From NCBI RefSeq assembly GCF_030053135.1, contig NZ_CP125652.1, forward strand, positions 3,652,501-3,716,500: a DNA stretch of 64,000 bases, read 5' to 3'. The DNA is from Rhizobium sp. BT04. Lineage in GTDB: Bacteria > Pseudomonadota > Alphaproteobacteria > Rhizobiales > Rhizobiaceae. A program made the translations under genes and the position numbers. The notes under the pieces are model-generated. The model had not been told where the DNA came from. It ran no database searches and saw only the letters and a program-made list of their open reading frames with translations. Each line of letters opens with the position of its first letter. Position 1 is the stretch's first letter. Positions 1 through 64,000 of the stretch are shown here, in pieces.

Positions 1-1
1 T

Positions 2-262
2 GACCATCCCCGTGCCTGCGGGACCTGCATGACCCGCTGCATGAACATCACCCGCTCGGTCGCCAATTTCGGCCAGAATCTCGGCATGGCCTCGGTCGCC
101 GAAGGCGTCGAAAGCGAAGAGATCGCCGACGGATTGAAGGCGATGGGCGTTCGTCTGGCGCAGGGCTATCATTTCTCGCGGCCGCTGCCGCTGGAACTTG
201 CCATCGACTATGCCGCCCGGTGCGAAGCGGCAGCCTCCGCGCGCAATTCGCTGTCTGCCTGA
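2..262 (+). CDS. EAL-domain cyclic-di-GMP phosphodiesterase, C-terminal end (5' truncated by window)
   Basis: The frame is open from the first bases of the window to the TGA at 260-262, so only the last ~86 residues of the protein are present. They contain the typical end of an EAL domain: a LGMASVAEGVES segment (the conserved Glu of the AEGVE motif late in the barrel) followed by LAQGYHFSRPLP, the classic QGYxFSRPLP closing motif. EAL proteins hydrolyse cyclic-di-GMP to pGpG. Whether a GGDEF or sensory domain lies upstream cannot be seen. The short tail after the domain is Ala-rich and unremarkable. Confidence 0.85.
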   Translation, partial: DHPRACGTCMTRCMNITRSVANFGQNLGMASVAEGVESEEIADGLKAMGVRLAQGYHFSRPLPLELAIDYAARCEAAASARNSLSA

Positions 263-345
263 ACGGATCCGATCGACCAGTCGCAAATCGACTGGAGCGA
301 AGCTGGATCGTCGTCTATTCATGGTCGTGACCGAGGAGGTGAACC

Positions 346-1398
346 ATGCAGGACGACGAAGTCATCATTGAACGGCGAGGCACCGCAGGCGTGATCCGGC
401 TCAACCGGCCGCGGGCGCTGAACAGCCTGACGTTGCCGATGGTCCGCACGATCACCGCGGCGCTGCACGCTTTTGCCGAGGATTGCGAGGTGGCAAGCGT
501 CGTGGCGACAGGCGAGGGCGAACGCGGCTTCTGCGCCGGCGGCGACATCCGCGCCCTGCATGAAAGCGCCCGCGCCGGCGATGGCCTGGCAGGAACCTTC
601 TGGCGCGAGGAATTCCGCCTCAACCATCAGATCGCCTCCTATCCCAAACCCTATGTCGCGCTGATGGATGGCATCACCATGGGCGGCGGCGTCGGCCTGT
701 CGGCGCACGGCTGCCACCGCGTTGTCACCGAGCGCACGCGCCTCGCCATGCCCGAAACCGGCATCGGCTATGTCCCCGATGTCGGCGCCACCTGGCTGCT
801 GCCGCAGGCGCCCGGCGAGGCCGGAACATGGCTCGGGCTGACCGGGCTGGATGTCGGTGCCGCCGACGCGCTCCACGCTGGGCTTGCCGACCTGCAGATC
901 GCTTCGTCGCGGCTCGGTGCGGTGATCGATGCTTTGTCGGGCTTGGCACGCGGCAGTTCATCGAGCGACGTCGATGCGGTGCTGCAGGCGCTTTCGGAGC
1001 CCGCCGGAGAAAGCCGGCTGCGGCTGAACGCGGCATTGATCGATCGCACCTTCCGTTTCGACAACGTCGGGGAAATCCTGGCAGCACTCGCCGAGGAGAA
1101 GGGCGATTTCGCCGCCGAGACGCGCCGGGTGCTGCTGACGCGGTCTCCGACCAGCCTGAAGCTCGCTTTGCGGCTGCTCAGGGCCGGCCGCCGCAGCGCC
1201 TCGCTTGCCGAATGCCTCGGCCGCGAACTCGGCGCCTGCCTGCAGATGCTTGATAATCCCGATTTCTTCGAAGGCATCCGTGCCGCCGTCATCGACAAGG
1301 ACCGCAATCCGAAATGGTCGCCCGCCTCAGTCGAGGCCGTCGGGGCGGCGACAATCGAGCATTTCCTGAAACCGGCCGAGCCGCCGCTTTCGCTCTGA
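346..1398 (+). CDS. Enoyl-CoA hydratase/isomerase family protein, 3-hydroxyisobutyryl-CoA hydrolase type
   Basis: This 350-residue crotonase-fold protein starts at an ATG behind a GAGG Shine-Dalgarno. The oxyanion-hole motifs are visible: GFCAGGDIRALHE near residue 65 and GITMGGGVGLSAHG near residue 108, followed by a MPETGIGYVPDVGAT stretch typical of 3-hydroxyisobutyryl-CoA hydrolases rather than plain enoyl-CoA hydratases (which are ~260 residues). The family releases 3-hydroxyisobutyrate from its CoA ester in valine breakdown. No other valine-pathway gene is next to it, so the substrate is inferred from family only. It converges on the helicase gene, with 11 bases between the stops. Confidence 0.82.
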   Translation: MQDDEVIIERRGTAGVIRLNRPRALNSLTLPMVRTITAALHAFAEDCEVASVVATGEGERGFCAGGDIRALHESARAGDGLAGTFWREEFRLNHQIASYPKPYVALMDGITMGGGVGLSAHGCHRVVTERTRLAMPETGIGYVPDVGATWLLPQAPGEAGTWLGLTGLDVGAADALHAGLADLQIASSRLGAVIDALSGLARGSSSSDVDAVLQALSEPAGESRLRLNAALIDRTFRFDNVGEILAALAEEKGDFAAETRRVLLTRSPTSLKLALRLLRAGRRSASLAECLGRELGACLQMLDNPDFFEGIRAAVIDKDRNPKWSPASVEAVGAATIEHFLKPAEPPLSL

Positions 1399-1409
1399 AC
1401 TGTTCCAGC

Positions 1410-3470
1410 CTATCGCCACATGCCGCGCATACGGGCGCCGACATCGATGCGCACCTGCCGCGCCTGCGCTTGCGCGGCGGTCTCCGATTTCACCTGCGGC
1501 CAGCTGCAGGCCTCGAAGAACTGCAGCAGCGTCGCCGGGATGAAGCGGCTACGTGAGGCATAGACATGCCGGTCGCCCTGCGAATTCTGGCCGTAGGTGA
1601 AGAAGCGTTGCGGCACGACCAGATCGAGGCCGTCTCTCGCTCGCGTCATCGCGACATAGAGCAGCCGGCGTTCCTCCTCGATTTCGGCGGTGGCGCCGAC
1701 GGCCAGATCGCTGGGAATGCAGCCGTCGACGACGTTCAGCATGAAGACCCGCGTCCATTCCTGGCCCTTGGCGGAATGGATGGTCGACAGGATGAGATAG
1801 TCCTCGTCGAGAAGCGGCACGCCCGCCTGGTCGCTGGTCGCATCCGGCGGATCGAGGGTGAGTTCGGTGAGAAAACGTTCGCGCGAGGCATAACCGCCGG
1901 CGATCTGCTCGAGCTGCAGCAGATCGGCTTGCCGCGTCGCGGCGTCCTCATGCAGCCGTTCCAGATGCGGCGCGTACCATTGCCGCGCCAGGCCGATCTC
2001 CGCCGGCCAGCCGGCCTTGCCGGATTTCATCTCCTGCAGCATGGCAACGAAAACAGTCCAGTCCTCGCCGGAGCGCGGCGGCGCCGGCATTTCGGCGAGC
2101 GCCGATAGCGGGCTCGCATCCTCAGCCATCAGGTCGAGCGCCTTCTGTGCCGTCGACGGCCCGACGCCCGGCAGGATCTGCATCAGCCGGAAGCCCGCCA
2201 CTCGGTCGCGCGGGTTCTGGGCGAAGCGCAGCGCAGCCAGCATGTCCTTGACATGTGCGCTGTCGAGGAACTTCAGCCCGCCGAATTTGACGAAGGGAAT
2301 GTTGCGTCGGGTCAATTCGACCTCCAGCGGGCCGCTGTGATGCGAGGCGCGGAACAGCACCGCCTGCTGCTTGAGCTTCAAGCCTTCCTCGCGGTTGTCG
2401 AGCACCATGTCGGCGACATATCGCGCCTGCTCGGTCTCGTCGCGCACCGTCACCAGGCGCGGCCGCTCCGATGATTGCCGCTCGGTCCAGAGATTCTTGG
2501 TGAAGCGTTCCGAGGCGAGATCGATGACGGCGTTGGCAGCCGCCAGGATCGGCTGCGTCGAGCGGTAATTGCGGTCGAGCGTGACGATATCAGCGACCGG
2601 GCTGAAGGCAGCGGGAAAATCGAGGATATTGCGCACCGTCGCGGCGCGGAAGGAATAGATCGATTGGGCATCGTCGCCGACGACGGTCAGCCCCTGGCCT
2701 TGCGGCTTCAGCGCCATGAGGATCGAGGCCTGCAGCCGGTTGGTGTCCTGATATTCGTCGACCAGCACATGGTCGAAGCGGCTGCCGATATCCTCGGCAA
2801 TGACAGTCTCGCCGACCATCTGCGCCCAATAGAGCAGCAGGTCGTCGTAATCGAGCACGTTCTGGCTCTGCTTGGCCTCGACATAACAGGCGAAAAGCTC
2901 GCGCAGCTGTTTCTCCCATGTCGCGCACCAGGGAAAGGCATCGCGCAGCACCTGATCGAGCGCGGTCTCCGAATTCACCGCTCGGGAATAGATCGCAAGG
3001 CAGGTGCCTTTGGCCGGAAACCGGCTTTCCGTCTTGGAGAAGCCGAGGTCGTGCCGGATGAGGTTCATCAGGTCGGCGCTGTCTTCGCGGTCGTGGATGG
3101 TAAAGTCAGGATCGAGGCCGATCTGCTGCGCATAATCGCGCAGCAGCCGCGCGCCGATGCCGTGAAAGGTGCCGGACCAGGACAGTGCATCCGCCATGAT
3201 GCCGGCATTGGCGCCGAGAACATCCCGGCAGATGCGCTCGACGCGGCGCGCCATCTCGGCGGCTGCCCGGCGTGAGAAGGTCATCAGCAGGATGCGGCGG
3301 GGATCGGCGCCCTTGACGATCAGATGCGCGACCCGATGCGCCAGCGTATTCGTCTTGCCGGAGCCGGCGCCGGCAATGACCAGCAGCGGCCCGGCAATAT
3401 GGCTGCCGTCGGTGAGCGTGCCATGCTCGACGGCCATGCGCTGCTGGGGATTGAGCTTTTCGAGATACAT
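1410..3470 (-). CDS. UvrD/Rep-family ATP-dependent DNA helicase (SF1A)
   Basis: A 686-residue superfamily 1A helicase. The motifs appear in order: a Q-motif-like LNPQQRMAVEH at the N terminus, Walker A GAGSGKTNTL near residue 35, motif II VDEYQDTN, motif III GDDAQSIYSFRAA, motif IV/V STIHSAKGQEW, and motif VI RRLLYVAMTRAR. Such proteins translocate 3'-5' on single-stranded DNA and unwind duplexes in repair or replication restart. It is shorter than UvrD (about 720) and lacks nuclease domains, so it is neither AddA nor RecB. A role distinct from the housekeeping UvrD is likely but not shown. It stands alone, with divergent small genes beyond its 5' end. Confidence 0.9.
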   Translation of the reverse strand: MYLEKLNPQQRMAVEHGTLTDGSHIAGPLLVIAGAGSGKTNTLAHRVAHLIVKGADPRRILLMTFSRRAAAEMARRVERICRDVLGANAGIMADALSWSGTFHGIGARLLRDYAQQIGLDPDFTIHDREDSADLMNLIRHDLGFSKTESRFPAKGTCLAIYSRAVNSETALDQVLRDAFPWCATWEKQLRELFACYVEAKQSQNVLDYDDLLLYWAQMVGETVIAEDIGSRFDHVLVDEYQDTNRLQASILMALKPQGQGLTVVGDDAQSIYSFRAATVRNILDFPAAFSPVADIVTLDRNYRSTQPILAAANAVIDLASERFTKNLWTERQSSERPRLVTVRDETEQARYVADMVLDNREEGLKLKQQAVLFRASHHSGPLEVELTRRNIPFVKFGGLKFLDSAHVKDMLAALRFAQNPRDRVAGFRLMQILPGVGPSTAQKALDLMAEDASPLSALAEMPAPPRSGEDWTVFVAMLQEMKSGKAGWPAEIGLARQWYAPHLERLHEDAATRQADLLQLEQIAGGYASRERFLTELTLDPPDATSDQAGVPLLDEDYLILSTIHSAKGQEWTRVFMLNVVDGCIPSDLAVGATAEIEEERRLLYVAMTRARDGLDLVVPQRFFTYGQNSQGDRHVYASRSRFIPATLLQFFEACSWPQVKSETAAQAQARQVRIDVGARMRGMWR

Positions 3471-3577
3471 CCAGCCGTCCGGTCGGGCTCCCGCAGAATC
3501 ACTGGGGAAAGATTAGATGTTCCTTGAATGTTCGCGATTTCAGCCGCTGTCAAGCGCCGCGCTGCGTCGAGCGAGTC

Positions 3578-3853
3578 TCAATCGGGGAAATCCGGGCCGA
3601 TTACGCGCCGCACCAGTTTCAGGCTGCGATCGGGCTGAAGAATATAGGTTTCCTCCACCCGCTGGCCCGTCCCGTTGTAGAATTGGTGGTGGACGGCGCT
3701 GCCGACCGGCGATTTGGTCAGCTTCGTCCGCGGCTGGCCGCCATAGGTGATGCTGCCGGGAATGGGTTCCAGCGCCGGCCTGTCTGCCGAGGAACAGCCG
3801 GCAAGCAAGGCCCCGGTCAACAAGGCTGATAGAAGCGCTTTCATCGTCGTCAT
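3578..3853 (-). CDS. Small lipoprotein of unknown function
   Basis: A 91-residue protein with a short basic N terminus, a hydrophobic stretch (LLSALLTGALLAGC) and a lipobox LAGC around residue 20, predicting cleavage before Cys and lipid anchoring. The mature part is ~70 residues, polar, with no domain I recognise; it reads like a small conserved rhizobial envelope protein. It is transcribed on the minus strand, divergent from the BON-domain gene, and follows no obvious operon. Confidence 0.7.
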   Translation of the reverse strand: MTTMKALLSALLTGALLAGCSSADRPALEPIPGSITYGGQPRTKLTKSPVGSAVHHQFYNGTGQRVEETYILQPDRSLKLVRRVIGPDFPD

Positions 3854-3919
3854 CCCTCTTTCGACTGTAGCCAGATATGGAAATCGCAGCCTCTTCCGCC
3901 AAGGGCTATCCGCCCGGCT

Positions 3920-3944
3920 GCAACGAAACGTCCCGCACGGCGTT
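3920..3944 (+). promoter_or_regulatory. Candidate EcfG/RpoE2-type promoter (near consensus)
   Basis: GCAAC, 16 bases, then CGTT, compared with the alphaproteobacterial general-stress sigma (EcfG) consensus GGAAC-N16/17-CGTT; one mismatch. The -10 lies 35 bases before the chosen GTG start of the BON-domain gene. Seen in sequence; activity is inferred. Confidence 0.4.
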
Positions 3945-3978
3945 AACCTGCATCTACCAACATCAGGAGACGGTCACG

Positions 3979-4239
3979 GTGCTCGGGTTTCCAGCATTCA
4001 CCGACCATGAGGAGCCCGGCCGGCAGGGCCACAGCGATGCGGCGACGCGCGCCTCGGTGGAAAGCGCCCTTCATGCGACCGGCGATATCGAAGCGGGAGA
4101 AATCACCGTCAGCATATCGGGCGCCTATGTCGTCCTGGAAGGCTTCGTGCACAGGCGTGGTGATGTCGAGCGGGCGGTCGAGATCGCCGAGAACATCGTC
4201 GGACGAGGCTATGTGCACAGTCGCTTGCTGCGACACTAG
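3979..4239 (+). CDS. BON-domain protein (small stress/envelope type)
   Basis: The open frame extends upstream, but the GTG at 3979 is the best start because an AGGAG Shine-Dalgarno lies about 9 bases before it. The resulting 86-residue protein has an acidic N terminus followed by one BON-like fold: a helix with VESALHATGDIEAGEITVSI, then VVLEGFVHRRGDVERAVEIAENI, the pattern of 'generate a phenotype then glycine then helix' seen in BON domains, which bind phospholipids or other proteins. There is no signal peptide with this start. A near-consensus EcfG promoter upstream suggests stress-dependent expression, which is common for such proteins in rhizobia. Confidence 0.65.
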   Translation: MLGFPAFTDHEEPGRQGHSDAATRASVESALHATGDIEAGEITVSISGAYVVLEGFVHRRGDVERAVEIAENIVGRGYVHSRLLRH

Positions 4240-4276
4240 CCGGTCCCGCGCCCTCATGTCTTTGCAACGCATGAAG

Positions 4277-4302
4277 GGAACCAAAATACCATCCCGCGGG
4301 TT
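4277..4302 (+). promoter_or_regulatory. Possible EcfG-type promoter
   Basis: GGAAC, 17 bases, then GGTT, 31 bases before the ATG of the small secreted protein. The -35 element is perfect and the -10 has one mismatch to CGTT. Weak on its own; more credible given the similar element 350 bases upstream. Confidence 0.3.
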
Positions 4303-4333
4303 GAAAGGCCGGACCTGAACGCTGGAGATCCTA

Positions 4334-4594
4334 ATGCAGCCGCTTCTTCGCCTCTCGGCAATGACCTTGATAACAGGCGGTGTCCTTGCCGGCTCCGCCT
4401 ATGCCTCGCTGGAAACCGGCACGAATTATTCCGCTTTGCCGAAGGACCAGATCGCCCTCAACGAATATACCGGCACCGTCGCCTGCCAGCCGGCAGAGCC
4501 TCACTACCTCCCCTCCTTCATCCGCGCGGCAGACGGTACGATCATCGGCGTCGGTTATGTCGAGGTGGAGAATGAGGGCGGCGCGGGCTGCTGA
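4334..4594 (+). CDS. Small exported protein of unknown function
   Basis: An 86-residue protein with a good GGAG Shine-Dalgarno 6-7 bases before ATG. The first ~24 residues form a signal peptide (two Leu/Ile-rich turns, then a GSAYA cleavage site), leaving a ~62-residue periplasmic protein with two Cys residues, at VACQ and at the very C terminus (GAGC). The two Cys could form a disulphide. I recognise no family. The gene lies alone between the BON gene and a pair of palindromes. Confidence 0.6.
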   Translation: MQPLLRLSAMTLITGGVLAGSAYASLETGTNYSALPKDQIALNEYTGTVACQPAEPHYLPSFIRAADGTIIGVGYVEVENEGGAGC

Positions 4595-4624
4595 AAACTG
4601 AAAACAGGAAGGGCTTGCTCGGAC

Positions 4625-4680
4625 GAGGCTCGCCTTGCGTTTCCGCAGAGGGTACGAGCCTCTGACCATCATCATGATGG
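4625..4680. repeat. Two adjacent inverted repeats (terminator-like)
   Basis: An 8-bp perfect inverted repeat (GAGGCTCG at 4625-4632 and its complement at 4655-4662) is followed at 4666-4680 by the near-continuous palindrome CCATCATCATGATGG (7-bp arms, one central base). They lie 31 bases after the stop of the small exported protein, so they could act as its terminator, though no T-run follows. The interval 4595-4895 holds no gene. Confidence 0.4.
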
Positions 4681-4845
4681 CTGAACATCTTCTATGAAGA
4701 CAGCTGTATCAGGCGCAACGCCCGTTGCACCAAAACCCGCCACGAGTTCGATGCAGGGTTAAGCAAAATGAAAGCATTGCCCCGTTCCGGCACGTTTCCT
4801 TTACCGAAACGCCGGGAATGGTCGATATCCTCAGCGAAGTGCAAT

Positions 4846-4889
4846 GCATAACCCGGAAAATCGGAATCGATTTTCGGAAAGGATTATGC
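4846..4889. repeat. Rhizobial intergenic palindrome at the 3' end of the DUF982 gene
   Basis: Nested inverted repeats: outer GCATAA/TTATGC (4846-4851 and 4884-4889) and inner GAAAATCG/CGATTTTC (4856-4863 and 4868-4875) around a 4-base loop. The sequence resembles palindromic repeats that I remember as common between rhizobial genes. It ends 7 bases from the stop codon of the minus-strand DUF982 gene and may serve as its terminator. Confidence 0.5.
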
Positions 4890-4895
4890 GCAGGT

Positions 4896-5138
4896 TCAAT
4901 GCAGCTTCAGCTTCGCTTCTTCGGCCGCCGCCAGGAATTCAGCTCTCGCTTCTTCCACGCTCTTGCGCCCGTCGAGTGCTGCCCGGCAGGTGCTGCGGGC
5001 CTTGATGTAACGAAGTCCGCGTGCGTTCGGCCAGAAATCCGCCAGGCACTTCAACGCATCGAACGGGCCGTTGACCGTTCGCGCGCTGGCACCTTCGAAA
5101 CCGACCGTCACCGGACTGTTCCATCTTTCAGTTGCCAT
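4896..5138 (-). CDS. DUF982 family protein
   Basis: An 80-residue protein with the DUF982 pattern: an N-terminal VTVGF strand, a central ALKCLADFWPNARGLRYIKARSTCRAAL block, and a C-terminal helix (VEEARAEFLAAAEEA). The family is small, cytosolic, found almost only in Rhizobiales, usually in several copies, and has no known function. The region upstream (5139-5416) has no gene; it contains GC-rich palindromic tracts near 5288-5301 and 5338-5350 but nothing I can name. Confidence 0.75.
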   Translation of the reverse strand: MATERWNSPVTVGFEGASARTVNGPFDALKCLADFWPNARGLRYIKARSTCRAALDGRKSVEEARAEFLAAAEEAKLKLH

Positions 5139-5416
5139 CGATGCTCCTCCACGATTGTCGACAGAAACAACGGTGCAGCGCCTCTATTCCTCCGGGGAGG
5201 CGCCGCCATGATCGCTATTCTAGCGTGATTTTCACGGTCAACAATGGTGAATCGTTGGTTGCTGATGAGGCGAAATGTCAGCTTGCGTGCGCACGCAGGC
5301 CATGAGGAATTTTTATCGGTCGCAAATAAGTTGTATGGCGCCGGCGCGCCACCATTGCGATCAGGGGCTACTCTCACCGAGAGAGAGCAAAATGATTCCT
5401 AATACTGAAAGAAAAC

Positions 5417-5491
5417 TGGTGCTGCCGAGTGGGATTGAACCACCGACCTCACCCTTACCAAGGGTGTGCTCTACCACTGAGCTACGGCAGC
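5417..5491 (-). tRNA. tRNA-Thr (GGT)
   Basis: Read on the minus strand, a 75-nt tRNA including an encoded CCA. The acceptor stem GCTGCCG pairs with CGGCAGC, the D-arm contains AGCTCAGTGGTAGAGC, the anticodon stem CACCC/GGGTG holds loop TTGGTAA with anticodon GGT (decodes ACC/ACU), and the T-arm GGTTCAATCC is intact. It stands alone, opposite in direction to the murA block. Confidence 0.95.
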
Positions 5492-5648
5492 AGGACCAGT
5501 ACCCGTGCGGAGCCGGGCGGCTCAATTGCGGGAACGGGGCGGCTATTGCCACAGCTTGACGGCAAGCGCAAGCAGCAAATTCCAACTTCGCGTGGATTGG
5601 CACGCAAGGGACTTTTGGATCGGCGCAAATTCGGCTAATCCTGTCTGC

Positions 5649-5843
5649 ATGAACGACAAGACCGAAACCGGCCAGCAGAGCCGCAAAGAGGCGATCGAGG
5701 CACAGGCGAAACTGCGCCGCGAGCGCGCCGCCGACAAGCTCAGAGAAAATCTTTCAAGACGCAAACAGCAGGTGCGCGCCCGCCGTTCCGGGCAAGCCGA
5801 CGAAACAAATGGCCTGCCCGCCGCAAAAATGGACGAATCGTAA
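5649..5843 (+). CDS. Small basic, Lys/Arg/Gln-rich hypothetical protein
   Basis: A 64-residue, strongly charged protein, mostly one predicted helix (EAIEAQAKLRRERAADKLRENLSRRKQQVRARR), with an acidic C-terminal tail. I recall a similar small protein directly upstream of murA in Rhizobium genomes, but know no function. It could bind nucleic acid because of its charge; that is a guess. No strong Shine-Dalgarno is visible before ATG 5649. It is 107 bases upstream of murA, in the same direction. Confidence 0.55.
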   Translation: MNDKTETGQQSRKEAIEAQAKLRRERAADKLRENLSRRKQQVRARRSGQADETNGLPAAKMDES

Positions 5844-5950
5844 TGTTCCGTCCCTCGCCAATTGAAGCGTTTTGATAAATCCCCTAAACACCTCACTCCT
5901 TCTTTCAAGGCACAACTTTCAGGAAAGGCGGGCGCGGCCCGTAAGCGCAC

Positions 5951-7243
5951 ATGGATCGTATCAGAATCGTCGGCGGTAATGAGCTGAATGGCATCATTCC
6001 GATTTCCGGCGCCAAGAATGCCGCACTGCCGCTGATGATCGCCTCGCTTCTGACCAGCGATACGCTGACGCTGGAAAACGTGCCGCATCTGGCCGATGTC
6101 GAACTCCTGATGCGCATCCTCGGCAATCACGGCGTCGATGTTGCCGTCAACGGCCGCCGCGAGCGCCAGGAAGATTCCTACGCCCGCACGATCCATTTCA
6201 CCTGCCGCACCATCGTCGATACCACGGCTTCTTATGAGCTGGTCTCGAAGATGCGCGCGTCCTTCTGGGTCATCGGCCCGCTCCTGGCGCGCGAGGGCCA
6301 TTGCCGCGTGTCGCTGCCGGGCGGCTGTGCCATCGGCACGCGCCCTGTCGATCTCTTCATCGACGGTCTGACGGCGCTCGGCGCGTCGATGGAAATCGAT
6401 GCCGGTTATATCAATGCCAGGGCGCCGGCCGGCGGCCTGATCGGCGCGCGCTACACCTTCCCGAAGGTTTCGGTCGGCGCCACCCATGTGATGATGATGG
6501 CCGCAACCCTTGCCCGCGGCACGACTGTCATCGGCAATGCCGCCCGCGAGCCCGAGGTCGTCGATCTCGCCAACTGCCTGAACGCCATGGGCGCCAAGAT
6601 ATCGGGCGCGGGTACTGCGACCATCACCATCGAAGGCGTCACCTCGCTCTCCGGCGCCCGTCACCGCGTCCTGCCGGATCGCATCGAGACCGGCACCTAT
6701 GCGATGGCCGTCGCCATGGCCGGCGGTGACGTCGTGCTGGAAAATACCGATGTGGCGCTGCTCGAAACCGCGGTGGAAACGCTGCGCCGCGCCGGCGCGG
6801 AGATTTTCTCGACCAACAACGGCATGCGCATCCGGCGCAACGGCGCCGGCATCAAGCCGGTCGATATCGTCACAGATCCCTTCCCTGGTTTCCCGACCGA
6901 TTTGCAGGCGCAGTTCATGGCGCTGATGACCCGTTCTTCGGGCGTTTCGCACGTCACCGAGACCATCTTCGAAAACCGCTTCATGCATGTGCAGGAGCTT
7001 GCCCGCCTCGGCGCCAGGATCTCGCTCTCCGGCCAGACGGCGAAGATCGAGGGCGTCGAACGCCTGCGCGGTGCGCCCGTCATGGCGACCGACCTGCGCG
7101 CCTCGGTTTCGCTCGTCATTGCCGGCCTTGCCGCCGAGGGCGAAACCACGGTCTCCCGCGTCTATCATCTCGACCGTGGTTTCGAGCGGCTCGAGGAGAA
7201 GTTGACCCGCTGCGGCGCCATCGTCGAGCGCATCAGCGAGTAA
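5951..7243 (+). CDS. murA: UDP-N-acetylglucosamine 1-carboxyvinyltransferase
   Basis: A 430-residue cytosolic enzyme that transfers enolpyruvate from PEP to UDP-GlcNAc, the first committed step of peptidoglycan synthesis. The N terminus [14 protein letters not shown] is followed by the substrate-binding Lys/Asn in [10 protein letters not shown] (about residue 22) and by [13 protein letters not shown] near residue 115, whose Cys is the catalytic acid and the target of fosfomycin. Length and order match the family. It heads the conserved block with DUF2948, hisD, UPF0262, phosphatase and infA. Confidence 0.97.
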
Positions 7244-7354
7244 ACGCGCCCTTATCCCGGTTGCGTAATCCGCCGCAGCATCCTATTTCCCTTGTCTGAC
7301 GCGTCGCCATTCCGGCGGTGCCCCCGGCATTGACCGATGATGGGATGAGGCTGA

Positions 7355-7786
7355 ATGACCGACCTGAAGCTTGTGGCGCTCGATGACGAAGACCTTGCGG
7401 TCGTTTCCGCGCATATGCAGGACAGCGTCTTCAAGGTCGGAGATATCGACTGGTCGCCGCGTGACGCGCAGTTCGCGCTTGCCGTCAATCGTTTCGTCTG
7501 GGAAGGTGCCGCGCGTAAGCGCCGGGGTTTCGAGCGCCGCCGTGCTGCCCTGGTCTTCAAGCGTGTGCTTGCCGTCCGGTCGCTGGGCATCGATCGTGGC
7601 AAACGCGACGAGGTGCTGTCGCTGCTGGCATTGCGCTTCGAGCAGAAGGGCGAGGGGCCGGAGGGTACGATCGAGCTGTCGCTGTCCGGCACCGCCTCGA
7701 TTGCGCTCGATGTCGAATGCATCGAGGTCCAGCTGGCCGATATCGGCGGCGCCTGGGAGGCCTCCTCCAAGCCGCGCCATCGCTGA
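7355..7786 (+). CDS. DUF2948 family protein
   Basis: A 143-residue protein beginning MTDLKLVALDDEDLAVVSAHMQDSV, the typical DUF2948 opening, with internal FALAVNRFVWE and RRRAALVFKRVLAV segments. Function is unknown; it is found in alphaproteobacteria, almost always between murA and hisD as here (111 bases after murA, 49 before hisD). It has no signal peptide or membrane segment. The conserved position suggests co-transcription with the housekeeping block rather than a pathway link. Confidence 0.85.
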   Translation: MTDLKLVALDDEDLAVVSAHMQDSVFKVGDIDWSPRDAQFALAVNRFVWEGAARKRRGFERRRAALVFKRVLAVRSLGIDRGKRDEVLSLLALRFEQKGEGPEGTIELSLSGTASIALDVECIEVQLADIGGAWEASSKPRHR

Positions 7787-7835
7787 CGCTTGACGTTTGA
7801 ATATCGCAGTTTCGAGTTGAGAAGGAATATCGGCC

Positions 7836-9134
7836 TTGGCAATCTGGCTGGATCAGGCATCGGAAGGTTTCGAGCAGCATTTCGCTGCCTTTCTGACGAC
7901 GAAGCGTGAAGTTTCCGAGGATGTGAACGCCACCGTTCGCGCCATCATCGATGATACCAGGGCGCGCGGCGATGTGGCGCTGGCCGAATATTCGCTGAAA
8001 TTCGATGGCATCGATTACGCGACCGTGCCGATGCGTGTCACATCAGAGGAAATCGACGCCGCCGTCGAGGCGGTGCCATCGGAGGTGCTGGGCGCGCTGA
8101 AGCTCGCGGCCCTGCGCATCGAATCCCACCATCGCCGGCAGCTGCCGAAGGACGATATTTATGAGGATGATCTCGGCGTCGGTCTCGGCTCGCGCTGGAC
8201 GGCGATCGAAGCGGTCGGCCTCTATGTTCCGGGCGGCACCGCGAGTTATCCGAGCTCGGTGCTGATGAATGCCGTGCCGGCCAAGGTCGCCGGTGTCGAC
8301 CGCATCGTCATCGCCGTTCCCGCCACCGGCGGCGCCGTCAATCCGGCGGTGCTTGCCGCCGCCAAGCTTGTCGGCGTCACCGAGATCTATCGTGTCGGCG
8401 GCGCCCAGGCGATCGCGGCACTTGCCTATGGCACCGAGACGATCGCCCCGGTTGCCAAGATCACCGGCCCGGGCAATGCCTATGTCGCCGCCGCCAAGCG
8501 CCATGTCTTCGGCACCGTCGGCATCGACATGATCGCCGGCCCCTCCGAGGTGCTTGTCATTGCCGACAAGGACAACAATCCGGATTGGATTGCCGCCGAC
8601 CTCCTGGCGCAGGCCGAACACGATGTCAGCGCCCAGGCGATCCTGATCACCGATAATGCCGAGTTCGGCAAGGCGGTGGAGCAGGCGGTCGAACGCCAGC
8701 TGAAGACGCTGAACCGCGCTGAGACGGCGGCGGCAAGCTGGCGCGATTTCGGCGCGGTCATCCTCGTTTCCGATCTGAAACAGGCCATTCCGCTCGCCAA
8801 CCGCATCGCCGCCGAGCATCTGGAGCTTGCCGTCGCCGATCCGGACCGGCTGCTCGACGGCATCCGCAATGCCGGCGCGATCTTCATCGGCGCCCATACG
8901 CCTGAGGTGATCGGCGATTATGTCGGCGGTTCGAACCACGTGCTGCCGACCGCACGTTCGGCCCGTTTCTCATCCGGTCTTTCGGTGCTCGATTTCGTCA
9001 AGCGCACCTCGATCCTGCGCCTTGGGCCGCAGCAACTGCGCACCCTCGGCCCGGCGGCGATCGCGCTAGCGGTCTCCGAAGGCCTCGATGCCCATGCGCG
9101 ATCGGTCGCGATCCGCCTCAACCTCGAAAGGTGA
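7836..9134 (+). CDS. hisD: Histidinol dehydrogenase
   Basis: A 432-residue enzyme that oxidises L-histidinol to L-histidine in two NAD-dependent steps, the last of histidine synthesis. Visible hallmarks: the [12 protein letters not shown] motif near residue 132, [12 protein letters not shown], the Zn-binding AQAEHD segment near residue 260, and AAEHLEL near residue 327 with the catalytic Glu-His pair. Its TGA at 9132-9134 lies just before the ATG of the UPF0262 gene, indicating an operon. Other his genes are not nearby, as usual in rhizobia. Confidence 0.97.
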
Positions 9135-9138
9135 GGGG

Positions 9139-9612
9139 ATGGCGAAGGGCGATTTCCGGCTTTGCGACGTCGTCTTGGACGATACGATCGGCCGTTCGAC
9201 GCCCGATGTCGAGCATGAACGCGCCGTCGCCATCTTCGATCTGATCGAGGAGAACAGCTTCGCGCCGCTCGGCCATGCCGGCGGGCCCTACCGGTTGAAC
9301 ATCTCGCTGGTCGATTCGAAGCTGGTCTTCGGCATCACCACGGAAGAGGGTGGCACGGTTGCCACCCATATCCTGTCGCTCACCCCTTTCCGGCGGATCG
9401 TCAAGGATTACTTCATGATCTGCGAGAGCTATTATGAAGCGATCCGTTCGGCCACACCGAGCCGCATCGAGGCGATCGACATGGGCCGGCGCGGTATCCA
9501 CAATGAAGGTTCGCAGACGCTGAAGGACAGGCTGACCGGCAAGATAGAGGTCGATTTCGACACCGCCCGGCGGCTGTTCACCCTGGTCTGCGTGCTCTAC
9601 TGGCGCGGGTGA
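9139..9612 (+). CDS. UPF0262 family protein
   Basis: A 157-residue protein with the conserved features of UPF0262: an [15 protein letters not shown] segment near residue 27, [17 protein letters not shown], and [10 protein letters not shown] near residue 118. Function unknown. The ATG at 9139 has GAGGGG directly before it, overlapping the end of hisD. Its stop overlaps the GTG start of the next gene (GTGA), so translation is probably coupled. This hisD - UPF0262 - phosphatase order is typical of Rhizobiales. Confidence 0.88.
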
Positions 9613-10094
9613 CGGCCATGGATCTCGCCGCCGACGTCGAGGAGGGAAAGCGGCCGGGCGCCATCCTCTTCATGTGCGGCATGAATGCCATCCGCTCGCC
9701 GATGGCTGAAGCGATTGCCCGTAGCATTCTGCCGTCCAATACCTATATCAAGTCCGCCGGCGTTCGCGCCGGCGAACGTGATCCCTTCGTGGATGTCGTG
9801 CTCGAAGAAATCGGGCTGTCCCTTGGGCGCCGCCAGCCGCAAACGCTGGAAGAGCTCGAGGACGATTTTTTCGATCTGATCATCACCCTGTCGCCGCAGG
9901 CCCATCATTCGGCGCTCGAGCTGACCAGGTCGAATGCGATCGACGTCGTCTACTGGCCGACGATGGATCCGACCGTAGTCAGCGGCACGCGCGAGCAGAT
10001 TCTGGAGAGCTACCGCGAGGTTCGCGATCACCTGGCCGGCCTCATCGAAAGCCGGCTACTCAAGCGAAATGGCATCGCCGCGCAATCGGCTTGA
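9609..10094 (+). CDS. Low-molecular-weight protein-tyrosine-phosphatase / arsenate-reductase-like protein
   Basis: A 161-residue protein with a phosphate-binding loop CGMNAIRS near residue 23 that fits the CX5R(S/T) signature of LMW phosphatases. Near residue 118 there is a WPTMDPT segment in place of the usual DPY, so the general-acid Asp is probably retained without the Tyr. It could act on tyrosine phosphates or arsenate; the gene context (histidine synthesis, IF-1) gives no hint. Start: GTG 9609 overlaps the UPF0262 stop; ATG 9618 in the same frame is an alternative. Confidence 0.8.
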
Positions 10095-10217
10095 AAACAA
10101 ATAAAGGAAAGCCTGATCAACAAGGTTCACAAACCATCGTTGATTGTGTAGTTTCCGCCCAAATTTTGAAGGCGCGCCCTGCGCTGCCTATTCAACCCAC
10201 AGGAAGAAAACACTTAT

Positions 10218-10436
10218 ATGCCTAAAGAAGAAGTCCTCGAATTCCCGGGAATCGTCACCGAACTTCTGCCGAATGCGACGTTCCGCGTGAAGCTCGAAAA
10301 CGAACACGAGATCATCGCCCATACCGCCGGCCGTATGCGCAAGAACCGTATCCGCGTTCTCGCCGGCGACAAGGTGCTGGTGGAAATGACGCCCTACGAT
10401 CTGACCAAGGGCCGCATCACCTACCGTTTCAAGTAA
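10218..10436 (+). CDS. infA: Translation initiation factor IF-1
   Basis: A 72-residue single OB-fold protein, [19 protein letters not shown]..., with the family's [30 protein letters not shown] and [11 protein letters not shown] signatures. IF-1 binds the 30S A-site and works with IF-2 and IF-3. Length is exactly that of the family. It is separated by 123 AT-richer bases from the phosphatase gene, so it probably has its own promoter. A short CCCT-GCA-AGGG hairpin followed by five T lies 13 bases after the stop (10450-10465) and could be a weak terminator. Confidence 0.98.
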
Positions 10437-10491
10437 GCTTGCCCAGGGCCCTGCAAGGGTTTTTCTCCCGTCTGCCGATGGTCGAGGTTCC

Positions 10492-11112
10492 ATGACGCTG
10501 AAATACAAGCTCATTCTGGCCTCGGGCTCGCCCCGTCGCGTCGACCTGCTCAACCAGGCCGGCATCGAGCCATCGCGCCTGATGCCGATGGATATCGACG
10601 AGGCGCCGAAGAAGTCGGAGCACCCGCGTTCGCTCGCGCGCCGGCTTTCGGCGGAGAAGGCCGAGGCTGCCCTTGCCGCTATCAAAGGCGATATCACCTG
10701 GAAGGGCAGCTATATCCTGTCAGCCGATACGGTGGTCGCCGTCGGCCGGCGCATTCTCGGCAAGGCCGAGTTTGCCGACGAGGCGTTGAGCTCGCTGCAT
10801 CTCTTGTCGGGGCGCAACCATATGGTCTACACCGGCGTTTGCCTGGTGACGCCGGATCGCAAGATCCGCCAGAAGATCGTCGAGACCAAGGTCCGCTTCA
10901 AGCGGCTCTCCGGCTTCGAGATCGAAAACTACCTGGCCTCCGGCCAGTGGCGCGGCAAGGCAGGCGCCTACGGCATCCAGGGCCTTGCCGGCACCTTCGT
11001 ACAGAAGATGGTGGGTTCCTACACCAATGTCGTCGGCCTGCCGCTTTATGAAACCATTCTGCTTCTGACCGGCGAAGGCTTCGATGTGCATAGCCGGTGG
11101 CCCGAGGGCTGA
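10492..11112 (+). CDS. maf: Maf-like nucleotide pyrophosphatase
   Basis: A 206-residue Maf protein: [17 protein letters not shown] at the N terminus, [16 protein letters not shown] in the middle and YTGVCL, with [14 protein letters not shown] near residue 162. Maf proteins hydrolyse non-canonical or methylated nucleoside triphosphates to monophosphates and are linked to cell division. Which of the dTTP/UTP and m7GTP subgroups applies I cannot decide. It follows infA by 55 bases, in the order infA - maf - yacG seen in related genomes. Confidence 0.92.
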
Positions 11113-11128
11113 GCCCGACGGCCGATGC

Positions 11129-11233
11129 TTGAAGCGCGTCACGATCTTTCAGATCCCTCGCGCTTTAAGGCTTTGTTTTTACGCATGTCGTTGTCGCAAA
11201 ACCGTTGGACATTTTTGCTCGACATGCTCTAGG
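11129..11233. repeat. RIME-type palindromic element
   Basis: About 105 bases between maf and yacG with two stem-loops: TTGAAGCGCG (11129-11138) pairs with CGCGCTTTAA (11159-11168), and GCATGTCG (11183-11190) pairs with CGACATGC (11220-11227). The wording (AAGCGCG...GATCTTTCAGAT..., ...ACGCATGTCG..CGCAAAACC..., TTTTGC..GACATGCT) is that of the rhizobial RIME intergenic mosaic elements. It ends 10 bases before the yacG ATG. Confidence 0.75.
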
Positions 11234-11243
11234 ACGGACCGAT

Positions 11244-11456
11244 ATGCCAGACGACAACAAACCGGCCGCCAAGGTCGAGCCGCTGCGCAAGGCGCGCCCT
11301 TGCCCCGAATGCGGCAAACCCTCCCACCGCGAACATTACCCCTTCTGCTCCAATCGCTGCCGCGAGGTCGATCTCTCCCGCTGGCTGACCGGCGCCTATG
11401 CCATCCCGGTGGCCGACGACGAGACGAAGGCCGATTACCCAGATGAGGAAAACTAG
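11244..11456 (+). CDS. yacG: DNA gyrase inhibitor YacG (zinc-binding)
   Basis: The ATG at 11244 is preceded by AGGACGG, giving a 70-residue protein with four Cys in CPEC and CSNRC (CX2C...CX3C) around residues 15-34, the YacG zinc site, followed by [13 protein letters not shown]. In E. coli YacG binds GyrB and blocks DNA binding by gyrase. Length and motif order are typical. The RIME element just upstream separates it from maf and may affect read-through. Confidence 0.92.
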
Positions 11457-11635
11457 AGAAACTTCCCGGCGAAGCTCTTATTTTTCCTCATGAATCGGCA
11501 AAACCGGCAAGACCGTCAAAAAAGAGTCATTTGACGCTTGCCATGGCCGAACAAGATGCTATAACCCCGCTCGCTTCCGGGGCGAACCAAGGCCCCACGG
11601 TTCTTTTTCTGAAAAGCACCAGCGGAAGCAGGTTA

Positions 11636-11711
11636 GCCCAGGTAGCTCAGTTGGTAGAGCAGCGGATTGAAAATCCGCGTGTCACTGGTTCGATTCCGGT
11701 CCTGGGCACCA
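11636..11711 (+). tRNA. tRNA-Phe (GAA)
   Basis: A 76-nt tRNA with encoded CCA. The acceptor stem GCCCAGG pairs with CCTGGGC, the D-arm has AGCTCAGTTGGTAGAGC, the anticodon stem CGGAT/ATCCG encloses TTGAAAA-type loop with anticodon GAA, and the T-arm is GGTTCGATTCC. It marks the end of the conserved housekeeping block and the start of accessory DNA. Confidence 0.96.
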
Positions 11712-12276
11712 CTTTGATTTCCTTACCAATCAGCTGATTCTTGAACGCCTGAAAACGTGCGGCTTTGCTGCCGCAGCCGGTAGCAGCGCGAAACGTGGTA
11801 TCGAACGTCGAACGATGTTGCTCCGAGCACGGGCGCGCTGGGCTGTCCTCCGTGTAGACAACCGTCGTAGAAAACCCTCACTTGAAATTGCATTTTATGC
11901 GCGATGGGAGGCGCAGGTCGAGGATGACAACGTCAGATTACTGCGCTGGCCGATCCTTCAGGTCAACTGGGCCATGCCAATGGTTTTGACGGTAGAGCAT
12001 AAAGAGTGAAAGGAATCGCAAGTCCGTGATGAGAGAATTCCGCCGGCATTCCGGTCGCGAGTGACGACGCGGAGGTCCAAAGCTCGAAGTGCTGTTAAGC
12101 TGCAAAATTTTGATGGGTGACTCAGACAGGTTTGCAGCTGACTGCTTGCTACACCCGTGCGATAGAGGGCCGTGTATCGATGGGATGTTCGTTTCAGCCG
12201 GTCTCATATCGTGAATCCCTGATGGGAACCGCGAGTCCGCCCGTCCGTTACCATTTGAGCAACGGAGGACATGGAC
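11712..12276. other. Gene-poor stretch downstream of tRNA-Phe
   Basis: About 565 bases with no convincing gene. A 64-codon frame at 11815-12009 is open but has no Shine-Dalgarno and no recognisable protein character. I see no integrase fragment and no second copy of the tRNA 3' end as an att site. It separates the housekeeping block from the polyol island and looks like decayed or boundary DNA. Confidence 0.5.
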
Positions 12277-12522
12277 ATGCGCAAGAAAAAAGCCATCGTC
12301 GAGGCGGCGCTCGAGTCCGAGTATGAGCGCCAGGCGCTCGGGATCATGAATACGGAGCAAGCCCTGAAGCTCGAGGATTCCGACGGTCTTGTTTTCAGCC
12401 ATCCGGACAAAGAGGCCGGCGTGACGGATCATTTTATTGATCAAGATGAGCTGCGCCGATTGGTGCGGCGGCCAAAATCGCCGTTTCCCGTATCGCAATC
12501 GCAGGATCGTACGACACGTTAA
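12277..12522 (+). CDS. Small hypothetical protein
   Basis: An 81-residue charged protein (MRKKKAIVEAALESEYERQALG...) with mostly helical character and an Arg-rich C terminus. ATG 12277 sits 8 bases after a GGAGG Shine-Dalgarno; ATG 12271 is too close to it. No domain recognised, no signal peptide or membrane helix. It converges on the L-xylulose-reductase-like gene with 9 bases between stops. The start signal makes it likely real, but it may be a lineage-specific orphan. Confidence 0.5.
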   Translation: MRKKKAIVEAALESEYERQALGIMNTEQALKLEDSDGLVFSHPDKEAGVTDHFIDQDELRRLVRRPKSPFPVSQSQDRTTR

Positions 12523-12531
12523 TCCTGAATC

Positions 12532-13257
12532 TCACGCGATCATATAGCCGCCGTCCACCGGCATCGATATCCCGTTCACCATGGCAGCTTCATCGGAAAG
12601 CAGGAAGAGAACAACTTCGGCAATGTCAGCTGGCTCGGCAAACCGACCGACGGGAATTCGTTGCATCATCCCCGTGGCCTTCTCGGGATCGCTCCATGCC
12701 TTCACCGCCATCGGGGTCAGCGTCACCGTGGGATGGATTCCGTTGGCGCGGATGCCGTGAGGTGCAAGCTCCTTGGCCATGACGCGCGTCAAGCCATCCA
12801 ATCCACCCTTCGACGCGCAATAGGCAGCGTGGTCGGGGAGGCCGACGAAGGCGGCGACCGACGAGACATTGACGATGGCGCCTCTGCGGCCCTCTTTGAT
12901 CAGTGAACGAGCATATTCCTGGGCGACGATCATCGGAGCACGGGTGTTGACCGCGACAAGCCGGTCGAAGGCTTCGACGGTTGTCTCCAGGAACGGCTGG
13001 AGTTCGGTCGTGCCGGCGCAGTTGACGAGAAAATCGGCCGGAAGGGCGGCGATCGCAGCCTGTCTGGTCGCATCGGCGTCGGCGAGATCGACCTGTATGG
13101 CCCGGCAGCCGGGCTCCCCACGCAATGCTTCGACGTCGGCGGCACTCCGCGTCAGGGCCACCACCTCAGCACCCCGCTCGATGAGCATCCTGACAATTTC
13201 GCGTCCGATGCCTTTTCCGGCGCCGGTCACGATAACCGTCTTTCCTTTGAACTCCAT
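12532..13257 (-). CDS. SDR oxidoreductase, L-xylulose reductase (DCXR)-like
   Basis: A 241-residue classical short-chain dehydrogenase. The cofactor motif TGAGKGIG lies near residue 10, the NCAG motif near 79, Ser at NVSS, and YCASK near 147. The wording closely follows animal dicarbonyl/L-xylulose reductase: LQPFLE.T.EAFDR..AVNTRA, GAIVNVSS, HPTV.LTPM....WSDPEKA..M..RIPVGRFAE. DCXR interconverts xylitol and L-xylulose with NADP and also reduces other ketoses. It is the last gene of the transporter operon (12 bases after the ATPase), so it probably acts on the imported polyol or its ketose. Substrate unproven. Confidence 0.8.
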   Translation of the reverse strand: MEFKGKTVIVTGAGKGIGREIVRMLIERGAEVVALTRSAADVEALRGEPGCRAIQVDLADADATRQAAIAALPADFLVNCAGTTELQPFLETTVEAFDRLVAVNTRAPMIVAQEYARSLIKEGRRGAIVNVSSVAAFVGLPDHAAYCASKGGLDGLTRVMAKELAPHGIRANGIHPTVTLTPMAVKAWSDPEKATGMMQRIPVGRFAEPADIAEVVLFLLSDEAAMVNGISMPVDGGYMIA

Positions 13258-13269
13258 GGATCGTCTCCC

Positions 13270-14331
13270 TTACAGTCTCTGGCCCGTTTCCCGATCGAAG
13301 ATATGTGCACGTCGGGGATCGATGTGGAAGTACATCGTCCGTCCGGGATCGACCTCGATGCGTTCGCGGATCAGCGCGTCGATCGGCACGCCGCCCGTGC
13401 GGCCGAAGATCAATGTCTCCGAACCGGTGGGCTCGAACACCGAGACCTCCACCGGAACGCCTTCATCGCCGATCGTGATATGCTCCGGCCGGATGCCGTA
13501 GGTTACGGCTCTTCCTTCGTCCGCATTGGTATTTCCCATGGGAAGGGCGATACCCTGGTCGGTGACGACGACCTTCCTGCCGTCACGGGTGGCGATGCGA
13601 CCTTGCAGGAAGTTCATCGATGGGCTGCCGATGAAGCCGGCGACGAAGAGGTTGACCGGGAAGTCGTAGAGATCGAGCGGCTTGCCGATCTGCTCGACCC
13701 TGCCGTCGCGCATCACCACGATCTTGTTGGCCATCGTCATGGCCTCGATCTGATCATGCGTGACGTAGACGGTCGTGGTCTTCAGCCGCTGGTGAAGCTC
13801 CTTGATCTCGACGCGCATGGTGACGCGGAGTTTAGCGTCGAGGTTCGACAATGGTTCGTCGAACAGGAAGACCTTCGGATCGCGCACGATCGCGCGGCCC
13901 ATCGCCACGCGCTGACGCTGCCCGCCCGACAGCTGTTTCGGATAGCGGTCGAGATAACGCGTCAGGTCGAGAATCTCGGCCGCCCTGCCGACCTTCTCGT
14001 CGATCTCCGCCTTGGGGCGCTTGGCCATTTTCAGCGGAAAACCCATATTCTCGGCGACCGTCTTGTGCGGATAAAGCGCATAGCTCTGGAAGACCATGGC
14101 GATGTCGCGCTCCTTCGGCGGAGCGTTGGTGACGACACGGCCGCCGATCCGGATATCGCCGCCGCTGACGGTCTCGAGACCGGCGATCATCCGCAGCAGT
14201 GTGGACTTGCCGCATCCGGATGGGCCGACCAGCACGACGAATTCGCCATCCTCGATGTCGACGCTGACGCCGTGCATGACCTGTAGTGCGCCATACTTCT
14301 TGGTGACGTCGCTCACCTGTACATTTGCCAA
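13270..14331 (-). CDS. CUT1-family sugar/polyol ABC transporter, ATP-binding protein (UgpC/MalK type)
   Basis: A 353-residue ATPase with Walker [12 protein letters not shown] near residue 37, Q-loop [11 protein letters not shown], signature [14 protein letters not shown] near residue 134, Walker [13 protein letters not shown] and switch VTHDQIEA. Residues after ~235 form the regulatory OB (TOBE) domain of the MalK class, including YGIRPEH. It couples ATP hydrolysis to import through the two permeases encoded upstream in the same operon; the ATPase may be shared with other CUT1 systems, as is known for this class. Confidence 0.93.
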
Positions 14332-14389
14332 TGTCGTTCCTCCCTAAAGCAGTTCAGCTTGTATCTTGGCGTTGAGGGAATTCATCGGC

Positions 14390-14596
14390 TCATCCCTTCC
14401 AGACGAGATAGGCGCCGAGCACCGCCGAGATGGCTGCCGCAAACCAGACCGAAAGCCCGAACGGCTCGAGGAACCGCATCCAGAACAGCGAGAGCGCGAC
14501 CCAGATCACCACCGCGATGAACAGCCGGTCGAACCAGTTCGTTTCGATCGGCAGAAAGCCCGGCTTGCGTTGATTATTTCCTGATGGAGACGTCAT
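14390..14596 (-). CDS. Small two-helix membrane protein in the ABC transporter operon
   Basis: A 68-residue protein with a polar N terminus (~20 residues) and two membrane helices: WFDRLFIAVVIWVALSLFWM and a second ending in AVLGAYLVWKG. It lies between the MalG-type permease (4 bases before it) and the ATPase (58 bases after it), so it is almost certainly co-transcribed and translated. It resembles in size and placement small accessory membrane proteins of some rhizobial carbohydrate ABC operons, but I cannot assign a family or function. It may stabilise the permease complex. Confidence 0.65.
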   Translation of the reverse strand: MTSPSGNNQRKPGFLPIETNWFDRLFIAVVIWVALSLFWMRFLEPFGLSVWFAAAISAVLGAYLVWKG

Positions 14597-14600
14597 GGCT

Positions 14601-15437
14601 TCATCCTTTCACGGCGCCGAAGGTCAGGCCGGCAACGATGTGACGTTGCACCACCGAAAACACGATAAGTGCCGGAACCAGTGTCAGCATTGAGATCGCC
14701 GCCATGATGCCCCAGGCCGTTCCCGTGGTCGTCACATATTCCGACAGGCCGGTGGTCAGCGTCCGCGCATTGAAATTGGTGAGCGTCGCCGCCAGCAGAT
14801 ATTCGTTCCACGCAAACACCCAGGTCAGGATCAGCGTCACCGCAAGTCCGGGCCGCGCCAGGGGGAAGACGATGTCATAGAGGACGACCCATGGGCTGGC
14901 GCCGTCCATATAGGCGGCCTCGTCCAACTCCTTCGGAATGCCTTCCACGGTCGGGCGCAGCGTCCAGATGGCGAAGGGAAGGTTGAAGGAGCAATAGACC
15001 AGGATCATGCCCAGCCTGGAATCGGCGAGCGAGAAGTCGCCGATCCTGTAGACCTGCGTCAGCAGCAGGAAAAGCGGCAGCAGGAAGACCGCCGGCGGCG
15101 CCATGCGGTTCGTGATCGTCCAGAAAAAGATGCTTTCCTTGCCGGCAAGCTCGAAGCGCGTCAGGGCGTAGCAGGCAAAAAAGCCGAGCGTCGTGACAAG
15201 CAGCGCGTTGCCCGACGAAATGATCATCGAGTTGAGCATGTAGCCGCGCAAGGTCGGATTGGTCAGCACGTCTTGGTAGTTCTTCCAGAAGAAGCTCCGG
15301 AGAATGACGTCGGGCGTCGAGAACAGGTCGAAGGGCTGCTTCACCGAGATGACGAACAGCCAGTAGATCGGGAAAAGGGTCGCGAGGCTTATCAGGGTCC
15401 ACAGGACGACCGGAAGCCAGGGGGGCTGGGTCTTCAT
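14601..15437 (-). CDS. CUT1-family ABC transporter permease (MalG type)
   Basis: A 278-residue inner-membrane protein with six predicted helices and the cytoplasmic EAA loop EAAYMDGASPWVVLYDIVFPLARPG near residue 175, which docks onto the ATPase. It begins MKTQPPWLPVVLWTLISLATLFPIYWLFVISVK, the usual MalG start with the first helix. Its start is 4 bases after the MalF-type gene and its stop 4 bases before the small membrane protein. Confidence 0.92.
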   Translation of the reverse strand: MKTQPPWLPVVLWTLISLATLFPIYWLFVISVKQPFDLFSTPDVILRSFFWKNYQDVLTNPTLRGYMLNSMIISSGNALLVTTLGFFACYALTRFELAGKESIFFWTITNRMAPPAVFLLPLFLLLTQVYRIGDFSLADSRLGMILVYCSFNLPFAIWTLRPTVEGIPKELDEAAYMDGASPWVVLYDIVFPLARPGLAVTLILTWVFAWNEYLLAATLTNFNARTLTTGLSEYVTTTGTAWGIMAAISMLTLVPALIVFSVVQRHIVAGLTFGAVKG

Positions 15438-15441
15438 CGCG

Positions 15442-16317
15442 TCAACCTCTCTTCACGCGGGGCGCAATCAGGCCGACATAGAGCAGCCAGCAGACGACGA
15501 TGGTGAGGTAAAGGACGATGACGGATATGGCCGAACCGTAGCCGTAATTCGTCTTCGGAAAGACTTCCCGGAAAATATGGACGCCGATGTAGCGCGTCGA
15601 TGAACCCGGACCGCCGCCGGTCAGCATCAGCACTTCGTCGACGGTGCGCAGCGCGTCCATCAGCCGGATGAACACGGTGGCGAGCAGGGCCGGGCGGATC
15701 AAAGGCAGCGTTATGTGCCAGAAGATCTGGCTCTTGCCGGCGCCGTCGATCTGCGCCTGCTCGAACGGGTCCGACGGAAGCGAGACGAGGGCGGCGATCA
15801 GCGAGAGGGTGACGAGCGGCGTCCAGTGCCAGATGTCCATGATGACAGTGACGGTGAAGGCCGCGACGGCACTCTGGCCGATATTCAGATCGTAGCCGAA
15901 CCAGCTTCGGAGCAGATAGGGAATGATGCCGATCGACGGCGTGGTCATCAGCTTCCAGACGGAGCCGACGATGATCGGCGCCATGATCAGCGGCAGGGTA
16001 TGGATCGTGCGAAACACCGCTTTTCCGGGAAAGTCCTTCAGCAGCGCCTGGGCAAGGATGTAGCCGAGGACCAGTTCCGACACGACCGCGAAGAAGACGA
16101 ATGCCAGGGTTATGCCGAGCGAAGCCAGGAACTGCGGGTCGAAGACCAGCCGCCGATAATTGTCTGCCCAGTTGAAGACCATGCCCGGATTGGCCGCGAA
16201 CGGGTTCCACGCGTGGAACGAGACCCAGAGGACGTAGATGAACGGGAAGATCCCGAACAGTCCAAGGATTATGATGGTCGGTGACAGCAACAGCCATCCG
16301 AGCTTCTGCGAATGCAT
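15442..16317 (-). CDS. CUT1-family ABC transporter permease (MalF type)
   Basis: A 291-residue inner-membrane protein with six predicted helices. The first helix begins LGWLLLSPTIIILGLFGIFPFIYVLWVSF; the EAA loop near residue 205 reads PFEQAQIDGAGKSQIFWHITLPLIRPALL. It pairs with the MalG-type permease to form the channel. It is separated from the upstream binding-protein gene by 96 bases containing two stable stem-loops. Confidence 0.92.
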   Translation of the reverse strand: MHSQKLGWLLLSPTIIILGLFGIFPFIYVLWVSFHAWNPFAANPGMVFNWADNYRRLVFDPQFLASLGITLAFVFFAVVSELVLGYILAQALLKDFPGKAVFRTIHTLPLIMAPIIVGSVWKLMTTPSIGIIPYLLRSWFGYDLNIGQSAVAAFTVTVIMDIWHWTPLVTLSLIAALVSLPSDPFEQAQIDGAGKSQIFWHITLPLIRPALLATVFIRLMDALRTVDEVLMLTGGGPGSSTRYIGVHIFREVFPKTNYGYGSAISVIVLYLTIVVCWLLYVGLIAPRVKRG

Positions 16318-16350
16318 CGCCTATCCCCCATTGAACGCTATGTGGACGTC

Positions 16351-16400
16351 CGCTCCGTCTAGGAGCGCAAAGATGACGGGTCGTCGGAAACGACCCGTCA
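16351..16400 (-). promoter_or_regulatory. Tandem intercistronic stem-loops between binding-protein and permease genes
   Basis: Two perfect hairpins: CGCTCC/GGAGCG with a 5-base loop (16351-16367) and an 11-bp stem TGACGGGTCGT/ACGACCCGTCA with a 5-base loop (16374-16400). On the transcript the larger one comes first, 13 bases after the binding-protein stop. No T-run follows, so they fit better as mRNA-stabilising or partial-termination structures that raise binding protein over permease, as known for mal-type operons. Confidence 0.6.
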
Positions 16401-16413
16401 GTTGGGAGGATGT

Positions 16414-17847
16414 TTATTTGCGATAGCCGAGCGAGGTGAGCTCCTCTTCGGCCTTGGCCGCCATCTGGTCGAGGCCTTCATCGGGACCGATCTTGCCGGT
16501 CAGGATGTCGTAGAAGATCGGAGCGGTCGCTTCACGCACCTGCGCATGGAAGGGGTAGGGAGGAGCGCCGGCGAAGAGCTTGCCCTCGTCCTTCAGCATC
16601 GTATAGAAGCCGCCGAGCTTGACGTCCATTTCCTTCACCTTCGGATCGTCGAACGTCGCCTTGTTGGTGATGCGCGGTGCGGCGATCGCCCAATCGGGCT
16701 GCACTTCGTTCTGGCCGATGAATTCGAGGAAGAGCAGCGACGCTTCCCTGTTCTTGGACGTGATCGGCACGCCGAAGGCGCCGCCATCGTAATAGCCGAT
16801 ATAGCCCTTTCCGGCTTTCGCATCGTCCAATACGCCTGGCTCGAGCGGCGGCAGAGCGAAGCCGACCTGTCCCACAACCTTCGACTGTGCCGGATCGCTG
16901 GCGATCCAGGCGGCGTTCTCACCGTAGATCAGTCCCTGGGCGACACGACCCGCGGCAAAGGTCGTCGCGGTTTCCGTCCAGGTCGACTGCGTCGATTCCG
17001 GAGGAGCGATGTCGCGCAGGTGCAACCAATATTTCAGCGCGGCCTTCGCCTTGTCGCCGTTCATCGAGCCGCCGTGTTCGACCGTCGCCGCATAATTGTT
17101 CTTGGCGTCGATGCCCCAATTGTAGACGCCGAAGGTCGGCACGATGGACTCGAAGAATTCATACCAGGACGCCGGATGGCCGGTATGGGCCTGAGCGGTC
17201 GTGCCCCAGAGCTCCAGGCCGTTGTCCTTGCCGTACTTCGTGAAGAATTCGGCAATCTCCGTATATTCCGCGTGGGTGGTCGCCGGCTTCAGCTCCCTGC
17301 CGGTTTCCTTCTTGAAGGCTTCCTTGATCTTCGGATCGTCGAACAGGTCCTTACGATAGAGATAGGTCTTCAGGAAGGCTTCCATCGGAACGCCGAAGAG
17401 ATCGCCGCTCGTGTCCTTGAAGTAGTCGGCAAAGCTGGTGAAGTTCGAGTCGTCATAGGTCGGCGCCTTCAGATCCGGCTGGTCTTTCAGCGTCTTGGTG
17501 ATGTCGACGAGGAAATTCCTGGCGAGATAAGAGTAGATGATGTCCTGCTCGATATAGACCATGTCATAGATGCCGGTTTTGGCTTCCATGTCCTTGATGG
17601 CCTTATCGTACATCTGATCCCAGGACGTCGTCTCGATGTCGACCTTGATGCCGGTCTTCTTTTCGAATTCCGGGGCGAGCACGTTCTTGATGTAGTTCGA
17701 TGGCGGGGTGCTTTCGGTGACGCCGTGCAGCGTCACGCCCTTGTATTTAGCCCCGGCATCGGACCAGAAGTCGGCCCAGGCCGGCGAGGCGGTGGTGGCG
17801 AGGCCGAGCGTCAGCGCAAGCGCGCTAGCCTTCAAAGCATGATGCAT
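16414..17847 (-). CDS. CUT1-family sugar/polyol ABC transporter, periplasmic substrate-binding protein
   Basis: The ATG at 17847 has a GGAGG Shine-Dalgarno 7 bases upstream and opens a signal peptide ([22 protein letters not shown], then DFWSD), giving a 477-residue precursor; a longer open frame upstream lacks such signals. The mature protein has the family-1 solute-binding fold: [33 protein letters not shown] near the start. First gene of the transporter operon, divergent from the epimerase operon. The neighbouring enzymes suggest a hexitol or pentitol (galactitol, altritol, ribitol, sorbitol) as ligand. Confidence 0.92.
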
Positions 17848-17916
17848 TTCCAATCCTCCCAGAGTGCAGCGAGATCGTTTCGCCGGTGCTTGTGTAGGCC
17901 AAAAAATCCGACAGCG

Positions 17917-17928
17917 CAACATTTGTTG
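17917..17928. promoter_or_regulatory. Palindrome CAACATTTGTTG, candidate ROK operator
   Basis: A perfect 12-bp palindrome (CAACA-TT-TGTTG) 70 bases upstream of the binding-protein start. It shares the CAACA/TGTTG core with the larger inverted repeat at 18045-18081 in the same divergent intergenic region. A ROK repressor is encoded in the divergent operon. Binding is inferred. Confidence 0.4.
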
Positions 17929-18044
17929 TCTAAACATGCAAATAGGCGGACTATCTCTTTGATTTTTGCGGAAACTAATTTCTTTTGCAGAGGCGGATTA
18001 GTGTGAATTGGCCTAAAATGCTGCATTGCAAAGATATTTCGCAT

Positions 18045-18081
18045 GGCAACAAAAAATATCAGCTTGAAATTATTTGTTGCC
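18045..18081. promoter_or_regulatory. Inverted repeat GGCAACAAA ... TTTGTTGCC, candidate ROK operator
   Basis: Perfect 9-bp arms (18045-18053 and 18073-18081) separated by 19 AT-rich bases, 62 bases before the start of the epimerase gene. The arms repeat the core of the palindrome at 17917-17928. The position between the transporter and enzyme operons suits a regulator controlling both; the ROK protein at 19090 is the obvious candidate. Confidence 0.45.
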
Positions 18082-18142
18082 TTACCAAACTAAAAGGCAT
18101 AGCACTGTCCGCAATCAAAGGCAGATCGTGGAGGAAAAACCT

Positions 18143-19027
18143 ATGCGTCGATTGGGGATCCATTCATTTGTATGGACAGGCGGCCAAACGCAGGAAGGGC
18201 TGGAGATGGCCCTCAACAAGACGGCCGAACATGGATATCGCACCATCGAATTTGCCTATCTGCGCCCCGAGAAATTCAACCTCGATCGATTGGCGAAGCT
18301 TGCGCAATCCCTTGACGTCGAAATCGGCGTGACGATGGGTCTGCCGCTCGACAAGGACGTATCGAGCGAGGACATGTCTGCTGTCTCCGCCGGCAGGCAG
18401 ACGCTGGCCGATGCCGTTCGCGCGGTCCGCGATATCGGCGGCAACAAGCTCGGTGGAATTCTCTATTCCGCCCATACCAAGTACAATCGCCAGCCGACGA
18501 AGAAGGGCTGGGACAACAGTATCGCCGCGATCGCCGCAACCGGCGAAGTCGCCAGGCAGGCGAACGTCGACCTCGTCCTGGAGGTCGTCAACCGGTTCGA
18601 GACGAACCTGCTGAATACGACGGCGCAGGGGCTCAAGTTCATCGCCGAGACCGGATCGGCGCATGTCCGTCTGCATCTCGACACGTTCCATATGAACATC
18701 GAGGAAGCCAATCCGGCCGCCGCGATCCGTCTGGCCGGCGACAAGATCGGCTACTTCCACATCGGCGAGAGCAATCGCGGGTACCTCGGCGACGGCGTCA
18801 TCAACTTCGATCTGATCTTCGACGCGCTGCTCGACATCGACTACAGCAGCGACATCGTGTTCGAAAGCTTCTCGACGACGGTGGTCGACGAAGGCCTTTC
18901 GCTCGCCTGCGCGATCTGGCGCGATACCTGGGAGGAGAATGATCCGCTTGCAGCCCATGCGAAGCGCTACATCGAGCTGAAATATGACGAGGCCAAGCGC
19001 CGCCGCGCCACAAACGCGCGGCCCTGA
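18143..19027 (+). CDS. TIM-barrel ketose 3-epimerase, D-tagatose/D-psicose 3-epimerase family
   Basis: ATG 18143 with GGAGG 9 bases upstream gives 294 residues. The metal and substrate motifs of the D-tagatose 3-epimerase family are present in order: EVVNRFETNLLNT (metal Glu), HLDTFHMNIEEANP (metal Asp and His), HIGESNRGYLGDG (His/Glu/Arg) and VFESFS (second metal Glu). The family interconverts ketohexoses or ketopentoses at C3 (tagatose-sorbose, fructose-psicose). First gene of the plus-strand operon, so it likely converts the ketose made by the SDRs into one the kinase accepts. Confidence 0.85.
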   Translation: MRRLGIHSFVWTGGQTQEGLEMALNKTAEHGYRTIEFAYLRPEKFNLDRLAKLAQSLDVEIGVTMGLPLDKDVSSEDMSAVSAGRQTLADAVRAVRDIGGNKLGGILYSAHTKYNRQPTKKGWDNSIAAIAATGEVARQANVDLVLEVVNRFETNLLNTTAQGLKFIAETGSAHVRLHLDTFHMNIEEANPAAAIRLAGDKIGYFHIGESNRGYLGDGVINFDLIFDALLDIDYSSDIVFESFSTTVVDEGLSLACAIWRDTWEENDPLAAHAKRYIELKYDEAKRRRATNARP

Positions 19028-19089
19028 TTATCCTTCTGACAGCCTGTTCCAGTCGTGTAAGGGTTGGGCGACTTGAAGGGAATTGAAAT

Positions 19090-20316
19090 ATGAACGACAC
19101 CGTCTCCATCGGGAGTTCGCCGCGCAGGATCCGGCAGAACAATATCGTCGCCGCCTTGCAGACGATCTACGCCCACCGAAGCCTCAGCCGAGCCGATCTC
19201 GCCCGCAAGCTCGGCATGAATCGCTCATCCTCGGGAGAGATCGTCGCCGAACTGACGGAAGGCGGGTTCGTTCAGGAGTCGGATGAGAGCGGCAAGCCGC
19301 GCTCGGAGCATTCCCGTGCCGGCCGTCCGGGCATCATGCTTGAACTGGTTGCCGATGCCGCATTCTTCGTCGGGATAGAGATCGGCGTCGAGCATATATC
19401 GGCAGCAGTCATCGATCTCTCCGCCGAAGTCCGGGCATGCCGGAAAATGGCGTTCGATACGCCGTCTTCGACGGTGGAGGCGGCAGTAGCGCAGGGTGTC
19501 GAACTCATTATCGGCGCGATGGCGAAAGGGATGATCGGCAGGTGCAAGGGTCTCGGCATATCGACGCCGGCCCATATCCTGCCGGATGGATTTGTCACCC
19601 TGGCCCCGATCATCGGCTGGCGGGACGTGCCGTTGAAGGAGATTGGCCGCGCTGCCTTCCTGGCCGCCGTCCCGGATACCCTCCCGATCGCGGTCGAAAA
19701 CGACGCCAACGCCTTTGCGATCGGTGACAGCTATCGTCACGGCGCCGCGGGTGTGACCCTGTTCCTGCTCATGGAAACCGGTGTCGGCGGCGGCATCATG
19801 ATCGATGGCAAGCTGTTCCGGGGCGGCCACGGCCTGGCGGGAGAAATCGGCCACACAATGGTGCCGGGAAGCGGCGGTCAGAAGTTCGAACAGTTGATCG
19901 GTCGCGAGGTGCTCATCAGGCAGTATCGCGAGGCTGTCGGCCGCAAGGACGCGGATCTGCAGGACTTCCTCGGCGACGTTCGTGACCGTGTCCCGGCCGC
20001 GGTCAATATCGCCGAAAGCTGGTCGCGCCATCTCGCATACGCCTTGCTGCAGGCGTGTCGTCTGCTCGACCCGGACAGGATCGTGCTCGGCGGCTCCGTG
20101 GCATCCCTCTACCCGATGGTCGCCGCCCGCGTGGCGGTGCACATGTCGGAAGGCCAGAACATTCCTTTCCCCACGCCCGAGATCGTCGTCGACGGCGATG
20201 CGGAGTTCGGTTCCGCCTTCGGGGCGGCATGCATGCTGCACCAACGCTTTCTGTCACTGGAGAACGAGGAATTCGGCAGCGAGGACGGTGCGCCGGTTCA
20301 ATCGGCGACGAGTTGA
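19090..20316 (+). CDS. ROK-family transcriptional regulator
   Basis: A 408-residue protein with an N-terminal winged helix-turn-helix (RRIRQNNIVAALQTIYAHRSLSRADLARKLGMNRSSSGEIVAEL, residues 12-55) and a ROK sugar-kinase-like domain: ENDANAFAIGD near residue 200, LLMETGVGGGIMIDGKLFRGGHGLAGEIGH near 218-248 and a C-terminal LGGSVASLYP. The Cys-rich ROK zinc motif after GEIGH (usually CxCGxxGC) is replaced by TMVPGSGGQ, so it probably lacks the structural zinc. It lies inside the catabolic operon, 62 bases after the epimerase; likely a repressor induced by a pathway sugar. Confidence 0.88.
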   Translation: MNDTVSIGSSPRRIRQNNIVAALQTIYAHRSLSRADLARKLGMNRSSSGEIVAELTEGGFVQESDESGKPRSEHSRAGRPGIMLELVADAAFFVGIEIGVEHISAAVIDLSAEVRACRKMAFDTPSSTVEAAVAQGVELIIGAMAKGMIGRCKGLGISTPAHILPDGFVTLAPIIGWRDVPLKEIGRAAFLAAVPDTLPIAVENDANAFAIGDSYRHGAAGVTLFLLMETGVGGGIMIDGKLFRGGHGLAGEIGHTMVPGSGGQKFEQLIGREVLIRQYREAVGRKDADLQDFLGDVRDRVPAAVNIAESWSRHLAYALLQACRLLDPDRIVLGGSVASLYPMVAARVAVHMSEGQNIPFPTPEIVVDGDAEFGSAFGAACMLHQRFLSLENEEFGSEDGAPVQSATS

Positions 20317-20345
20317 CGACAAGAACGATCGAAAGCAGGATTGAA

Positions 20346-21323
20346 ATGGCTTCAGTATTGGCCCCGGACGCGCTCGGTCCCACGGTTTGCGTAGGCGAGA
20401 TCCTCGTGGAGATCGTCGCCACGACGGTTGGAGACGGGTTTCTCGAAGCCCAGCCGCTGGTCGGCCCGTTTGCGAGCGGGGCGCCGGCGATCTTCATTTC
20501 GCAATGCGGCCGCCTGGGCGGCAAAGCGGCCATGGTCGGCGCCGTCGGCGATGACGATTTCGGCCGCGTCAATACCGATCGCCTCAAACGCGATGGCGTC
20601 GACGTGTCGGCGATCTCGATCGATCCGGACTATCCCACAGGAAGCGCCTTTGTCCGCTACCGCAAGGATGGCTCCCGGGATTTCGTCTACAACATCGCCA
20701 CATCCGCAGCTGCGCGCTTCGGCTGGTCGCAAACGGTCGGCGATCTGATCGATCGGAGCGGGCATCTTCATGTGATGGGCTCGGCTCTGTCGGTCCCCAG
20801 TGCGCGGGAGGTGATCGACAAGGCGGTCGATATCGTCAAGGCACGCGGCGGAACGCTCTCGGTGGACCCGAACATTCGCAAGGAGTTGAAGCTGGATGGG
20901 GACACCGAGCGCCGCTTTTCCAAGCTCGTCGCCATGGCCGATCTCCTTCTGCCGTCCGGAGAGGAGCTCGAGCGTGCCGCAGGTGTCGAAGGCGAGGCAG
21001 AAGCGATCCGCCGCTTGTTCGAGATCGGTGTCAAGGAGGTCGTGCTGAAACGCGGAGCTGATGGCGCGACCTATTTCGGCGGGCAAGGAGACCGCATCGA
21101 CGCTCCGGCATTCGTCGTTCAGGAGGTCGACCCGACGGGTGCCGGCGACTGCTTCGGCGGTGCCTATCTCACCTGCCGGCGGCTCGGAATGTCTCAGCAG
21201 CAAGCGCTGACCTATGCCTCGGCTGCCGGCGCCCGCAATGTGACCGTGCTGGGCCCGATGGAAGGGGCCGGCACTCGCCGAGAACTCGATGCATTTATCG
21301 CTTCAACGGAAAGGCGGCCGTGA
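20346..21323 (+). CDS. PfkB-family sugar kinase, candidate D-tagatose kinase
   Basis: ATG 20346 gives 325 residues; the frame upstream is open but overlaps the ROK gene. PfkB features: CVGEILVEIV at the N terminus, GRLGGKAAMVGAVGDDDFG near residue 60, and the catalytic anion-hole motif DPTGAGDCFGGAY near residue 265. Its stop overlaps the ATG of the PF08013 gene. In Agrobacterium a PF00294 kinase paired with a PF08013 protein was shown to make D-tagatose 6-phosphate in altritol/galactitol catabolism, and the same pairing here supports that role. 2-keto-3-deoxygluconate kinase is the main alternative. Confidence 0.8.
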   Translation: MASVLAPDALGPTVCVGEILVEIVATTVGDGFLEAQPLVGPFASGAPAIFISQCGRLGGKAAMVGAVGDDDFGRVNTDRLKRDGVDVSAISIDPDYPTGSAFVRYRKDGSRDFVYNIATSAAARFGWSQTVGDLIDRSGHLHVMGSALSVPSAREVIDKAVDIVKARGGTLSVDPNIRKELKLDGDTERRFSKLVAMADLLLPSGEELERAAGVEGEAEAIRRLFEIGVKEVVLKRGADGATYFGGQGDRIDAPAFVVQEVDPTGAGDCFGGAYLTCRRLGMSQQQALTYASAAGARNVTVLGPMEGAGTRRELDAFIASTERRP

Positions 21324-22609
21324 TGCAGGTGCATCTCAACCAACTCGCCAGGCTGAGGATCGAAGGCCACCCGAAAGGCGTGACCTCCGTATGCTCCGCC
21401 CATCCGATCGTGCTTCGAGCTGCACTTCGGCACGGGCGGCAACAGGAGAGTACCGTCCTGATCGAAGCGACCTGCAACCAGGTCAACCACCTCGGCGGCT
21501 ACACGGGCATGACGCCAAGCGACTTTGCGTCTCTCGTGATGAAGATCGCCGCAGAGGAAGGGTGCCCCGAAAATCTGATCGTTCTCGGCGGCGATCACCT
21601 CGGTCCCAATCCTTGGCGCGATCGCCCGGCGCAAGAGGCGATGGCCGAGGCGGAGAAGATGGTTGCCGCCTATGTCGACGCCGGATTCCGCAAGATTCAC
21701 CTCGATGCCTCGATGGGCTGCCTGGGCGAGCCGGTGGCGCTCGACGACGAAACCACCGCCCATCGTGCCGCCCGGCTGGCTAAAGTCGCCGACGTCTCGG
21801 CGAAGAAGGCCGGCGGCGCAATGCCGGTTTATGTCATCGGCACCGAGGTGCCGCCGCCGGGTGGGGCCGACCATGCGCTGACGACGATCGAACCGACGGC
21901 CGCCGCGGCGGCGCTGAAGACGATCGACGTCCACCGCCGGGTTTTTACCGAGGCAGGACTGGCGGAGGCGTTCGGCCGCGCCATCGGTCTGGTCGTTCAG
22001 CCGGGCGTCGAGTTCGGCAATCACAATGTCATCCTCTATGACAGCAGCAAGATCGATGCGCTGCAATCGGTGCTGACAGACGAGCCGCAATTCGTCTTCG
22101 AGGCGCACTCGACCGATTATCAGGGCACCGGCCCGTTGACCGCGCTGGTCGAGGACGGGTTCCCCATCCTCAAGGTCGGTCCCGAGCTGACCTTCGTCCT
22201 GCGCGAGGCGCTCTACGGGCTGGATGCAATCGCGTCCGACCTCTTGCCCGATTACGGCGAGCGGCCGCTTTATACGGCGATGGAGGCGCTGATGCTCGAT
22301 CAACCGGGCAATTGGAGCCGCCACTACCACGGAACGAACGGCGAGAAGCGCTGGTTGCGTCACTATTCGCTCTCCGACCGCATCCGCTACTACTGGGCGT
22401 CGGCTGAAGCGCAAGGCGCCGTCCGGCGCCTATGCGAGGCCCTTCGAGGGCAATCCGTGCCGCTGCCTTTGCTTTGGCAGCACATGCCGGCCGCGCAGCA
22501 CTTCGCAGATGCGCCGCTCGATCCGGAACAGGTTCTGGTCTGGAGAGTGACGAAAAGTCTTTCGGACTATCACGCCGCCTGCGGCGTCGAGAAATCAGCA
22601 TCAAGATAG
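21323..22609 (+). CDS. GatZ/KbaZ-family protein (PF08013), candidate D-tagatose-6-phosphate 4-epimerase
   Basis: ATG 21323 overlaps the kinase stop (ATGA); a GTG one codon earlier is possible. The 428-residue protein has the family wording: GVTSVCSAHPIVLRAALRHG near the start, LIEATCNQVNHLGGYTGMTPSDF, LGGDHLGPNPW near residue 93, LDASMGC, FEAHSTDYQ near 255 and NWSRHYHG near 333. Once called the non-catalytic subunit of tagatose-bisphosphate aldolase, a member in Agrobacterium was shown to epimerise D-tagatose 6-phosphate to D-fructose 6-phosphate. No class II aldolase (GatY/KbaY) is encoded here, which favours the epimerase role. Confidence 0.85.
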   Translation: MQVHLNQLARLRIEGHPKGVTSVCSAHPIVLRAALRHGRQQESTVLIEATCNQVNHLGGYTGMTPSDFASLVMKIAAEEGCPENLIVLGGDHLGPNPWRDRPAQEAMAEAEKMVAAYVDAGFRKIHLDASMGCLGEPVALDDETTAHRAARLAKVADVSAKKAGGAMPVYVIGTEVPPPGGADHALTTIEPTAAAAALKTIDVHRRVFTEAGLAEAFGRAIGLVVQPGVEFGNHNVILYDSSKIDALQSVLTDEPQFVFEAHSTDYQGTGPLTALVEDGFPILKVGPELTFVLREALYGLDAIASDLLPDYGERPLYTAMEALMLDQPGNWSRHYHGTNGEKRWLRHYSLSDRIRYYWASAEAQGAVRRLCEALRGQSVPLPLLWQHMPAAQHFADAPLDPEQVLVWRVTKSLSDYHAACGVEKSASR

Positions 22610-22621
22610 GAGGAGAAATCG

Positions 22622-23347
22622 ATGACGGAATTGAATGGGAAGATCGCAGCGGTCACGGGTGCAGCGTCCGGAATAGGACTCGCTTCGACGGAGGCAATGC
22701 TCGCCGCTGGCGCGACGGTCGTGCTGGTGGACCGCGATGAGAAGGCCCTTGAGACGGTTTGCGCCCGGCTTGGCGAGCGCGCCATTCCGCTCAAGATCAA
22801 CTTGCTGGATCCGGACCAGTGCGCGGGACTGCTCGAGGGTGTCCTGTCGAAGACGGGCAAACTCGACATCCTGCACGCCAATGCCGGCACCTATATCGGC
22901 GGCGACCTGATGGAAACCGATCTTGATACCATCGATCGGATGCTCAATCTCAACGTGAACGTCGTCATTAAGAACGTTCGAAATGTCATTCCGCACATGA
23001 TCGAACGTGGCACTGGCGACATTGTCGTCACCAGCTCGGTCGCCGGACATTCGGCGATTCCATGGGAGCCGGTCTATTCGTCGTCGAAGTGGGCGATGAC
23101 CTGCTTCGTCCAGACGATGCGACGCCAGCTTCTGAAAAACGGCATTCGCGTGGGCTCGGTTTCTCCGGGGCCGGTGATCAGCGCTCTGCTTGCGGACTGG
23201 CCGGAGGAAAACCTTCGCAAGGCCAAGGAGGCCGGGGCTTTGATCGAGCCCAAGGAAGTCGCCGACGCGATCATCTTCATGCTGACCCGGCCGCGCAACG
23301 TCACCATCCGCGATATCGTGGTGCTTCCAAGCGCATTCGACATCTGA
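22622..23347 (+). CDS. SDR polyol dehydrogenase, ribitol 2-dehydrogenase-like
   Basis: A 241-residue classical SDR with TGAASGIG near residue 12, HANAG at 90, Ser in VTSSVAG and YSSSK near 155. The sequence follows Klebsiella ribitol dehydrogenase closely: KLDILHANAGTYIGGDL, WEPVYSSSKW, GIRVGSVSPGPVISALLADWPEENL, VTIRDIVVLPS. Ribitol dehydrogenases oxidise ribitol to D-ribulose with NAD and have side activity on other polyols, such as xylitol or arabitol. GGAGGA lies before the ATG and only 12 bases separate it from the PF08013 gene. Confidence 0.82.
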   Translation: MTELNGKIAAVTGAASGIGLASTEAMLAAGATVVLVDRDEKALETVCARLGERAIPLKINLLDPDQCAGLLEGVLSKTGKLDILHANAGTYIGGDLMETDLDTIDRMLNLNVNVVIKNVRNVIPHMIERGTGDIVVTSSVAGHSAIPWEPVYSSSKWAMTCFVQTMRRQLLKNGIRVGSVSPGPVISALLADWPEENLRKAKEAGALIEPKEVADAIIFMLTRPRNVTIRDIVVLPSAFDI

Positions 23348-23358
23348 AGGAGCCTGAC

Positions 23359-24132
23359 ATGAGTTACCAGCAGAAATTTCGCCTGGACGGCGAACGTGCG
23401 GTGGTCACAGGCGGAGGGCGTGCGATCGGTCTCTGCTGCACCGAGGCGCTGGCGGAGGCGGGTGCTGCCGTCGTTGTCATCGAACGCAGCGGGGCCGACG
23501 CTGAGCAAGCGCTTGCGCTGCGCGGCAGAGGCTACGACGTCGAAGTCCGGGTTGGTGACGTCACCGACGCGGCCCGAATGGACGCAATCGCAACCGAGCT
23601 TGCCGATGGCGGGCGGCCGACAACGATCCTCGTCAACAATGCCGGCATTGGCCAGAGCGGCATTCCGGCGGAGGAGCTCACCGACGCGGATTGGCTGCGC
23701 ATGATGGACGTCAATCTCAACGGTGTCTTCTGGTGCTCGCGCGCCTTCGGTCGCCCCATGATTTCGATGAAACGGGGCGCCATCGTCAATCTCGGCTCGA
23801 TGTCGGGGACGATCTGCAACCGGCCTCAGCCTCAGACGGCCTATAACGTCTCCAAGGCGGCGGTCCATCATCTCACGCGCTCGTTGGCCGCCGAGTGGGC
23901 GCATCACGGCGTCAGGGTCAATGCCGTCGCGCCCACCTATATCGAGACACCCATGGTGGCGGCCGTCGAAGCCAATCGCGAGCGGATTCCATTCTGGCTC
24001 GCCGACACACCGATGGGCAGGATGGGAACGCCGGAGGAGGTGGCAAGTGCTGTCCTCTTCCTCGCATCGGGGGCAGCCAGCCTGATGACCGGGGCGATCG
24101 TCAATGTCGATGCGGGCTTCACCTGCTGGTAA
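23359..24132 (+). CDS. SDR polyol dehydrogenase, galactitol dehydrogenase (GatDH)-like
   Basis: ATG 23359 gives 257 residues. TGGGRAIG near residue 19, NNAG at 96, the catalytic Ser in NLGSMSG and Tyr-Lys in AYNVSK near 160-165. The wording tracks Rhodobacter sphaeroides galactitol dehydrogenase: FRLDG at the N terminus, MDVNLNGVFWCSRAFGR, GSMSGTICNRPQ, HHLTRSLAAEWA, and an F/YTxW C terminus. That enzyme oxidises galactitol to L-tagatose and other polyols. Last gene of the first operon, 11 bases after the ribitol-dehydrogenase-like gene. Confidence 0.82.
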   Translation: MSYQQKFRLDGERAVVTGGGRAIGLCCTEALAEAGAAVVVIERSGADAEQALALRGRGYDVEVRVGDVTDAARMDAIATELADGGRPTTILVNNAGIGQSGIPAEELTDADWLRMMDVNLNGVFWCSRAFGRPMISMKRGAIVNLGSMSGTICNRPQPQTAYNVSKAAVHHLTRSLAAEWAHHGVRVNAVAPTYIETPMVAAVEANRERIPFWLADTPMGRMGTPEEVASAVLFLASGAASLMTGAIVNVDAGFTCW

Positions 24133-24185
24133 TCTTTTGGGAGCGAGGCGCGCGTTGGAAGGCCGGCTGCAAACAAATCAGGGAA

Positions 24186-24203
24186 TGTGGAAACGTTACC
24201 ACA
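24186..24203. promoter_or_regulatory. LacI-type operator 1
   Basis: TGTGGAAACGTTACCACA, an 18-bp near-perfect palindrome with the central CG and AACGTT core typical of LacI/GalR-family operators. It lies just upstream of a TTGACT -35 (24209-24214). A second copy follows at 24240. The LacI regulator at the end of this gene cluster is the likely ligand. Confidence 0.75.
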
Positions 24204-24208
24204 TTTTC

Positions 24209-24236
24209 TTGACTCTCATTCCTGCTGCATTTATTC
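24209..24236 (+). promoter_or_regulatory. Candidate sigma-70 promoter of the second catabolic operon
   Basis: TTGACT (24209-24214), 16 bases, then TTATTC (24231-24236), 37 bases before the aldolase ATG and bracketed by the two LacI-type operators. The -35 fits well, the -10 moderately. Confidence 0.5.
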
Positions 24237-24239
24237 GAA

Positions 24240-24257
24240 TGTGGAAACGTTGCCATA
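24240..24257. promoter_or_regulatory. LacI-type operator 2
   Basis: TGTGGAAACGTTGCCATA: the left half and core are identical to operator 1, the right half differs at two positions. Centre-to-centre distance to operator 1 is 54 bases, about five helical turns, which would suit looping or cooperative binding. It covers the start-site region of the candidate promoter. Confidence 0.7.
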
Positions 24258-24272
24258 TCTGGGAGGAGTGTG

Positions 24273-25097
24273 ATGAAATCCGCGCGGTTGAACCGACTTT
24301 TCGGCGTGTCTGGAAATTGTTTTGACGTTGCCATCGATCACGGCATGTTCAATGAACGAACCTTCCTTTCCGGCATCGAGAACATGAAGATGGCCATCGA
24401 GGTGATCGCTGAGGCGGCACCCGATGCCATTCAGCTTCCGCCGGGGACCGCACCCATTCTGCAGGCGATCCCCGGCAAGCATCGTCCGGCACTGGTGCTG
24501 CGCACCGACATCGCCAACATTTACGGCAATCCTCTGCCGTCCCAGCTGTTCTCCGAAATGATCGACAGGGCGGTGGAACAGGGCGTTGCGTTGGATGCCG
24601 CCTGTGTCGTCGTCAATCTTTTGATGCTGCCGGACCAGCCGGAGGTCTACCGCGCCTGCGTGCGCAATGTGAACAGCCTGAAGCGCCAATGCGAGATTTA
24701 CGGCATGCCGCTGATGGTCGAACCGCTCGTCATGCAGGACAATTCCAAGGGTGCCTACATGGTGGATGGCGCGATCGACAAGATCCTGCCGCTTGTGCGT
24801 CAGGCGGCCGAACTTGGTGCTGATATCATCAAGGCCGACCCCTGCGACAATGTCGAGGAATATCATCGCGTGGTCGAGATCGCCCAAGGCCTGCCGGTGC
24901 TGGTGCGCGGCGGCGGCCGCGTTTCGGATCAGGAAATCCTGATCCGCACCAAGCAGTTGATGGAGCAGGGCGCCCGTGGCATCGTCTATGGCCGCAACGT
25001 CATCCAGCATCACAATCCCGGCGGCATGACGCGGGCCTTGATGGCGATCGTCCATGACAAGGCTTCCGTCGAGCAAGCCTCCCGGCATATTGGCTGA
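24273..25097 (+). CDS. DhnA/FbaB/LsrF-type class I aldolase
   Basis: ATG 24273 follows GGAGG by 6 bases (a GTG directly before is less likely). The 274-residue protein has the class I DhnA-like aldolase pattern: VAIDHGMF near residue 20, PDAIQLPPGTAPIL, a Schiff-base Lys candidate in GADIIKADPCDN near residue 188, then LPVLVRGGGRV and GIVYGRNVIQH. Such enzymes cleave ketose 1-phosphates, bisphosphates or related phosphates into triose units. First gene of the LacI-controlled operon; its substrate is presumably the product of the PfkB kinase at 26945. Exact substrate unknown. Confidence 0.75.
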   Translation: MKSARLNRLFGVSGNCFDVAIDHGMFNERTFLSGIENMKMAIEVIAEAAPDAIQLPPGTAPILQAIPGKHRPALVLRTDIANIYGNPLPSQLFSEMIDRAVEQGVALDAACVVVNLLMLPDQPEVYRACVRNVNSLKRQCEIYGMPLMVEPLVMQDNSKGAYMVDGAIDKILPLVRQAAELGADIIKADPCDNVEEYHRVVEIAQGLPVLVRGGGRVSDQEILIRTKQLMEQGARGIVYGRNVIQHHNPGGMTRALMAIVHDKASVEQASRHIG

Positions 25098-25119
25098 CGC
25101 GCATCGGGGAGGAGATGTC

Positions 25120-26274
25120 ATGACGAAAATATTCCGCTTCGGCGTCATCGGCTGCGGCCTGATGGGGCGCGAATTTGCCAGCGCCGCGGCGCGCTGGCTG
25201 CATCTGGCCGATGTGAAGGCACGACCGGAAATCGTCGCCGTCTGCGACACCAACACGACGCTGCTCGACTGGTTCAAGGATCATGTGCCGAGCGTTCGCC
25301 AAGTGACCGCCGACTATAAGGAGCTTCTGGCCAATCCCGAGGTCGATGCGGTCTATTGCGCAGTCCCGCATGTGCTGCACCAGCAATTCTATATCGATAT
25401 CCTGAAGGCCGGAAAGCATCTTCTCGGCGAGAAGCCCTTCGGCATGGACGCAGCTCAGAACCGGGAGATCATGGCGGTTCTCGCCGAACATCCCGAACTC
25501 CTGGTCCGCTGCTCCTCGGAAATGCCGTTCTTCCCCGGCGCACAGAAGGTTATCGCGCTTGCAAAAAGCGGCGAGATGGGGGAGATCCTCGAAGTCGAGG
25601 CGGGTTTCCTGCACTCTTCGGATATCGACCGGCAGAAGCCGATCAACTGGAAGCGCATGGCCGAGATCAACGGCGACTATGGCTGCATGGGTGATCTCGG
25701 CATGCATGTGCTGCACGTGCCGCTGCGTCTCGGCTGGCGCCCGACCACCCTGCATGCGCAATTGGTCAAGAAGGTCACCGAACGTCCCGACGGCAAGGGC
25801 GGCATGCTGCCCTGCACCACCTGGGACAATGCGACGATCAGCAGCCGCGTGCGCACCGGCGATCAGGATTTCCCGATGGTGCTGAAAACCTGGCGCATCG
25901 CGCCCGGCGAATCCAACAGCTGGTACATCCGCGTTCTCGGCATGAAGAAAAGCGCTTTCTTCAGCACGAAGTCGCCGCGCCAGTGGCAGTGGATGGATTA
26001 TAATGGCGGTGCGCAAGCCTGGAGCACCGAGGATCTCGGCTACGGCTCGCTGTTTCCAGCCATTACAGGCAAGATCTTCGAATTCGGTTTTGCCGACGCC
26101 ATACAGCAGATGTGGGCGGCCTTCGTCGACGAACTTGCCGGCGGCAATGCCAACGGTTTCGGCTGCGCGACGCCGGCGGAGGCGCAGGCGCATCATGCGG
26201 TGCTGACGGCTGCTCTCAAATCCGGCCGCGAAGACGTCGTGGTGCCGGTCGCGTATGGTGGGGCATCCGTCTGA
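25120..26274 (+). CDS. Gfo/Idh/MocA-family NAD(P)-dependent oxidoreductase
   Basis: ATG 25120 has GGGGAGGAG upstream; 384 residues. The N-terminal Rossmann motif GVIGCGLMGREFA, then DAVYCAVPHVLHQQ and the Lys of GEKPFGMD near residue 109 (family EKP motif) are clear, followed by the alpha/beta C-terminal domain with GDLGMHVLH near 200. The family oxidises sugars, inositols or amino sugars at ring or chain hydroxyls. Its stop overlaps the next ATG (ATGA). Longer than many members and no better subfamily assignment can be made by eye. Confidence 0.82.
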   Translation: MTKIFRFGVIGCGLMGREFASAAARWLHLADVKARPEIVAVCDTNTTLLDWFKDHVPSVRQVTADYKELLANPEVDAVYCAVPHVLHQQFYIDILKAGKHLLGEKPFGMDAAQNREIMAVLAEHPELLVRCSSEMPFFPGAQKVIALAKSGEMGEILEVEAGFLHSSDIDRQKPINWKRMAEINGDYGCMGDLGMHVLHVPLRLGWRPTTLHAQLVKKVTERPDGKGGMLPCTTWDNATISSRVRTGDQDFPMVLKTWRIAPGESNSWYIRVLGMKKSAFFSTKSPRQWQWMDYNGGAQAWSTEDLGYGSLFPAITGKIFEFGFADAIQQMWAAFVDELAGGNANGFGCATPAEAQAHHAVLTAALKSGREDVVVPVAYGGASV

Positions 26275-26945
26275 TGCAGCGCTCTGCGATCAACGCCGCC
26301 TTGCGGCGGGCAACCGAAACTCTCGAGCGCTGGCACTGGTCTCTGCCGGCATGGGGCTATTGGACGGCGGCGGATTTTGCCGCTCATCCGGAGGCCTCAG
26401 CCTATTTGCGCGCCCATCAGCTGGGTTGGGATGTCACCGATTTCGGCTCGAACCGGTTTGCCGAATGCGGCCTCGTGCTGTTCTGCCTGCGCAATGGCAT
26501 CGTTGATATCGAGGGTGAGCGGACCTATGCCGAAAAGTTGCTCTTCGTTGGGGAAGGGCAGGTCACGCCGACGCACCGGCATGCGGCGAAGATGGAAGAC
26601 ATCATCAATCGCGCCGGCGGCGATCTCGTCATCGAATTCGCCGCAACCGATGCCGATGGCAATGTGCTGACGGAGGATGTGGCGGTTCCGGTCGACGGGC
26701 TGCCGCACCGCCTCTCCGCATGGGAGCCGCTGGTTCTCAAGCCTGGCCAGAGCGTGACGATCCGCACCGGGCTTTACCACCGCTTCTATGGCCGGAAAGG
26801 CGGCGGAGCTGTGCTTGTCGGCGAGGTCAGCCAGGTCAATGACGACAACAGCGATAATGTCTTCCTGGAGCCGATCGGCCGCTTTGCCGCGATCGAGGAG
26901 GACGAGCCGCCGCTCAAACCCCTCTGGAACGAAGGAGGCCGCTGA
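26274..26945 (+). CDS. D-lyxose isomerase-like cupin sugar isomerase
   Basis: A 223-residue single-domain cupin: LGWDVTDFG near residue 50, TPTHRHAAKMEDIINRGGG-type metal site (His, His, Glu) near residues 100-113, then TGLYHRFYG with the fourth metal ligand near 165 and VLIGEVSQVNDD. These are the hallmark segments of D-lyxose ketol-isomerases (D-lyxose to D-xylulose, D-mannose to D-fructose, metal-dependent). Start and stop overlap both neighbours by ATGA junctions, showing tight translational coupling with the oxidoreductase and the kinase. Confidence 0.82.
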   Translation: MQRSAINAALRRATETLERWHWSLPAWGYWTAADFAAHPEASAYLRAHQLGWDVTDFGSNRFAECGLVLFCLRNGIVDIEGERTYAEKLLFVGEGQVTPTHRHAAKMEDIINRAGGDLVIEFAATDADGNVLTEDVAVPVDGLPHRLSAWEPLVLKPGQSVTIRTGLYHRFYGRKGGGAVLVGEVSQVNDDNSDNVFLEPIGRFAAIEEDEPPLKPLWNEGGR

Positions 26946-28003
26946 TGCGAACCGGGGAGGAGGTTCAACATCGCGACAGTCGGAAAAAGGGCGGCATCGT
27001 CTGCGCGGGAAACTTCATCGTCGATCGCGTCCACACCCTGTCCTATTGGCCCGAACAGGGCAATCTTGCTCATATCCTGCACCAGGATCTGGGCGTGGGC
27101 GGCGGGGCGGCCAATGTCGTCACCGATCTCGCCTCGCTCGGATTTCCGGGAAGGCTGGCGGTGGCCGGATGCATCGGCGCCGATCAGGACGGAGAAATCG
27201 TCAAGGCCCGCCTTGCCGTTGCCGGCGTCGACGTCGGCGGGCTGACGGCGCTGGCCGACCGGGTGACGGCGCATACGCATGTCATGAATGTGCCCGGTCA
27301 GAACCGCACCTTCTTCTATCATGGCGGCGCCAACGATGCCGTCACGGATGAGCTTGTCTCACCCGCGGCCTTCGCCAAGGCCGGCTATCGGCTGTTCTAT
27401 CTCGGTTACCTCATGCTGTTGCCGGGTCTCGACCGCATCGGCCCCGACGGTCGTTCGGGAGCGTCGCGCCTGCTGGAGGCCGCGCGCCGCGCGGGGCTCA
27501 CGACCTGCGTGGATTTCGTTTCGAGCGAAGACCCGGACTTTGCGGCCAAGGTCGGCGTCGCTCTGCCCTTCTGCGATTTCCTGATCATCAACGAGATGGA
27601 GGCGGGTCGGGCAACCGGCGTTACCGTTCGCGATGCGAAGGGAGATTTGATCGAGGCGGGGCTATTGGAAGCGGGCGAGCGCCTGCTGGGCGCGGGCGTC
27701 GCGAAAGGAGCGATCATCCATGCGCCGGAAATCTGCTTCTGGTTTGCATCAGGCGCTTCCCCGGTCATGACGCGGTCAAGGCCCGTCGACCCCGGTGACA
27801 TCGTCAGCACGGTCGGCGCCGGAGACGCCTTCTGCGCCGCCGTGCTCTACGGCCTGCATGAGAACTGGCCGGTCGAGCATATCTGCGCCGTCGCCCATGC
27901 GGCGGCCGCGCGTTGCCTTGGGGGTGCGACGGCCACGGATGGCATCCCCGACATATCCGTCCTCCTTCAGGAGGCAACGGAGACGAACCCGCAACCCGCT
28001 TGA
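26945..28003 (+). CDS. PfkB-family sugar kinase (second copy of the class in the island)
   Basis: A 352-residue kinase with IVCAGNFIVDRVH at the start, GGGAANVVTDLASLG near residue 51 and the catalytic VSTVGAGDAFCAAVLYGL motif near residue 281 (a Val replaces the usual Asp-Thr lead). The first ~15 residues look like extra N-terminal sequence. It is distant from the other PfkB protein at 20346, so a different substrate is likely. With the isomerase before it and an aldolase in the same operon, it probably phosphorylates a ketose to make the aldolase substrate. Confidence 0.82.
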   Translation: MRTGEEVQHRDSRKKGGIVCAGNFIVDRVHTLSYWPEQGNLAHILHQDLGVGGGAANVVTDLASLGFPGRLAVAGCIGADQDGEIVKARLAVAGVDVGGLTALADRVTAHTHVMNVPGQNRTFFYHGGANDAVTDELVSPAAFAKAGYRLFYLGYLMLLPGLDRIGPDGRSGASRLLEAARRAGLTTCVDFVSSEDPDFAAKVGVALPFCDFLIINEMEAGRATGVTVRDAKGDLIEAGLLEAGERLLGAGVAKGAIIHAPEICFWFASGASPVMTRSRPVDPGDIVSTVGAGDAFCAAVLYGLHENWPVEHICAVAHAAAARCLGGATATDGIPDISVLLQEATETNPQPA

Positions 28004-28068
28004 CCCATCGGCGTCGCCTCGGGAGAGGGTGGCGCCGATCATCGTCCAGTCGGAATGGAGGAGCAGAC

Positions 28069-28143
28069 ATGAAGCTATTCACTATGGCAGCCGTAGACGG
28101 CAACCTTGCCGATTTAGGCGCGACCGGGGAGGCAGGGCGATGA
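28069..28143 (+). CDS. Possible 24-residue leader peptide or gene remnant
   Basis: ATG 28069 sits 6-7 bases after a strong GGAGGAGC Shine-Dalgarno and opens a 24-codon frame (MKLFTMAAVDGN... ending GEAGR) whose TGA overlaps the ATG of the next SDR gene by ATGA. It could be a translated leader that couples the SDR to upstream translation, or the truncated start of a lost gene. No family recognised. Confidence 0.35.
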   Translation: MKLFTMAAVDGNLADLGATGEAGR

Positions 28144-28928
28144 CCTATACGGAAACGGAACGGCTCTCCGGCAAGGTGGCATTGGTCACAGGAGGCGCGA
28201 GCGGCATCGGCAAAGCGGTCTGCGAACGCTTCGCCGCCGAAGGCGCCAGGGTTGTCGTGGCGGATCTCGACGGTGAACGCTGCGCGCGGGTGGCGGAAAC
28301 GATCGGTCCTGATGCCTGGGGTGTGGCGCTTGACGTGACCAGCCAGGACAGTATCGAAGAGGCGGCACGCTTCACCATCTCAACCGCCGGTCAGATCGAC
28401 ATCCTGGTCAATGCCGCCGGTATTTACGACGTCGAGTCGATTCTGGAGATATCCCGGGAGCGCACCGCTCGGGTATTTCAGGTCAATATCGAAGGCCTGA
28501 TCTTCATGACGCAGGCCGTCGCCCGGCACATGGTGGAGAGAGGGGAAGGTGGACGCATCATCAACTTCTCGTCCCAGGCGGGGCGTCGGGGCGAAGGGCC
28601 GGCGGTGGCTTATTGCGCCTCCAAGGCGGCCGTCATCAGCATCACGCAAAGCTGCGCTCTGGAGCTGATCCGCTACGGGATCAACGTCAACGCCATCGCG
28701 CCCGGCGTCGTCGATACGCCGATGTGGGACGTCGTCGATGCAAAACTCGGCAGCCGCGAAGGTTTGAAACCCGGCGACGTCAAACGCCGCGTGGCCGCCG
28801 CCGTCCCCGCCGGACGATTTGGCGCGCCCCAAGAACAAGCGGCCATGGCAGCCTTCCTGGCCGGCCCCGATGCAGCATACATCGTGGCGCAGTGCTACAA
28901 TGTCGATGGCGGCAATGTCATGAGCTGA
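28140..28928 (+). CDS. SDR sorbitol/polyol dehydrogenase, SmoS-like
   Basis: A 262-residue SDR: TGGASGIG near residue 17, NAAGIYDV near 94, the catalytic Ser in NFSSQAGRRGE and YCASK near 160. It follows Rhodobacter sphaeroides sorbitol dehydrogenase SmoS step by step: VFQVNIEGLIFMTQAVARHM, AVISITQS, RYGINVNAIAPGVVDTPMWDVVDAK, AAVPAGRFG, YIVAQCYNVDGGN at the C terminus. SmoS oxidises D-sorbitol to fructose and galactitol to tagatose. Its ATG is overlapped by the 24-codon frame and has GGGGAGG upstream. Confidence 0.85.
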   Translation: MTYTETERLSGKVALVTGGASGIGKAVCERFAAEGARVVVADLDGERCARVAETIGPDAWGVALDVTSQDSIEEAARFTISTAGQIDILVNAAGIYDVESILEISRERTARVFQVNIEGLIFMTQAVARHMVERGEGGRIINFSSQAGRRGEGPAVAYCASKAAVISITQSCALELIRYGINVNAIAPGVVDTPMWDVVDAKLGSREGLKPGDVKRRVAAAVPAGRFGAPQEQAAMAAFLAGPDAAYIVAQCYNVDGGNVMS

Positions 28929-28983
28929 CGCTTCGCTTCATCAGCAGCAATAGGCAATCGAACTTGGGGTCTGGAGGAGTGGA

Positions 28984-29994
28984 ATGAAGGCTGTACGCTT
29001 GGAGTCGATCGGGTCTTTGACCATGCGCAGCGTCGAAAAACCGGTTGCCGGGCCGGGCGAGCTGCTTGTCCGGGTCGCAGCCGCCGGCATCTGCGGTTCC
29101 GATCGCCACATGTACAAGGGCGAGTATCCGACAGCGATCCCCGTCACGCTGGGCCACGAATTCAGCGGCATCGTCGAAGAGATCGGCGATGGTGTGACAC
29201 GGTTTACCGGCGGCGAGCTGGTGACGGTGGACCCCAATATTGCCTGCGGCACCTGTCCAGCTTGCACGCGGGCGCGGCCGAATCTGTGTGAGAGGCTGAC
29301 CGCCATCGGCGTGACACGGGACGGCGGCTTTGCCGAATATGTGGCGGTGCCGCACGCGCAGGCCTTCGTCCTGCCGGCCGACCTCGATCCCGTTCACGGC
29401 GCCTTCAGTGAACCGCTGGCCTGCTGTATCCACGCCATCGACAAGGCAGGGATCCGTCCGGGCGACAGCGTCGCCATCCTTGGCGGCGGCGTGATCGGCC
29501 TGCTGATGGTGCAACTGGCCCGCCTGGCCGGGGCAGGCGAGATCATTTTGATCACGCGGCAGCAATCGAGACGCCAAACTGCTCTGCGCCTGGGGGCGAC
29601 GCACGCCTTCGACCCCGCCTCTCCGGACACGATCGCGTCCGTTCGAGAGGTCACCAAAGGTGGCGCTGACGTGGTCATCGAGTGCGCCGGCGTCAGCGAC
29701 ACGCTTCAAAGCGGTCTGAAAATGGCGCGGCGCGGTGGTGCCTTCGTGCTTTTCGGGGTGACGCCGGCCGGTGTCGAGGTGCCGGTTCTGCCCTTCGATC
29801 TGCTGGTCAATGAAGTCGATATCAGGCCGGCCTACCTCAACCCCTTCACCCATTCGCGCGCTGCGGCAATGGTCGCGAGCGGGGCATTGGAACTGGACGC
29901 ACTGGTCACCAGAACCATCGGTCTCGAGGAGGTCGCCGAGGTGGTGGGCAATGCACCATTGCCGGGCGAGATCAAGGTCATCGTCCGGCCTTAG
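28984..29994 (+). CDS. Zinc-dependent medium-chain polyol dehydrogenase
   Basis: A 336-residue MDR enzyme. Catalytic zinc ligands are CGSDRH near residue 37 and GHEF near 60; the structural zinc site is CGTCPACTRARPNLC (four Cys, residues 90-104); the cofactor motif is LGGGVIGLL near 165. The family includes sorbitol, xylitol and L-threonine dehydrogenases; in Agrobacterium a PF00107 member oxidises D-altritol to D-tagatose, which makes it a good candidate for that type of reaction here. GGAGGAG precedes the ATG. Its stop overlaps the LacI gene's stop in a convergent arrangement. Confidence 0.87.
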   Translation: MKAVRLESIGSLTMRSVEKPVAGPGELLVRVAAAGICGSDRHMYKGEYPTAIPVTLGHEFSGIVEEIGDGVTRFTGGELVTVDPNIACGTCPACTRARPNLCERLTAIGVTRDGGFAEYVAVPHAQAFVLPADLDPVHGAFSEPLACCIHAIDKAGIRPGDSVAILGGGVIGLLMVQLARLAGAGEIILITRQQSRRQTALRLGATHAFDPASPDTIASVREVTKGGADVVIECAGVSDTLQSGLKMARRGGAFVLFGVTPAGVEVPVLPFDLLVNEVDIRPAYLNPFTHSRAAAMVASGALELDALVTRTIGLEEVAEVVGNAPLPGEIKVIVRP

Positions 29995-31016
29995 CCTCGG
30001 TTGCGGACGGGGCCGGTGGAATCACGCTCGATCAGCGTGACCGGCACTTTGACGATCGCACCCCGCCGGGATTCGTCCCCTGTCTGGTGCTCGTCGATCA
30101 GCGATTCCAGCAACCGGGCGGCCTGCTGCCCGACATCGCGGATCGGCTGTGCGACCGTTGTCAGCCGCGGAAAGACATAGGCGGCCTCCGGCAGATCGTC
30201 GAAGCCGACGACCGAATAGTCGTTCGGAACGGAAAATCCGCGATCCTGGATGGCATGGATGGCGGCAATCGCCGAAATGTCGGTCGTGCCGATGATCGCG
30301 GTGATATCCGGCCGGAACGCCAGCAATTCCCGCGCCAGCCGGTAGGTTTCGGCAAAGCTGTGCTCTTCCGCCATCGCCACGATCGCCGGCGCGATGCCGT
30401 TTCCAGCCATTTCCGCCGTGATGCCCTGAAGGCGAAGTTGGATCGGCTGGCTGTGTGCCGGCGCGCCGACGATGGCGATCGCTTGGTGGCCGAGACCGAT
30501 CAGATGGCGCGCCATCAGCCGCCCGCCTTCTTCATGATCGGCCATGACAGCCTCGTCGGCGATGCCGTTCAGTTCGCGGTCGATGGCGATGATCGGAATG
30601 CGGGCGTCCCGCAGCACCCCGAAATGCTCGATGCTGCCGAAGGCGCTGGCGACGATGACGCCGTCGACGCGCTGAGCGAGCAGCATGGAGATATAGCGCG
30701 CCTCGTGGTCCATATTTTCCGCCGTGCTGCAGATCAGCGTCTGATAGCCGTGCTGGAACAATTCCTGTTCGATGGCATGGGCCAGGATGCCGAAGAAAGG
30801 CACGTCGATCGACGGCAGCATCAGCCCGATCATCCGGCTTGGCGCACCGCGCAGCATGCGCGCGCCCTTGCTGGGCGTGTAGTTCAGCGTTCGGATCGCC
30901 GCCTCGACCCGGTCACGGAGCTCAGGCGAGGCGTAACCGCTGTTGTTGAGCACGCGCGAGACCGAAGAGACCGACGTTCCTGCAAGTTTGGCGATATGTC
31001 TGATGCTGGTCGTCAC
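29991..31016 (-). CDS. LacI-family transcriptional regulator
   Basis: The GTG at 31016 opens 341 residues directly with the LacI helix-turn-helix: TTSIRHIAKLAGTSVSSVSRVLNNSGYASPELRDRVEAAI, followed by the hinge LNYTPSKGARMLRG and a periplasmic-binding-like sugar domain (LMLPSIDVPFFG, IDRELNG, VGFDDLPEAAYVFPRLTTV). The frame is open further upstream but no family member is longer at the N terminus. It is convergent with the operon it probably controls; two matching operators lie at 24186 and 24240. The inducer is presumably a polyol or ketose of the second module. Confidence 0.9.
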   Translation of the reverse strand: MTTSIRHIAKLAGTSVSSVSRVLNNSGYASPELRDRVEAAIRTLNYTPSKGARMLRGAPSRMIGLMLPSIDVPFFGILAHAIEQELFQHGYQTLICSTAENMDHEARYISMLLAQRVDGVIVASAFGSIEHFGVLRDARIPIIAIDRELNGIADEAVMADHEEGGRLMARHLIGLGHQAIAIVGAPAHSQPIQLRLQGITAEMAGNGIAPAIVAMAEEHSFAETYRLARELLAFRPDITAIIGTTDISAIAAIHAIQDRGFSVPNDYSVVGFDDLPEAAYVFPRLTTVAQPIRDVGQQAARLLESLIDEHQTGDESRRGAIVKVPVTLIERDSTGPVRNRG

Positions 31017-31215
31017 GTGTTCGCATTTCTTTCGGGCGGTCGAATAAGGCGGACTGCTGCAGTTCACATCTAGATCACTAGCGGGGCGCCGCATCAAGCG
31101 CGCGACGTCACACCGGCGCTCTTCGGACTGATGGTTATCCGGCCTTGATCGACAAGGTCCGCCTTGAAAGCTACAGGATAGGTGCTTGATCGATAGCGGC
31201 ACCTTGGGCGGACAC

Positions 31216-31869
31216 ATGATGAACGACACGGTCATCCTTTTTCACGGTATTGCCCGGACCAGAAAAAGCATGCAGAAGCTCGCCAACTTCCTGTCCGGCC
31301 ACGGGTTTCGGGTCGTCAATGTCGGCTACCCCTCCACCCGGTTTTCGATCGGCGACCTCGTCGACTTCGTTCGGCCGGAGATCGACGGTGCTGCGAAGGA
31401 AGGAGGCGACGGCCGTGTCCATTTCGTCGGTTATTCGATGGGCGGGCTGATCATCCGGGCTTTTCTCAGGAACGATCGCCCATCCAACCTCGGCAGGGTG
31501 GTCATGGTCGGAACGCCGAACAACGGCAGTCAGGTTGCCGATTTCCTCAAGGGCTGGCCGCTATACAGGAAATTCTATGGACCGGCGGGACAGCAGCTGA
31601 CGACCGATCAAACGGCCATGACCCAGCTGTTCGGCACGGTCGATTGCGAACTCGGCATCATCGCCGGCAATCGGACCATTGACCCGGTCTCTTCCTTTAT
31701 CATCGGTCTCAGGGTGCCGAATGATGGAAAGGTGTCGGTGGAGAGCACCCGTCTCGACGGCGCGGCGGCGCATATCGTCATCGCAGCCAACCACACGTTC
31801 TTACCCGTCAACAGAACGATGTGGAAAGAGACCCTGTCGTTTCTGAAAGATGGGCGGTTTACGGAATGA
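31216..31869 (+). CDS. Alpha/beta-hydrolase (lipase/PGAP1-like)
   Basis: ATG 31216 (or 31219) gives 217 residues; a TTG at 31186 in frame is a weaker alternative. Features: VILFHGIARTRKSM (oxyanion HG), nucleophile elbow GYSMGG near residue 85, a short GTPNNGSQ segment typical of lipase/PGAP1-like hydrolases, and a catalytic His candidate in AANHTFLP near 195. No signal peptide. It may cleave esters, possibly of lipids or acylated sugars. It overlaps the end of the convergent acyltransferase gene by 11 bases. Confidence 0.72.
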   Translation: MMNDTVILFHGIARTRKSMQKLANFLSGHGFRVVNVGYPSTRFSIGDLVDFVRPEIDGAAKEGGDGRVHFVGYSMGGLIIRAFLRNDRPSNLGRVVMVGTPNNGSQVADFLKGWPLYRKFYGPAGQQLTTDQTAMTQLFGTVDCELGIIAGNRTIDPVSSFIIGLRVPNDGKVSVESTRLDGAAAHIVIAANHTFLPVNRTMWKETLSFLKDGRFTE

Positions 31870-33700
31870 CCAGGGCTTGCTTAACTCTTGAAATCAGAAC
31901 GCGGGAGCCGTCAGCGGTGAAGTGCCCATAGTCGAATTGGACTGGGTCTCCGCCTTTTGTCCACACCACACAATCCGGGTTGCACATCGTCTTATAAGTG
32001 GAGATGTATGTTGCTCCGCTTCCGGCCAAGGCGTCTTGAATGTCCAGACCGATATGTTGTCGAGGCACCAGATGATCGGCGGCTTTAAAGGGTTGCTTCT
32101 CGTAGAGACTGTGTGCGAGCAACCGTGGTAGGGAAGATTTATATTCTGCCACCGGTCCGAAGACGACGACCTTTTTGGCAAAGGGTGACAGGTAATCCAC
32201 CGTCTTTCTGATGAGTTTCACGTCATCTTTTGTCCAGCGCCCAGCCAATATGAGAACATCGACTTTATGACTCGGCAAGAACTCCTTGAACATGTAGTTC
32301 ATGAGTTCGATGCAGCGTTCTTCGCCTTCGGTGTCGAGAGTAGGACGACATCCTGATGCGTTCGCCTGAATGACATTGGCCCCCGTAAGCGTCCTCAGCC
32401 CAGGATATAAATGAGCGGCGTGACTATCACCGACGAGCGCAATGTTTTGCTGATTCTTTGATAGAGCCAGGCAGGCATCACGATCGTATTTTTCGATGCC
32501 GTCGTTTGACGTGAGGAAGCATTGTCCACTGCGAAAGGCTTTCGAAGGGTCGTAGTCCGCAAATTCCGCCACACGCTCAACGACCGTGTTGTCCTCTTTC
32601 ATTTGTTCGGCAGCGAGTTGCCCGACAAATGCCAGCATGGCTACGGATGCGATTGAAGCAGCCCCGGCGGCAACGGACACGGCAGGTCGGTATCTCATCG
32701 TTCGGAACGGCGTTTCGACAAACCGCCACGAAACATATGCGACGACGAAACTCAAAGCGACTGGCACCAACTGCCAGCCGTGGTCCCACGCCCCATACTG
32801 GTTCGAAAATACCCAAATCGGCCAATGCCACAGATAGAGCGAGTAGGAGATCAAGCCTATGGAGGTGGCGACCCTCAATGAGAGAAGCTTGCTGACAACG
32901 GTGCTTGGGCCTGTCCAGATGATCAGCGCCGTGCCTGCGGTGGCGGGCAACGCCGTCAATCCGGGAAACTCCGACGTCTTTGATAGCAGCAATGCGCTGA
33001 GGCAGATCAGCAAAGCACCGATTGCCGAAAGCACATGGTTGACCCGAGCATCAGCGAATTTCGTCAATGCCGGTCCTGCGATGAGAGAGCCTACGAGCAG
33101 TTCCCACGCGCGATACTGCACAAGATAAAAGGCTGCGGAGCGATTGATTGGAACGGTGATAATGGAGGCAATGATGCTGACCGCAAAAAGCCCCGCTATG
33201 GCCATCCCGGTTGCCCTGCGCCCATATCGGCTAGCCAACATGACGATCAGGGGAAAAAAGACGTAGAACTGCTCTTCGACCGACAACGACCATGTGTGCA
33301 GGACTGGATTGAATTCCGCGGAATCATCGAAATATCCAGTTGTAAAATAGAAGTAGGCATTTGAAGCAAAAAGCGCGGAGGACGTCACGGATTTGAAAAC
33401 CCGCAAGCTTTCGTCAGGCAGCATCGTAAAATAGGAAGCCGCCATCACAAAAGCATACATGACCACGACAGCGGGAAGAATTCGTTTTGCTCGGCGACTA
33501 TAAAAGTTGCCGATCGAGAATCGGCCATCGCTCACGTCGGCAAGAATGATTTTCGTAATCAGATATCCCGATATCACGAAGAAAATGTCCACCCCGATAA
33601 ATCCGCCGGGGAGCATGCGATCAAATCCACAGTGATAAAGAATCACGAAAATTACGGCTACGGCACGCAGGCCGTCGATATCTTGACGATGCGTAATCAT
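31859..33700 (-). CDS. OafA/YrhL-type membrane acyltransferase with C-terminal SGNH domain
   Basis: ATG 33700 gives 613 residues, starting ITHRQDIDGLRAVAV, the acyltransferase-3 signature, with the conserved His in ILYHCGF and R in RRAKRILP. About ten membrane helices follow to residue ~360. The C-terminal part is an SGNH hydrolase fold: IALVGDSHAAHLYPG near 425 and a closing DYGHFTADGSR (Asp-x-x-His type). Such two-domain enzymes O-acetylate O-antigens, exopolysaccharides or Nod-type glycans in the periplasm. Noticeably AT-richer than the flanking genes, as often for surface-glycan genes. Confidence 0.88.
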   Translation of the reverse strand: MITHRQDIDGLRAVAVIFVILYHCGFDRMLPGGFIGVDIFFVISGYLITKIILADVSDGRFSIGNFYSRRAKRILPAVVVMYAFVMAASYFTMLPDESLRVFKSVTSSALFASNAYFYFTTGYFDDSAEFNPVLHTWSLSVEEQFYVFFPLIVMLASRYGRRATGMAIAGLFAVSIIASIITVPINRSAAFYLVQYRAWELLVGSLIAGPALTKFADARVNHVLSAIGALLICLSALLLSKTSEFPGLTALPATAGTALIIWTGPSTVVSKLLSLRVATSIGLISYSLYLWHWPIWVFSNQYGAWDHGWQLVPVALSFVVAYVSWRFVETPFRTMRYRPAVSVAAGAASIASVAMLAFVGQLAAEQMKEDNTVVERVAEFADYDPSKAFRSGQCFLTSNDGIEKYDRDACLALSKNQQNIALVGDSHAAHLYPGLRTLTGANVIQANASGCRPTLDTEGEERCIELMNYMFKEFLPSHKVDVLILAGRWTKDDVKLIRKTVDYLSPFAKKVVVFGPVAEYKSSLPRLLAHSLYEKQPFKAADHLVPRQHIGLDIQDALAGSGATYISTYKTMCNPDCVVWTKGGDPVQFDYGHFTADGSRVLISRVKQALVIP

Positions 33701-34340
33701 TTTTGGCCTCGATTTGGCCTCCCGGAACTTCGTACCGCGAGACCCTTCAAGATGCAACCGGCATCAGGGTAAAATGAAAATAACTCACCTTAGACGGGTT
33801 TCCGGCCATGGCGAGAGACGACCTCTGGAGTCAGCGCAGGGGCCGCAAGGTCGGGGTTTTCGGGGTACTGCTATTTTACCATTCGTCCGATGAAGCCGGC
33901 GACAAGGAGAGCGATATCAATCCGCTTCTCATTGCGACAGGGATTCAATTAAAGGGCACATTTTACAGCTGCCTTTCAACGGTTCCACGACTCAGGCCAT
34001 AGAGCCTGACGGGTGATTTAACATTGACTGCTGAAACGCAGCGCGGCATTGCCAGAACGGCTTGCAGGCCAAATTGGGCGAAGGTGTGACCGGTGGATGC
34101 CGGCAAGCGCTCCAAGGTCAGAGCGCGCGGATGGACGGATACTGTTCCGGCCGATGTGGCCGAACCCCGATAAAACGGAAGCGCAGGCATGATTTGCGCG
34201 ATACGGATTGTCGGGATGTCAGGGTCTATTGGCATCGATTTCCCAGCGGTCGTTCAGGCTAAGATAATTTTCCGATATTCAAACATCCGCCACACGATCC
34301 CTCATTATGACGAGCTGCAACCGTATCGAATGGAGATCCG
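33701..34340. other. 640-base intergenic region between divergent polysaccharide-type genes
   Basis: No convincing gene. A 64-codon frame (33808-34002) lacks a Shine-Dalgarno and a recognisable protein pattern. AT-rich tracts near 33770 and 34260-34290 may hold the promoters of the acyltransferase (minus) and of the beta-helix gene (plus). No repeat or RNA gene seen. Confidence 0.4.
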
Positions 34341-35486
34341 ATGACCGCCATCTTGCGAAAGAAAATTCACGGTGCATCCACCCGGGGGCAGGTCATCGAC
34401 GGCGCCGAGGACATTGGCCTCGCCTATCAGGTGTTTTCCGATACGGTGATCGAAGATGTGATCGTCAAGAATTCTCCCCGCGGCTTCAAATTTCACAATG
34501 GCAGGAATCTCGTCATAAGGCGCTGCGAGACCGAGAATGTACGCGGTGACGGCATTTACCTTACGATGACGTCGGACGTGTTGCTGGAGAACAACCGCGT
34601 CGGCGCGGCGCCCGGCCAGGGGGCGGATTGTTGCCAATTCGCCTACGAAAACGACGACCGCAATGTGAGCTCTAATGTGGTCATCCGGGGCAATCTTTTT
34701 CTTCAGTCGCCGACCAGCACATCCAACAAGGGGGCGCTGGTTTGCGGCAGAACGCGACAATACCGCGTTGAATATAATTTCATCGGGGGCAAAAATTTCT
34801 CCTTTTCGTCGATCGGCGACGATGCGGTCGTGCGCAGCAACGTCATGCGGGACGGGAGGATGAACGATTATTCCTTCGGTTACGGGATCGGCGATCAAGC
34901 CAACCATGCCGGCCACCATGTTTATGACAACAGGATCGAGAACAGCAATCGCGGCGTGAGTTTGAGCGGTTACTCGGACCAAAGCCTGGCATTTCGCAAA
35001 GACATGAACATCCACGATAACGTGATCAGCGAATGTGAGATCGGTTTTTTCGCCAATCGGCCTTGGTCCGGAAGCTTTCGACGCAACATTTTCCTGCGGT
35101 GCAAGCAGGACATCGTTCTGAAGGGAAACGGCGAGGCAACGGCGGGGGAAGTCGACGGCAACTATCTCAACGACGGCAGCTTTCTGAACGTCACGCCGCC
35201 GCCGCTTCGCGTCAAGCCCGACGGAAAGGTTTCCGTTTCCTCCGGCGAATGGACATCAGAGCCCGACGAGATCCGCATCCAGTGGCGTGACAAGGGGATC
35301 GACATTCCAGGCGCCAACCGGCCCTCCATTGCGATCGAACCTGGCATGGAATTGTCATGCGTCTTGCTGGCCCGCAAGGAGCAGAATTGGATGCTGGCGA
35401 TTGCCGAGACTGCCTATGACGATTTCACGCCGCGTGCATGGCAAGAAAGCATGCTGCCTTGGCAGAAACGCTATCTCTCGACTTAA
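34341..35486 (+). CDS. Right-handed parallel beta-helix protein (pectate-lyase-like fold)
   Basis: ATG 34341 with GGAG 6 bases upstream; 381 residues without signal peptide. Residues 35-280 show repeated beta-helix coils: DTVIEDVIVKNSPRGFKFHNGRNLVIRRCETENV, DVLLENNRVG, NVVIRGNLFL, HVYDNRIENSNRGVSL, MNIHDNVISECEIG. The C-terminal ~90 residues are a different, non-repetitive domain. These folds occur in polysaccharide lyases, epimerases and phage-like tailspikes. Between an acyltransferase and a Wzy-like gene, a role in binding or trimming a surface polysaccharide is plausible. Export without a signal peptide would need another route. Confidence 0.72.
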   Translation: MTAILRKKIHGASTRGQVIDGAEDIGLAYQVFSDTVIEDVIVKNSPRGFKFHNGRNLVIRRCETENVRGDGIYLTMTSDVLLENNRVGAAPGQGADCCQFAYENDDRNVSSNVVIRGNLFLQSPTSTSNKGALVCGRTRQYRVEYNFIGGKNFSFSSIGDDAVVRSNVMRDGRMNDYSFGYGIGDQANHAGHHVYDNRIENSNRGVSLSGYSDQSLAFRKDMNIHDNVISECEIGFFANRPWSGSFRRNIFLRCKQDIVLKGNGEATAGEVDGNYLNDGSFLNVTPPPLRVKPDGKVSVSSGEWTSEPDEIRIQWRDKGIDIPGANRPSIAIEPGMELSCVLLARKEQNWMLAIAETAYDDFTPRAWQESMLPWQKRYLST

Positions 35487-35490
35487 TCGC

Positions 35491-35506
35491 CCGCTGAGAC
35501 CAGCGG
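35491..35506. terminator. Stem-loop between convergent genes
   Basis: CCGCTG/CAGCGG with a 4-base loop, 4 bases after the beta-helix gene stop and 24 bases from the stop of the convergent Wzy-like gene. No T-run, so a weak or bidirectional terminator at best. Confidence 0.3.
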
Positions 35507-35529
35507 AGCGCCCGTCAAGCCTCCGCGTC

Positions 35530-36864
35530 TCAAGCCTCACGCGGTCTCCGGTTTGCCAACAGCTTCGGACGCAGCTCGGAGAGTGCAATCACAGTGTGTG
35601 GCCAGAGAATAAAAGGTGCGAGCATCATCCCGGCCTCTGTCATCGATCCAAGCATGATCAGGATGACGATCACGATTTCCTTTCGTCTGGCGCCCGATTG
35701 CTCTTGATCGGCTTCGACGATTGTCATCTTCCGGAACAGACGGGTCACCAAAAACACGACCCATGCACTGACACCGGGAATGCCGATATTGAGGGCAAGT
35801 TCGAGATAGGTGTTGTGCGTCGACCGGGCGTCGAACGTCACCTTGACATATTCCTCCATGACGTCTGGCTGGCGGAACATCGCAAAGCCATAGCCGGTTA
35901 TCGGCCTATCCCATATCAGCGGAAACAGCTGTTCCCAGATGTTGGTGCGTCCCGAGAAAGTAAGGTCTTTGCCGAAAGCTTCAGCAACGGCGGAGGCCAC
36001 GCCTAAATAAATGAAACTGGCGCCGAAACCCACAAGAAGAAACAGCAAAGCGACGACAAATGAGCGAAAAAGGCGATTTGGATAGACGTGGATAATCCGG
36101 ATAGCATACAGCATGATACTGCCGAACATCGTCAATACAACCGCTGTCGAGGACTTTGTCGCTACAATCAAAGCGAGGAGGCAAAGCATCGCAGCCCATC
36201 GTACCAGCGTGCTGTAACGAAGCCGGCCCAGCTTCTGCGTTGACAACAGACAAACAAAGCTGACCGAGCAAAACTGTCCCAACGTATTCTTGTGGTAAAA
36301 CGCCCCCTTTACCATGCCGGCATAGCTGCCGCGCATGATGGCGAATTGCGGGAAAGCGGCGGTATAGAGAACGTTGATGAATGCAGCCGCGATCGCAAAA
36401 CGTCCCAGGATGCGAAAGGCTTCCACATTGCCGTACCGCGCGCGAAACAGAAGCGGTGGGACCGCGAGAACGATGACGGCGGCCAATCCCTTGAGAGACG
36501 CACCTTTGTCAATCGAGAAGACGATTGATGTCAGACAGGAAATGGCAACGACCCCGATGAGAGGTGAAATCCTCGAAAAGGTCCTTATGAATTGCCGCTG
36601 TTCCAACAGAAAATACAAACCCGACAATGGGATAAGGCTGTAAAGCATTAACTTCATCGGAAGCGGGTCTACCGCCGCGCCATCATCGAAATTTGCCGGC
36701 AGGCCGTACCACATGCCGGTCGCCCGCCAAAGCGCGGCGTAAAATGCGACAGTAAGAACCAGCTTCGCCAGCACGTCCCGTCTGACGCGCCATCTGGAAG
36801 CAGTCCGCCGGCGGTGGCTGCCCTGATAATAGTCTCGTGCTATAGACGCGTCTTGTATCGCCAT
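35530..36864 (-). CDS. O-antigen ligase / Wzy-type polysaccharide polymerase (ExoQ-like membrane protein)
   Basis: A 444-residue polytopic membrane protein with about 11 helices. Around residue 345 a periplasmic loop carries ARSTHNTYLELALNIGIPG, the typical Wzy_C/WaaL signature (SHNxYLE..ayGipG), and RPITGYGFAMFRQP just before it. It probably polymerises or ligates repeat units of an exopolysaccharide or O-chain at the outer face of the inner membrane. The first ~35 residues are basic and cytosolic. Transcribed alone on the minus strand. Confidence 0.85.
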   Translation of the reverse strand: MAIQDASIARDYYQGSHRRRTASRWRVRRDVLAKLVLTVAFYAALWRATGMWYGLPANFDDGAAVDPLPMKLMLYSLIPLSGLYFLLEQRQFIRTFSRISPLIGVVAISCLTSIVFSIDKGASLKGLAAVIVLAVPPLLFRARYGNVEAFRILGRFAIAAAFINVLYTAAFPQFAIMRGSYAGMVKGAFYHKNTLGQFCSVSFVCLLSTQKLGRLRYSTLVRWAAMLCLLALIVATKSSTAVVLTMFGSIMLYAIRIIHVYPNRLFRSFVVALLFLLVGFGASFIYLGVASAVAEAFGKDLTFSGRTNIWEQLFPLIWDRPITGYGFAMFRQPDVMEEYVKVTFDARSTHNTYLELALNIGIPGVSAWVVFLVTRLFRKMTIVEADQEQSGARRKEIVIVILIMLGSMTEAGMMLAPFILWPHTVIALSELRPKLLANRRPREA

Positions 36865-37363
36865 TAAGAGCTCTTCTATCTCATGTTCGGGGATGTTCCT
36901 ATTCGAAATAGGACTGAGCCAAAATTACAATTTACCTCTGTTGGACTCTGTATGCGGTATCGAAATCATCGACACTGATTTCCGTCTACGACCCATCAGA
37001 AACGTTACGGTTCGATCGGTTGACCACTCCCACAATCCAAAACAGCCGACACGCAGCTCTTCTTGCAGTGCATGGTCTTTGCCAAATTAGTGAACTGGAT
37101 CAATTAGTTATTGCTTCAGTTCCTGCTTGAGCCCGCCATGCGGCGTCACTCTAAGCCATATCATTCGTCGAATCCAGTTTGCTGAACCTTCCAATATGTC
37201 GCGCCCGCTGGTCCAACCCACAGGCCGGCGCGATCGCACTCCTGCCGCGCCAGCCGGCACGTTGGCTGCTGTCGTCAATCGAAACCTCATTCAGTTCCCG
37301 GAACCAAACACCGAATCCGCCGTTGATAACAATGCCCAACCGTGTCCGGGAGGCAGGACAGAC
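36865..37363. other. 500-base divergent intergenic region with a palindrome and the ku promoter
   Basis: No gene apparent. At 36897-36913 a perfect inverted repeat TCCTATT-CGA-AATAGGA lies 33 bases upstream of the Wzy-like gene start and may be a regulator site. The right half carries the EcfG-type promoter of ku (37300-37324). The open frame running into ku from 37127 has no start signals and is not counted as part of the protein. Confidence 0.5.
37300..37324 (+). promoter_or_regulatory. EcfG (RpoE2-type) promoter upstream of ku
   Basis: GGAAC - 16 bases - CGTT, a perfect match to the alphaproteobacterial general-stress sigma consensus, with the -10 ending 39 bases before the ku ATG. In Sinorhizobium, some NHEJ genes are known to be under RpoE2, which fits. 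Confidence 0.7.
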
Positions 37364-38170
37364 ATGGCGCGTCAGACATTCTGGAAAGGTTATCTCAAGC
37401 TCTCGCTCGTCACCGCCGCCGTCTCGCTGACGCCGGCGACGACCGAAAGCAACAAAGTGCGTTTCCATGTGCTCAATCGCCAGACGAAGAACCGCGTCGA
37501 AAGCCGCTATGTCGACAGCGTCACCCATAAGCCGGTGGCCGATCGGGACCAGGTGAAAGGTTATCCGCGCGGCGAGGACGACTATGTTCTGCTCGAAGAC
37601 GAGGAGATCGAGGAGGTCGGGCTCGAAAGCACCCGCACCATCGATATCGACACATTCGTACCGCGCGGCTCGATCGATTGGATCTGGTACGACAAACCGC
37701 ATTTTCTGGCCCCCGAGGACAAGGTCGGGGTGGAAGCCTTCTGCGTCATCCGCGAGGCGATGAAGGCGAATGATGTGGTCGGTATCGCCAGGCTGGTGCT
37801 CTATCGTCGCGAGCGTGCCGTGCTCTTGGAACCGCAGGGCAAGGGCATCGTTCTCTGGACCCTGCGTTATGGCGACGAGGTGCGCGAACCGGTGGCCGAG
37901 CTCGACGGCAAGGCGGAGATCGACAGCAAGCTGCTGACACTGATGACGCAGCTGGTGAAGGAAGAGACGAAAGATTGGAGCCCGGCCATGGTGCAGGATC
38001 CGATCCAGAAGCGCCTGAAGTCGATGATCCGCGGCAAGCAGAAGAGCCTGAAGAAGGCAGCGCCGGCGAAAAAACCCGCACCGGTGAAATCGACCGGCAA
38101 CGTCATCAATATCATGGATGCGCTGAAAAAGAGCCTGGCCGCGGAGGGCGAGCGGAAGCCGCCGCGTTAA
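37364..38170 (+). CDS. ku: Ku protein, non-homologous end joining (copy 1)
   Basis: ATG 37364 is preceded by AGGACAG and GGGAGG; 268 residues. It opens MARQTFWKGYLKLSLVTAAVSLTPAT, the bacterial Ku start, followed by the beta-barrel core (VRFHVLNRQTKNRVESRYVD, FCVIREAMK, LLEPQGKGIVLWTLRY) and a Lys/Pro-rich C-terminal tail (residues 225-268). Bacterial Ku forms homodimers that ring double-strand ends and recruit LigD. No ligD lies in the window. A perfect EcfG promoter lies upstream, suggesting stationary-phase or stress expression. Confidence 0.93.
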   Translation: MARQTFWKGYLKLSLVTAAVSLTPATTESNKVRFHVLNRQTKNRVESRYVDSVTHKPVADRDQVKGYPRGEDDYVLLEDEEIEEVGLESTRTIDIDTFVPRGSIDWIWYDKPHFLAPEDKVGVEAFCVIREAMKANDVVGIARLVLYRRERAVLLEPQGKGIVLWTLRYGDEVREPVAELDGKAEIDSKLLTLMTQLVKEETKDWSPAMVQDPIQKRLKSMIRGKQKSLKKAAPAKKPAPVKSTGNVINIMDALKKSLAAEGERKPPR

Positions 38171-38269
38171 GAACGGTCAATCTTCTCTTCTTCTCCAACG
38201 ATTTTGCCGCCGCGAAAAAACCGTCCCGGCGCTTTCTCGGCAAGGCATCGACCGGTTTCCAGAGCCCTC

Positions 38270-39121
38270 TCAGCCCGCCTTTTTGCTGGGGCTGTCGCTG
38301 CGCGCCGGCGCCTTCTTCGGTGCCGGCGGCTTTGCCGAGCTCTTGCCGCTCATGCCGGCGCTTTGGCGCAGTGCTTCCATCAGGTCGACGACCTTGCGTT
38401 CCGGCGGCTGTTTCTTCTTCGGCGGTGCCCGGCCCTCGATCTTCGCCTTCACCAGTTCGACGAGGGCAGCCTCATAGCGATCCACATATTCGCTCGGTTC
38501 GAAACTGCCCTGCTTGGTGCCGATGATATGGCCGGCAAGGGCGATCATCTCCTTGTCGAACTTGATGTCGGGAATGTCCTTGAAGACGGTATCAGCCGAA
38601 CGCACCTCATAGTCGAAGTTCAGCATCGTCGCGACGATACAGTCGTCATGCGGACGGATCAGCAGCGTCCGGTTGCGCCGGAACAGCACGGCTTCGGCGA
38701 GTGCTGCGACCTTGCCGTCACGCATGCCCCTGGCAATCAGCAGCAGCGCCTCTTCGTCATGTTCGTCGACCGGGGCGAGGTAATAAGGCCGGTCGAAATA
38801 AAGCTTGTCGATATCGTCGTAGCCGATGAAAGCCTTGATATTGAGCACCTTGTCGCTTTCCGGCATGAGTTGCGCGATCTCGTCGCCCTCGATGACGAGG
38901 TAATCGCCATTCTCCATCTGGTAGCCCTTGACCTGGTCGTCCCGTTCGACCGGTTTGCCGGTCTCGCTGTCGACGAATTGCCGTTCCACCCGATGGCCGG
39001 TCTTGCGGTTGATGATATTGAAGGAGACGCGGTCGGAAGAGGAAATGGCGGTGTAAAGCCCGACGGCGCAGGCAAGGTCGCCCACCTTCAGATGACCCTT
39101 CCAGCTTGCCCGCGCGGCCAT
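38270..39121 (-). CDS. ku: Ku protein, non-homologous end joining (copy 2)
   Basis: A 283-residue Ku with MAARASWKGHLKVGDLACAVGLYTAISSSDRVSFNIINRKTGHRV-type start, YLAPVDEHDEEALLLIARGM, RPHDDCIVATML and DLMEALRQSAG followed by a Lys/Pro-rich tail. It is clearly diverged from copy 1 and convergent with it (99 bases between stops). Multiple ku genes are known in Sinorhizobium, where Ku proteins can form different pairs. No EcfG consensus is found upstream; it may be read with the DUF2188 gene 18 bases before it. Confidence 0.93.
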   Translation of the reverse strand: MAARASWKGHLKVGDLACAVGLYTAISSSDRVSFNIINRKTGHRVERQFVDSETGKPVERDDQVKGYQMENGDYLVIEGDEIAQLMPESDKVLNIKAFIGYDDIDKLYFDRPYYLAPVDEHDEEALLLIARGMRDGKVAALAEAVLFRRNRTLLIRPHDDCIVATMLNFDYEVRSADTVFKDIPDIKFDKEMIALAGHIIGTKQGSFEPSEYVDRYEAALVELVKAKIEGRAPPKKKQPPERKVVDLMEALRQSAGMSGKSSAKPPAPKKAPARSDSPSKKAG

Positions 39122-39139
39122 TCCATCCTCCGTCGCAAA

Positions 39140-39373
39140 TCAGAGCCGACTGTTGCTCTTGTCGGTTTCGAGTTCCTGGAATGCCCAGCCGCGGCCATCG
39201 GGCGCGGGATAAGCAAGCAACGCGTCGCCATCGCCGATCTTCTGACGCGACGCGGCGTCCTTGGCGTGAACGATCGCTTCATCCGCCGTCGCATAGGTTT
39301 CCGACAGCGTGTCGCCGAGCTTATAGGCCCAGCCATTGTCATGCGGCACGACCTGATAGGTGATATCGGCCAT
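39140..39373 (-). CDS. DUF2188 family protein
   Basis: A 77-residue protein with the DUF2188 layout: a first strand ITYQVVPHDNGWAYKLG, the helix ATADEAIVHAKDAA, and a last strand GRGWAFQE. DUF2188 proteins are small, cytosolic and of unknown function. It is 18 bases upstream of ku copy 2 in the same direction, so the two are probably co-transcribed; DUF2188 proteins occur near ku genes in other rhizobia as far as I recall. Confidence 0.78.
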   Translation of the reverse strand: MADITYQVVPHDNGWAYKLGDTLSETYATADEAIVHAKDAASRQKIGDGDALLAYPAPDGRGWAFQELETDKSNSRL

Positions 39374-39428
39374 TTCGAATCTCCTCTTCTCAATGAGATA
39401 GGGAGCATGACGGCGTCGCCATCATACT

Positions 39429-39689
39429 CTAATTCCGATTTGTTTTGCGCCGCTCGTCCAGCGCGATGATCTTCTCCACCGAGGCGATATCCTCGCTGGT
39501 GACGACGGGAACCGGATCGGCGGCAATCGCCTCCAGCACCTCCTGCGAGACGGCACCGTTGCGGATCGCCCATTCCAGCGTCTCGCGTGTTTCCCGCTCG
39601 GCCTTCAGCTGTGCATAGAGCGCGACGATCAGCCGATCGCGGGCGTCCATGCGCCCGCCCTGGCGATCCATTCTGCGGACATGCACCAT
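39429..39689 (-). CDS. Small hypothetical protein with a candidate stress promoter
   Basis: An 86-residue hydrophilic protein (GGRMDARDRLIVALYAQLKAERETRETLEWAIRNGAVS in its first half cannot be assigned). Internal Met codons at residues 7 and 14 are possible starts; the latter (39650) has GGGCGGG before it. It looks helical, with no signal peptide. A near-consensus EcfG element lies upstream (39729-39753). The nearby ku genes and stress promoter suggest a general-stress role. Confidence 0.5.
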   Translation of the reverse strand: MVHVRRMDRQGGRMDARDRLIVALYAQLKAERETRETLEWAIRNGAVSQEVLEAIAADPVPVVTSEDIASVEKIIALDERRKTNRN

Positions 39690-39728
39690 CGCAATCCACC
39701 TTTGTCACTGTTTCGTTCAGGTGTAATC

Positions 39729-39753
39729 AACTGCTGACGGATGGAAAGGTTCC
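39729..39753 (-). promoter_or_regulatory. Candidate EcfG-type promoter (minus strand)
   Basis: On the minus strand GGAAC - 16 bases - AGTT: perfect -35, one mismatch in the -10, 40 bases before the longest start of the 86-residue protein. Same geometry as the ku promoter 2.4 kb away. Confidence 0.4.
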
Positions 39754-39833
39754 GAAACCGGCGGGCAGCCGTTGCCCGGTGCGGCGCCGGGCGGAAATTG
39801 CCATCTGCAGAATGTTCACGAGAGGATTTCATC

Positions 39834-40262
39834 ATGGTCGATCTTAAGGCCCGTCCCCGCCCGACCGGCGCCACCGCCGTTCTCGGCCGCACCGGTTTTC
39901 CGCATGTCACCTCCGCCACCAAGGGCGAGATCGATATCGTCACGTCGCCGTCGCAGCCGGGCTTCAACCCGCTCGACCTGCTCTATTCCTCGCTGTCTGC
40001 CTGCCTCGTGCTCAGCGCCCGCATGGCCGCCAGCCAGATGGGCATTCTCGACAAGATCAGCGAGATCACCGCCGACGTCACCGGCGAGAAGGCGACGGAG
40101 GGCCTTTCGCGCGTTGCCAGGTTCAACATCGCCTTCTCGATCAAGGGTGATATCGATGAGGAAAGCCGGCGCAAGATCGTCCATGCGGCGGAGGATGAGA
40201 TCTGCACGGTGAGCAATACAATCCGCGGCAACCCCGATTTTTCGACGACGATATCGGGATAA
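39834..40262 (+). CDS. OsmC/Ohr-family protein
   Basis: ATG 39834 with GAGAGG 9-10 bases upstream; 142 residues. The OsmC fold is shown by GFNPLDLLYSSLSACLVLSARMAA near residues 42-65, whose Cys is the peroxidatic position, and a second Cys in DEICTVSNTI near residue 125. Such proteins reduce organic hydroperoxides in the cytosol. It lies among stress-type genes (ku, DUF2188) but carries no EcfG consensus that I can see. A small palindrome CTATAAAAATTATAG follows its stop (40265-40279). Confidence 0.85.
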   Translation: MVDLKARPRPTGATAVLGRTGFPHVTSATKGEIDIVTSPSQPGFNPLDLLYSSLSACLVLSARMAASQMGILDKISEITADVTGEKATEGLSRVARFNIAFSIKGDIDEESRRKIVHAAEDEICTVSNTIRGNPDFSTTISG

Positions 40263-40282
40263 GCCTATAAAAATTATAGACA

Positions 40283-41797
40283 ATGGTGGCGGAAGGATTG
40301 CGCGGCCGCTGCCCGGCTTCTATGCTTCCGGCATCGAAAGCAATGATCCCGGCCGCCATGCATTCCAAGCCATCTCCGACGTTCGAACCGCCCGTCGTCG
40401 CCATCATCGGCGGCGGTGTCTCCGGCGCAGGTGTCGCCTATCATCTCGGCCGAACGAGCCGCGGCGAGCGTCCCGTCATCCTAGTCTTCGAGCCGCGCGC
40501 CGAGCTCGGCCGCGGCCTTGCCTATGACACGACAGATCCGGCCCATCGCATCAATGTTCCAGCCGCCAAGATGAGCCTGCAGCCCGACGACATCGGCGAA
40601 TTCCAGGCCTGGATCGAAGCCCGCGACGCCGTCGCCGACGACCCCGACGCAAAACGACCCGATGGCTCGCTCTTCCCGCGGCGTCGGCTGTTCGGCGATT
40701 ACGTCTCCTCCCTGCTGAAACCGTTGCTGGAGGATGGGGACGTGCGTCATCGCCGCGCTGCCGTGACCAGCGTTGAGCGCCATGCCGGCCGCTGGACGAT
40801 CCGCGACGATAAAGGCGGCGTCACTGAGGCCGATATCGTTGCGATCGCCACCAGCCACCCGCCGCCCGCAGCCCCCGGCCGGCTCGCGAGCCGGCTTGCA
40901 GCCCATCCCCGTTTCGTCGCCGATACCACCAAGCCGGGCGCGCTCGACGTGATCCGTCCGCATGACCGGGTGCTGGTCATCGGCAACGGCCTGACGGCTG
41001 CCGATGTCATCGCCTCGCTGGCTGAACGCGGGCATGACGGTCCGGTGACATCAATCTCGCGCCGTGGCCTGCGGTCGCGTGGGCATGCGCCGGTGCCGCA
41101 GCCGCTCTTCGGCGATTTCCTCGCCGGTACGGCCCCGTCTGCCGTGTCGCTGCTGGCAGCGATCCGCACCGCCATAAAAGCGGCGAAGGCTGAGGGCATC
41201 AGCTGGCACGGCGTGATCGACCAGGTGCGGGCGCAGGGATATGATCTCTGGCAAGCGCTGCCGGTTGCCGAACGCCGCCGCCTCGTCCGCCATCTGCGTC
41301 CCTATTGGGACGTGCACCGTTTCCGAATCGCGCCGCAGGTCGAGGCGGTGCTCGACACGGCGGTTGCTGCCGACCGCCTCGAGATTCTCGCCGGCTCGGT
41401 CGCCGATGCGCGCATCGAAGGCGAGCGCATCGTCTGCGCCCTGCAGCCGCGCCATCAGCGCCAGCCGCTGGAGCGGAGTTATGACGCCGTCGTCGTCACC
41501 ACCGGCCCGGCCCATGGCGGCATTCTCGAAACCCAGCCCTGGCTCGCGGCATTGGTCGCAAGCGGCCACCTGTCGCTTGATCCCACAGGCCTCGGCTTTG
41601 CCTGCACCGAGCGCTCGGAGGCGATCGGCCCATCCGGAAAGGCAGATCCTTCGCTGCTGATCTCCGGCCCTTTGGCGCGCGGTACGTTCGGCGAACTGAT
41701 GGGCCTGCCGCAGGTGACCGAGCATGCCTTCTTCGTCGCCACCGAGATCGCCGGGAAGCTGCGGGTGAACGCGACCGGAGCAATTCCAGAAGTGTAA
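40283..41797 (+). CDS. FAD/NAD(P)-binding flavoprotein (NAD_binding_9 / HpyO-like)
   Basis: A frame of 504 residues; the first ~25 look non-native and MHSKP at 40358 (478 residues) is a likelier start. It has a dinucleotide-binding motif VAIIGGGVSGAGVAYHL near residue 40, then GRGLAYDTTDPAHRINVPAAKMSL, typical of the NAD_binding_9 group, and a second Rossmann motif VLVIGNGLTAADVIASLA near 232. This group includes hydroxyacylglutathione- or acetyltransferase-linked flavoproteins of unclear role. No partner reductase is near. Confidence 0.78.
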   Translation: MVAEGLRGRCPASMLPASKAMIPAAMHSKPSPTFEPPVVAIIGGGVSGAGVAYHLGRTSRGERPVILVFEPRAELGRGLAYDTTDPAHRINVPAAKMSLQPDDIGEFQAWIEARDAVADDPDAKRPDGSLFPRRRLFGDYVSSLLKPLLEDGDVRHRRAAVTSVERHAGRWTIRDDKGGVTEADIVAIATSHPPPAAPGRLASRLAAHPRFVADTTKPGALDVIRPHDRVLVIGNGLTAADVIASLAERGHDGPVTSISRRGLRSRGHAPVPQPLFGDFLAGTAPSAVSLLAAIRTAIKAAKAEGISWHGVIDQVRAQGYDLWQALPVAERRRLVRHLRPYWDVHRFRIAPQVEAVLDTAVAADRLEILAGSVADARIEGERIVCALQPRHQRQPLERSYDAVVVTTGPAHGGILETQPWLAALVASGHLSLDPTGLGFACTERSEAIGPSGKADPSLLISGPLARGTFGELMGLPQVTEHAFFVATEIAGKLRVNATGAIPEV

Positions 41798-41810
41798 AGC
41801 GGTTTTCCCA

Positions 41811-41879
41811 GGCAAAACGCGAAGCGCTTTTGCCGGCAATTGTAAGAACAAAGTTTGAAGCGGTTCTAAAGCTGAACCG
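41811..41879. repeat. Two intergenic palindromes
   Basis: A bulged hairpin at 41811-41834 (GGCAAAA/TTTTGCC arms around CGC-GAA-GCG) and a second at 41861-41879 (CGGTTC/GAACCG). They follow the flavoprotein stop by 14 bases and resemble short rhizobial repeat units; the first may act as terminator. Confidence 0.4.
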
Positions 41880-42013
41880 TTCCAAACACGCATCCGGCTT
41901 GATCTTATATTCGGATGCCGCTTGGCGGCTGTCGCCGGCGATCGACTTCTGATACGCACTCGGCAGCCAATATCCCACCGCCCTGTTTTCGGGCGACCAA
42001 GAATATCGAGATC

Positions 42014-42919
42014 ATGTCGCAGCCGGCCTCCACCCTTTCCGAAGGCTCTCCTTCCAACCGCTTCCCCCTGGCGGCGCTCATTCTCGGCGGGGCGGCGATC
42101 GGTGGCTCGCCGATCTTCGTCCGGCTTTCCGAGGTCGGGCCGATGGCGACGGCCTTCTGGCGCGTGGCGCTGGCGCTGATCCCGATCGTCATCGTCTCGC
42201 TGATGAAAAAGGAGAGGGGGCCGAGGCCGCAAAACCTTTCCGACTACGGCCTGCTCATCCTTCCGGGCGTCATGCTGTCGCTCGATCTCGCCGCCTGGCA
42301 CCTTTCGATCACGATGACGTCAGTCGCCAATGCGACGTTGCTCGCCAACCTTGCGCCTGTTTTCGTCACCGTGATCGCCTTTCTCTTTTTCAAAGCGCGG
42401 ATCAGCCGCGTCTTCCTGCTCGGGCTTGCCTTGGCGCTGGCCGGCGTCATCGTCTTGAAAGGCGGACCGGCAGCGATCGGCAACGGCGACCTTCACGGCG
42501 ACGGCCTGGCGACAACAGCCGCCTTCTTCTATGCCTGCTACATCCTTGCGCTCGGCAGCCTGCGCAGCCGGTTCGATACGACGCGAATCATGCTGTGGAG
42601 CACGGCGTCGGCTGCCATCTGCATCTTTCCGGTCGCCTTCTTCATTGAGGGCCACATGCTGCCGATGACCGTCTATGGCTGGTCGATGGTCTTTGGCCTC
42701 GCGTTTATCAGCCATGCCGGCGGGCAGGCGGCGATCACCTATGCGCTGGCCTATCTGCCGCCGGCCTTTTCCTCGCTGACGCTGCTGCTGCAGCCGGTCG
42801 TCGCCGCCATCCTCGCCTGGGCGCTGCTCAACGAGGCGATCGGCACGATGCAGGCGCTGGGCGGCGCCGTCGTCCTTGCCGGGATCATGGTTGCCCGAAC
42901 GTCTCGCTCCTCGGCTTAG
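42014..42919 (+). CDS. DMT-superfamily (EamA) transporter
   Basis: ATG 42014 gives 301 residues. Ten predicted helices in two EamA repeats; the first begins FPLAALILGGAAIGGSPIFVRLSEVGPMATAFWR, the second half carries GGQAAITYALAYLPPAFSSLTLLLQPVVAAILAWALLNEAIG, the typical EamA ending. Such carriers export amino acids, nucleobases or other small metabolites; the substrate cannot be told. The gene ends inside the 3' end of the convergent VOC-hydrolase fusion (35 bases of overlap, 42885-42919). Confidence 0.85.
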   Translation: MSQPASTLSEGSPSNRFPLAALILGGAAIGGSPIFVRLSEVGPMATAFWRVALALIPIVIVSLMKKERGPRPQNLSDYGLLILPGVMLSLDLAAWHLSITMTSVANATLLANLAPVFVTVIAFLFFKARISRVFLLGLALALAGVIVLKGGPAAIGNGDLHGDGLATTAAFFYACYILALGSLRSRFDTTRIMLWSTASAAICIFPVAFFIEGHMLPMTVYGWSMVFGLAFISHAGGQAAITYALAYLPPAFSSLTLLLQPVVAAILAWALLNEAIGTMQALGGAVVLAGIMVARTSRSSA

Positions 42920-44504
42920 TCGCTTGCTGCTCCAGCGGCGGTGGATCGTCGCCCATTCTCTGGAGCAACCACTTCTGGATGATCGGCACATCGGCATCGC
43001 CGAGATCATGGCCGCCGGGAATGACGTCGGAATCGACGGTGGCGCCCGAACTCTTCAACCGCTCTTCCAGCTCGCTCGCATATTTGCCGTAGGCATCCGT
43101 CTTGCCGCTGATGACGAGCAGATCCGTGCCCTTCAGATCGGCATGCGGATAGTCGCTGAGAACAGGCATGGAGCGCAGCAGCACCGCCTTGTGAACCAGG
43201 TTCGGGTGCAGGTAGAGCAGCGAGTTCAGCAGGTTGGCGCCATTGGAGTAACCGACATAGACGACCTTCTGCGGATCGAGCCCGTAGGATTTGACCGCAC
43301 CCTCGATGAAAGCTGCGAAGGCTTCCGCTTCGGTCTTGATGTCGTTTTGGTCGAAGGAGAAGGGGGTGATGCGCTTGTACCAGCGCGGAAAACCTTCCTC
43401 CGTCGCCCGGCCGCGCACGCCGAGCAGCGTCGCCCGCGGCGCCGCCTTGTTCAAGAGCGGCATCAGCGTCGTCTCATTGCCGCCGGAGCCGTGCAGCAGC
43501 ACGAAGACGCTGCCGTCGGGATCCGGGGGCGTATAGAAGCGATGGACGAAAGGCAGCTCGCGATAATTGATGCGCGGCTGGCCGGGCATTGAAAATTGCG
43601 GCAGCACCACCTTCAGGTCATGGAGATTGGTGATGGCTTCGGGCGGTACGAACAGCTTCGTCCCGAGCGCGGCATGTTCTTCATCGACGGCCATGCCCGG
43701 CTTGTCGGTGGCAAGCTCCACCAGCGTGCCGCCAGGCTCGCGGGCGTAAAGCGAGCGGAAATATTTGCGGTCGTGCATGTTGGTCGGCGATGCATCGGTG
43801 GCTTCGAGCGCCTTGCGGACGGACAGCAGCGTCTCCTCATCGGGCGCGCGGAAGGCGACGTGATCGACCGTGCCGGTGCCCGGCGCACCGGACCAGAAGC
43901 CGCGGGCATCGCGCACGTCGATGACGTCGCCGGATTGCGAAACCAGCCTGTCGATCGTGCCGCGGTTGGCCTGGAAGCGATAGCCGAAATGGCGCTCGAG
44001 GAAGCCGCGGCTCTCGGCGGGCCTCTCCGTCAGCATAGTTGCACCGCGCACCCGCTGGATGGCGTGCTCGACCGGGATCGAGGCGCCGTCCCAGACGGCC
44101 GGCGATGTCAGAGCCTTTGCGCCTGCGAGCTTGAGGATGATGTTGTCGGGGTCCTTCAGCCGGAGCACCGGTTCGCCGAATTCGTCGGCCGGCCCTTCCG
44201 AGCGCAGACCGAAGCTCATGGCGCGCGTCAGCCAGTAGCCGATGCTCGCAGGGTCGATCGACAGTGATATTTCGCTGATCTGGCCGTAGCCGGCCCGGCC
44301 GGGCGCGCCATCTTCCCAGGCGAGGAAGGTCAGGAGCGAACCCGGCGTGCCCGCCGCATCGCCGTAGAAGAGATGCAGTTGAGTCGCGTCCTCGTAACCG
44401 GCCGTCTGCTTGACAAGCCGCATGCCGAGAAAGCCTGCGTAAAAATCCACGTTCGCCTGCACTTTTCGAGTGACGGCGGTGACGTGATGTATGCCTGATA
44501 CCAT
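42885..44504 (-). CDS. Fusion of ring-cleaving-dioxygenase-like VOC protein and alpha/beta hydrolase (MhqO-MhqD-like)
   Basis: ATG 44504 has AGGA upstream and starts directly with MVSGIHHVTAVTR; 539 residues. Residues 1-305 form a tandem VOC (glyoxalase/extradiol dioxygenase) module: GIHHVTA (metal His), YAGFLGMRLVKQT, then GTVDHVAFRA (second His) and PGGTLVELATD (metal Glu), as in LinE/PcpA/MhqO-type ring-cleaving dioxygenases. Residues 330-520 form a carboxylesterase-type hydrolase: VLLHGSGGNE, GYSNGANLL (nucleophile Ser), and PGGHDLG (His). In Bacillus these are separate, quinone-induced proteins. The fusion predicts a two-step cleavage or quinone/electrophile detoxification enzyme. Confidence 0.85.
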   Translation of the reverse strand: MVSGIHHVTAVTRKVQANVDFYAGFLGMRLVKQTAGYEDATQLHLFYGDAAGTPGSLLTFLAWEDGAPGRAGYGQISEISLSIDPASIGYWLTRAMSFGLRSEGPADEFGEPVLRLKDPDNIILKLAGAKALTSPAVWDGASIPVEHAIQRVRGATMLTERPAESRGFLERHFGYRFQANRGTIDRLVSQSGDVIDVRDARGFWSGAPGTGTVDHVAFRAPDEETLLSVRKALEATDASPTNMHDRKYFRSLYAREPGGTLVELATDKPGMAVDEEHAALGTKLFVPPEAITNLHDLKVVLPQFSMPGQPRINYRELPFVHRFYTPPDPDGSVFVLLHGSGGNETTLMPLLNKAAPRATLLGVRGRATEEGFPRWYKRITPFSFDQNDIKTEAEAFAAFIEGAVKSYGLDPQKVVYVGYSNGANLLNSLLYLHPNLVHKAVLLRSMPVLSDYPHADLKGTDLLVISGKTDAYGKYASELEERLKSSGATVDSDVIPGGHDLGDADVPIIQKWLLQRMGDDPPPLEQQATKPRSETFGQP

Positions 44505-44588
44505 CTGGAGCAGTCCTGATTGAAGCGGCGTCGTCAGGAGCGCGAGTATGAAAGCTGCGAAGGTCATACCGTTGCCAATGACCATCGC

Positions 44589-46184
44589 TTAGTTTTGTTC
44601 CGCACAAAGCGCAAGCGAATCGCCGCGCTGCAGCAGCTCCAAATGTTCGACATCTTCGAGTGCCTCTTCCAGTTGCTGCAGGGTCGGCGGCTTGACCATA
44701 TAGGCGCGTGCGCCGAGATTTCGGGCCCGTCGCATGTCGGTCTCATCGCTTGAGGTGCTGAGAATGCAGACGGGAATTTGGCTGAGGCGGACATCGGCGG
44801 AAAGCGCATGCAGCACCTCGAAGCCGTCCATGATCGGCATGTTGATGTCGAGCAGCATCAGGTCGATCTGTGGCAGATCGGCGATGCCGGCGCGCTCTTC
44901 CAGCAGCCGCATCGCCTCGCGTCCGTTGGTGGCGACATGCAGGTTGAAATTCACCTTCTCCCGCCGCATCAGCTTGATCTTCAGAATCTGGATGTCGGCC
45001 GGGCTGTCTTCCACCAGCAGCACTTCGGCAAGCCTGCCGGGCCCTTCGCCCGGCTGCTCGGCGGGCTTGGCGCTGTGCGGCATGACCGATACGGCCGGCG
45101 GCTCGGGCCTCGCCTCGGCGAGCGGCACGTCGACAATGAAAGTGGCGCCCGGCCCATTTTCCGCCTCGCACCAGATCGCGCCGCCATGCAGCTGCGCGAT
45201 GCGGCGGCAGATGGCAAGGCCGAGCCCGGTGCCTTCGATGCCGCGGCCGACGAGACGCTTGAACGGCTGGAAGATCAGTTCGCGATGCTGAGGATCGATG
45301 CCAGGTCCGTTGTCACGCACGGTGAGACGGCACATGTCTCCATGCGCCTCGCCTGAGATCGTAACCTCGGGAATCTTCTGCTCGCAGTAGCGGACGGCAT
45401 TCGACACGAGGTTCTGCAGGAGTTGGGTCAGCAGCGTCGCATCGCCCATCACCTCCGGCAGCGTCCCGCGGATGATGACGGCGCCGCGGCTTTCGGTCTG
45501 CTGGCGCAGATTGTCCTCCACCTGATTAAGCACATCGGAGAGCGAGACTGGCGTCAGCTCCGGCCCGCCGGAGGCCTCGAGTCTGGTGAAGCCCGAGACC
45601 TTGACGATCAGGTCTTCCATATGGTCGGCGGCGCTGAGCACGTAATCGAGCAGTTCCCGGTCTTCGGCCGGAAGCGCCGATGACCCGTGCAGGATGCGGC
45701 TGAAGGATTTGATCGTCCTGAGCGGCTCCTTCAGGTCATGGGCCATGGCCCGTGTGAAGATCTCAAGCGATTGCCGCTTCTGCTCCAGCTGTGCTTCCAG
45801 CATGCCGTGCATGATGGCGTTCTGGATGCAGCGGTGCAGTGTTTCCGGCGACAGCGAATCCTTTGTCAGATAGTCGCGCGCGCCGCTCTTCATCACCTCG
45901 ACGGCGACGGTTTCGCTGCCCTGGCCAGTCAGCATGATGACGTTGGCGGCGGGATCGCGCTCCAGAATGTCGGCCAGCACGCCGAGCCCGTCGCGCCCCG
46001 GCAGCGAATAGTCGAGCAGAATGCAGTTCGGCCGTTTGCGGCTGTTCAGCGCCAGGCCCTCTTCACCCGTCTCCGCCTCCAGAACGGTATAGGCGGTGCT
46101 GGAGACGCGGCCCAATATGCGGCGATAGACCTCGCGATCGTCGATATTGTCGTCGATGATGAGAATGCTGCAGTCTTCCGCCAA
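44589..46184 (-). CDS. Hybrid histidine kinase with N- and C-terminal receiver domains
   Basis: A 531-residue cytosolic protein: receiver 1 (residues ~5-120; IIDDN, LLDYSLPG, LTGQG, TKDSL), a HisKA domain with the phosphorylatable His in FTRAMAHDLKEPLR near residue 150, an ATPase domain (LLQNLVSNAVRY N-box, DNGPGIDP, GTGLGLAICRRI) to ~360, and receiver 2 (~390-515; LLVEDSPAD, LLDINMPIMDG, LSTSS, VKPP). No membrane or PAS segment, so it is probably driven by phosphorylation of its own receiver. Third gene of a minus-strand signalling operon, 4 bases after the receiver gene. Confidence 0.92.
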   Translation of the reverse strand: MAEDCSILIIDDNIDDREVYRRILGRVSSTAYTVLEAETGEEGLALNSRKRPNCILLDYSLPGRDGLGVLADILERDPAANVIMLTGQGSETVAVEVMKSGARDYLTKDSLSPETLHRCIQNAIMHGMLEAQLEQKRQSLEIFTRAMAHDLKEPLRTIKSFSRILHGSSALPAEDRELLDYVLSAADHMEDLIVKVSGFTRLEASGGPELTPVSLSDVLNQVEDNLRQQTESRGAVIIRGTLPEVMGDATLLTQLLQNLVSNAVRYCEQKIPEVTISGEAHGDMCRLTVRDNGPGIDPQHRELIFQPFKRLVGRGIEGTGLGLAICRRIAQLHGGAIWCEAENGPGATFIVDVPLAEARPEPPAVSVMPHSAKPAEQPGEGPGRLAEVLLVEDSPADIQILKIKLMRREKVNFNLHVATNGREAMRLLEERAGIADLPQIDLMLLDINMPIMDGFEVLHALSADVRLSQIPVCILSTSSDETDMRRARNLGARAYMVKPPTLQQLEEALEDVEHLELLQRGDSLALCAEQN

Positions 46185-46188
46185 TCTG

Positions 46189-46614
46189 TCAGTCCTCGAG
46201 CGGCAGGATGGCGATTTCGAACCAGTATTCCTTCAGCCGCTGGATCGCCGCGAACAGCCCGTCGAGATCGACCGGCTTCTGCACATAGGTATTGGCGCCC
46301 AGCGCATAGCAGCCTTCGATGTCGCGCTCGTCGTCGGAGGTGGTCAGGATCACCACCGGGATTTTGCGCCAGCCGGCGTTCGATTTGATCGCCTCCAGCG
46401 TCTTGCGGCCGTCAAGGCCCGGCATGTTGAGATCGAGCAGGATCAGCCCCGGCTTCGGCACCATCGCCGCGAGCATGTCGAGCGCTTCCTGCCCGGAGGC
46501 CGCCCAGCGGATCGAATTGCGCAGGTTGGTGCGTTTGAAGGCGCGCATCGTTGCTTCGAAATCGTCTTCGCTGTCCTCGACGATCAGGATCGGTTGCGTG
46601 TCACGCTGCTGCAT
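46189..46614 (-). CDS. Single-domain response regulator (Rcp1-type)
   Basis: ATG 46614 gives 141 residues: ILIVEDSEDDFEAT at the start, phospho-acceptor in LILLDLNMPGLDG near residue 67, Thr in VILTTSDDE and Lys in YVQKPVDLDG. The spacing with an extended loop before the acceptor is like Rcp1 partners of phytochrome-class kinases. It overlaps the end of the upstream kinase gene by 14 bases and precedes the hybrid kinase by 4, so all three should be made together and likely form one relay. Confidence 0.9.
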   Translation of the reverse strand: MQQRDTQPILIVEDSEDDFEATMRAFKRTNLRNSIRWAASGQEALDMLAAMVPKPGLILLDLNMPGLDGRKTLEAIKSNAGWRKIPVVILTTSDDERDIEGCYALGANTYVQKPVDLDGLFAAIQRLKEYWFEIAILPLED

Positions 46615-48742
46615 TCTGCCCCTCGCGTTTTTTTCCCAGGGTGAAATAGAATGTGGTGCCGGCGCCGACCTCGGATTCCAGCCAGATATCGCCATTGTGC
46701 CGGGCGATGATCTTGCGGACGAAGGTGAGGCCTGCTCCGGTGCCGTCGTCGGAATCCTGCGACTTTTCCAGCCGTTTGAAAATGCGGAAAATGTCCTCAT
46801 GGAATTCCTGGGGTATGCCCTTGCCGTTATCCCTAACGAAAAACACGTTGCGGGCAACCGTGCCGTCCTTGCCGACGAACCGATCGAGATAGCCGATCGA
46901 AACGAGCGGAGCCGGCTTGTCATTGTATTTGATCGCATTGGTGATGAGATTGCGGAACACCTCGGTCAATCGCGGCGCGTCGCAGACCACATCCGGCAAC
47001 TGGCCGTCGATGATGACCTTGGCATGTCGCTCCTCCAGCAGGAGTTCCATCGTCGCGACGACATCCTTGACGATCAGGCCGATATCGGTGCGTTTGACCG
47101 CCAGCTGTTGCCGCCCGAGCCGGGAGAAGTAAAGAAGGTCGTTGACGAGTTTCTCCATCCGCTGGCTGAGGCGCACCAGCCGGTTCAGCCGGCGTACGCC
47201 GTCATCGTCGAGCTTGTCTTCATAGTCCTCCAGCAGGAACCGGGAGTGGTTGTGCAGGCCGCGCAGCGGTTCCTTGAGGTCATGCGAGGCGATATAGGCG
47301 AATTCGTCGAGGTCGTGGTTGCTGCGCTCGAGTTCGGCCGTATAGGCCTCGAGCTGGGCAAGCGTCGTTTTCATCCGCTCTTCCTGCCTGGCGCGCTCGC
47401 TGATATCACGCACGATACCGACGAAAATCCTCGTATCGCCGGTGGCGACGGCGCTGATGGAAACGTCGATCGGAAAGACGATGCCGCTCTTGCGTCGTCC
47501 GGAGACCATGCGTGTCGTGCCGATGATGCGCTCTTCGCCGGTCTGGCGGTAATGGGCGAGATAGCCGTCGTGCTCGGAATGGTAGGGTTCGGGCATCAGC
47601 ATCTTGATATTCTGACCGATCGTCTCCTGCGGAGAGTAACCGAACATGGTTTCGGCCGCTGGGTTGAAGCTCCTGATCGTTCCAGCCTCGTCGATGACGA
47701 TGACGGCATCGGGCGTGCCGCGCACCAGCGCGCCGAAGCGGACGCGCTCGGTTTCGAGGTTATGATTGTTGCGCATGAAATAAAAGACGAGGATGGCGAT
47801 CAGCCAGAGCGTCGCCGCCGTAATCGTGCGGTTGGCGATCTCCTGCCAGAACGCCGCCTCGTCGTGCCGGACGGCGAAGAAGCCGAGCATCAAAAGCACG
47901 GTGCAGGCAAAAGCGAAGAAAAGCGGCGCGTTCCTGTTGCCGAACCAGAGCGCCGTCAGCACCAGCGGCACATAGAGAATACCGTTGGCGACGCCGAGCG
48001 GCGTATAGAGATCGACGAGAAGGCCGGTGAAGCAGACCGCAGCCGGGATCCAGAGCGGGATCTGCGCCCGGTTTGCCGGCTGCATCCACCAGGAGCGGGC
48101 GAGAAGCCCCGAGCCGAAGATCACGATGCCGATCGCCGTATGCAGCGCCATCGCCGCATAGGGTCCCCAGCGGTAACCCTGTTCGGCTGATGTGACATAG
48201 CTGGCCAGGGCGATCATGCCGAGGGTGATGACGACATAGCTCGTCAATTCCTGCACCACCTGGCTTTTCCTCTCCGCGTGGAGAGCGAGCAGCAGCGAAA
48301 GATTGGCGATCAGGAAGACCAACGCCGTATTCGGCCCCATGCCGCCACCGATCTCAGCGATGAAATCGGGCGGAACCAGGAAGCGCGCGATCAACAGGTC
48401 GACATTGTGGAAAGTCCGCCCGATGGTGATGATTTCCACCAGCCGGGCCGCGGCGATCGCCGCGGCAAGCCCTGCCATGATCGTTGCTGCCAACCGAAAG
48501 CGACGGGCAGCCAGCGTCGAGGCCGCCAGCCCCAGGCCGGAAAGCACGAAGCAGAGCGCTGTGTTGAAGGCCATCGACGGAAAGCCGGGAACGAGCGAAA
48601 TGATCGCCTTGATCTGCAGCAGCCAGCCGGCAACAGCGCTCACCCCGAGAAGGACCATCAGGCAGCCAACCGCAATCGCGAAGCCACGGTAGCGCGACCG
48701 CCTCCGCTGGTCCTGAAGGTCCACGTTGCCCTTATCCTGCAC
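46601..48742 (-). CDS. Membrane-bound PAS sensor histidine kinase
   Basis: GTG 48742 is chosen because of a GAGGAGG Shine-Dalgarno 9 bases upstream; a TTG at 48799 is weaker. 713 residues: about eight to ten membrane helices up to residue ~335, an FixL-like PAS domain (FGALVRGTPDAVIVIDEAGTIRSFN.., FGYSPQETIGQN), a coiled linker, HisKA with EFAYIASHDLKEPLRG near residue 490, and a phytochrome-type ATPase (NLITNAIKYND, DNGKGIPQEF, GTGAGLTFVRKI). First gene of the operon with the receiver and the hybrid kinase. The signal is unknown; the membrane part resembles a MASE-like module. Confidence 0.9.
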   Translation of the reverse strand: MQDKGNVDLQDQRRRSRYRGFAIAVGCLMVLLGVSAVAGWLLQIKAIISLVPGFPSMAFNTALCFVLSGLGLAASTLAARRFRLAATIMAGLAAAIAAARLVEIITIGRTFHNVDLLIARFLVPPDFIAEIGGGMGPNTALVFLIANLSLLLALHAERKSQVVQELTSYVVITLGMIALASYVTSAEQGYRWGPYAAMALHTAIGIVIFGSGLLARSWWMQPANRAQIPLWIPAAVCFTGLLVDLYTPLGVANGILYVPLVLTALWFGNRNAPLFFAFACTVLLMLGFFAVRHDEAAFWQEIANRTITAATLWLIAILVFYFMRNNHNLETERVRFGALVRGTPDAVIVIDEAGTIRSFNPAAETMFGYSPQETIGQNIKMLMPEPYHSEHDGYLAHYRQTGEERIIGTTRMVSGRRKSGIVFPIDVSISAVATGDTRIFVGIVRDISERARQEERMKTTLAQLEAYTAELERSNHDLDEFAYIASHDLKEPLRGLHNHSRFLLEDYEDKLDDDGVRRLNRLVRLSQRMEKLVNDLLYFSRLGRQQLAVKRTDIGLIVKDVVATMELLLEERHAKVIIDGQLPDVVCDAPRLTEVFRNLITNAIKYNDKPAPLVSIGYLDRFVGKDGTVARNVFFVRDNGKGIPQEFHEDIFRIFKRLEKSQDSDDGTGAGLTFVRKIIARHNGDIWLESEVGAGTTFYFTLGKKREGQNAAA

Positions 48743-48936
48743 CCGTCGTTTCCTCCTCGCTTGGCGTCGCCATTTTTTCCGAAATCGAGGAATACTCAAT
48801 AGTCAGTGGCGGGCGGTGCCACGCTTTTCGCAAAACGATTTTTCGATAAGATGGATCGAATTTTCGTGAAATCGCGATATCGTGACGGTGAAGGACAACG
48901 AGGTTCATTCGAACAATATCCAAATCACGGTGCTGA

Positions 48937-49314
48937 ATGCCTACCATAATTTATGTCGACGACAGCAGGGATGATCTCTTCTATCTCGACTATATCCGCA
49001 GGAAGCAGCAGATAGAGGTCGATCTATTCTGTTTTTCGACCGCCGAGACGGCGCTGGCGGCGCTGGAACAGCGCGCGGCGGAAGGCTGGCCCCTGCCGGA
49101 ACTGCTGGTCGTCGATCTCTACATGCCGCTCGACAGCGGCATCGGCCTGGTGAGCAGGCTGCGCCGGGATGATCGTTTCAAAGCGATGCGGCTTGCTGTC
49201 TGCAGCGGATCGGATGCGGCCGAGGACCGGGCGCGCTCACTTGAGGCCGGCGCCGATGTCTATCTGGAAAAGCCGCTTGACCTCGCCAGGATTATTCTCA
49301 ATCTCGAGATGTAG
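48937..49314 (+). CDS. Single-domain response regulator
   Basis: A 125-residue receiver: IIYVDDSRDDLFYLD at the start, acceptor Asp in LLVVDLYMPLDSG near residue 58, Ser in VCSGSD and Lys in YLEKPLDL. No output domain. It is divergent from the membrane kinase gene with 194 bases between and could be an alternative target of the same kinases. Confidence 0.9.
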   Translation: MPTIIYVDDSRDDLFYLDYIRRKQQIEVDLFCFSTAETALAALEQRAAEGWPLPELLVVDLYMPLDSGIGLVSRLRRDDRFKAMRLAVCSGSDAAEDRARSLEAGADVYLEKPLDLARIILNLEM

Positions 49315-49786
49315 GAAACGGCGAAAGCCCGCTAAGCTGTTTCCTGTCCTTTGTCCAAGCCATATGACAAACCGAGATTGACAAGGTCGAGGACGCATCC
49401 CAAGATGCAACCGAAGCGAAGCAAATGCGACGCAAATTAAGCGCTGAGAGAACCGATCAACCCGCGTTCGCCGCCACGAACATCAGCCAACCCCTTAGCT
49501 GAATGGGTCTATCGGCTCTCTCGCGCTTACGTCTGGCACTGCCTTCTCGCATTCATGGATGTTGATGCGCGAAGATTTACGACACCCAGGTAAGAACTAC
49601 TGCCCCTCAGTAACCCGTGCATCACTTGTAGTTGAGATAGTTGATGATTTCCGCCTTAAATATCGAAAGTCCCCGTTTCGATATTCGTCATCAACCGTCT
49701 CGCAATTTTTGTAGCTCTTCGCGTTTAAGACGTATATCCCAAGATTTCGGGATTGGAGGCATTGGCGGAGGAGAGGAAGAGTGGGA
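49315..49786. other. 470-base gene-free region with a strong hairpin
   Basis: No open frame of note. The right half contains the long hairpin 49634-49701 and a second palindrome ATCCC-aagatttc-GGGAT at 49737-49754, both before the LuxR-type gene. The left part (49320-49600) shows nothing I can name. Confidence 0.5.
49634..49701. promoter_or_regulatory. Long stem-loop upstream of the LuxR-type regulator
   Basis: Two nested perfect arms: AATATCGAAA/TTTCGATATT (49659-49668 and 49676-49685, 7-base loop) and GTTGATGA/TCATCAAC (49640-49647 and 49688-49695), extended outward by GAGA/TCTC across a 2-base mismatch. It lies 85 bases before the LuxR-type start: a structured leader, small RNA or large operator. 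Confidence 0.6.
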
Positions 49787-50491
49787 ATGAACAATGTCCC
49801 GGCAATTCCCTTTCATGCCGGACCGGAGCTGAGTCGGGCGATCAACCGCACCGATTTTTTCCGTCTGCTGAAGTCGGCCGCGCAGCACTATAACTTCGAT
49901 AATTTCGCGCTGGCCCGCATTTCCGAGGCTTCGGCCCCTTTCGGTGAACGCGATATCGTCATCACCAATGTCGCCGACCGGCGTGTCGGCCTTTTCATCA
50001 CGACGTTGAAGGAAGCGCTCGGCACCGTCCGGGCAAAGTCCGCTCAGTTTCTGGCAACGCCGGTTCACGGCAGGAATGTGCGGCCGGAAGATTACCGGTC
50101 CGATCTCGTTTTCAACGAGTTCCAGAGTGGCGTCTTCCTGTTCATCCCGCTGTTCACCCCGGAAGGGCGGCGCTATTGTCTTGTGCTCAGCGGCGAGCGT
50201 CAGGAGCCGGATCAGAGCGAGATCGCCGACATGCTTCTCGACGCCATGCGCATTTTCGACAAGCTTTATGAGGAAATCCTGACGCCGGAAATGTCCGGAC
50301 GGCTGACCCACCGCGAATCGGAAATCGTCAAATGGACGAGCGAAGGCAAGACGTCGGCGGAGATCGCCATCATTCTCGGTCTCTCCGAACATACGGTCAA
50401 TTCGCACATCACCGCGGCCGCGCGCAAACTGGACGCCGTCAACCGCGTTCATATGGTGGCGATCGCCTTGCGGAATGGTTTGGTTACGTGA
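49787..50491 (+). CDS. LuxR-family transcriptional regulator (orphan, quorum-type domain organisation)
   Basis: ATG 49787 follows AGGAAG by 9 bases; GTG 49781 is possible. 234 residues: an N-terminal ~150-residue ligand-binding-type domain (SRAINRTDFFRLLKSAAQHYNFDNFALARI at its start) and a C-terminal GerE/LuxR helix-turn-helix (LTHRESEIVKWTSEGKTSAEIAIILGLSEHTVNSHITAAARKL, residues ~172-215). The N-domain resembles autoinducer-binding domains in length, but key Trp/Tyr residues cannot be confirmed by eye, and no synthase gene is near. It may respond to other signals, as VisN/VisR-type regulators do. Confidence 0.82.
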   Translation: MNNVPAIPFHAGPELSRAINRTDFFRLLKSAAQHYNFDNFALARISEASAPFGERDIVITNVADRRVGLFITTLKEALGTVRAKSAQFLATPVHGRNVRPEDYRSDLVFNEFQSGVFLFIPLFTPEGRRYCLVLSGERQEPDQSEIADMLLDAMRIFDKLYEEILTPEMSGRLTHRESEIVKWTSEGKTSAEIAIILGLSEHTVNSHITAAARKLDAVNRVHMVAIALRNGLVT

Positions 50492-50521
50492 AGCTGGTTT
50501 CGGGATTGGGGAATTGAGACG

Positions 50522-50959
50522 ATGATCACCGAAACGGGCCGAAGGAACGCCGTAAAGGTTCTCTTTGTCGACGACGAATTCATCGAATTCCGTGCGCTCA
50601 AGAAGAAGATCGCCGAGCTCTCCGAGCCGGCCGTCGAGGTCGAATATTCACCGTCTATCGGGGACGCGCTGGAAAAAATCCGCTTGGCGCGTTTCGATCT
50701 CATCCTGCTCGACAACCGCCTTCTGCCGAACGCCGATTTCCGCGAAACGGTGCCGGAACTGCGCGGCATCGGTTACACCGGCCCGATCGGCGTCGTCTCG
50801 ACCGATATATCGGGCGGCTATTTCCAGGAGTTCCCGAACTACGGCGTCGATTTTCGCATCGGCAAGGACGAGATCGATGCCCAGACGCTGCAGCACATCA
50901 TCCGCGAATATGTGACCTATGACGTCCCGGATTTTTGGAAGGACGATTACAGCATTTGA
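50522..50959 (+). CDS. Single-domain response regulator (divergent receiver)
   Basis: A 145-residue receiver: VLFVDDEFIEFR near residue 13, acceptor Asp in LILLDNRLLPN near residue 59, Thr in GVVSTDISG and Lys in FRIGKDEID. The usual MPxxDG after the acceptor is replaced by LLPNADF, and the C terminus extends past the fold with YDVPDFWKDDYSI. It follows the LuxR-type gene by 30 bases in the same direction, so the two are probably co-expressed; it may be a partner of the convergent kinase at 51030. Confidence 0.82.
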   Translation: MITETGRRNAVKVLFVDDEFIEFRALKKKIAELSEPAVEVEYSPSIGDALEKIRLARFDLILLDNRLLPNADFRETVPELRGIGYTGPIGVVSTDISGGYFQEFPNYGVDFRIGKDEIDAQTLQHIIREYVTYDVPDFWKDDYSI

Positions 50960-50960
50960 C

Positions 50961-51032
50961 CCTAAAGCGCGGCGCGATCTTCAGATTCGCCTGCCACTCG
51001 CATAACCACTGCACACTTTTGCGAGACGCTTA
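50961..51032. repeat. RIME-type palindromic element
   Basis: About 70 bases between convergent genes with CCTAAAGCGCGGCGCGATCT at the left and a complementary CGCTTAGG at the right, plus TCAGATTCGCCTGCC and CTGCACACTTTTGCG: the wording of a shortened rhizobial RIME element. The stop codon of the kinase gene lies at its right edge. Confidence 0.65.
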
Positions 51033-51746
51033 GGCAATCGGAAGGCGGATGATGAAGCGGCTGCCGCTTGCATCCGAATGTTCCAGGCTGATATTGCCGC
51101 CAAGTGCCGTCAGAAACTCCCGCGCCGTCGTCAATCCGAGGCCGGCGCCCTGGACCGCTCCCGCCTTCGGCAATTTCCAGAAAGGCTCGAATATCCGCTC
51201 GCGATAGGCAGTATCGATGCCCGGGCCATTGTCGGAGATCCGGATGAACCAATCCGTGCCCTTTCGCTCCGCCGCAATCGTCACATGTGGCGGCGCTTCG
51301 CCGCGATAAATGAGGGCATTGGTCAGCAGATGCCGCAGCACCAGCCCGAGCAGGGCGGCGTCGGTGCGGATGGAGGGCAGGCCTTCGCTTTCAAGCGTCG
51401 CATCGCTAACCCCAGTTTCGTCGGTCAGCTCGCCCCAGACATTTTCGGAGAGCGCCTGCAGATCGACCTCTTCAGGTGTCACCTGAGGTGCTCCGCCCGC
51501 AAGGCTCATCAATGCCTTGGTGAGGCGTTGTGCGGCTTGCGCCTTCTCCATGATCATCCTGAGGCTCTGAAGCTGTTCGCCGTCGAGCGTTTCCTCGAGA
51601 TCGTCGAGCAGCAGCTCGGCATACATGGCGATATGGCGGAGCGGCGATTGCAGGTCGTGCGAGGCGGTCGCGAGAAATCGTTTGATGCGCTCCTCGCTGT
51701 CGCCGGCAATATTGGTTTCCGATGGTCTCGTCGGGTCGGATGACAT
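51030..51746 (-). CDS. Soluble histidine kinase without sensor domain
   Basis: A 238-residue protein that is only HisKA plus ATPase: FLATASHDLQSPLRHIAMYAELLL with the phospho-His near residue 29, an N-box-like LVLRHLLTNALIY, DNGPGIDTAYRERIFEPFW, and GAGLGLTTAREFLTALGG. The 22 residues before HisKA are polar. Lacking input and membrane parts, it must be controlled by a partner, possibly the receiver at 50522, whose gene is convergent (71 bases apart). Confidence 0.87.
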   Translation of the reverse strand: MSSDPTRPSETNIAGDSEERIKRFLATASHDLQSPLRHIAMYAELLLDDLEETLDGEQLQSLRMIMEKAQAAQRLTKALMSLAGGAPQVTPEEVDLQALSENVWGELTDETGVSDATLESEGLPSIRTDAALLGLVLRHLLTNALIYRGEAPPHVTIAAERKGTDWFIRISDNGPGIDTAYRERIFEPFWKLPKAGAVQGAGLGLTTAREFLTALGGNISLEHSDASGSRFIIRLPIA

Positions 51747-51916
51747 CTTGCGGTTTCCCGATCTCTGTGGCAGCGCCGCGTCTGTTTTCAGGCACGCAAA
51801 GGACGCTGTAATCCTTTGAAACGCTGCATGATTTTATCCTTGCAGTCACCGACAATAGAAAGAGGGCGCCGGCTCTGCAACCAGCGCCCTCTTCAAGGAT
51901 GCGTCAACTGGATATT

Positions 51917-54466
51917 TTAGCTTGCCGACTTGCGCGGGCGACCCTGTTCCGGCGGGATGATCTCAACGGCCGTATCGTCTCCCGGGGCGGCCTTGGCGTG
52001 GCGGCGGCGCCAGTCGCCGAGGAAGAGCAGAATCGGGGCGGCGATGAAGATCGAAGAGGCGCCGGCCACGAGAATGCCGAAGACCATCGGGATCGCGAAG
52101 CTCGAGACGGCGCTGCCGCCCCAGATCGCCATCGGCACCAGGGCGAGGAAGGCCGTCGCATTGGTGTAGAGGCTTCGCGCCAGGGTCTCGTTGATCGACT
52201 TGTCGATGATCTCGCGCAACGGCATCGACTTATAGAGCCGCATGTTTTCGCGCATGCGGTCATAGACGACGACCTTGTCGTTCACCGAGTAACCGACGAG
52301 CGTCAGGATGGCGGCGATGGCCGTCAGGTTGAAGTCGAGGCCGGTGATCGCGAAGAAGCCGATCGCCTTGGTGACGTCGAGCACCAGCGTGACGATGGCG
52401 CCGACGGCAAACGGCCATTCGAACCGCACCCAGATATAGATCAGCATCGCGAAGCTTGCGATCACCACCGACAGGATGCCGGCCGAGGCGAGCTCGCCGC
52501 TGACCTTGGGGCCGATGACGTCGGTGCCTTCGACGGTGGCGGACGGGTCGATCTTGGCGACTTCTGCCTTCAGCTTGGTCACCGCTGCCGTCTGCGCCTC
52601 TTCGCCGCCCTCCTGCCGCTGCGCGCGGACGAGGATGCTGTTCTTGTCGCCGAAGGACTGCAGCGTGATTTCGCCGAGGCCGAGACTATCAAGACCTTCG
52701 CGGAACTTCGCAAGATCAGCAGCCCCTTGCGTCTTGACGGACATCTGGATGCCGCCGCGGAAATCGACGCCGTAGTTGAGGCCGGGATGAATGAACAGCA
52801 CGACGGAGGCAATCGACAGCAGCGCCGAAACGGTGACGCCGAAGAAGCGCGCCTTCATGAACTGGATATGCTTGTCATAAGGGCTGAACGGGATCAGCGG
52901 CCGGATGTTCAGCACCTTGAACTTGCGGCGGCGGGTGATCTCGATCATTGCGACGCGCACGAAGGCAACCGAGGTGAACATCGAGATGATCAGGCCGAGC
53001 GCCATGGTCACGGCAAAGCCGCGAACCGGTCCGGAGCCGAAATAGAACAGGATGGCGGCCGCAATCAGGGCCGTCATGTTGCCATCGATGATGGTGGAAT
53101 AGGCCCGGTTGAAGCCGGTATCGATGGCGGCGAAGGCGCTCTTGCCCTTGCGCGTTTCCTCACGGATGCGCTCGTTAATGAGAACGTTGGCATCGACCGC
53201 AAGGCCGATGCCGAGCACGACACCGGCAATGCCCGGCAGGGTCAGCGTCGCCCCCACCAGCGTTAGGGCCGAGAAGGTCAGGATCGTGTGGATCAGCAGC
53301 GCCACATTCGCCAGGATGCCCCAGGTGCCATAGAGAACGAAGATGAAGAGGGCAACGAGAGCAAAGCCGACGAGGCCGGAATAAATACCCATCTTGATGG
53401 CATCGGCGCCGAGGTCGGCGCCGACCGTGCGTTCCTCGATGACCGTCAGCTTGGCGGGCAGGGCGCCGGCGCGCAGCATGGCGGCAAGTGTCGTGGCGCT
53501 GTCGGCCGAGAAGTTGCCGGAAATCTGGCCGGAACCGCCGGTGATCGGCTCGCGGATGACAGGGGCACTCAGCACCTTGTCGTCGAGGACGATGGCGAAG
53601 GGATTGCCGACGTTTTGACGGGTGATATCGGCAAAGCGGCTGGCCCCGGCGCTGTCGAAGCGGAAGCTGACGATCGGCTCATGCGTGTTCGGATCGAAGC
53701 TGACGCGGGCATCCGACAGCCGGTCGCCGGAGATTTCGACACGATCGAGCACCGGGTAGGTACGGCCTTCATCGTCCTTCAGCATGGTCACGCCGGGACC
53801 TGGCTGGTTGTTCGGCGACAGCATGTGGAACGACATCTTGGCGGTGGAGCCGAGAAGCTCACGCAGGCGCGACGGGTCCTGTGCGCCCGGAAGCTGGACG
53901 AGCACGCGGTTGGCGCCGATGCGCTGGATGGTCGGCTCGGAGACGCCGACCTGGTCGACGCGCTGGCGGATGACTTCAAGGCTCTGCTGGACGGCATTGT
54001 CGACATTGGCGGAGATGCCGGCCGGCGAGAAGCCGACGGTGATGGTGGCGCCGTTTGCAGTGACGGCAAGATCCGCCTGACCGGCGCTGATGCCGGTGCT
54101 GATCGGGTTGGCGAGCGTCTTGAGCTCGGTGACGGCGGCATCGCTCTGGGCGGCATCGGCGAGCGTCACGACGATCTGGTTCTGGCTGCGGACGACGGCC
54201 TTGGGCTGGATGCCCTTTTCGCGCAGCACGCGGCGGGCGTCCTGAAGCAGCGATTGCAGCCGCTCCTTGGTCAGATCGGCTTCGTCGACTTCCAGAACGA
54301 GATGCGAGCCGCCGCGAAGGTCGAGGCCGAGCGACACCTGTTCATGCGGCAGCCAAGCCGGCACGCGCTGGAGGACGGATTGCGGCAGGACGTTCGGCAG
54401 GGCGATTAATAGGCCGAGAAAGATGATCACCGTATAGGTGAACACCAGCCATGGTGAAGTACGCAT
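51917..54466 (-). CDS. secDF: Fused protein-export translocase subunit SecDF
   Basis: An 849-residue inner-membrane protein with SecD (residues 1-~525) and SecF (~540-849) joined in one chain. SecD starts with a helix (WLVFTYTVIIFLGLLIALPNVLP), then LGLDLRGGSHLVLEVD, the periplasmic P1 head, and a five-helix block with the GIGLAVDANVLINERIREE signature; SecF repeats the plan with YGVDFRGGIQ and GYSVNDKVVVYDRMREN. SecDF uses proton flow to pull preproteins across the membrane after SecYEG. The fusion is normal in several alphaproteobacteria. yajC is not in the window. Confidence 0.95.
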   Translation of the reverse strand: MRTSPWLVFTYTVIIFLGLLIALPNVLPQSVLQRVPAWLPHEQVSLGLDLRGGSHLVLEVDEADLTKERLQSLLQDARRVLREKGIQPKAVVRSQNQIVVTLADAAQSDAAVTELKTLANPISTGISAGQADLAVTANGATITVGFSPAGISANVDNAVQQSLEVIRQRVDQVGVSEPTIQRIGANRVLVQLPGAQDPSRLRELLGSTAKMSFHMLSPNNQPGPGVTMLKDDEGRTYPVLDRVEISGDRLSDARVSFDPNTHEPIVSFRFDSAGASRFADITRQNVGNPFAIVLDDKVLSAPVIREPITGGSGQISGNFSADSATTLAAMLRAGALPAKLTVIEERTVGADLGADAIKMGIYSGLVGFALVALFIFVLYGTWGILANVALLIHTILTFSALTLVGATLTLPGIAGVVLGIGLAVDANVLINERIREETRKGKSAFAAIDTGFNRAYSTIIDGNMTALIAAAILFYFGSGPVRGFAVTMALGLIISMFTSVAFVRVAMIEITRRRKFKVLNIRPLIPFSPYDKHIQFMKARFFGVTVSALLSIASVVLFIHPGLNYGVDFRGGIQMSVKTQGAADLAKFREGLDSLGLGEITLQSFGDKNSILVRAQRQEGGEEAQTAAVTKLKAEVAKIDPSATVEGTDVIGPKVSGELASAGILSVVIASFAMLIYIWVRFEWPFAVGAIVTLVLDVTKAIGFFAITGLDFNLTAIAAILTLVGYSVNDKVVVYDRMRENMRLYKSMPLREIIDKSINETLARSLYTNATAFLALVPMAIWGGSAVSSFAIPMVFGILVAGASSIFIAAPILLFLGDWRRRHAKAAPGDDTAVEIIPPEQGRPRKSAS

Positions 54467-54549
54467 GTTGTATTCCTTAGATAATCGAGGGCCGGCGCTC
54501 AGGCGCTGGCGGTATGTCGTCAGATGTCGGAAGCGCCTCGGCGCAAACG

Positions 54550-54930
54550 TCAGGCAGCCGCCGGCGGGGCGCGCGGCTGATGGGCCCTGGAGACCGCGGC
54601 ATGAAGCGACGCTTCAGATGCCGGAAAAACGGCTGATATGTCCCAGCCGGCGAAATCGAGAACCGGGGCGGCGGCAAGCGCGGGCGATCCGCTGTCATGG
54701 ACTGCCTGCTTCGGCGCAAGCCTGCGCTCGGTGGCGAGCAATCCGCGCACGGCATCGCGCGCAGTCAGCTGCGGCGGCTGCGGATCCCGGCCGGAGGAGG
54801 AAAGCGTATTGACGGCGACATCGGGCGAGATGATCAGATTGCCGCCGAAAAGCAGGCCGAGATAAGCAAGGATGACGAAGAGGAGGGAAGCGGCGATACG
54901 GTTCGTCAGACGGTGCTGATCCAGCTCCAT
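54550..54930 (-). CDS. Small membrane-anchored hypothetical protein
   Basis: ATG 54930 with GGAGACG directly upstream is preferred over the start 13 codons earlier; 126 residues. One membrane helix near the N terminus (IAASLLFVILAYLGLLFGGNLII, residues ~10-32), then a Pro/Ala-rich, disordered-looking periplasmic tail. No domain recognised. It lies 83 bases upstream of secDF in the same direction, and 54 bases after the antiporter gene, so may be in an operon with either. Confidence 0.5.
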   Translation of the reverse strand: MELDQHRLTNRIAASLLFVILAYLGLLFGGNLIISPDVAVNTLSSSGRDPQPPQLTARDAVRGLLATERRLAPKQAVHDSGSPALAAAPVLDFAGWDISAVFPASEASLHAAVSRAHQPRAPPAAA

Positions 54931-54984
54931 CGTCTCCGTCCCGGCGATGTCACTCCCGTATCGGCTCAAAAGCGCGCCAATCTC

Positions 54985-56802
54985 TCATTCTCTTTGCGGC
55001 GGAGGGTCATCCGCCGGGATAATTGTATCAGGCCCATGCCCGTCTTCATAGGGCACACTCTCATGATGCACTTGGGCGAGCCGGTCAACCATGCCAAGCC
55101 CGATTTCACGCTCGCCCATGATGACGGTGTCGGCGCCATAGTGCTTCAATTCATCGACCTCGGCGTCGGAATGGGCGCGGGCGACGATGAGGATCGACGG
55201 ATTGACGCTGCGCGCCTGTTCGGCGATGCGGCAGGCCTCGAAGGCGTTCGGGATGGCGATGGCGATGCTGCGGGCGCCTGAGAGATTGGCGAGGTCGAGC
55301 GTTTCCCTCGCCACCGCATTGCCCATCAGGGTTTCGATGCCCTGCGCCTTCAGTTCGCCGATGCGCTTGTCGGAATCCTCGATGACGAGAAAAGGTGTGG
55401 CTGACGATTTGAGGTTCTGTCCGACGATGCTGCCGACCCGCCCGTAGCCGACGAGAATGGCGTGGCCGCCGAGAGCGGTCGGGTGCACCTCGTCGTCTTC
55501 GGCCGGCGTCTCCTCCTGGGTGGCGATCGCATCGGCAGCGGCTGGGTCCGCCACGACGTCTTCACGTTTCGCACCTTCGAAAAGCGGCCGCATGCGGTCG
55601 CAGAGGAAGAACAGCAGCGGATTGAGGATGATCGAGATGATGGCGCCGGCGAGGATCAGATCGCGGCCTTCTCCCGGCAGCAGACCGAGTTCGACGCCGA
55701 GGGCGGCGAGGATGAAGGAGAATTCGCCGATCTGGCCGAGGCTGGCCGAAATCGTCAGCGCCGTGCCGAGCGGCTTCTTGAAGGCGAGCACGATCAGCAG
55801 CGCGGCGACGGACTTGCCGATGACGATGATGAAGATGGTGGCCAGAATCGGCAGTGGCTTGTCGATCAGGATGTTCGGATCGAACAGCATGCCGACCGAG
55901 ACGAAGAACAGCACGGCGAAGGCGTCGCGCAGCGGCAGGCTTTCCTGGGCGGCGCGATGGCTGAGCTCGCTTTCGGCCAGCACCATGCCGGCAAAGAAGG
56001 CGCCGAGCGCCAGCGACACGCCGAAGAGCTTTGCCGCGCCGAAAGCGACGCCGAGCGCGATCGCCAGCACGCCGAGCCGGAACAGCTCGCGCGACCCGGT
56101 ATGGGCAATGCGGTGCATCGTCCACGGAATGAGCTTGCGGCCGAAGACCAGCATCAGCGCCACGAACAGCGCCACCTTCACCAGCGTCATGGCGATCATG
56201 CCGCCGATGCCGAGATCGAGCCCGAACAGGCGGCTCAGCCCGGCCGAGAGCGGCTCGACAGGAGCATGGCCCTCGCCGCCGATGCTGGCTGCGGCCGGGA
56301 TCAGCACCAGCGCCAGCACCATGGCGAGATCCTCGACGATCAGCCAGCCGACGGCGATCCTGCCGCGCTCCGTCTCGACGAGCCGCCGCTCCTGTAGCGC
56401 TTTCAGCAGCACCACGGTTGAAGCGACCGAAAGCGCCAGGCCGAAGACCAGGCTGCCGCCGGTCGGCCAGCCCATGAAGGCGCCAAGCCCCCAGCCGAGC
56501 AGGGTCGCAAAGGCGATCTGCGCGATGGCGCCGGGCACCGCGATGCCGCGCACCGACAGCAGGTCTTTCAGGGAGAAATGCAGTCCGACACCGAACATCA
56601 GCAGGATGACGCCGATTTCGGCCAGCTCCGGCGCCAGGCTCTGATCCGCCACATAACCTGGCGTATGCGGCCCGACCAGGACGCCGGCGATCAGATAGCC
56701 CACCAGCGGCGGCATCCGCAGCCGATGGGCAAACGCGCCGAAGATGAAAGCCAGCACGAGGCCGCCGACGATTGTCGAAATCAAGGGCGTATCGTGTGGC
56801 AT
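54985..56802 (-). CDS. Monovalent cation:proton antiporter-2 (CPA2) family protein, YbaL/KefB type
   Basis: A 605-residue protein with 12-13 membrane helices (residues 1-~395), including PPLVGYLIAGVLVGPHTPG and the helix with LMFGVGLHFSLKDLL, typical of YbaL/KefB-like exchangers, and a cytosolic RCK/TrkA-N domain from ~435: HAILVGYGRVGSIVGQNLKSS (NAD-binding) and LIVARAHSDAEVDELKHYGAD. It probably exports K+ or Na+ in exchange for protons under stress. A small XRE gene lies divergently 79 bases beyond its 5' end. Confidence 0.9.
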   Translation of the reverse strand: MPHDTPLISTIVGGLVLAFIFGAFAHRLRMPPLVGYLIAGVLVGPHTPGYVADQSLAPELAEIGVILLMFGVGLHFSLKDLLSVRGIAVPGAIAQIAFATLLGWGLGAFMGWPTGGSLVFGLALSVASTVVLLKALQERRLVETERGRIAVGWLIVEDLAMVLALVLIPAAASIGGEGHAPVEPLSAGLSRLFGLDLGIGGMIAMTLVKVALFVALMLVFGRKLIPWTMHRIAHTGSRELFRLGVLAIALGVAFGAAKLFGVSLALGAFFAGMVLAESELSHRAAQESLPLRDAFAVLFFVSVGMLFDPNILIDKPLPILATIFIIVIGKSVAALLIVLAFKKPLGTALTISASLGQIGEFSFILAALGVELGLLPGEGRDLILAGAIISIILNPLLFFLCDRMRPLFEGAKREDVVADPAAADAIATQEETPAEDDEVHPTALGGHAILVGYGRVGSIVGQNLKSSATPFLVIEDSDKRIGELKAQGIETLMGNAVARETLDLANLSGARSIAIAIPNAFEACRIAEQARSVNPSILIVARAHSDAEVDELKHYGADTVIMGEREIGLGMVDRLAQVHHESVPYEDGHGPDTIIPADDPPPQRE

Positions 56803-56881
56803 CGCTGTCTCCCGATCTGGAAATCCCGTTCGTAATATGACATATATGGTCTATATCGACCAATATGGGTAAATTAGAATT

Positions 56882-57142
56882 ATGGGTCAAGGCGCAAGGG
56901 AAACAATTCTCACCCCGGCTCTCTGCCGCGCGGCGCGCGGCCTGCTCGACTGGACCCAGACCGATCTTGCCGAAAGGGCAGCCGTCTCGCGCAGCACCAT
57001 TCGCGATTATGAGGGTCGCCACCACGAGATCCACCGCGCGACGGAGGCGCAGCTGCGCCTCGCCTTCGAGGAGGGCGGCGTCAGATTCGTCGAGATCGAA
57101 GGGGCGGGCACCGGCCTCTGCCTGGCCAATCCAGCCGGCTGA
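56882..57142 (+). CDS. Small XRE-family (Cro/C1-type) DNA-binding protein
   Basis: An 86-residue protein with a helix-turn-helix at residues ~14-50 (ALCRAARGLLDWTQTDLAERAAVSRSTIRDYEGRHHEIHRAT), matching the pattern of small alphaproteobacterial Cro-like regulators, followed by LRLAFEEGGVRFVEIEGAGTGLCL. Its ATG overlaps no neighbour and it is divergent from the antiporter gene, which it may regulate. It is convergent with the GT39 gene (6 bases between stops). Confidence 0.82.
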   Translation: MGQGARETILTPALCRAARGLLDWTQTDLAERAAVSRSTIRDYEGRHHEIHRATEAQLRLAFEEGGVRFVEIEGAGTGLCLANPAG

Positions 57143-57148
57143 ACCCGT

Positions 57149-58570
57149 TCAGGGCGCCAGGCAGGCGGCAGAGACCTTGTAAACGGAGAGCGCCTTGCCC
57201 TTGTAATAGCCCGCCGTCGGCTGCCAGTTCTTCAGCAGCTCGGGCGTCTCGGTGGCGCAGCTGAAGGGACCGTCCGTCAGGAAGAGCACCTTGCCGGTTA
57301 TGTCGGCCGGCAGGGCGAATTCCTGCTCGTAATAGCTCTCGGGAAGGCCCGCCGGCGCGCGCGCATAGATCCTGTAGGAGCTGCCGCGCAGCGTATAGAA
57401 AAGATCGGCGACCATGTCGCGATCATTGGTGACGATGATGTCGGTGCCGGCCTGGCCGGCAAGTGCTGCGGCTTGGCGGCTGACCTCGGCGCGGCCGAGA
57501 TAGCGCTTCATCACCTCGTCGCCGTTCGGCAAAAGCAACTGTTGCGGAAAGATTGTCGCCAGCGGAAAGAGCAGGCTGGCGACGCCGTTGATGGCGAGCG
57601 ACAGCCTGAGCCCTTTCGGCCATAACCGATAGAGCAGCCAGACGGCAAGGATGGTGCCAGCGACATAGGCGGTCACGGCCCAGTTGGCATAGGCCTTGGC
57701 GACCGTTGCCTGCAGCGTGATCAGCACCACCACCGGCATCGACAGCCAGACCAGCATCTTTTCCCGGTCGTCGCTCCTGCCCTTGATCATGCGATAGACC
57801 GCCCAGAGCATCGCAAAGAAGATGATCGGCCCGACGACGCCGAATTGGGCGGAGAAGAATTCCAGCCCGCGACGGAGATTGATGCCGAGTTCGCTCCAAT
57901 GGGCGATGTCCTGCGTATGCCGCACCGTCGTATTGTCGTGCTGCAGGTTCCACCAGAGGTTCGGCAAGGCGACAACAATCGCGACCGCGACCGCGATGAT
58001 GAAATCCCGGATGGCGATGCGTGCGGCCGGAATGAGGAGGAGAGCAAGCGCGCCGCCGGGAAGCACGAACAGCACGGCATATTTCGTCAGGAAGGCGAGG
58101 CCGACGCCGAGGCCCATGATGAGCGCCAGCCCGACCGAGCGCCGCTGTGTCAGGCCGAAATAGGCAAGCAAGACGATCGCGATGAAGAACAGCAGGATCA
58201 CGTCGGTCGAAAAGAATACCGAAGACAGCGCGACGCCCGGGAGGGTGATATAGGTGGCGCCCGTCCAGCCTTCGATCTCCGGCCCGACGAAACGCTTCGC
58301 TACCTTCATCAGCACCAGCGCCGCCGCCATATGGATCGGCGGTCCGGCGAGCCTGATCCAGTAGATGGCGTCGGAACCGGAGAATTCGGTCATCGCCCGG
58401 ATCACCCAGGCAATCATCGGCGGCTTCGAATAATAGCCGAGATCGAGATTCTGCGACCAGAACCAGTACTGCGCCTCGTCGACGAAAAGGTCGGTCGCAT
58501 CGAAATGCAGCGTGACGACGCGCCAGAGCGTGAAGCCAAGAACGATGAGGAGACCTGATCTGGGGGACAT
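57149..58570 (-). CDS. GT39/ArnT-type membrane glycosyltransferase
   Basis: A 473-residue polytopic membrane protein starting MSPRSGLLIVLGFTLWRVVTL, with the catalytic Asp/Glu motif LFVDEAQYWFWSQNLDLGYYSKPPMIAWV in the first periplasmic loop (residues ~28-55), as in ArnT-like and PMT-like transferases using polyprenyl-phosphate sugar donors. About ten further helices follow, then a periplasmic domain of ~110 residues. It may add sugars to lipid A or other lipids. Divergent or upstream small frame at 58646-58759 has the same direction. Confidence 0.87.
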   Translation of the reverse strand: MSPRSGLLIVLGFTLWRVVTLHFDATDLFVDEAQYWFWSQNLDLGYYSKPPMIAWVIRAMTEFSGSDAIYWIRLAGPPIHMAAALVLMKVAKRFVGPEIEGWTGATYITLPGVALSSVFFSTDVILLFFIAIVLLAYFGLTQRRSVGLALIMGLGVGLAFLTKYAVLFVLPGGALALLLIPAARIAIRDFIIAVAVAIVVALPNLWWNLQHDNTTVRHTQDIAHWSELGINLRRGLEFFSAQFGVVGPIIFFAMLWAVYRMIKGRSDDREKMLVWLSMPVVVLITLQATVAKAYANWAVTAYVAGTILAVWLLYRLWPKGLRLSLAINGVASLLFPLATIFPQQLLLPNGDEVMKRYLGRAEVSRQAAALAGQAGTDIIVTNDRDMVADLFYTLRGSSYRIYARAPAGLPESYYEQEFALPADITGKVLFLTDGPFSCATETPELLKNWQPTAGYYKGKALSVYKVSAACLAP

Positions 58571-58645
58571 GAACCGACTGTTCCGCTGACATGAAAGGCG
58601 CGAGTGCGATTACACCAAAGGCGCCGGACTGCCAACGGGAAAGGT

Positions 58646-58759
58646 CTAGAACACCCGAAGTCCGCGGATGTCGCGGTTTGCGGCGAGAGAATCGAGGCGG
58701 GCGACGGCGGCAAGCAGCGTCATTGCAATCAAGCAGGAACCCAATCCGAGAACAATCAT
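58646..58759 (-). CDS. Possible 37-residue hydrophobic peptide
   Basis: ATG 58759 follows AAGGA by 7 bases and encodes 37 residues: one membrane-type segment (IVLGLGSCLIAMTLLAAVA) and a basic C terminus (RDIRGLRVF). It precedes the GT39 gene by 75 bases in the same direction. The Shine-Dalgarno and the clean hydrophobic-then-charged pattern favour a real small membrane protein, but it is too short to be sure. Confidence 0.4.
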   Translation of the reverse strand: MIVLGLGSCLIAMTLLAAVARLDSLAANRDIRGLRVF

Positions 58760-59190
58760 TGCTCTGTCCTTGTCGACGTCATGTCTTGGCTATCGACCGG
58801 CCTATAACACGGAGCTTGCGTGTGCCTTGTAGCAGCCGTGCAACTCCGCAGCAGTATTTTTTGCCAACGGCCTTGAATTGCTTCAAAAGCCGGCACTGCG
58901 AAAAGGCTTATTAACCTTCAGGCAAGGAATTAACCATAAACATTGCTTTACACGTCGGAATGGGAAGATGCACTCGTTCCCACCAGGCATGACGCCGTCC
59001 CGCCGTACCGGGTTGATCCGGTATCCATCTCTTCAGACAGCTCCGAAACATAGCTGATCAGGGGGCTCGACCCGCCGGTTGTAACCGGTGGCAAGGACCG
59101 TCTCCACGCTTGGCGTTTATCGGATGCTGCAAAAGTTTTTGGCCGGGCCTTCGCTCGGAACGTGGTTGGGGACAGGCGTTGAGGCAGGAC
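58760..59190. other. 430-base region upstream of the chemotaxis operon
   Basis: No gene. It should hold the che promoter. AT-rich tracts lie at 58855-58950. At 59072-59091 a nearly perfect inverted repeat CCGCCGGTT-GT-AACCGGTGG sits 100 bases before the icpA ATG, too tight a loop for RNA and better as a protein site. Confidence 0.45.
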
Positions 59191-60819
59191 ATGCCATCAG
59201 ATCAGGCTCGTGGAGCGCAGGCAGGCAGCTTGCGCGACCGCCTGCGTTTTGCCGGTCTCGATGCCGAGCAGTGCGAGCTGGTGCGCCGCAACCGGCCTGC
59301 CCTCGAAGCACATCTGAAGGCAGGTCTCAGGGATCTCTTCCACAGGTTCCAGTCGTTCCCCGACGCTTCGCGCAATTTCGAGAGCGAGCGCCAGGTCGAG
59401 CGTCTGCATGATCTGCAGTCCTCGCATTGGGACGTGCTGACGGATGCGCGGTTCGACAGCCTCTATGCCGAGCGCGTCAAGGTTCTCTCCGATACCGAAA
59501 GCAAGATCGGCCTCGACCCGCGCTGGCACGTGGCCGGCCATGGCGTTATGCTGGAGCATGTCGTTTCCGGTCTCGCCGAGAATATTGCCGGCCGGCCGCT
59601 GCTGCCGTCTGCCAAGCGCCGCAGCCGCGAAATTTCCGATCTGATGACCGCGATCATCCGCATCGTCATGGTCGATGTGGAAATCGCCGTCTCGCTGCGT
59701 TTCAACGCGCTGCGCGCCGCCCAGAGCCGCGCGCTTGCCGATCAGCGCGCCGACAATGAGGCCGAGATCGCCCGGATCTTCGGCGATGTCATCGAAGGTC
59801 TTGCCGCCCGCGACCTGACGCGGCGCGCGCCCGTCGATGGCGATCATGCCGGGATCGCCGCCGCGCTGAACGGTGCGCTGGATGGTCTCCAGGCCGAATT
59901 TACAGCCATCACCGATCGCACGCTGAAGGCCGAAGCGGCGACGGCCTCGCTTGCTGGCCTGTCCAGGCAGTTTGCCGGCACGGCTTCCGGCCAGGCCGAG
60001 CGGCTGCAGCTTTCCGCCGCGGCCCTTGCCGGCATCGCCGGCAGTGTCCGCGACGGTGCTGCCGACAGCCGCGCCGCCGAGCAGGCAGCCGCCTCGACGC
60101 GCACCGCCGTCGAAGAAAGCGGCGAGGTCGTCGGCCGCGCGATCAGCGCCATGGCCGATATCGAGCAGTCTGCCGAAAAGATCGGCCAGATCATCGGCGC
60201 GATCGACGAGATCGCCTTCCAGACCAATCTCCTGGCGCTGAATGCCGGCATCGAGGCCGCCCGCGCCGGTGATTCCGGCCGCGGTTTTGCCGTCGTCGCC
60301 CAGGAAGTCCGCGCTCTGGCACAGCGCTCAGCCGAAGCCGCCCGCGAGATCAAGACGCTGGTGACGACAACCAAGGCACAGGTCGACGCCGGCGTGCAGA
60401 TGGTTGGCCGTACACAGGATTCGATCGGCAGCATCGTGCGCCAGGTCACCGACATCAACGCCGCCATATCAGGCATCGCCACCCGAACCGGTGAACATGC
60501 CGAAAGCCTCGACAGCGTGACATCAGACGTCAAGAGCCTGGGCGGCGAGGTGGCCGACAGCGCCGGCCTTGCCGAGCGCTCCGCCGAAGGCGCCGACCAC
60601 CTGCACACCGTCATTCTCGAACTCGGCCAGACGATTCGCGAATTCCGCATCGCCCGGGAAAATGCCCATGCTGGGCGCCCGGCGCCGGTGCGCGTGACGC
60701 CGCCGCGCGCCCTCGAGGCCGCCGCCCGTCCGGCACCTGTCGAAGATGAATACGAAAATGATGATTTTAGCCTTCCGCAACCTCTCGCGAGCGTCGGAGG
60801 TGGGCGGAATGTTTACTAA
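59191..60819 (+). CDS. icpA: Cytosolic methyl-accepting chemotaxis protein with globin-like domain (IcpA)
   Basis: ATG 59191 follows AGGCAGGA by 3-4 bases; 542 residues, no membrane helix. Residues ~25-165 are a globin-coupled-sensor fold ([54 protein letters not shown]). Residues ~230-485 are the signalling part with the conserved hairpin [55 protein letters not shown]. At the proximal-His position of globin sensors (His-x-x-IGL) a Glu stands here (ESKIGL), so heme binding as in HemAT is doubtful. First gene of the che operon, as in other rhizobia. Confidence 0.9.
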
Positions 60820-60882
60820 CCTATCGGATTATCACCTCAGCTCGTCTGCTCGGGCCGGGGACAAGGGGACAAGGAAAAACTG

Positions 60883-61179
60883 ATGGTAGCAAAGAAGAGT
60901 GGCAAGACGCTGGATTTGACAGCGGTGCTCGACCTCAACGAGGCCTCGGCCTTGCGCGATAAACTCCTCTCGCTGCGCGGCAGCGGTCTTTCGATCGACG
61001 CCTCGGGCGTCGAGCGGATCGGCGCTCTTTGTGCCCAGGTTCTGATGTCCGCCGAGAAGACCTGGGAACAGGACAAGCAGCCATTCACCTTCTCCAAGGT
61101 GTCCGACGCATTTCAGAAAACCATGCAGCTGGTGGGCGTCAATATTGATCACCTGCTTGCCAAGGAGATTCGGCAATGA
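60883..61179 (+). CDS. cheS: STAS-domain protein CheS
   Basis: A 98-residue STAS-like protein: KTLDLTAVLDLNEASALRDKLLSLRGSGLSIDASGVERIGALCAQVLMSAEKTW, with the conserved DASGVERIGALC segment near residue 38-50, though the usual phosphorylatable Ser is ambiguous. Between icpA and cheY1 this is the rhizobial CheS, which in Sinorhizobium helps the CheY1 phosphate sink by binding CheA. It overlaps cheY1 by ATGA (61176-61179). GGAACAAGGA-like Shine-Dalgarno precedes the start. Confidence 0.87.
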   Translation: MVAKKSGKTLDLTAVLDLNEASALRDKLLSLRGSGLSIDASGVERIGALCAQVLMSAEKTWEQDKQPFTFSKVSDAFQKTMQLVGVNIDHLLAKEIRQ

Positions 61180-61541
61180 AGAAAAAAGTTCTTACCGTGG
61201 ATGATTCCCGCACCATCCGAAACATGCTTCTCGTGACGCTGAACAATGCCGGCTTCGAGACGATTCAGGCGGAAGACGGCGTCGAGGGCCTCGAGGTTCT
61301 CGAAGAGTCCAATCCTGACGTCATCGTGACCGACATCAACATGCCGCGTCTCGACGGTTTCGGCTTCATCGAAGGCGTTCGCCGCAACGAAAAGTATCGG
61401 GCGATCCCGATCTTGGTCCTGACCACCGAAAGCGACGCGGAAAAGAAGAACCGCGCCCGCCAGGCTGGTGCCACGGGCTGGATCGTCAAGCCTTTCGACC
61501 CGGCCAAGCTGATCGATGCCATTGAGCGTGTAACCGCTTAA
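61176..61541 (+). CDS. cheY1: Chemotaxis response regulator CheY1
   Basis: A 121-residue receiver: VLTVDDSRTIRNMLL at the start, acceptor Asp in DVIVTDINMPRLDG near residue 52, Thr in VLTTESD and Lys in WIVKPFDP. In rhizobia CheY1 is the phosphate sink and CheY2 drives the motor. Overlaps cheS; cheA follows by 17 bases. Confidence 0.95.
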   Translation: MKKKVLTVDDSRTIRNMLLVTLNNAGFETIQAEDGVEGLEVLEESNPDVIVTDINMPRLDGFGFIEGVRRNEKYRAIPILVLTTESDAEKKNRARQAGATGWIVKPFDPAKLIDAIERVTA

Positions 61542-61558
61542 ACCCAGGATTTGCTCCT

Positions 61559-63859
61559 ATGGATATGAACGAAATCAAAGAGATCTTTTTCCAGGAGTGC
61601 GAGGAACAGCTCGCCGAGCTGGAATCCGGTCTTCTGAAAATGAATGATGGCGATCGCGATCCGGAAACCGTCAATGCGGTGTTCCGTGCCGTGCATTCGA
61701 TCAAGGGGGGCGCCGGCGCCTTCGGCCTTGATGATCTGGTTGCCTTCGCCCATGTTTTCGAGACCACTCTCGATTGCGTTCGTTCCAACAAGCTGGAGCC
61801 GAATCAGGACGTCCTGAAGGTGATGCTGAAGTCGGCCGACGTGCTCGCCGACCTGACCAATGCTGCGCGCGACGGCGGCAGTGTCGATGAAAGCCGCAGC
61901 CGCGGCCTGGTCAAGGAACTCGAGGCGCTGGCCAACGGCGAGTTGCCGTCTCCCTCGGCATCGGCCGAGGCGCCGGCACCCAAGGCCGCCGCAAAGCCCG
62001 TGGCCAAGGCCGTTCCGGCCGCTCCGGCTCCGGCCGTCAAACCGACCGACGACAGCGGCTTCCAGCCGATCCCATTTTCCTTCGACGATTTTGGCGGCGA
62101 GGGCGATGCGGGCGCCGGGTTGCCGGCCTATGAAGTCACCTTCAAGCCGCGCTACGAACTCTATTCCAAGGGCAATGACGCCACGCTGCTGCTGCGCGAC
62201 CTCTCGCGCCTCGGCGAAATGACCATCTATTGCAATACGGATGAGCTGCCCGGCCTCGAGGAACTCGATCCGGAAGGCGCTTATCTCTTCTGGAACGTCA
62301 CGATCAAGACGGACAAGGGCGAAGACGCCATTCGCACCGTCTTCGAATTCGCCGAATGGGATTGCGAACTGACGGTGAAGGCTGTCGCGGAAGCACGGGC
62401 CGGCGCGACCAGCAACGAGGAACTGCCGATGGTGCCGGTTCCCTTCGACCTGTCGATCCTGGACGAATCGGGCGCAGTGGAAGAAGTGTCCGGCGCTGTC
62501 GCCGCCGAGACCGCCGCCGCCGTTGCCGCGGCCGAGACTGCCTCCAATGTCACGCAGATGGCTGCAGCCGCTGCCCGCGTCGAGAAGAAGGAATCGGCAG
62601 CCGCCGCAGCGGCCGCCGCAAGTGCCGCCGCCCAGAACAATGCCGCCGGCGCCGGCCAGACGATCCGCGTCGATCTCGACCGTGTCGACCGCCTGATCAA
62701 CCTCGTCGGCGAACTGGTCATCAACCAGGCGATGCTGTCGCAGAGCGTCATCGAGAACGACACGACCGGCACCTCCTCGATCAATATGGGTCTCGAGGAG
62801 CTGCAGCAGCTCACCCGCGAGATCCAGGACTCGGTCATGGCGATCCGCGCGCAGCCGGTGAAGCCGGTGTTCCAGCGCATGTCGCGCATCGTCCGCGAAA
62901 TCGCCGACATGACCGGCAAATCGATCCGTCTGATCACCGAAGGTGAAAATACCGAAGTCGACAAGACGGTTATCGACAAGCTGGCCGAGCCGCTGACCCA
63001 CATGATCCGCAATGCGGTCGACCACGGCATCGAGACGCCTGAAAAGCGGGCAGCCGCCGGCAAGAACACCGAAGGCACGGTCCGCCTGACCGCCAAGCAT
63101 CGTTCGGGACGCATCCTGATCGAGCTGGCCGATGACGGCGCCGGCATCAACCGCGAGAAGGTCCGCCAGAAGGCGATCGACAACGATCTCATCCCGGCCG
63201 ATGCCAACCTGTCGGACGAGGAAATCGACAACCTGATCTTCCTGCCGGGCTTCTCGACGGCCGACAAGATCTCCGACATTTCAGGCCGCGGTGTCGGCAT
63301 GGACGTCGTCAAGCGTTCGATCCAGGCGCTCGGCGGCCGTATCAACATCACCTCGAAGCCGGGCCACGGCTCGGTCTTCACCATGAGCCTGCCGCTGACG
63401 CTCGCCGTCCTCGACGGCATGGTGGTCACCGTTGCCGGCCAGACGCTGGTCGTGCCGCTGACGGCAATCGTCGAAACCCTGCAGCCGGAAGCGGCCGCGA
63501 TCCATTCCTTCGGCGCAAACCACCGGCTGATCTCGATCCGCAACTCGTTCTGCCCGCTCGTCGATGTCGGCCGCATCCTGAACTTCCGCGCGACCCAGGC
63601 GAACCCGGTCGAGGGCGTGGCGCTTCTGGTGGAATCCGAAGGCGGCGGCCAGCGCGCCCTGATGGTCGACGCCATCCAGGGTCAGCGCCAGGTGGTCATC
63701 AAGAGCCTGGAAGCCAACTACACCCATGTGCCGGGCATTGCCGCCGCCACCATTCTCGGTGACGGGCGCGTCGCTCTCATCCTCGATGTCGACGCGGTTG
63801 TCGGCGCCTCGCGCGGCCAGTCGCTCAAAGCAGAAATGTCGTTAGCAGCGGTAGGGTAA
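61559..63859 (+). CDS. cheA: Chemotaxis histidine kinase CheA
   Basis: A 766-residue kinase. HPt domain with phospho-His in [15 protein letters not shown] near residue 48; a long Ala/Pro-rich linker (~130-175) and a P2-like domain (~195-285); a second Ala-rich linker to ~365; the dimerisation domain ([23 protein letters not shown]); ATPase boxes [17 protein letters not shown] (N), [10 protein letters not shown] (G1) and [13 protein letters not shown] (G2); and a CheW-like domain to the end. It phosphorylates CheY1, CheY2 and CheB in response to receptors. The very Ala-rich linkers are long but usual in rhizobial CheA. Confidence 0.97.
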
Positions 63860-63863
63860 GGGA

Positions 63864-64000
63864 ATGTCGTACGCCGTAAAAAATCTGAACGAGGGGGACC
63901 GCGAGCTGATCGCGTTCCGCATCGGGGATCAGGAATTTTGCGTGAACATCATGTCGGTTCGTGAGATCCGGGGCTGGACCCCGGCGACCGCGATGCCGCA
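63864..64000 (+). CDS. cheW: Chemotaxis coupling protein CheW (3' truncated by window)
   Basis: ATG 63864, with AAGGGA just upstream, follows cheA by 4 bases. The first 45 residues ([37 protein letters not shown]) are the CheW start: [24 protein letters not shown] is the strong family signature. CheW links receptors such as IcpA to CheA. The window ends inside the gene; cheR, cheB, cheY2 and cheD should follow. Confidence 0.92.

Follow-up and report, generated by a model that had tools for sequence, protein, structure and literature searches.

Two probably separately regulated gene sets, rather than one sugar-alcohol island, lie side by side in Rhizobium sp. BT04

Does a long run of sugar genes in Rhizobium sp. 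BT04 form one catabolic island, or do distinct units lie together there? The window, which is the whole stretch of DNA analysed (64,000 nucleotides), holds these genes at positions 12,532-31,016, which an initial annotation had described as a polyol and rare-sugar island next to tRNA-Phe. We called genes from open reading frames (ORFs) and from Pfam and NCBIfam profile searches against curated cut-offs; every gene named in that annotation was found at its place, and ARAGORN confirmed the neighbouring tRNA-Phe (11636..11711, forward strand). The phrase "island next to tRNA" implies mobility; no integrase was found among the ten flanking ORFs scanned. The region consists of two gene sets abreast, with separate predicted regulation, not of one sugar-alcohol island: module 1 (12532-24132, genes A-K) and module 2 (24186-31016, genes L-Q with the regulator R). 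We give a slightly better than even chance to two neighbouring, separately regulated catabolic units that follow the routes proposed below for each module.

Two predicted LacI-type operators lie just ahead of the aldolase gene L on the forward strand: TGTGGAAACGTTACCACA (24186..24203) and TGTGGAAACGTTGCCATA (24240..24257), 54 bp downstream of the first. They are the only two perfect matches in the whole genome, both directly before L, and the operator is confined to module 2, with none at module 1. Sites of this kind occur at 68 of 78 homologous loci, as compared to 10 of 7497 random windows, and the presence of the predicted LacI regulator R (29991..31016, reverse strand; PF00356) tracks that of the operator across loci (65/2/3/8). 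In three other Rhizobium loci, DNA homology runs from the operators through to R (about 24175 to 31043). Module 2 is thus predicted to be its own LacI regulon, with R controlling L-Q.

The distribution of the modules also separates them. The named genome collection holds 188 relatives of M, the best 80 of which were retained for study; the 82 module 2 loci comprise 51 nearer ones (L068-L118) and 31 distant ones (L119-L147, L181, and L188; M 67-76% identical), with record titles that include Rhizobium, Agrobacterium, Rhodobacter, Paracoccus, Labrenzia, and others. Among these 82 loci, M and O are present in all, L in 80, and N in 70; L, M, and O occur together in 80, and the other two loci, which lack L, end at contig ends. 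Module 2 is a widely conserved set that combines aldolase, oxidoreductase, and sugar kinase genes, mostly with an isomerase gene as well, and it probably serves sugar breakdown. Module 1 is not within reach in 66 of the 82 loci (F is present in 16), and it is also found alone, for example on plasmid p1 of Sinorhizobium sp. B11.

These observations bear on the proposal that all dehydrogenases feed one ketose pool, which would drain through the tagatose kinase and the PF08013 protein, the kinase and aldolase of module 2 being a second exit. Module 1 borders module 2 in 15 of the 51 nearer loci (L068-L118), where E, F, H, and I show no less than 88% identity, a recurrence that is more than chance. 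A Paracoccus metagenome-assembled genome likewise has the two next to each other, convergently (L145; E71 F79 H72 I68), and diverged homologues of H and I (42-46%) lie near L-M-N-O in L121, L135, and L146. No transporter was found in the module 2 regulon here, whose operator sites stand only before L. Against this stand the separate regulators, the operator at module 2 only, the 66 module 2 loci with no module 1 within reach, the occurrence of module 1 alone, and the transporter directly accompanying module 2, which in the loci typed is usually of CUT2 type (13 of 82), yet CUT1 in L130 and L131. We regard a fully integrated island as possible though unlikely. The single ketose pool of the initial annotation is supported only in part. 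It does not extend to module 2, which has its own predicted LacI regulon, mostly occurs with no module 1 within reach, and has in its aldolase, Gfo/Idh oxidoreductase, and kinase a core that resembles a distinct route of aldolase type; gene P forms one bridge (see below).

Module 1 opens with a CUT1 transporter operon on the reverse strand, which encodes the solute-binding protein E (16414..17847; PF13416/PF01547, best PDB chain 5iai at 49 bits), the permeases D (15442..16317) and C (14601..15437; both PF00528), the UgpC/MalK-type ATPase B (13270..14331; NF008653, 502 bits over 432), and, as its last gene, the short-chain dehydrogenase (SDR) A (12532..13257; PF13561/PF00106). A DUF2160 small membrane protein of 68 residues, gene c (14390..14596, reverse strand; PF09928, 36.5 bits over a cut-off of 28), had been overlooked in the initial annotation; its orthologues hold the same position in L183 and other loci. 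The remaining genes are on the forward strand: the AP_endonuc_2-type ketose 3-epimerase F (18143..19027; PF01261), the predicted ROK regulator G of this module (19090..20316; PF00480), the PfkB tagatose kinase H (20346..21323; NF049991, 560.9 over 420), the PF08013 protein I (21323..22609; 555 bits), and the SDRs J (22622..23347), which belongs to the module 1 core, and K (23359..24132), both from profile searches. The nearest solved relative of F is the L-ribulose 3-epimerase 3vyl (292 bits); as a D-psicose 3-epimerase (NF051856) F scored 183.5 and missed the cut-off of 300. A comparable core is seen elsewhere: pAtK84c carries F-G-H-I with J beside them plus a ribose-type transporter, and in Thioclava J is downstream of F-H-I.

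Gene I, a predicted tagatose 6-phosphate 4-epimerase, passes TIGR02810 (571.8 over 568.8). GatZ/KbaZ epimerases are set apart from class II aldolases by GatZ residues C20, E44, H88, E171, H257, and K279 (PMC11907403); in the alignment all six are identical in I (C24, E48, H92, E175, H262, and K284). With H passing its kinase model, module 1 fits the D-tagatose to tagatose 6-phosphate to fructose 6-phosphate route, as the initial annotation had it. In the proposed pathway, the transporter would bring in a polyol or ketose, the SDRs would oxidise it to a ketohexose that F could epimerise at C3, H would yield D-tagatose 6-phosphate, and I would epimerise this to fructose 6-phosphate.

Module 1 is a variant of the galactitol/tagatose pathway already known, with close precedents published for Agrobacterium and Sinorhizobium, and adds little to published work. 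Wichelecki et al. (2015) reportedly described the pathways by which Agrobacterium tumefaciens C58 degrades D-altritol and galactitol, with a PF00107 enzyme in the D-altritol branch. Those pathways share with module 1 a PfkB tagatose kinase, a PF08013 tagatose 6-phosphate 4-epimerase, and a polyol transporter; unlike them, the BT04 locus has the extra epimerase F and the unrelated module 2 attached, and its transporter operon has no PF00107 dehydrogenase (none between 12532 and 17847 by ORFs and Pfam). Among 11 relatives with this transporter, eight carry such a Q-like gene (27-30% identity) in the operon, between E and B (L046, L047, L189, L190, L193, L194, L195, and L196, but not L183, L191, or L192). 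The sole PF00107 protein within 12532-31016 is Q, which sits in module 2 and is 27-31% identical to the operon genes of the relatives. This speaks against the D-altritol branch here.

Galactitol catabolism of Sinorhizobium meliloti is said to have been traced by Kohlmeier et al., in 2019, to SmoS and a pSymB tagatose operon. The BT04 locus likewise has a tagatose operon and a SmoS-type dehydrogenase (needed for galactitol there). It differs in that H is only about 50-52% identical to the S. meliloti plasmid kinases among the matches listed, and in that its SmoS-type gene, P, belongs to the adjoining LacI regulon. P (28140..28928, forward strand) encodes a SmoS-type L-iditol 2-dehydrogenase (NF005472, 405.5 over 338), and at E <= 1e-50 its only match genome-wide is itself. 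Each SDR had been likened to a different characterised enzyme; this holds for P, the only one of the four SDRs in 12532-31016 to pass a listed equivalog cut-off, while for A, J, and K none of the 25 best NCBIfam families listed reaches its cut-off, which leaves their assignment as ribitol or galactitol dehydrogenase or as L-xylulose reductase unproven. The S. meliloti SmoS serves sorbitol and galactitol (PMC10433430). By this analogy, P is the one supported bridge between the modules, and its location in module 2 would also suit an integrated island.

The other module 2 genes, all on the forward strand, are L (24270..25097), a class I DhnA/LsrF-like aldolase of the DeoC/LacD family (PF01791, 115.9 over 23.8); M (25120..26274), the Gfo/Idh oxidoreductase, parts of whose predicted structure are of moderate confidence only; N (26274..26945), a D-lyxose isomerase-like cupin (PF07385, 263.8 bits over 20.8); O (26945..28003), a PfkB kinase (PF00294); and Q (28984..29994), a zinc-type polyol dehydrogenase (PF08240/PF00107). 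K188 of L, which we take to be the Schiff-base position, is invariant in 79 rows of the alignment and aligns to LsrF K203; L is below the cut-offs of all six NCBIfam families listed. N shares PF07385 with 3kmh/3mpb, presumably the D-lyxose isomerase of E. coli, and keeps the H-x-H-x4-E ... H residues (H101, H103, E108, and H169, presumably the metal site), invariant in 70 rows. As a D-lyxose/D-mannose isomerase (NF051472), N reached 218.7 and missed the cut-off of 350. D294 of the GAGD motif of O is invariant in 82 rows, and the predicted structure of O has a pLDDT of 91.

We propose that an aldose is converted to a ketose by N, or a polyol by Q or P, that O would phosphorylate the ketose at C1, and that L would cleave the resulting 1-phosphate into an aldehyde and dihydroxyacetone phosphate. 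M, present whenever L and O are, may carry out another redox reaction on an intermediate that they share. O passed no NCBIfam equivalog (best match IolC, 67.6 bits), and ribokinases, YdjH (3in1/3h49), and others rank equally as its closest structures; O has the fold and the GAGD motif of PfkB kinases, and phosphorylation at C1 is therefore predicted mainly from L.

Gfo/Idh enzymes often oxidise cyclic sugars, and the nearest structures of M include levoglucosan and L-glucose/scyllo-inositol dehydrogenases, so M might instead turn an aldose into a lactone, O phosphorylate a keto-deoxy acid, and L release pyruvate and a phosphorylated aldehyde. The IolC match and the best PDB sequence match of O, a 2-keto-3-deoxygluconate kinase (43.9 bits), are in line with this oxidative pathway; it leaves the aldose-ketose isomerase without a place, no dehydratase or lactonase family matched among L-Q, and the matched families of L with known reactions are LsrF and class I fructose bisphosphate aldolase, which act on ketose-1-phosphate-like compounds. 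We consider it improbable. L is also 27.9% identical to E. coli LsrF over 97% of its length, as if module 2 processed the AI-2 signal; however, L scores 93.9 against an LsrF cut-off of 297 (NF006081), neither an FGGY kinase (LsrK) nor LsrG matched among L-Q, and N and Q/P would have no role, which makes Lsr-like processing very improbable indeed.

The ketose 1-phosphate route agrees with how N and Q are distributed in the more distant loci. Among these 31, Q is present in none of 20 with N and in 7 of 11 without N (p 1.3e-4, uncorrected for kinship), as expected if both make the ketose for O. A gene for a CUT2 binding protein accompanies module 2 in 13 of 82 loci; each of these has N and none has Q. 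Against the route, four of the 31 lack both N and Q (L128, L133, L136, and L142), and the exclusivity fails in the nearer loci L068-L118, where 38 of 51 have both. A gut Subdoligranulum record has a 52.6% M homologue beside an AraA-type isomerase, an FGGY kinase, and a class II aldolase, the same three roles filled by unrelated proteins. The E. coli ydj cluster also resembles module 2 in its PfkB kinase, aldolase, and zinc dehydrogenase (YdjH kinase and YdjI 1-phosphate aldolase by RefSeq product names), unlike it in that the part of the cluster covered carries no annotated lyxose isomerase or Gfo/Idh gene; O is only 24% identical to YdjH, and YdjI is presumably an aldolase of another class than L.

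A more specific version of the route is a long shot: L-M-(N)-O could be an undescribed higher-carbon sugar route, in which an aldoheptose (by N) or a heptitol such as perseitol (by Q) would become a heptulose, O would make heptulose 1-phosphate, L would release a free tetrose (D-erythrose if the sugar is mannoheptulose) along with dihydroxyacetone phosphate, and M would oxidise the ring form of the tetrose. Such a route would account for the constant presence of M beside L and O and for the likeness of O to YdjH (tied with ribokinases). Leyn et al. (2017) give a mannoheptulose locus of Rhodobacteraceae, itself predicted (PMC5507952). Of the 31 distant loci, 7 have a set matching it (CUT2 transporter, LacD-family aldolase, ROK kinase, and adenylylsulfate-kinase-like protein) next to L-M-(N)-O, which a heptose substrate would likewise explain; the binding protein of one of these, L121, scores 511 bits to PDB 5dkv. 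None of the genes of that locus is in the window, and its pathway has other kinases and another aldolase.

The swap of N and Q predicts one ketose at the crossing point of the ketose 1-phosphate route. A targeted literature search found no description of the module 2 gene set in titles or abstracts. Module 2 gives its enzymes a shared predicted pathway, regulator, and operator, so that one screen for growth or induction, run in a standard rhizobium, might be enough to assign every enzyme.

ORF finding, codon-position GC, and profile scans bore out all the genes that the initial annotation had listed for this region of the genome (6.99 Mb in 7 contigs); one gene had been overlooked, encoding a 68-aa DUF2160 membrane protein (c) within the transporter operon. 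The claim that each of the four SDRs (A, J, K, and P) resembles a different characterised enzyme was not confirmed, since only P scored over an equivalog cut-off (L-iditol 2-dehydrogenase) among the 25 best families listed for each SDR; pairwise identity among the four is 27–35%.

We collected homologous loci through M, the Gfo/Idh oxidoreductase of module 2: 80 loci from a scan of named genomes (the best 80 of 188 M relatives) plus L181 and L188, 82 in total, which divide into 51 nearer loci (L068-L118; M 80–98%) and 31 distant loci (L119-L147, L181, and L188; M 67–76%). The closest M proteins among named records (96–98%) are from Rhizobium leguminosarum and related species. Because presence counts are based on the best 80 of 188 relatives, distant members are under-sampled.

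The region is two units, not one, since module 1 (genes A-K, 12532-24132) is found alone elsewhere, module 2 (L-R, 24186-31016) is found elsewhere without module 1, and each has a separate regulator gene (the ROK gene G and the LacI gene R, respectively). In module 1, A-B-c-C-D-E is divergent from F-G-H-I-J-K. Plasmid p1 of Sinorhizobium sp. B11 carries the complete module, flanked on both sides by unrelated genes; F-G-H-I-J occur together with a ribose-type transporter on pAtK84c, and Thioclava has F-H-I and then J, with another CUT1 transporter. Conversely, DNA homology to Rhizobium rhizogenes NBRC 13257, R. leucaenae USDA 9039, and R. lusitanum P1-7 (three loci aligned) is limited to about 24175 to 31030-31043, and R. 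chutanense and R. esperanzae (L068 and L081) have an intact module 2 beside which only J is left of module 1. The initial annotation had suggested one polyol island passing several hexitols and pentitols into one ketose pool; in favor of such an integrated unit, the two modules adjoin in 15 of the 51 nearer loci (E, F, H, and I at least 88%; some loci stop at a contig edge; sample of the best 80 of 188 relatives) and once, at L145, among the 31 distant loci (same sample plus L181 and L188), but each module also occurs without the other and has its own regulator. The genome record of Rhizobium leguminosarum (johnstonii) 3841 (L074) has at least the portion that aligns with 15118-31033. On pAtK84c, the K gene is split into two overlapping pieces (12249-12835 of locus L182) and is thus probably broken, and F, G, H, I, and J have their full length there.

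Beyond module 2, a stretch of lower GC (0.53–0.56) at 31859-36864 has genes for an acyltransferase, for a beta-helix protein, and for a protein of the O-antigen ligase type. It appears to be a variable region for surface polysaccharides, because the alignments of three loci (L068, L069, and L081) to the window skip from 31862 to 34266. A Ku-type protein (PF02735) at 37127-38170 suggests that a gene for non-homologous end joining lies nearby.

The Agrobacterium-type route proposed for module 1 stands in part. A passage of one study (PMC11907403), which cites the enzymes of A. tumefaciens and S. meliloti, describes GatZ and KbaZ as C4 epimerases and names the residues by which they differ from aldolases; I, the PF08013 protein, is identical at all six, and the galactitol/tagatose branch is supported. 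A tagatose operon on S. meliloti pSymB is also cited (Kohlmeier et al., 2019, in a passage of PMC10433430), and the same source has SmoS of S. meliloti serving both sorbitol and galactitol. The D-altritol 5-dehydrogenase of A. tumefaciens C58 makes D-tagatose, according to a passage of PMC12193009 that cites Wichelecki et al. (2015). Eleven loci carry an E-type transporter (L046, L047, L183, and L189-L196), and in 8 of them a PF00107-type gene like Q lies between the binding-protein gene E and the ATPase gene B; L183, L191, L192, and the window have no Q-like gene there, and since the window lacks it, a D-altritol branch of the A. tumefaciens type is not supported. The best PDB match of E reached only 49 bits, too low to point to a ligand, and no palindrome was found in the E/F intergenic region, as a candidate site for G, at the threshold used.

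The core of module 2 consists of the DhnA/LsrF-like aldolase L, M, and the PfkB kinase O: among the 82 loci (best 80 of 188 plus L181 and L188), O is present in 82 and L in 80, both loci without L being truncated by contig ends, and M is present in all by construction, the loci having been chosen through it. The D-lyxose isomerase-like cupin N is found in 70, R in 68, the zinc polyol dehydrogenase Q in 46, and P in 27. In the window, 136 bp separate O from P. Residues that we take to be catalytic are kept: K188 of L in 79 aldolase rows, H101/H103/E108/H169 of N in 70 isomerase rows, D294 of the GAGD motif of O in 82 kinase rows, and K105, D192, and H196 of M in 82 oxidoreductase rows. A wider search of 398 genomes of the phylum recovered M at E ≤ 1e-60 in just 3, including the window's own; among 151 genomes of the family, L (at least 86%) and O (at least 52%) occur in the same four (G000, G029, G061, and G106). 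Rhizobium hidalgonense FH14 (locus L094, about 11150-11235) has lost all of N but its tail and keeps L, M, O, P, Q, and R.

L can be aligned with E. coli LsrF, its K188 falling under LsrF K203; aligning it with FbaB of E. coli K-12 yielded nothing useful. We rejected AI-2 processing for L, which scored below the LsrF cut-off, with no LsrK or LsrG match among the genes L-Q. Inositol catabolism was rejected as well (O 67.6 against the IolC cut-off of 300, M 53.0 against 355 for IolG, and Q 219 against 450 for IolM). Relatives of L at 47–54% occur in 27 of the 151 family genomes (including L053-L057); 16 loci were compared by BLAST, and in five of six loci read by eye the gene has a GlpD-like dehydrogenase gene on one side and an FGGY-kinase-like gene on the other, so these were set aside as a different operon. 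Structure comparison of O decided little, with ribokinases, YdjH, YihV, and KDG kinases tied or close. By title or abstract, we found no open-access paper on YdjH/YdjI function and no description of the module 2 gene set.

Two palindromes lie upstream of L, TGTGGAAACGTTACCACA (24186-24203) and, 54 bp from it, TGTGGAAACGTTGCCATA (24240-24257). A whole-genome search with the pattern TRTGGNAACGTTNCCAYA recovered the two as its perfect matches, plus one site at two mismatches; the control, the pattern reversed, also gave one site per strand. At up to three mismatches, the window contains only the two sites upstream of L (shuffle mean 0.23; 3 of 100 shuffles reached two sites). Such a site is present in 68 of 78 upstream regions of homologous loci (best 80 of 188 plus L181 and L188), compared with 10 of 7497 random 260-bp windows from the same loci. 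Across loci, presence of the R gene follows this predicted operator: both occur in 65 of the 78, R only in 2, the site only in 3, and neither in 8, counts that include close kin and are not independent; the more distant loci alone give 14, 2, 3, and 8. No palindrome was found upstream of R itself at the threshold used.

A heptulose is a candidate substrate of module 2, at low probability. This reading arises because 7 of the 31 distant loci (L121, L135, L138, L142, L144, L145, and L146; best 80 of 188 plus L181 and L188) have genes for a LacD-family aldolase, a ROK kinase, and an APS-kinase-like protein next to module 2, five of the seven also having the CUT2 binding protein f30, and because the L121 binding protein matches PDB 5dkv, which we take to be Avi_5339 with tagatose bound, at 511 bits. 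A passage of Leyn et al. (2017; PMC5507952) presents such a gene set as a predicted mannoheptulose pathway, on the basis of a binding protein like Avi_5339.

Other neighbors of module 2 vary. In L130, it is preceded by a CUT1 transporter, along with genes that resemble SmoS and, by eye, mannitol dehydrogenase; in L128 and L133, xylA-like and xylB-like genes (by eye) are convergent with it. L120 and L123 have Q without N near an L-rhamnose isomerase-like gene, and L123 also has a gene like a rhamnulose-phosphate aldolase/dehydrogenase fusion (both by eye). A family of about 343 aa (f25; for example, L108 16483-17514; also L110-L113, L181, and others) accompanies the CUT2 set in 11 of the 82 loci (best 80 of 188 plus L181 and L188), in one of which, L144, f21 is absent. 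A mutarotase identity, suggested by eye, is not claimed for it; four of its sequences had no match in Pfam at E values up to 10, and one sequence had none in the PDB at E values up to 1. In a gut Subdoligranulum record (L180, OY725846.1; 386 kb, labelled plasmid, one annotated feature), a 52.6% M homologue stands in a row (5072-13119) with an aldolase of class II, a kinase of the FGGY family, and an AraA-type isomerase, predicted counterparts of module 2's roles from unrelated families; a class III aminotransferase and another protein of the Gfo/Idh family are there too.

The CUT2 binding protein (at 12939-13886 in L108), annotated in Thioclava, is found in 13 of the 82 loci (best 80 of 188 plus L181 and L188); N is present in every one of these and Q in none. 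In the 31 distant loci of the same sample, N and Q never occur together (N only in 20, Q only in 7, neither in 4; Fisher p 1.3e-4, the seven Q loci amounting to about three groups of close relatives), but the exclusion fails in the 51 nearer loci (best 80 of 188), where 38 have both. In the isomerase/kinase/aldolase route proposed for module 2, N and Q may each yield the ketose used by O, and their exclusion in the distant loci is what would be expected in that case.
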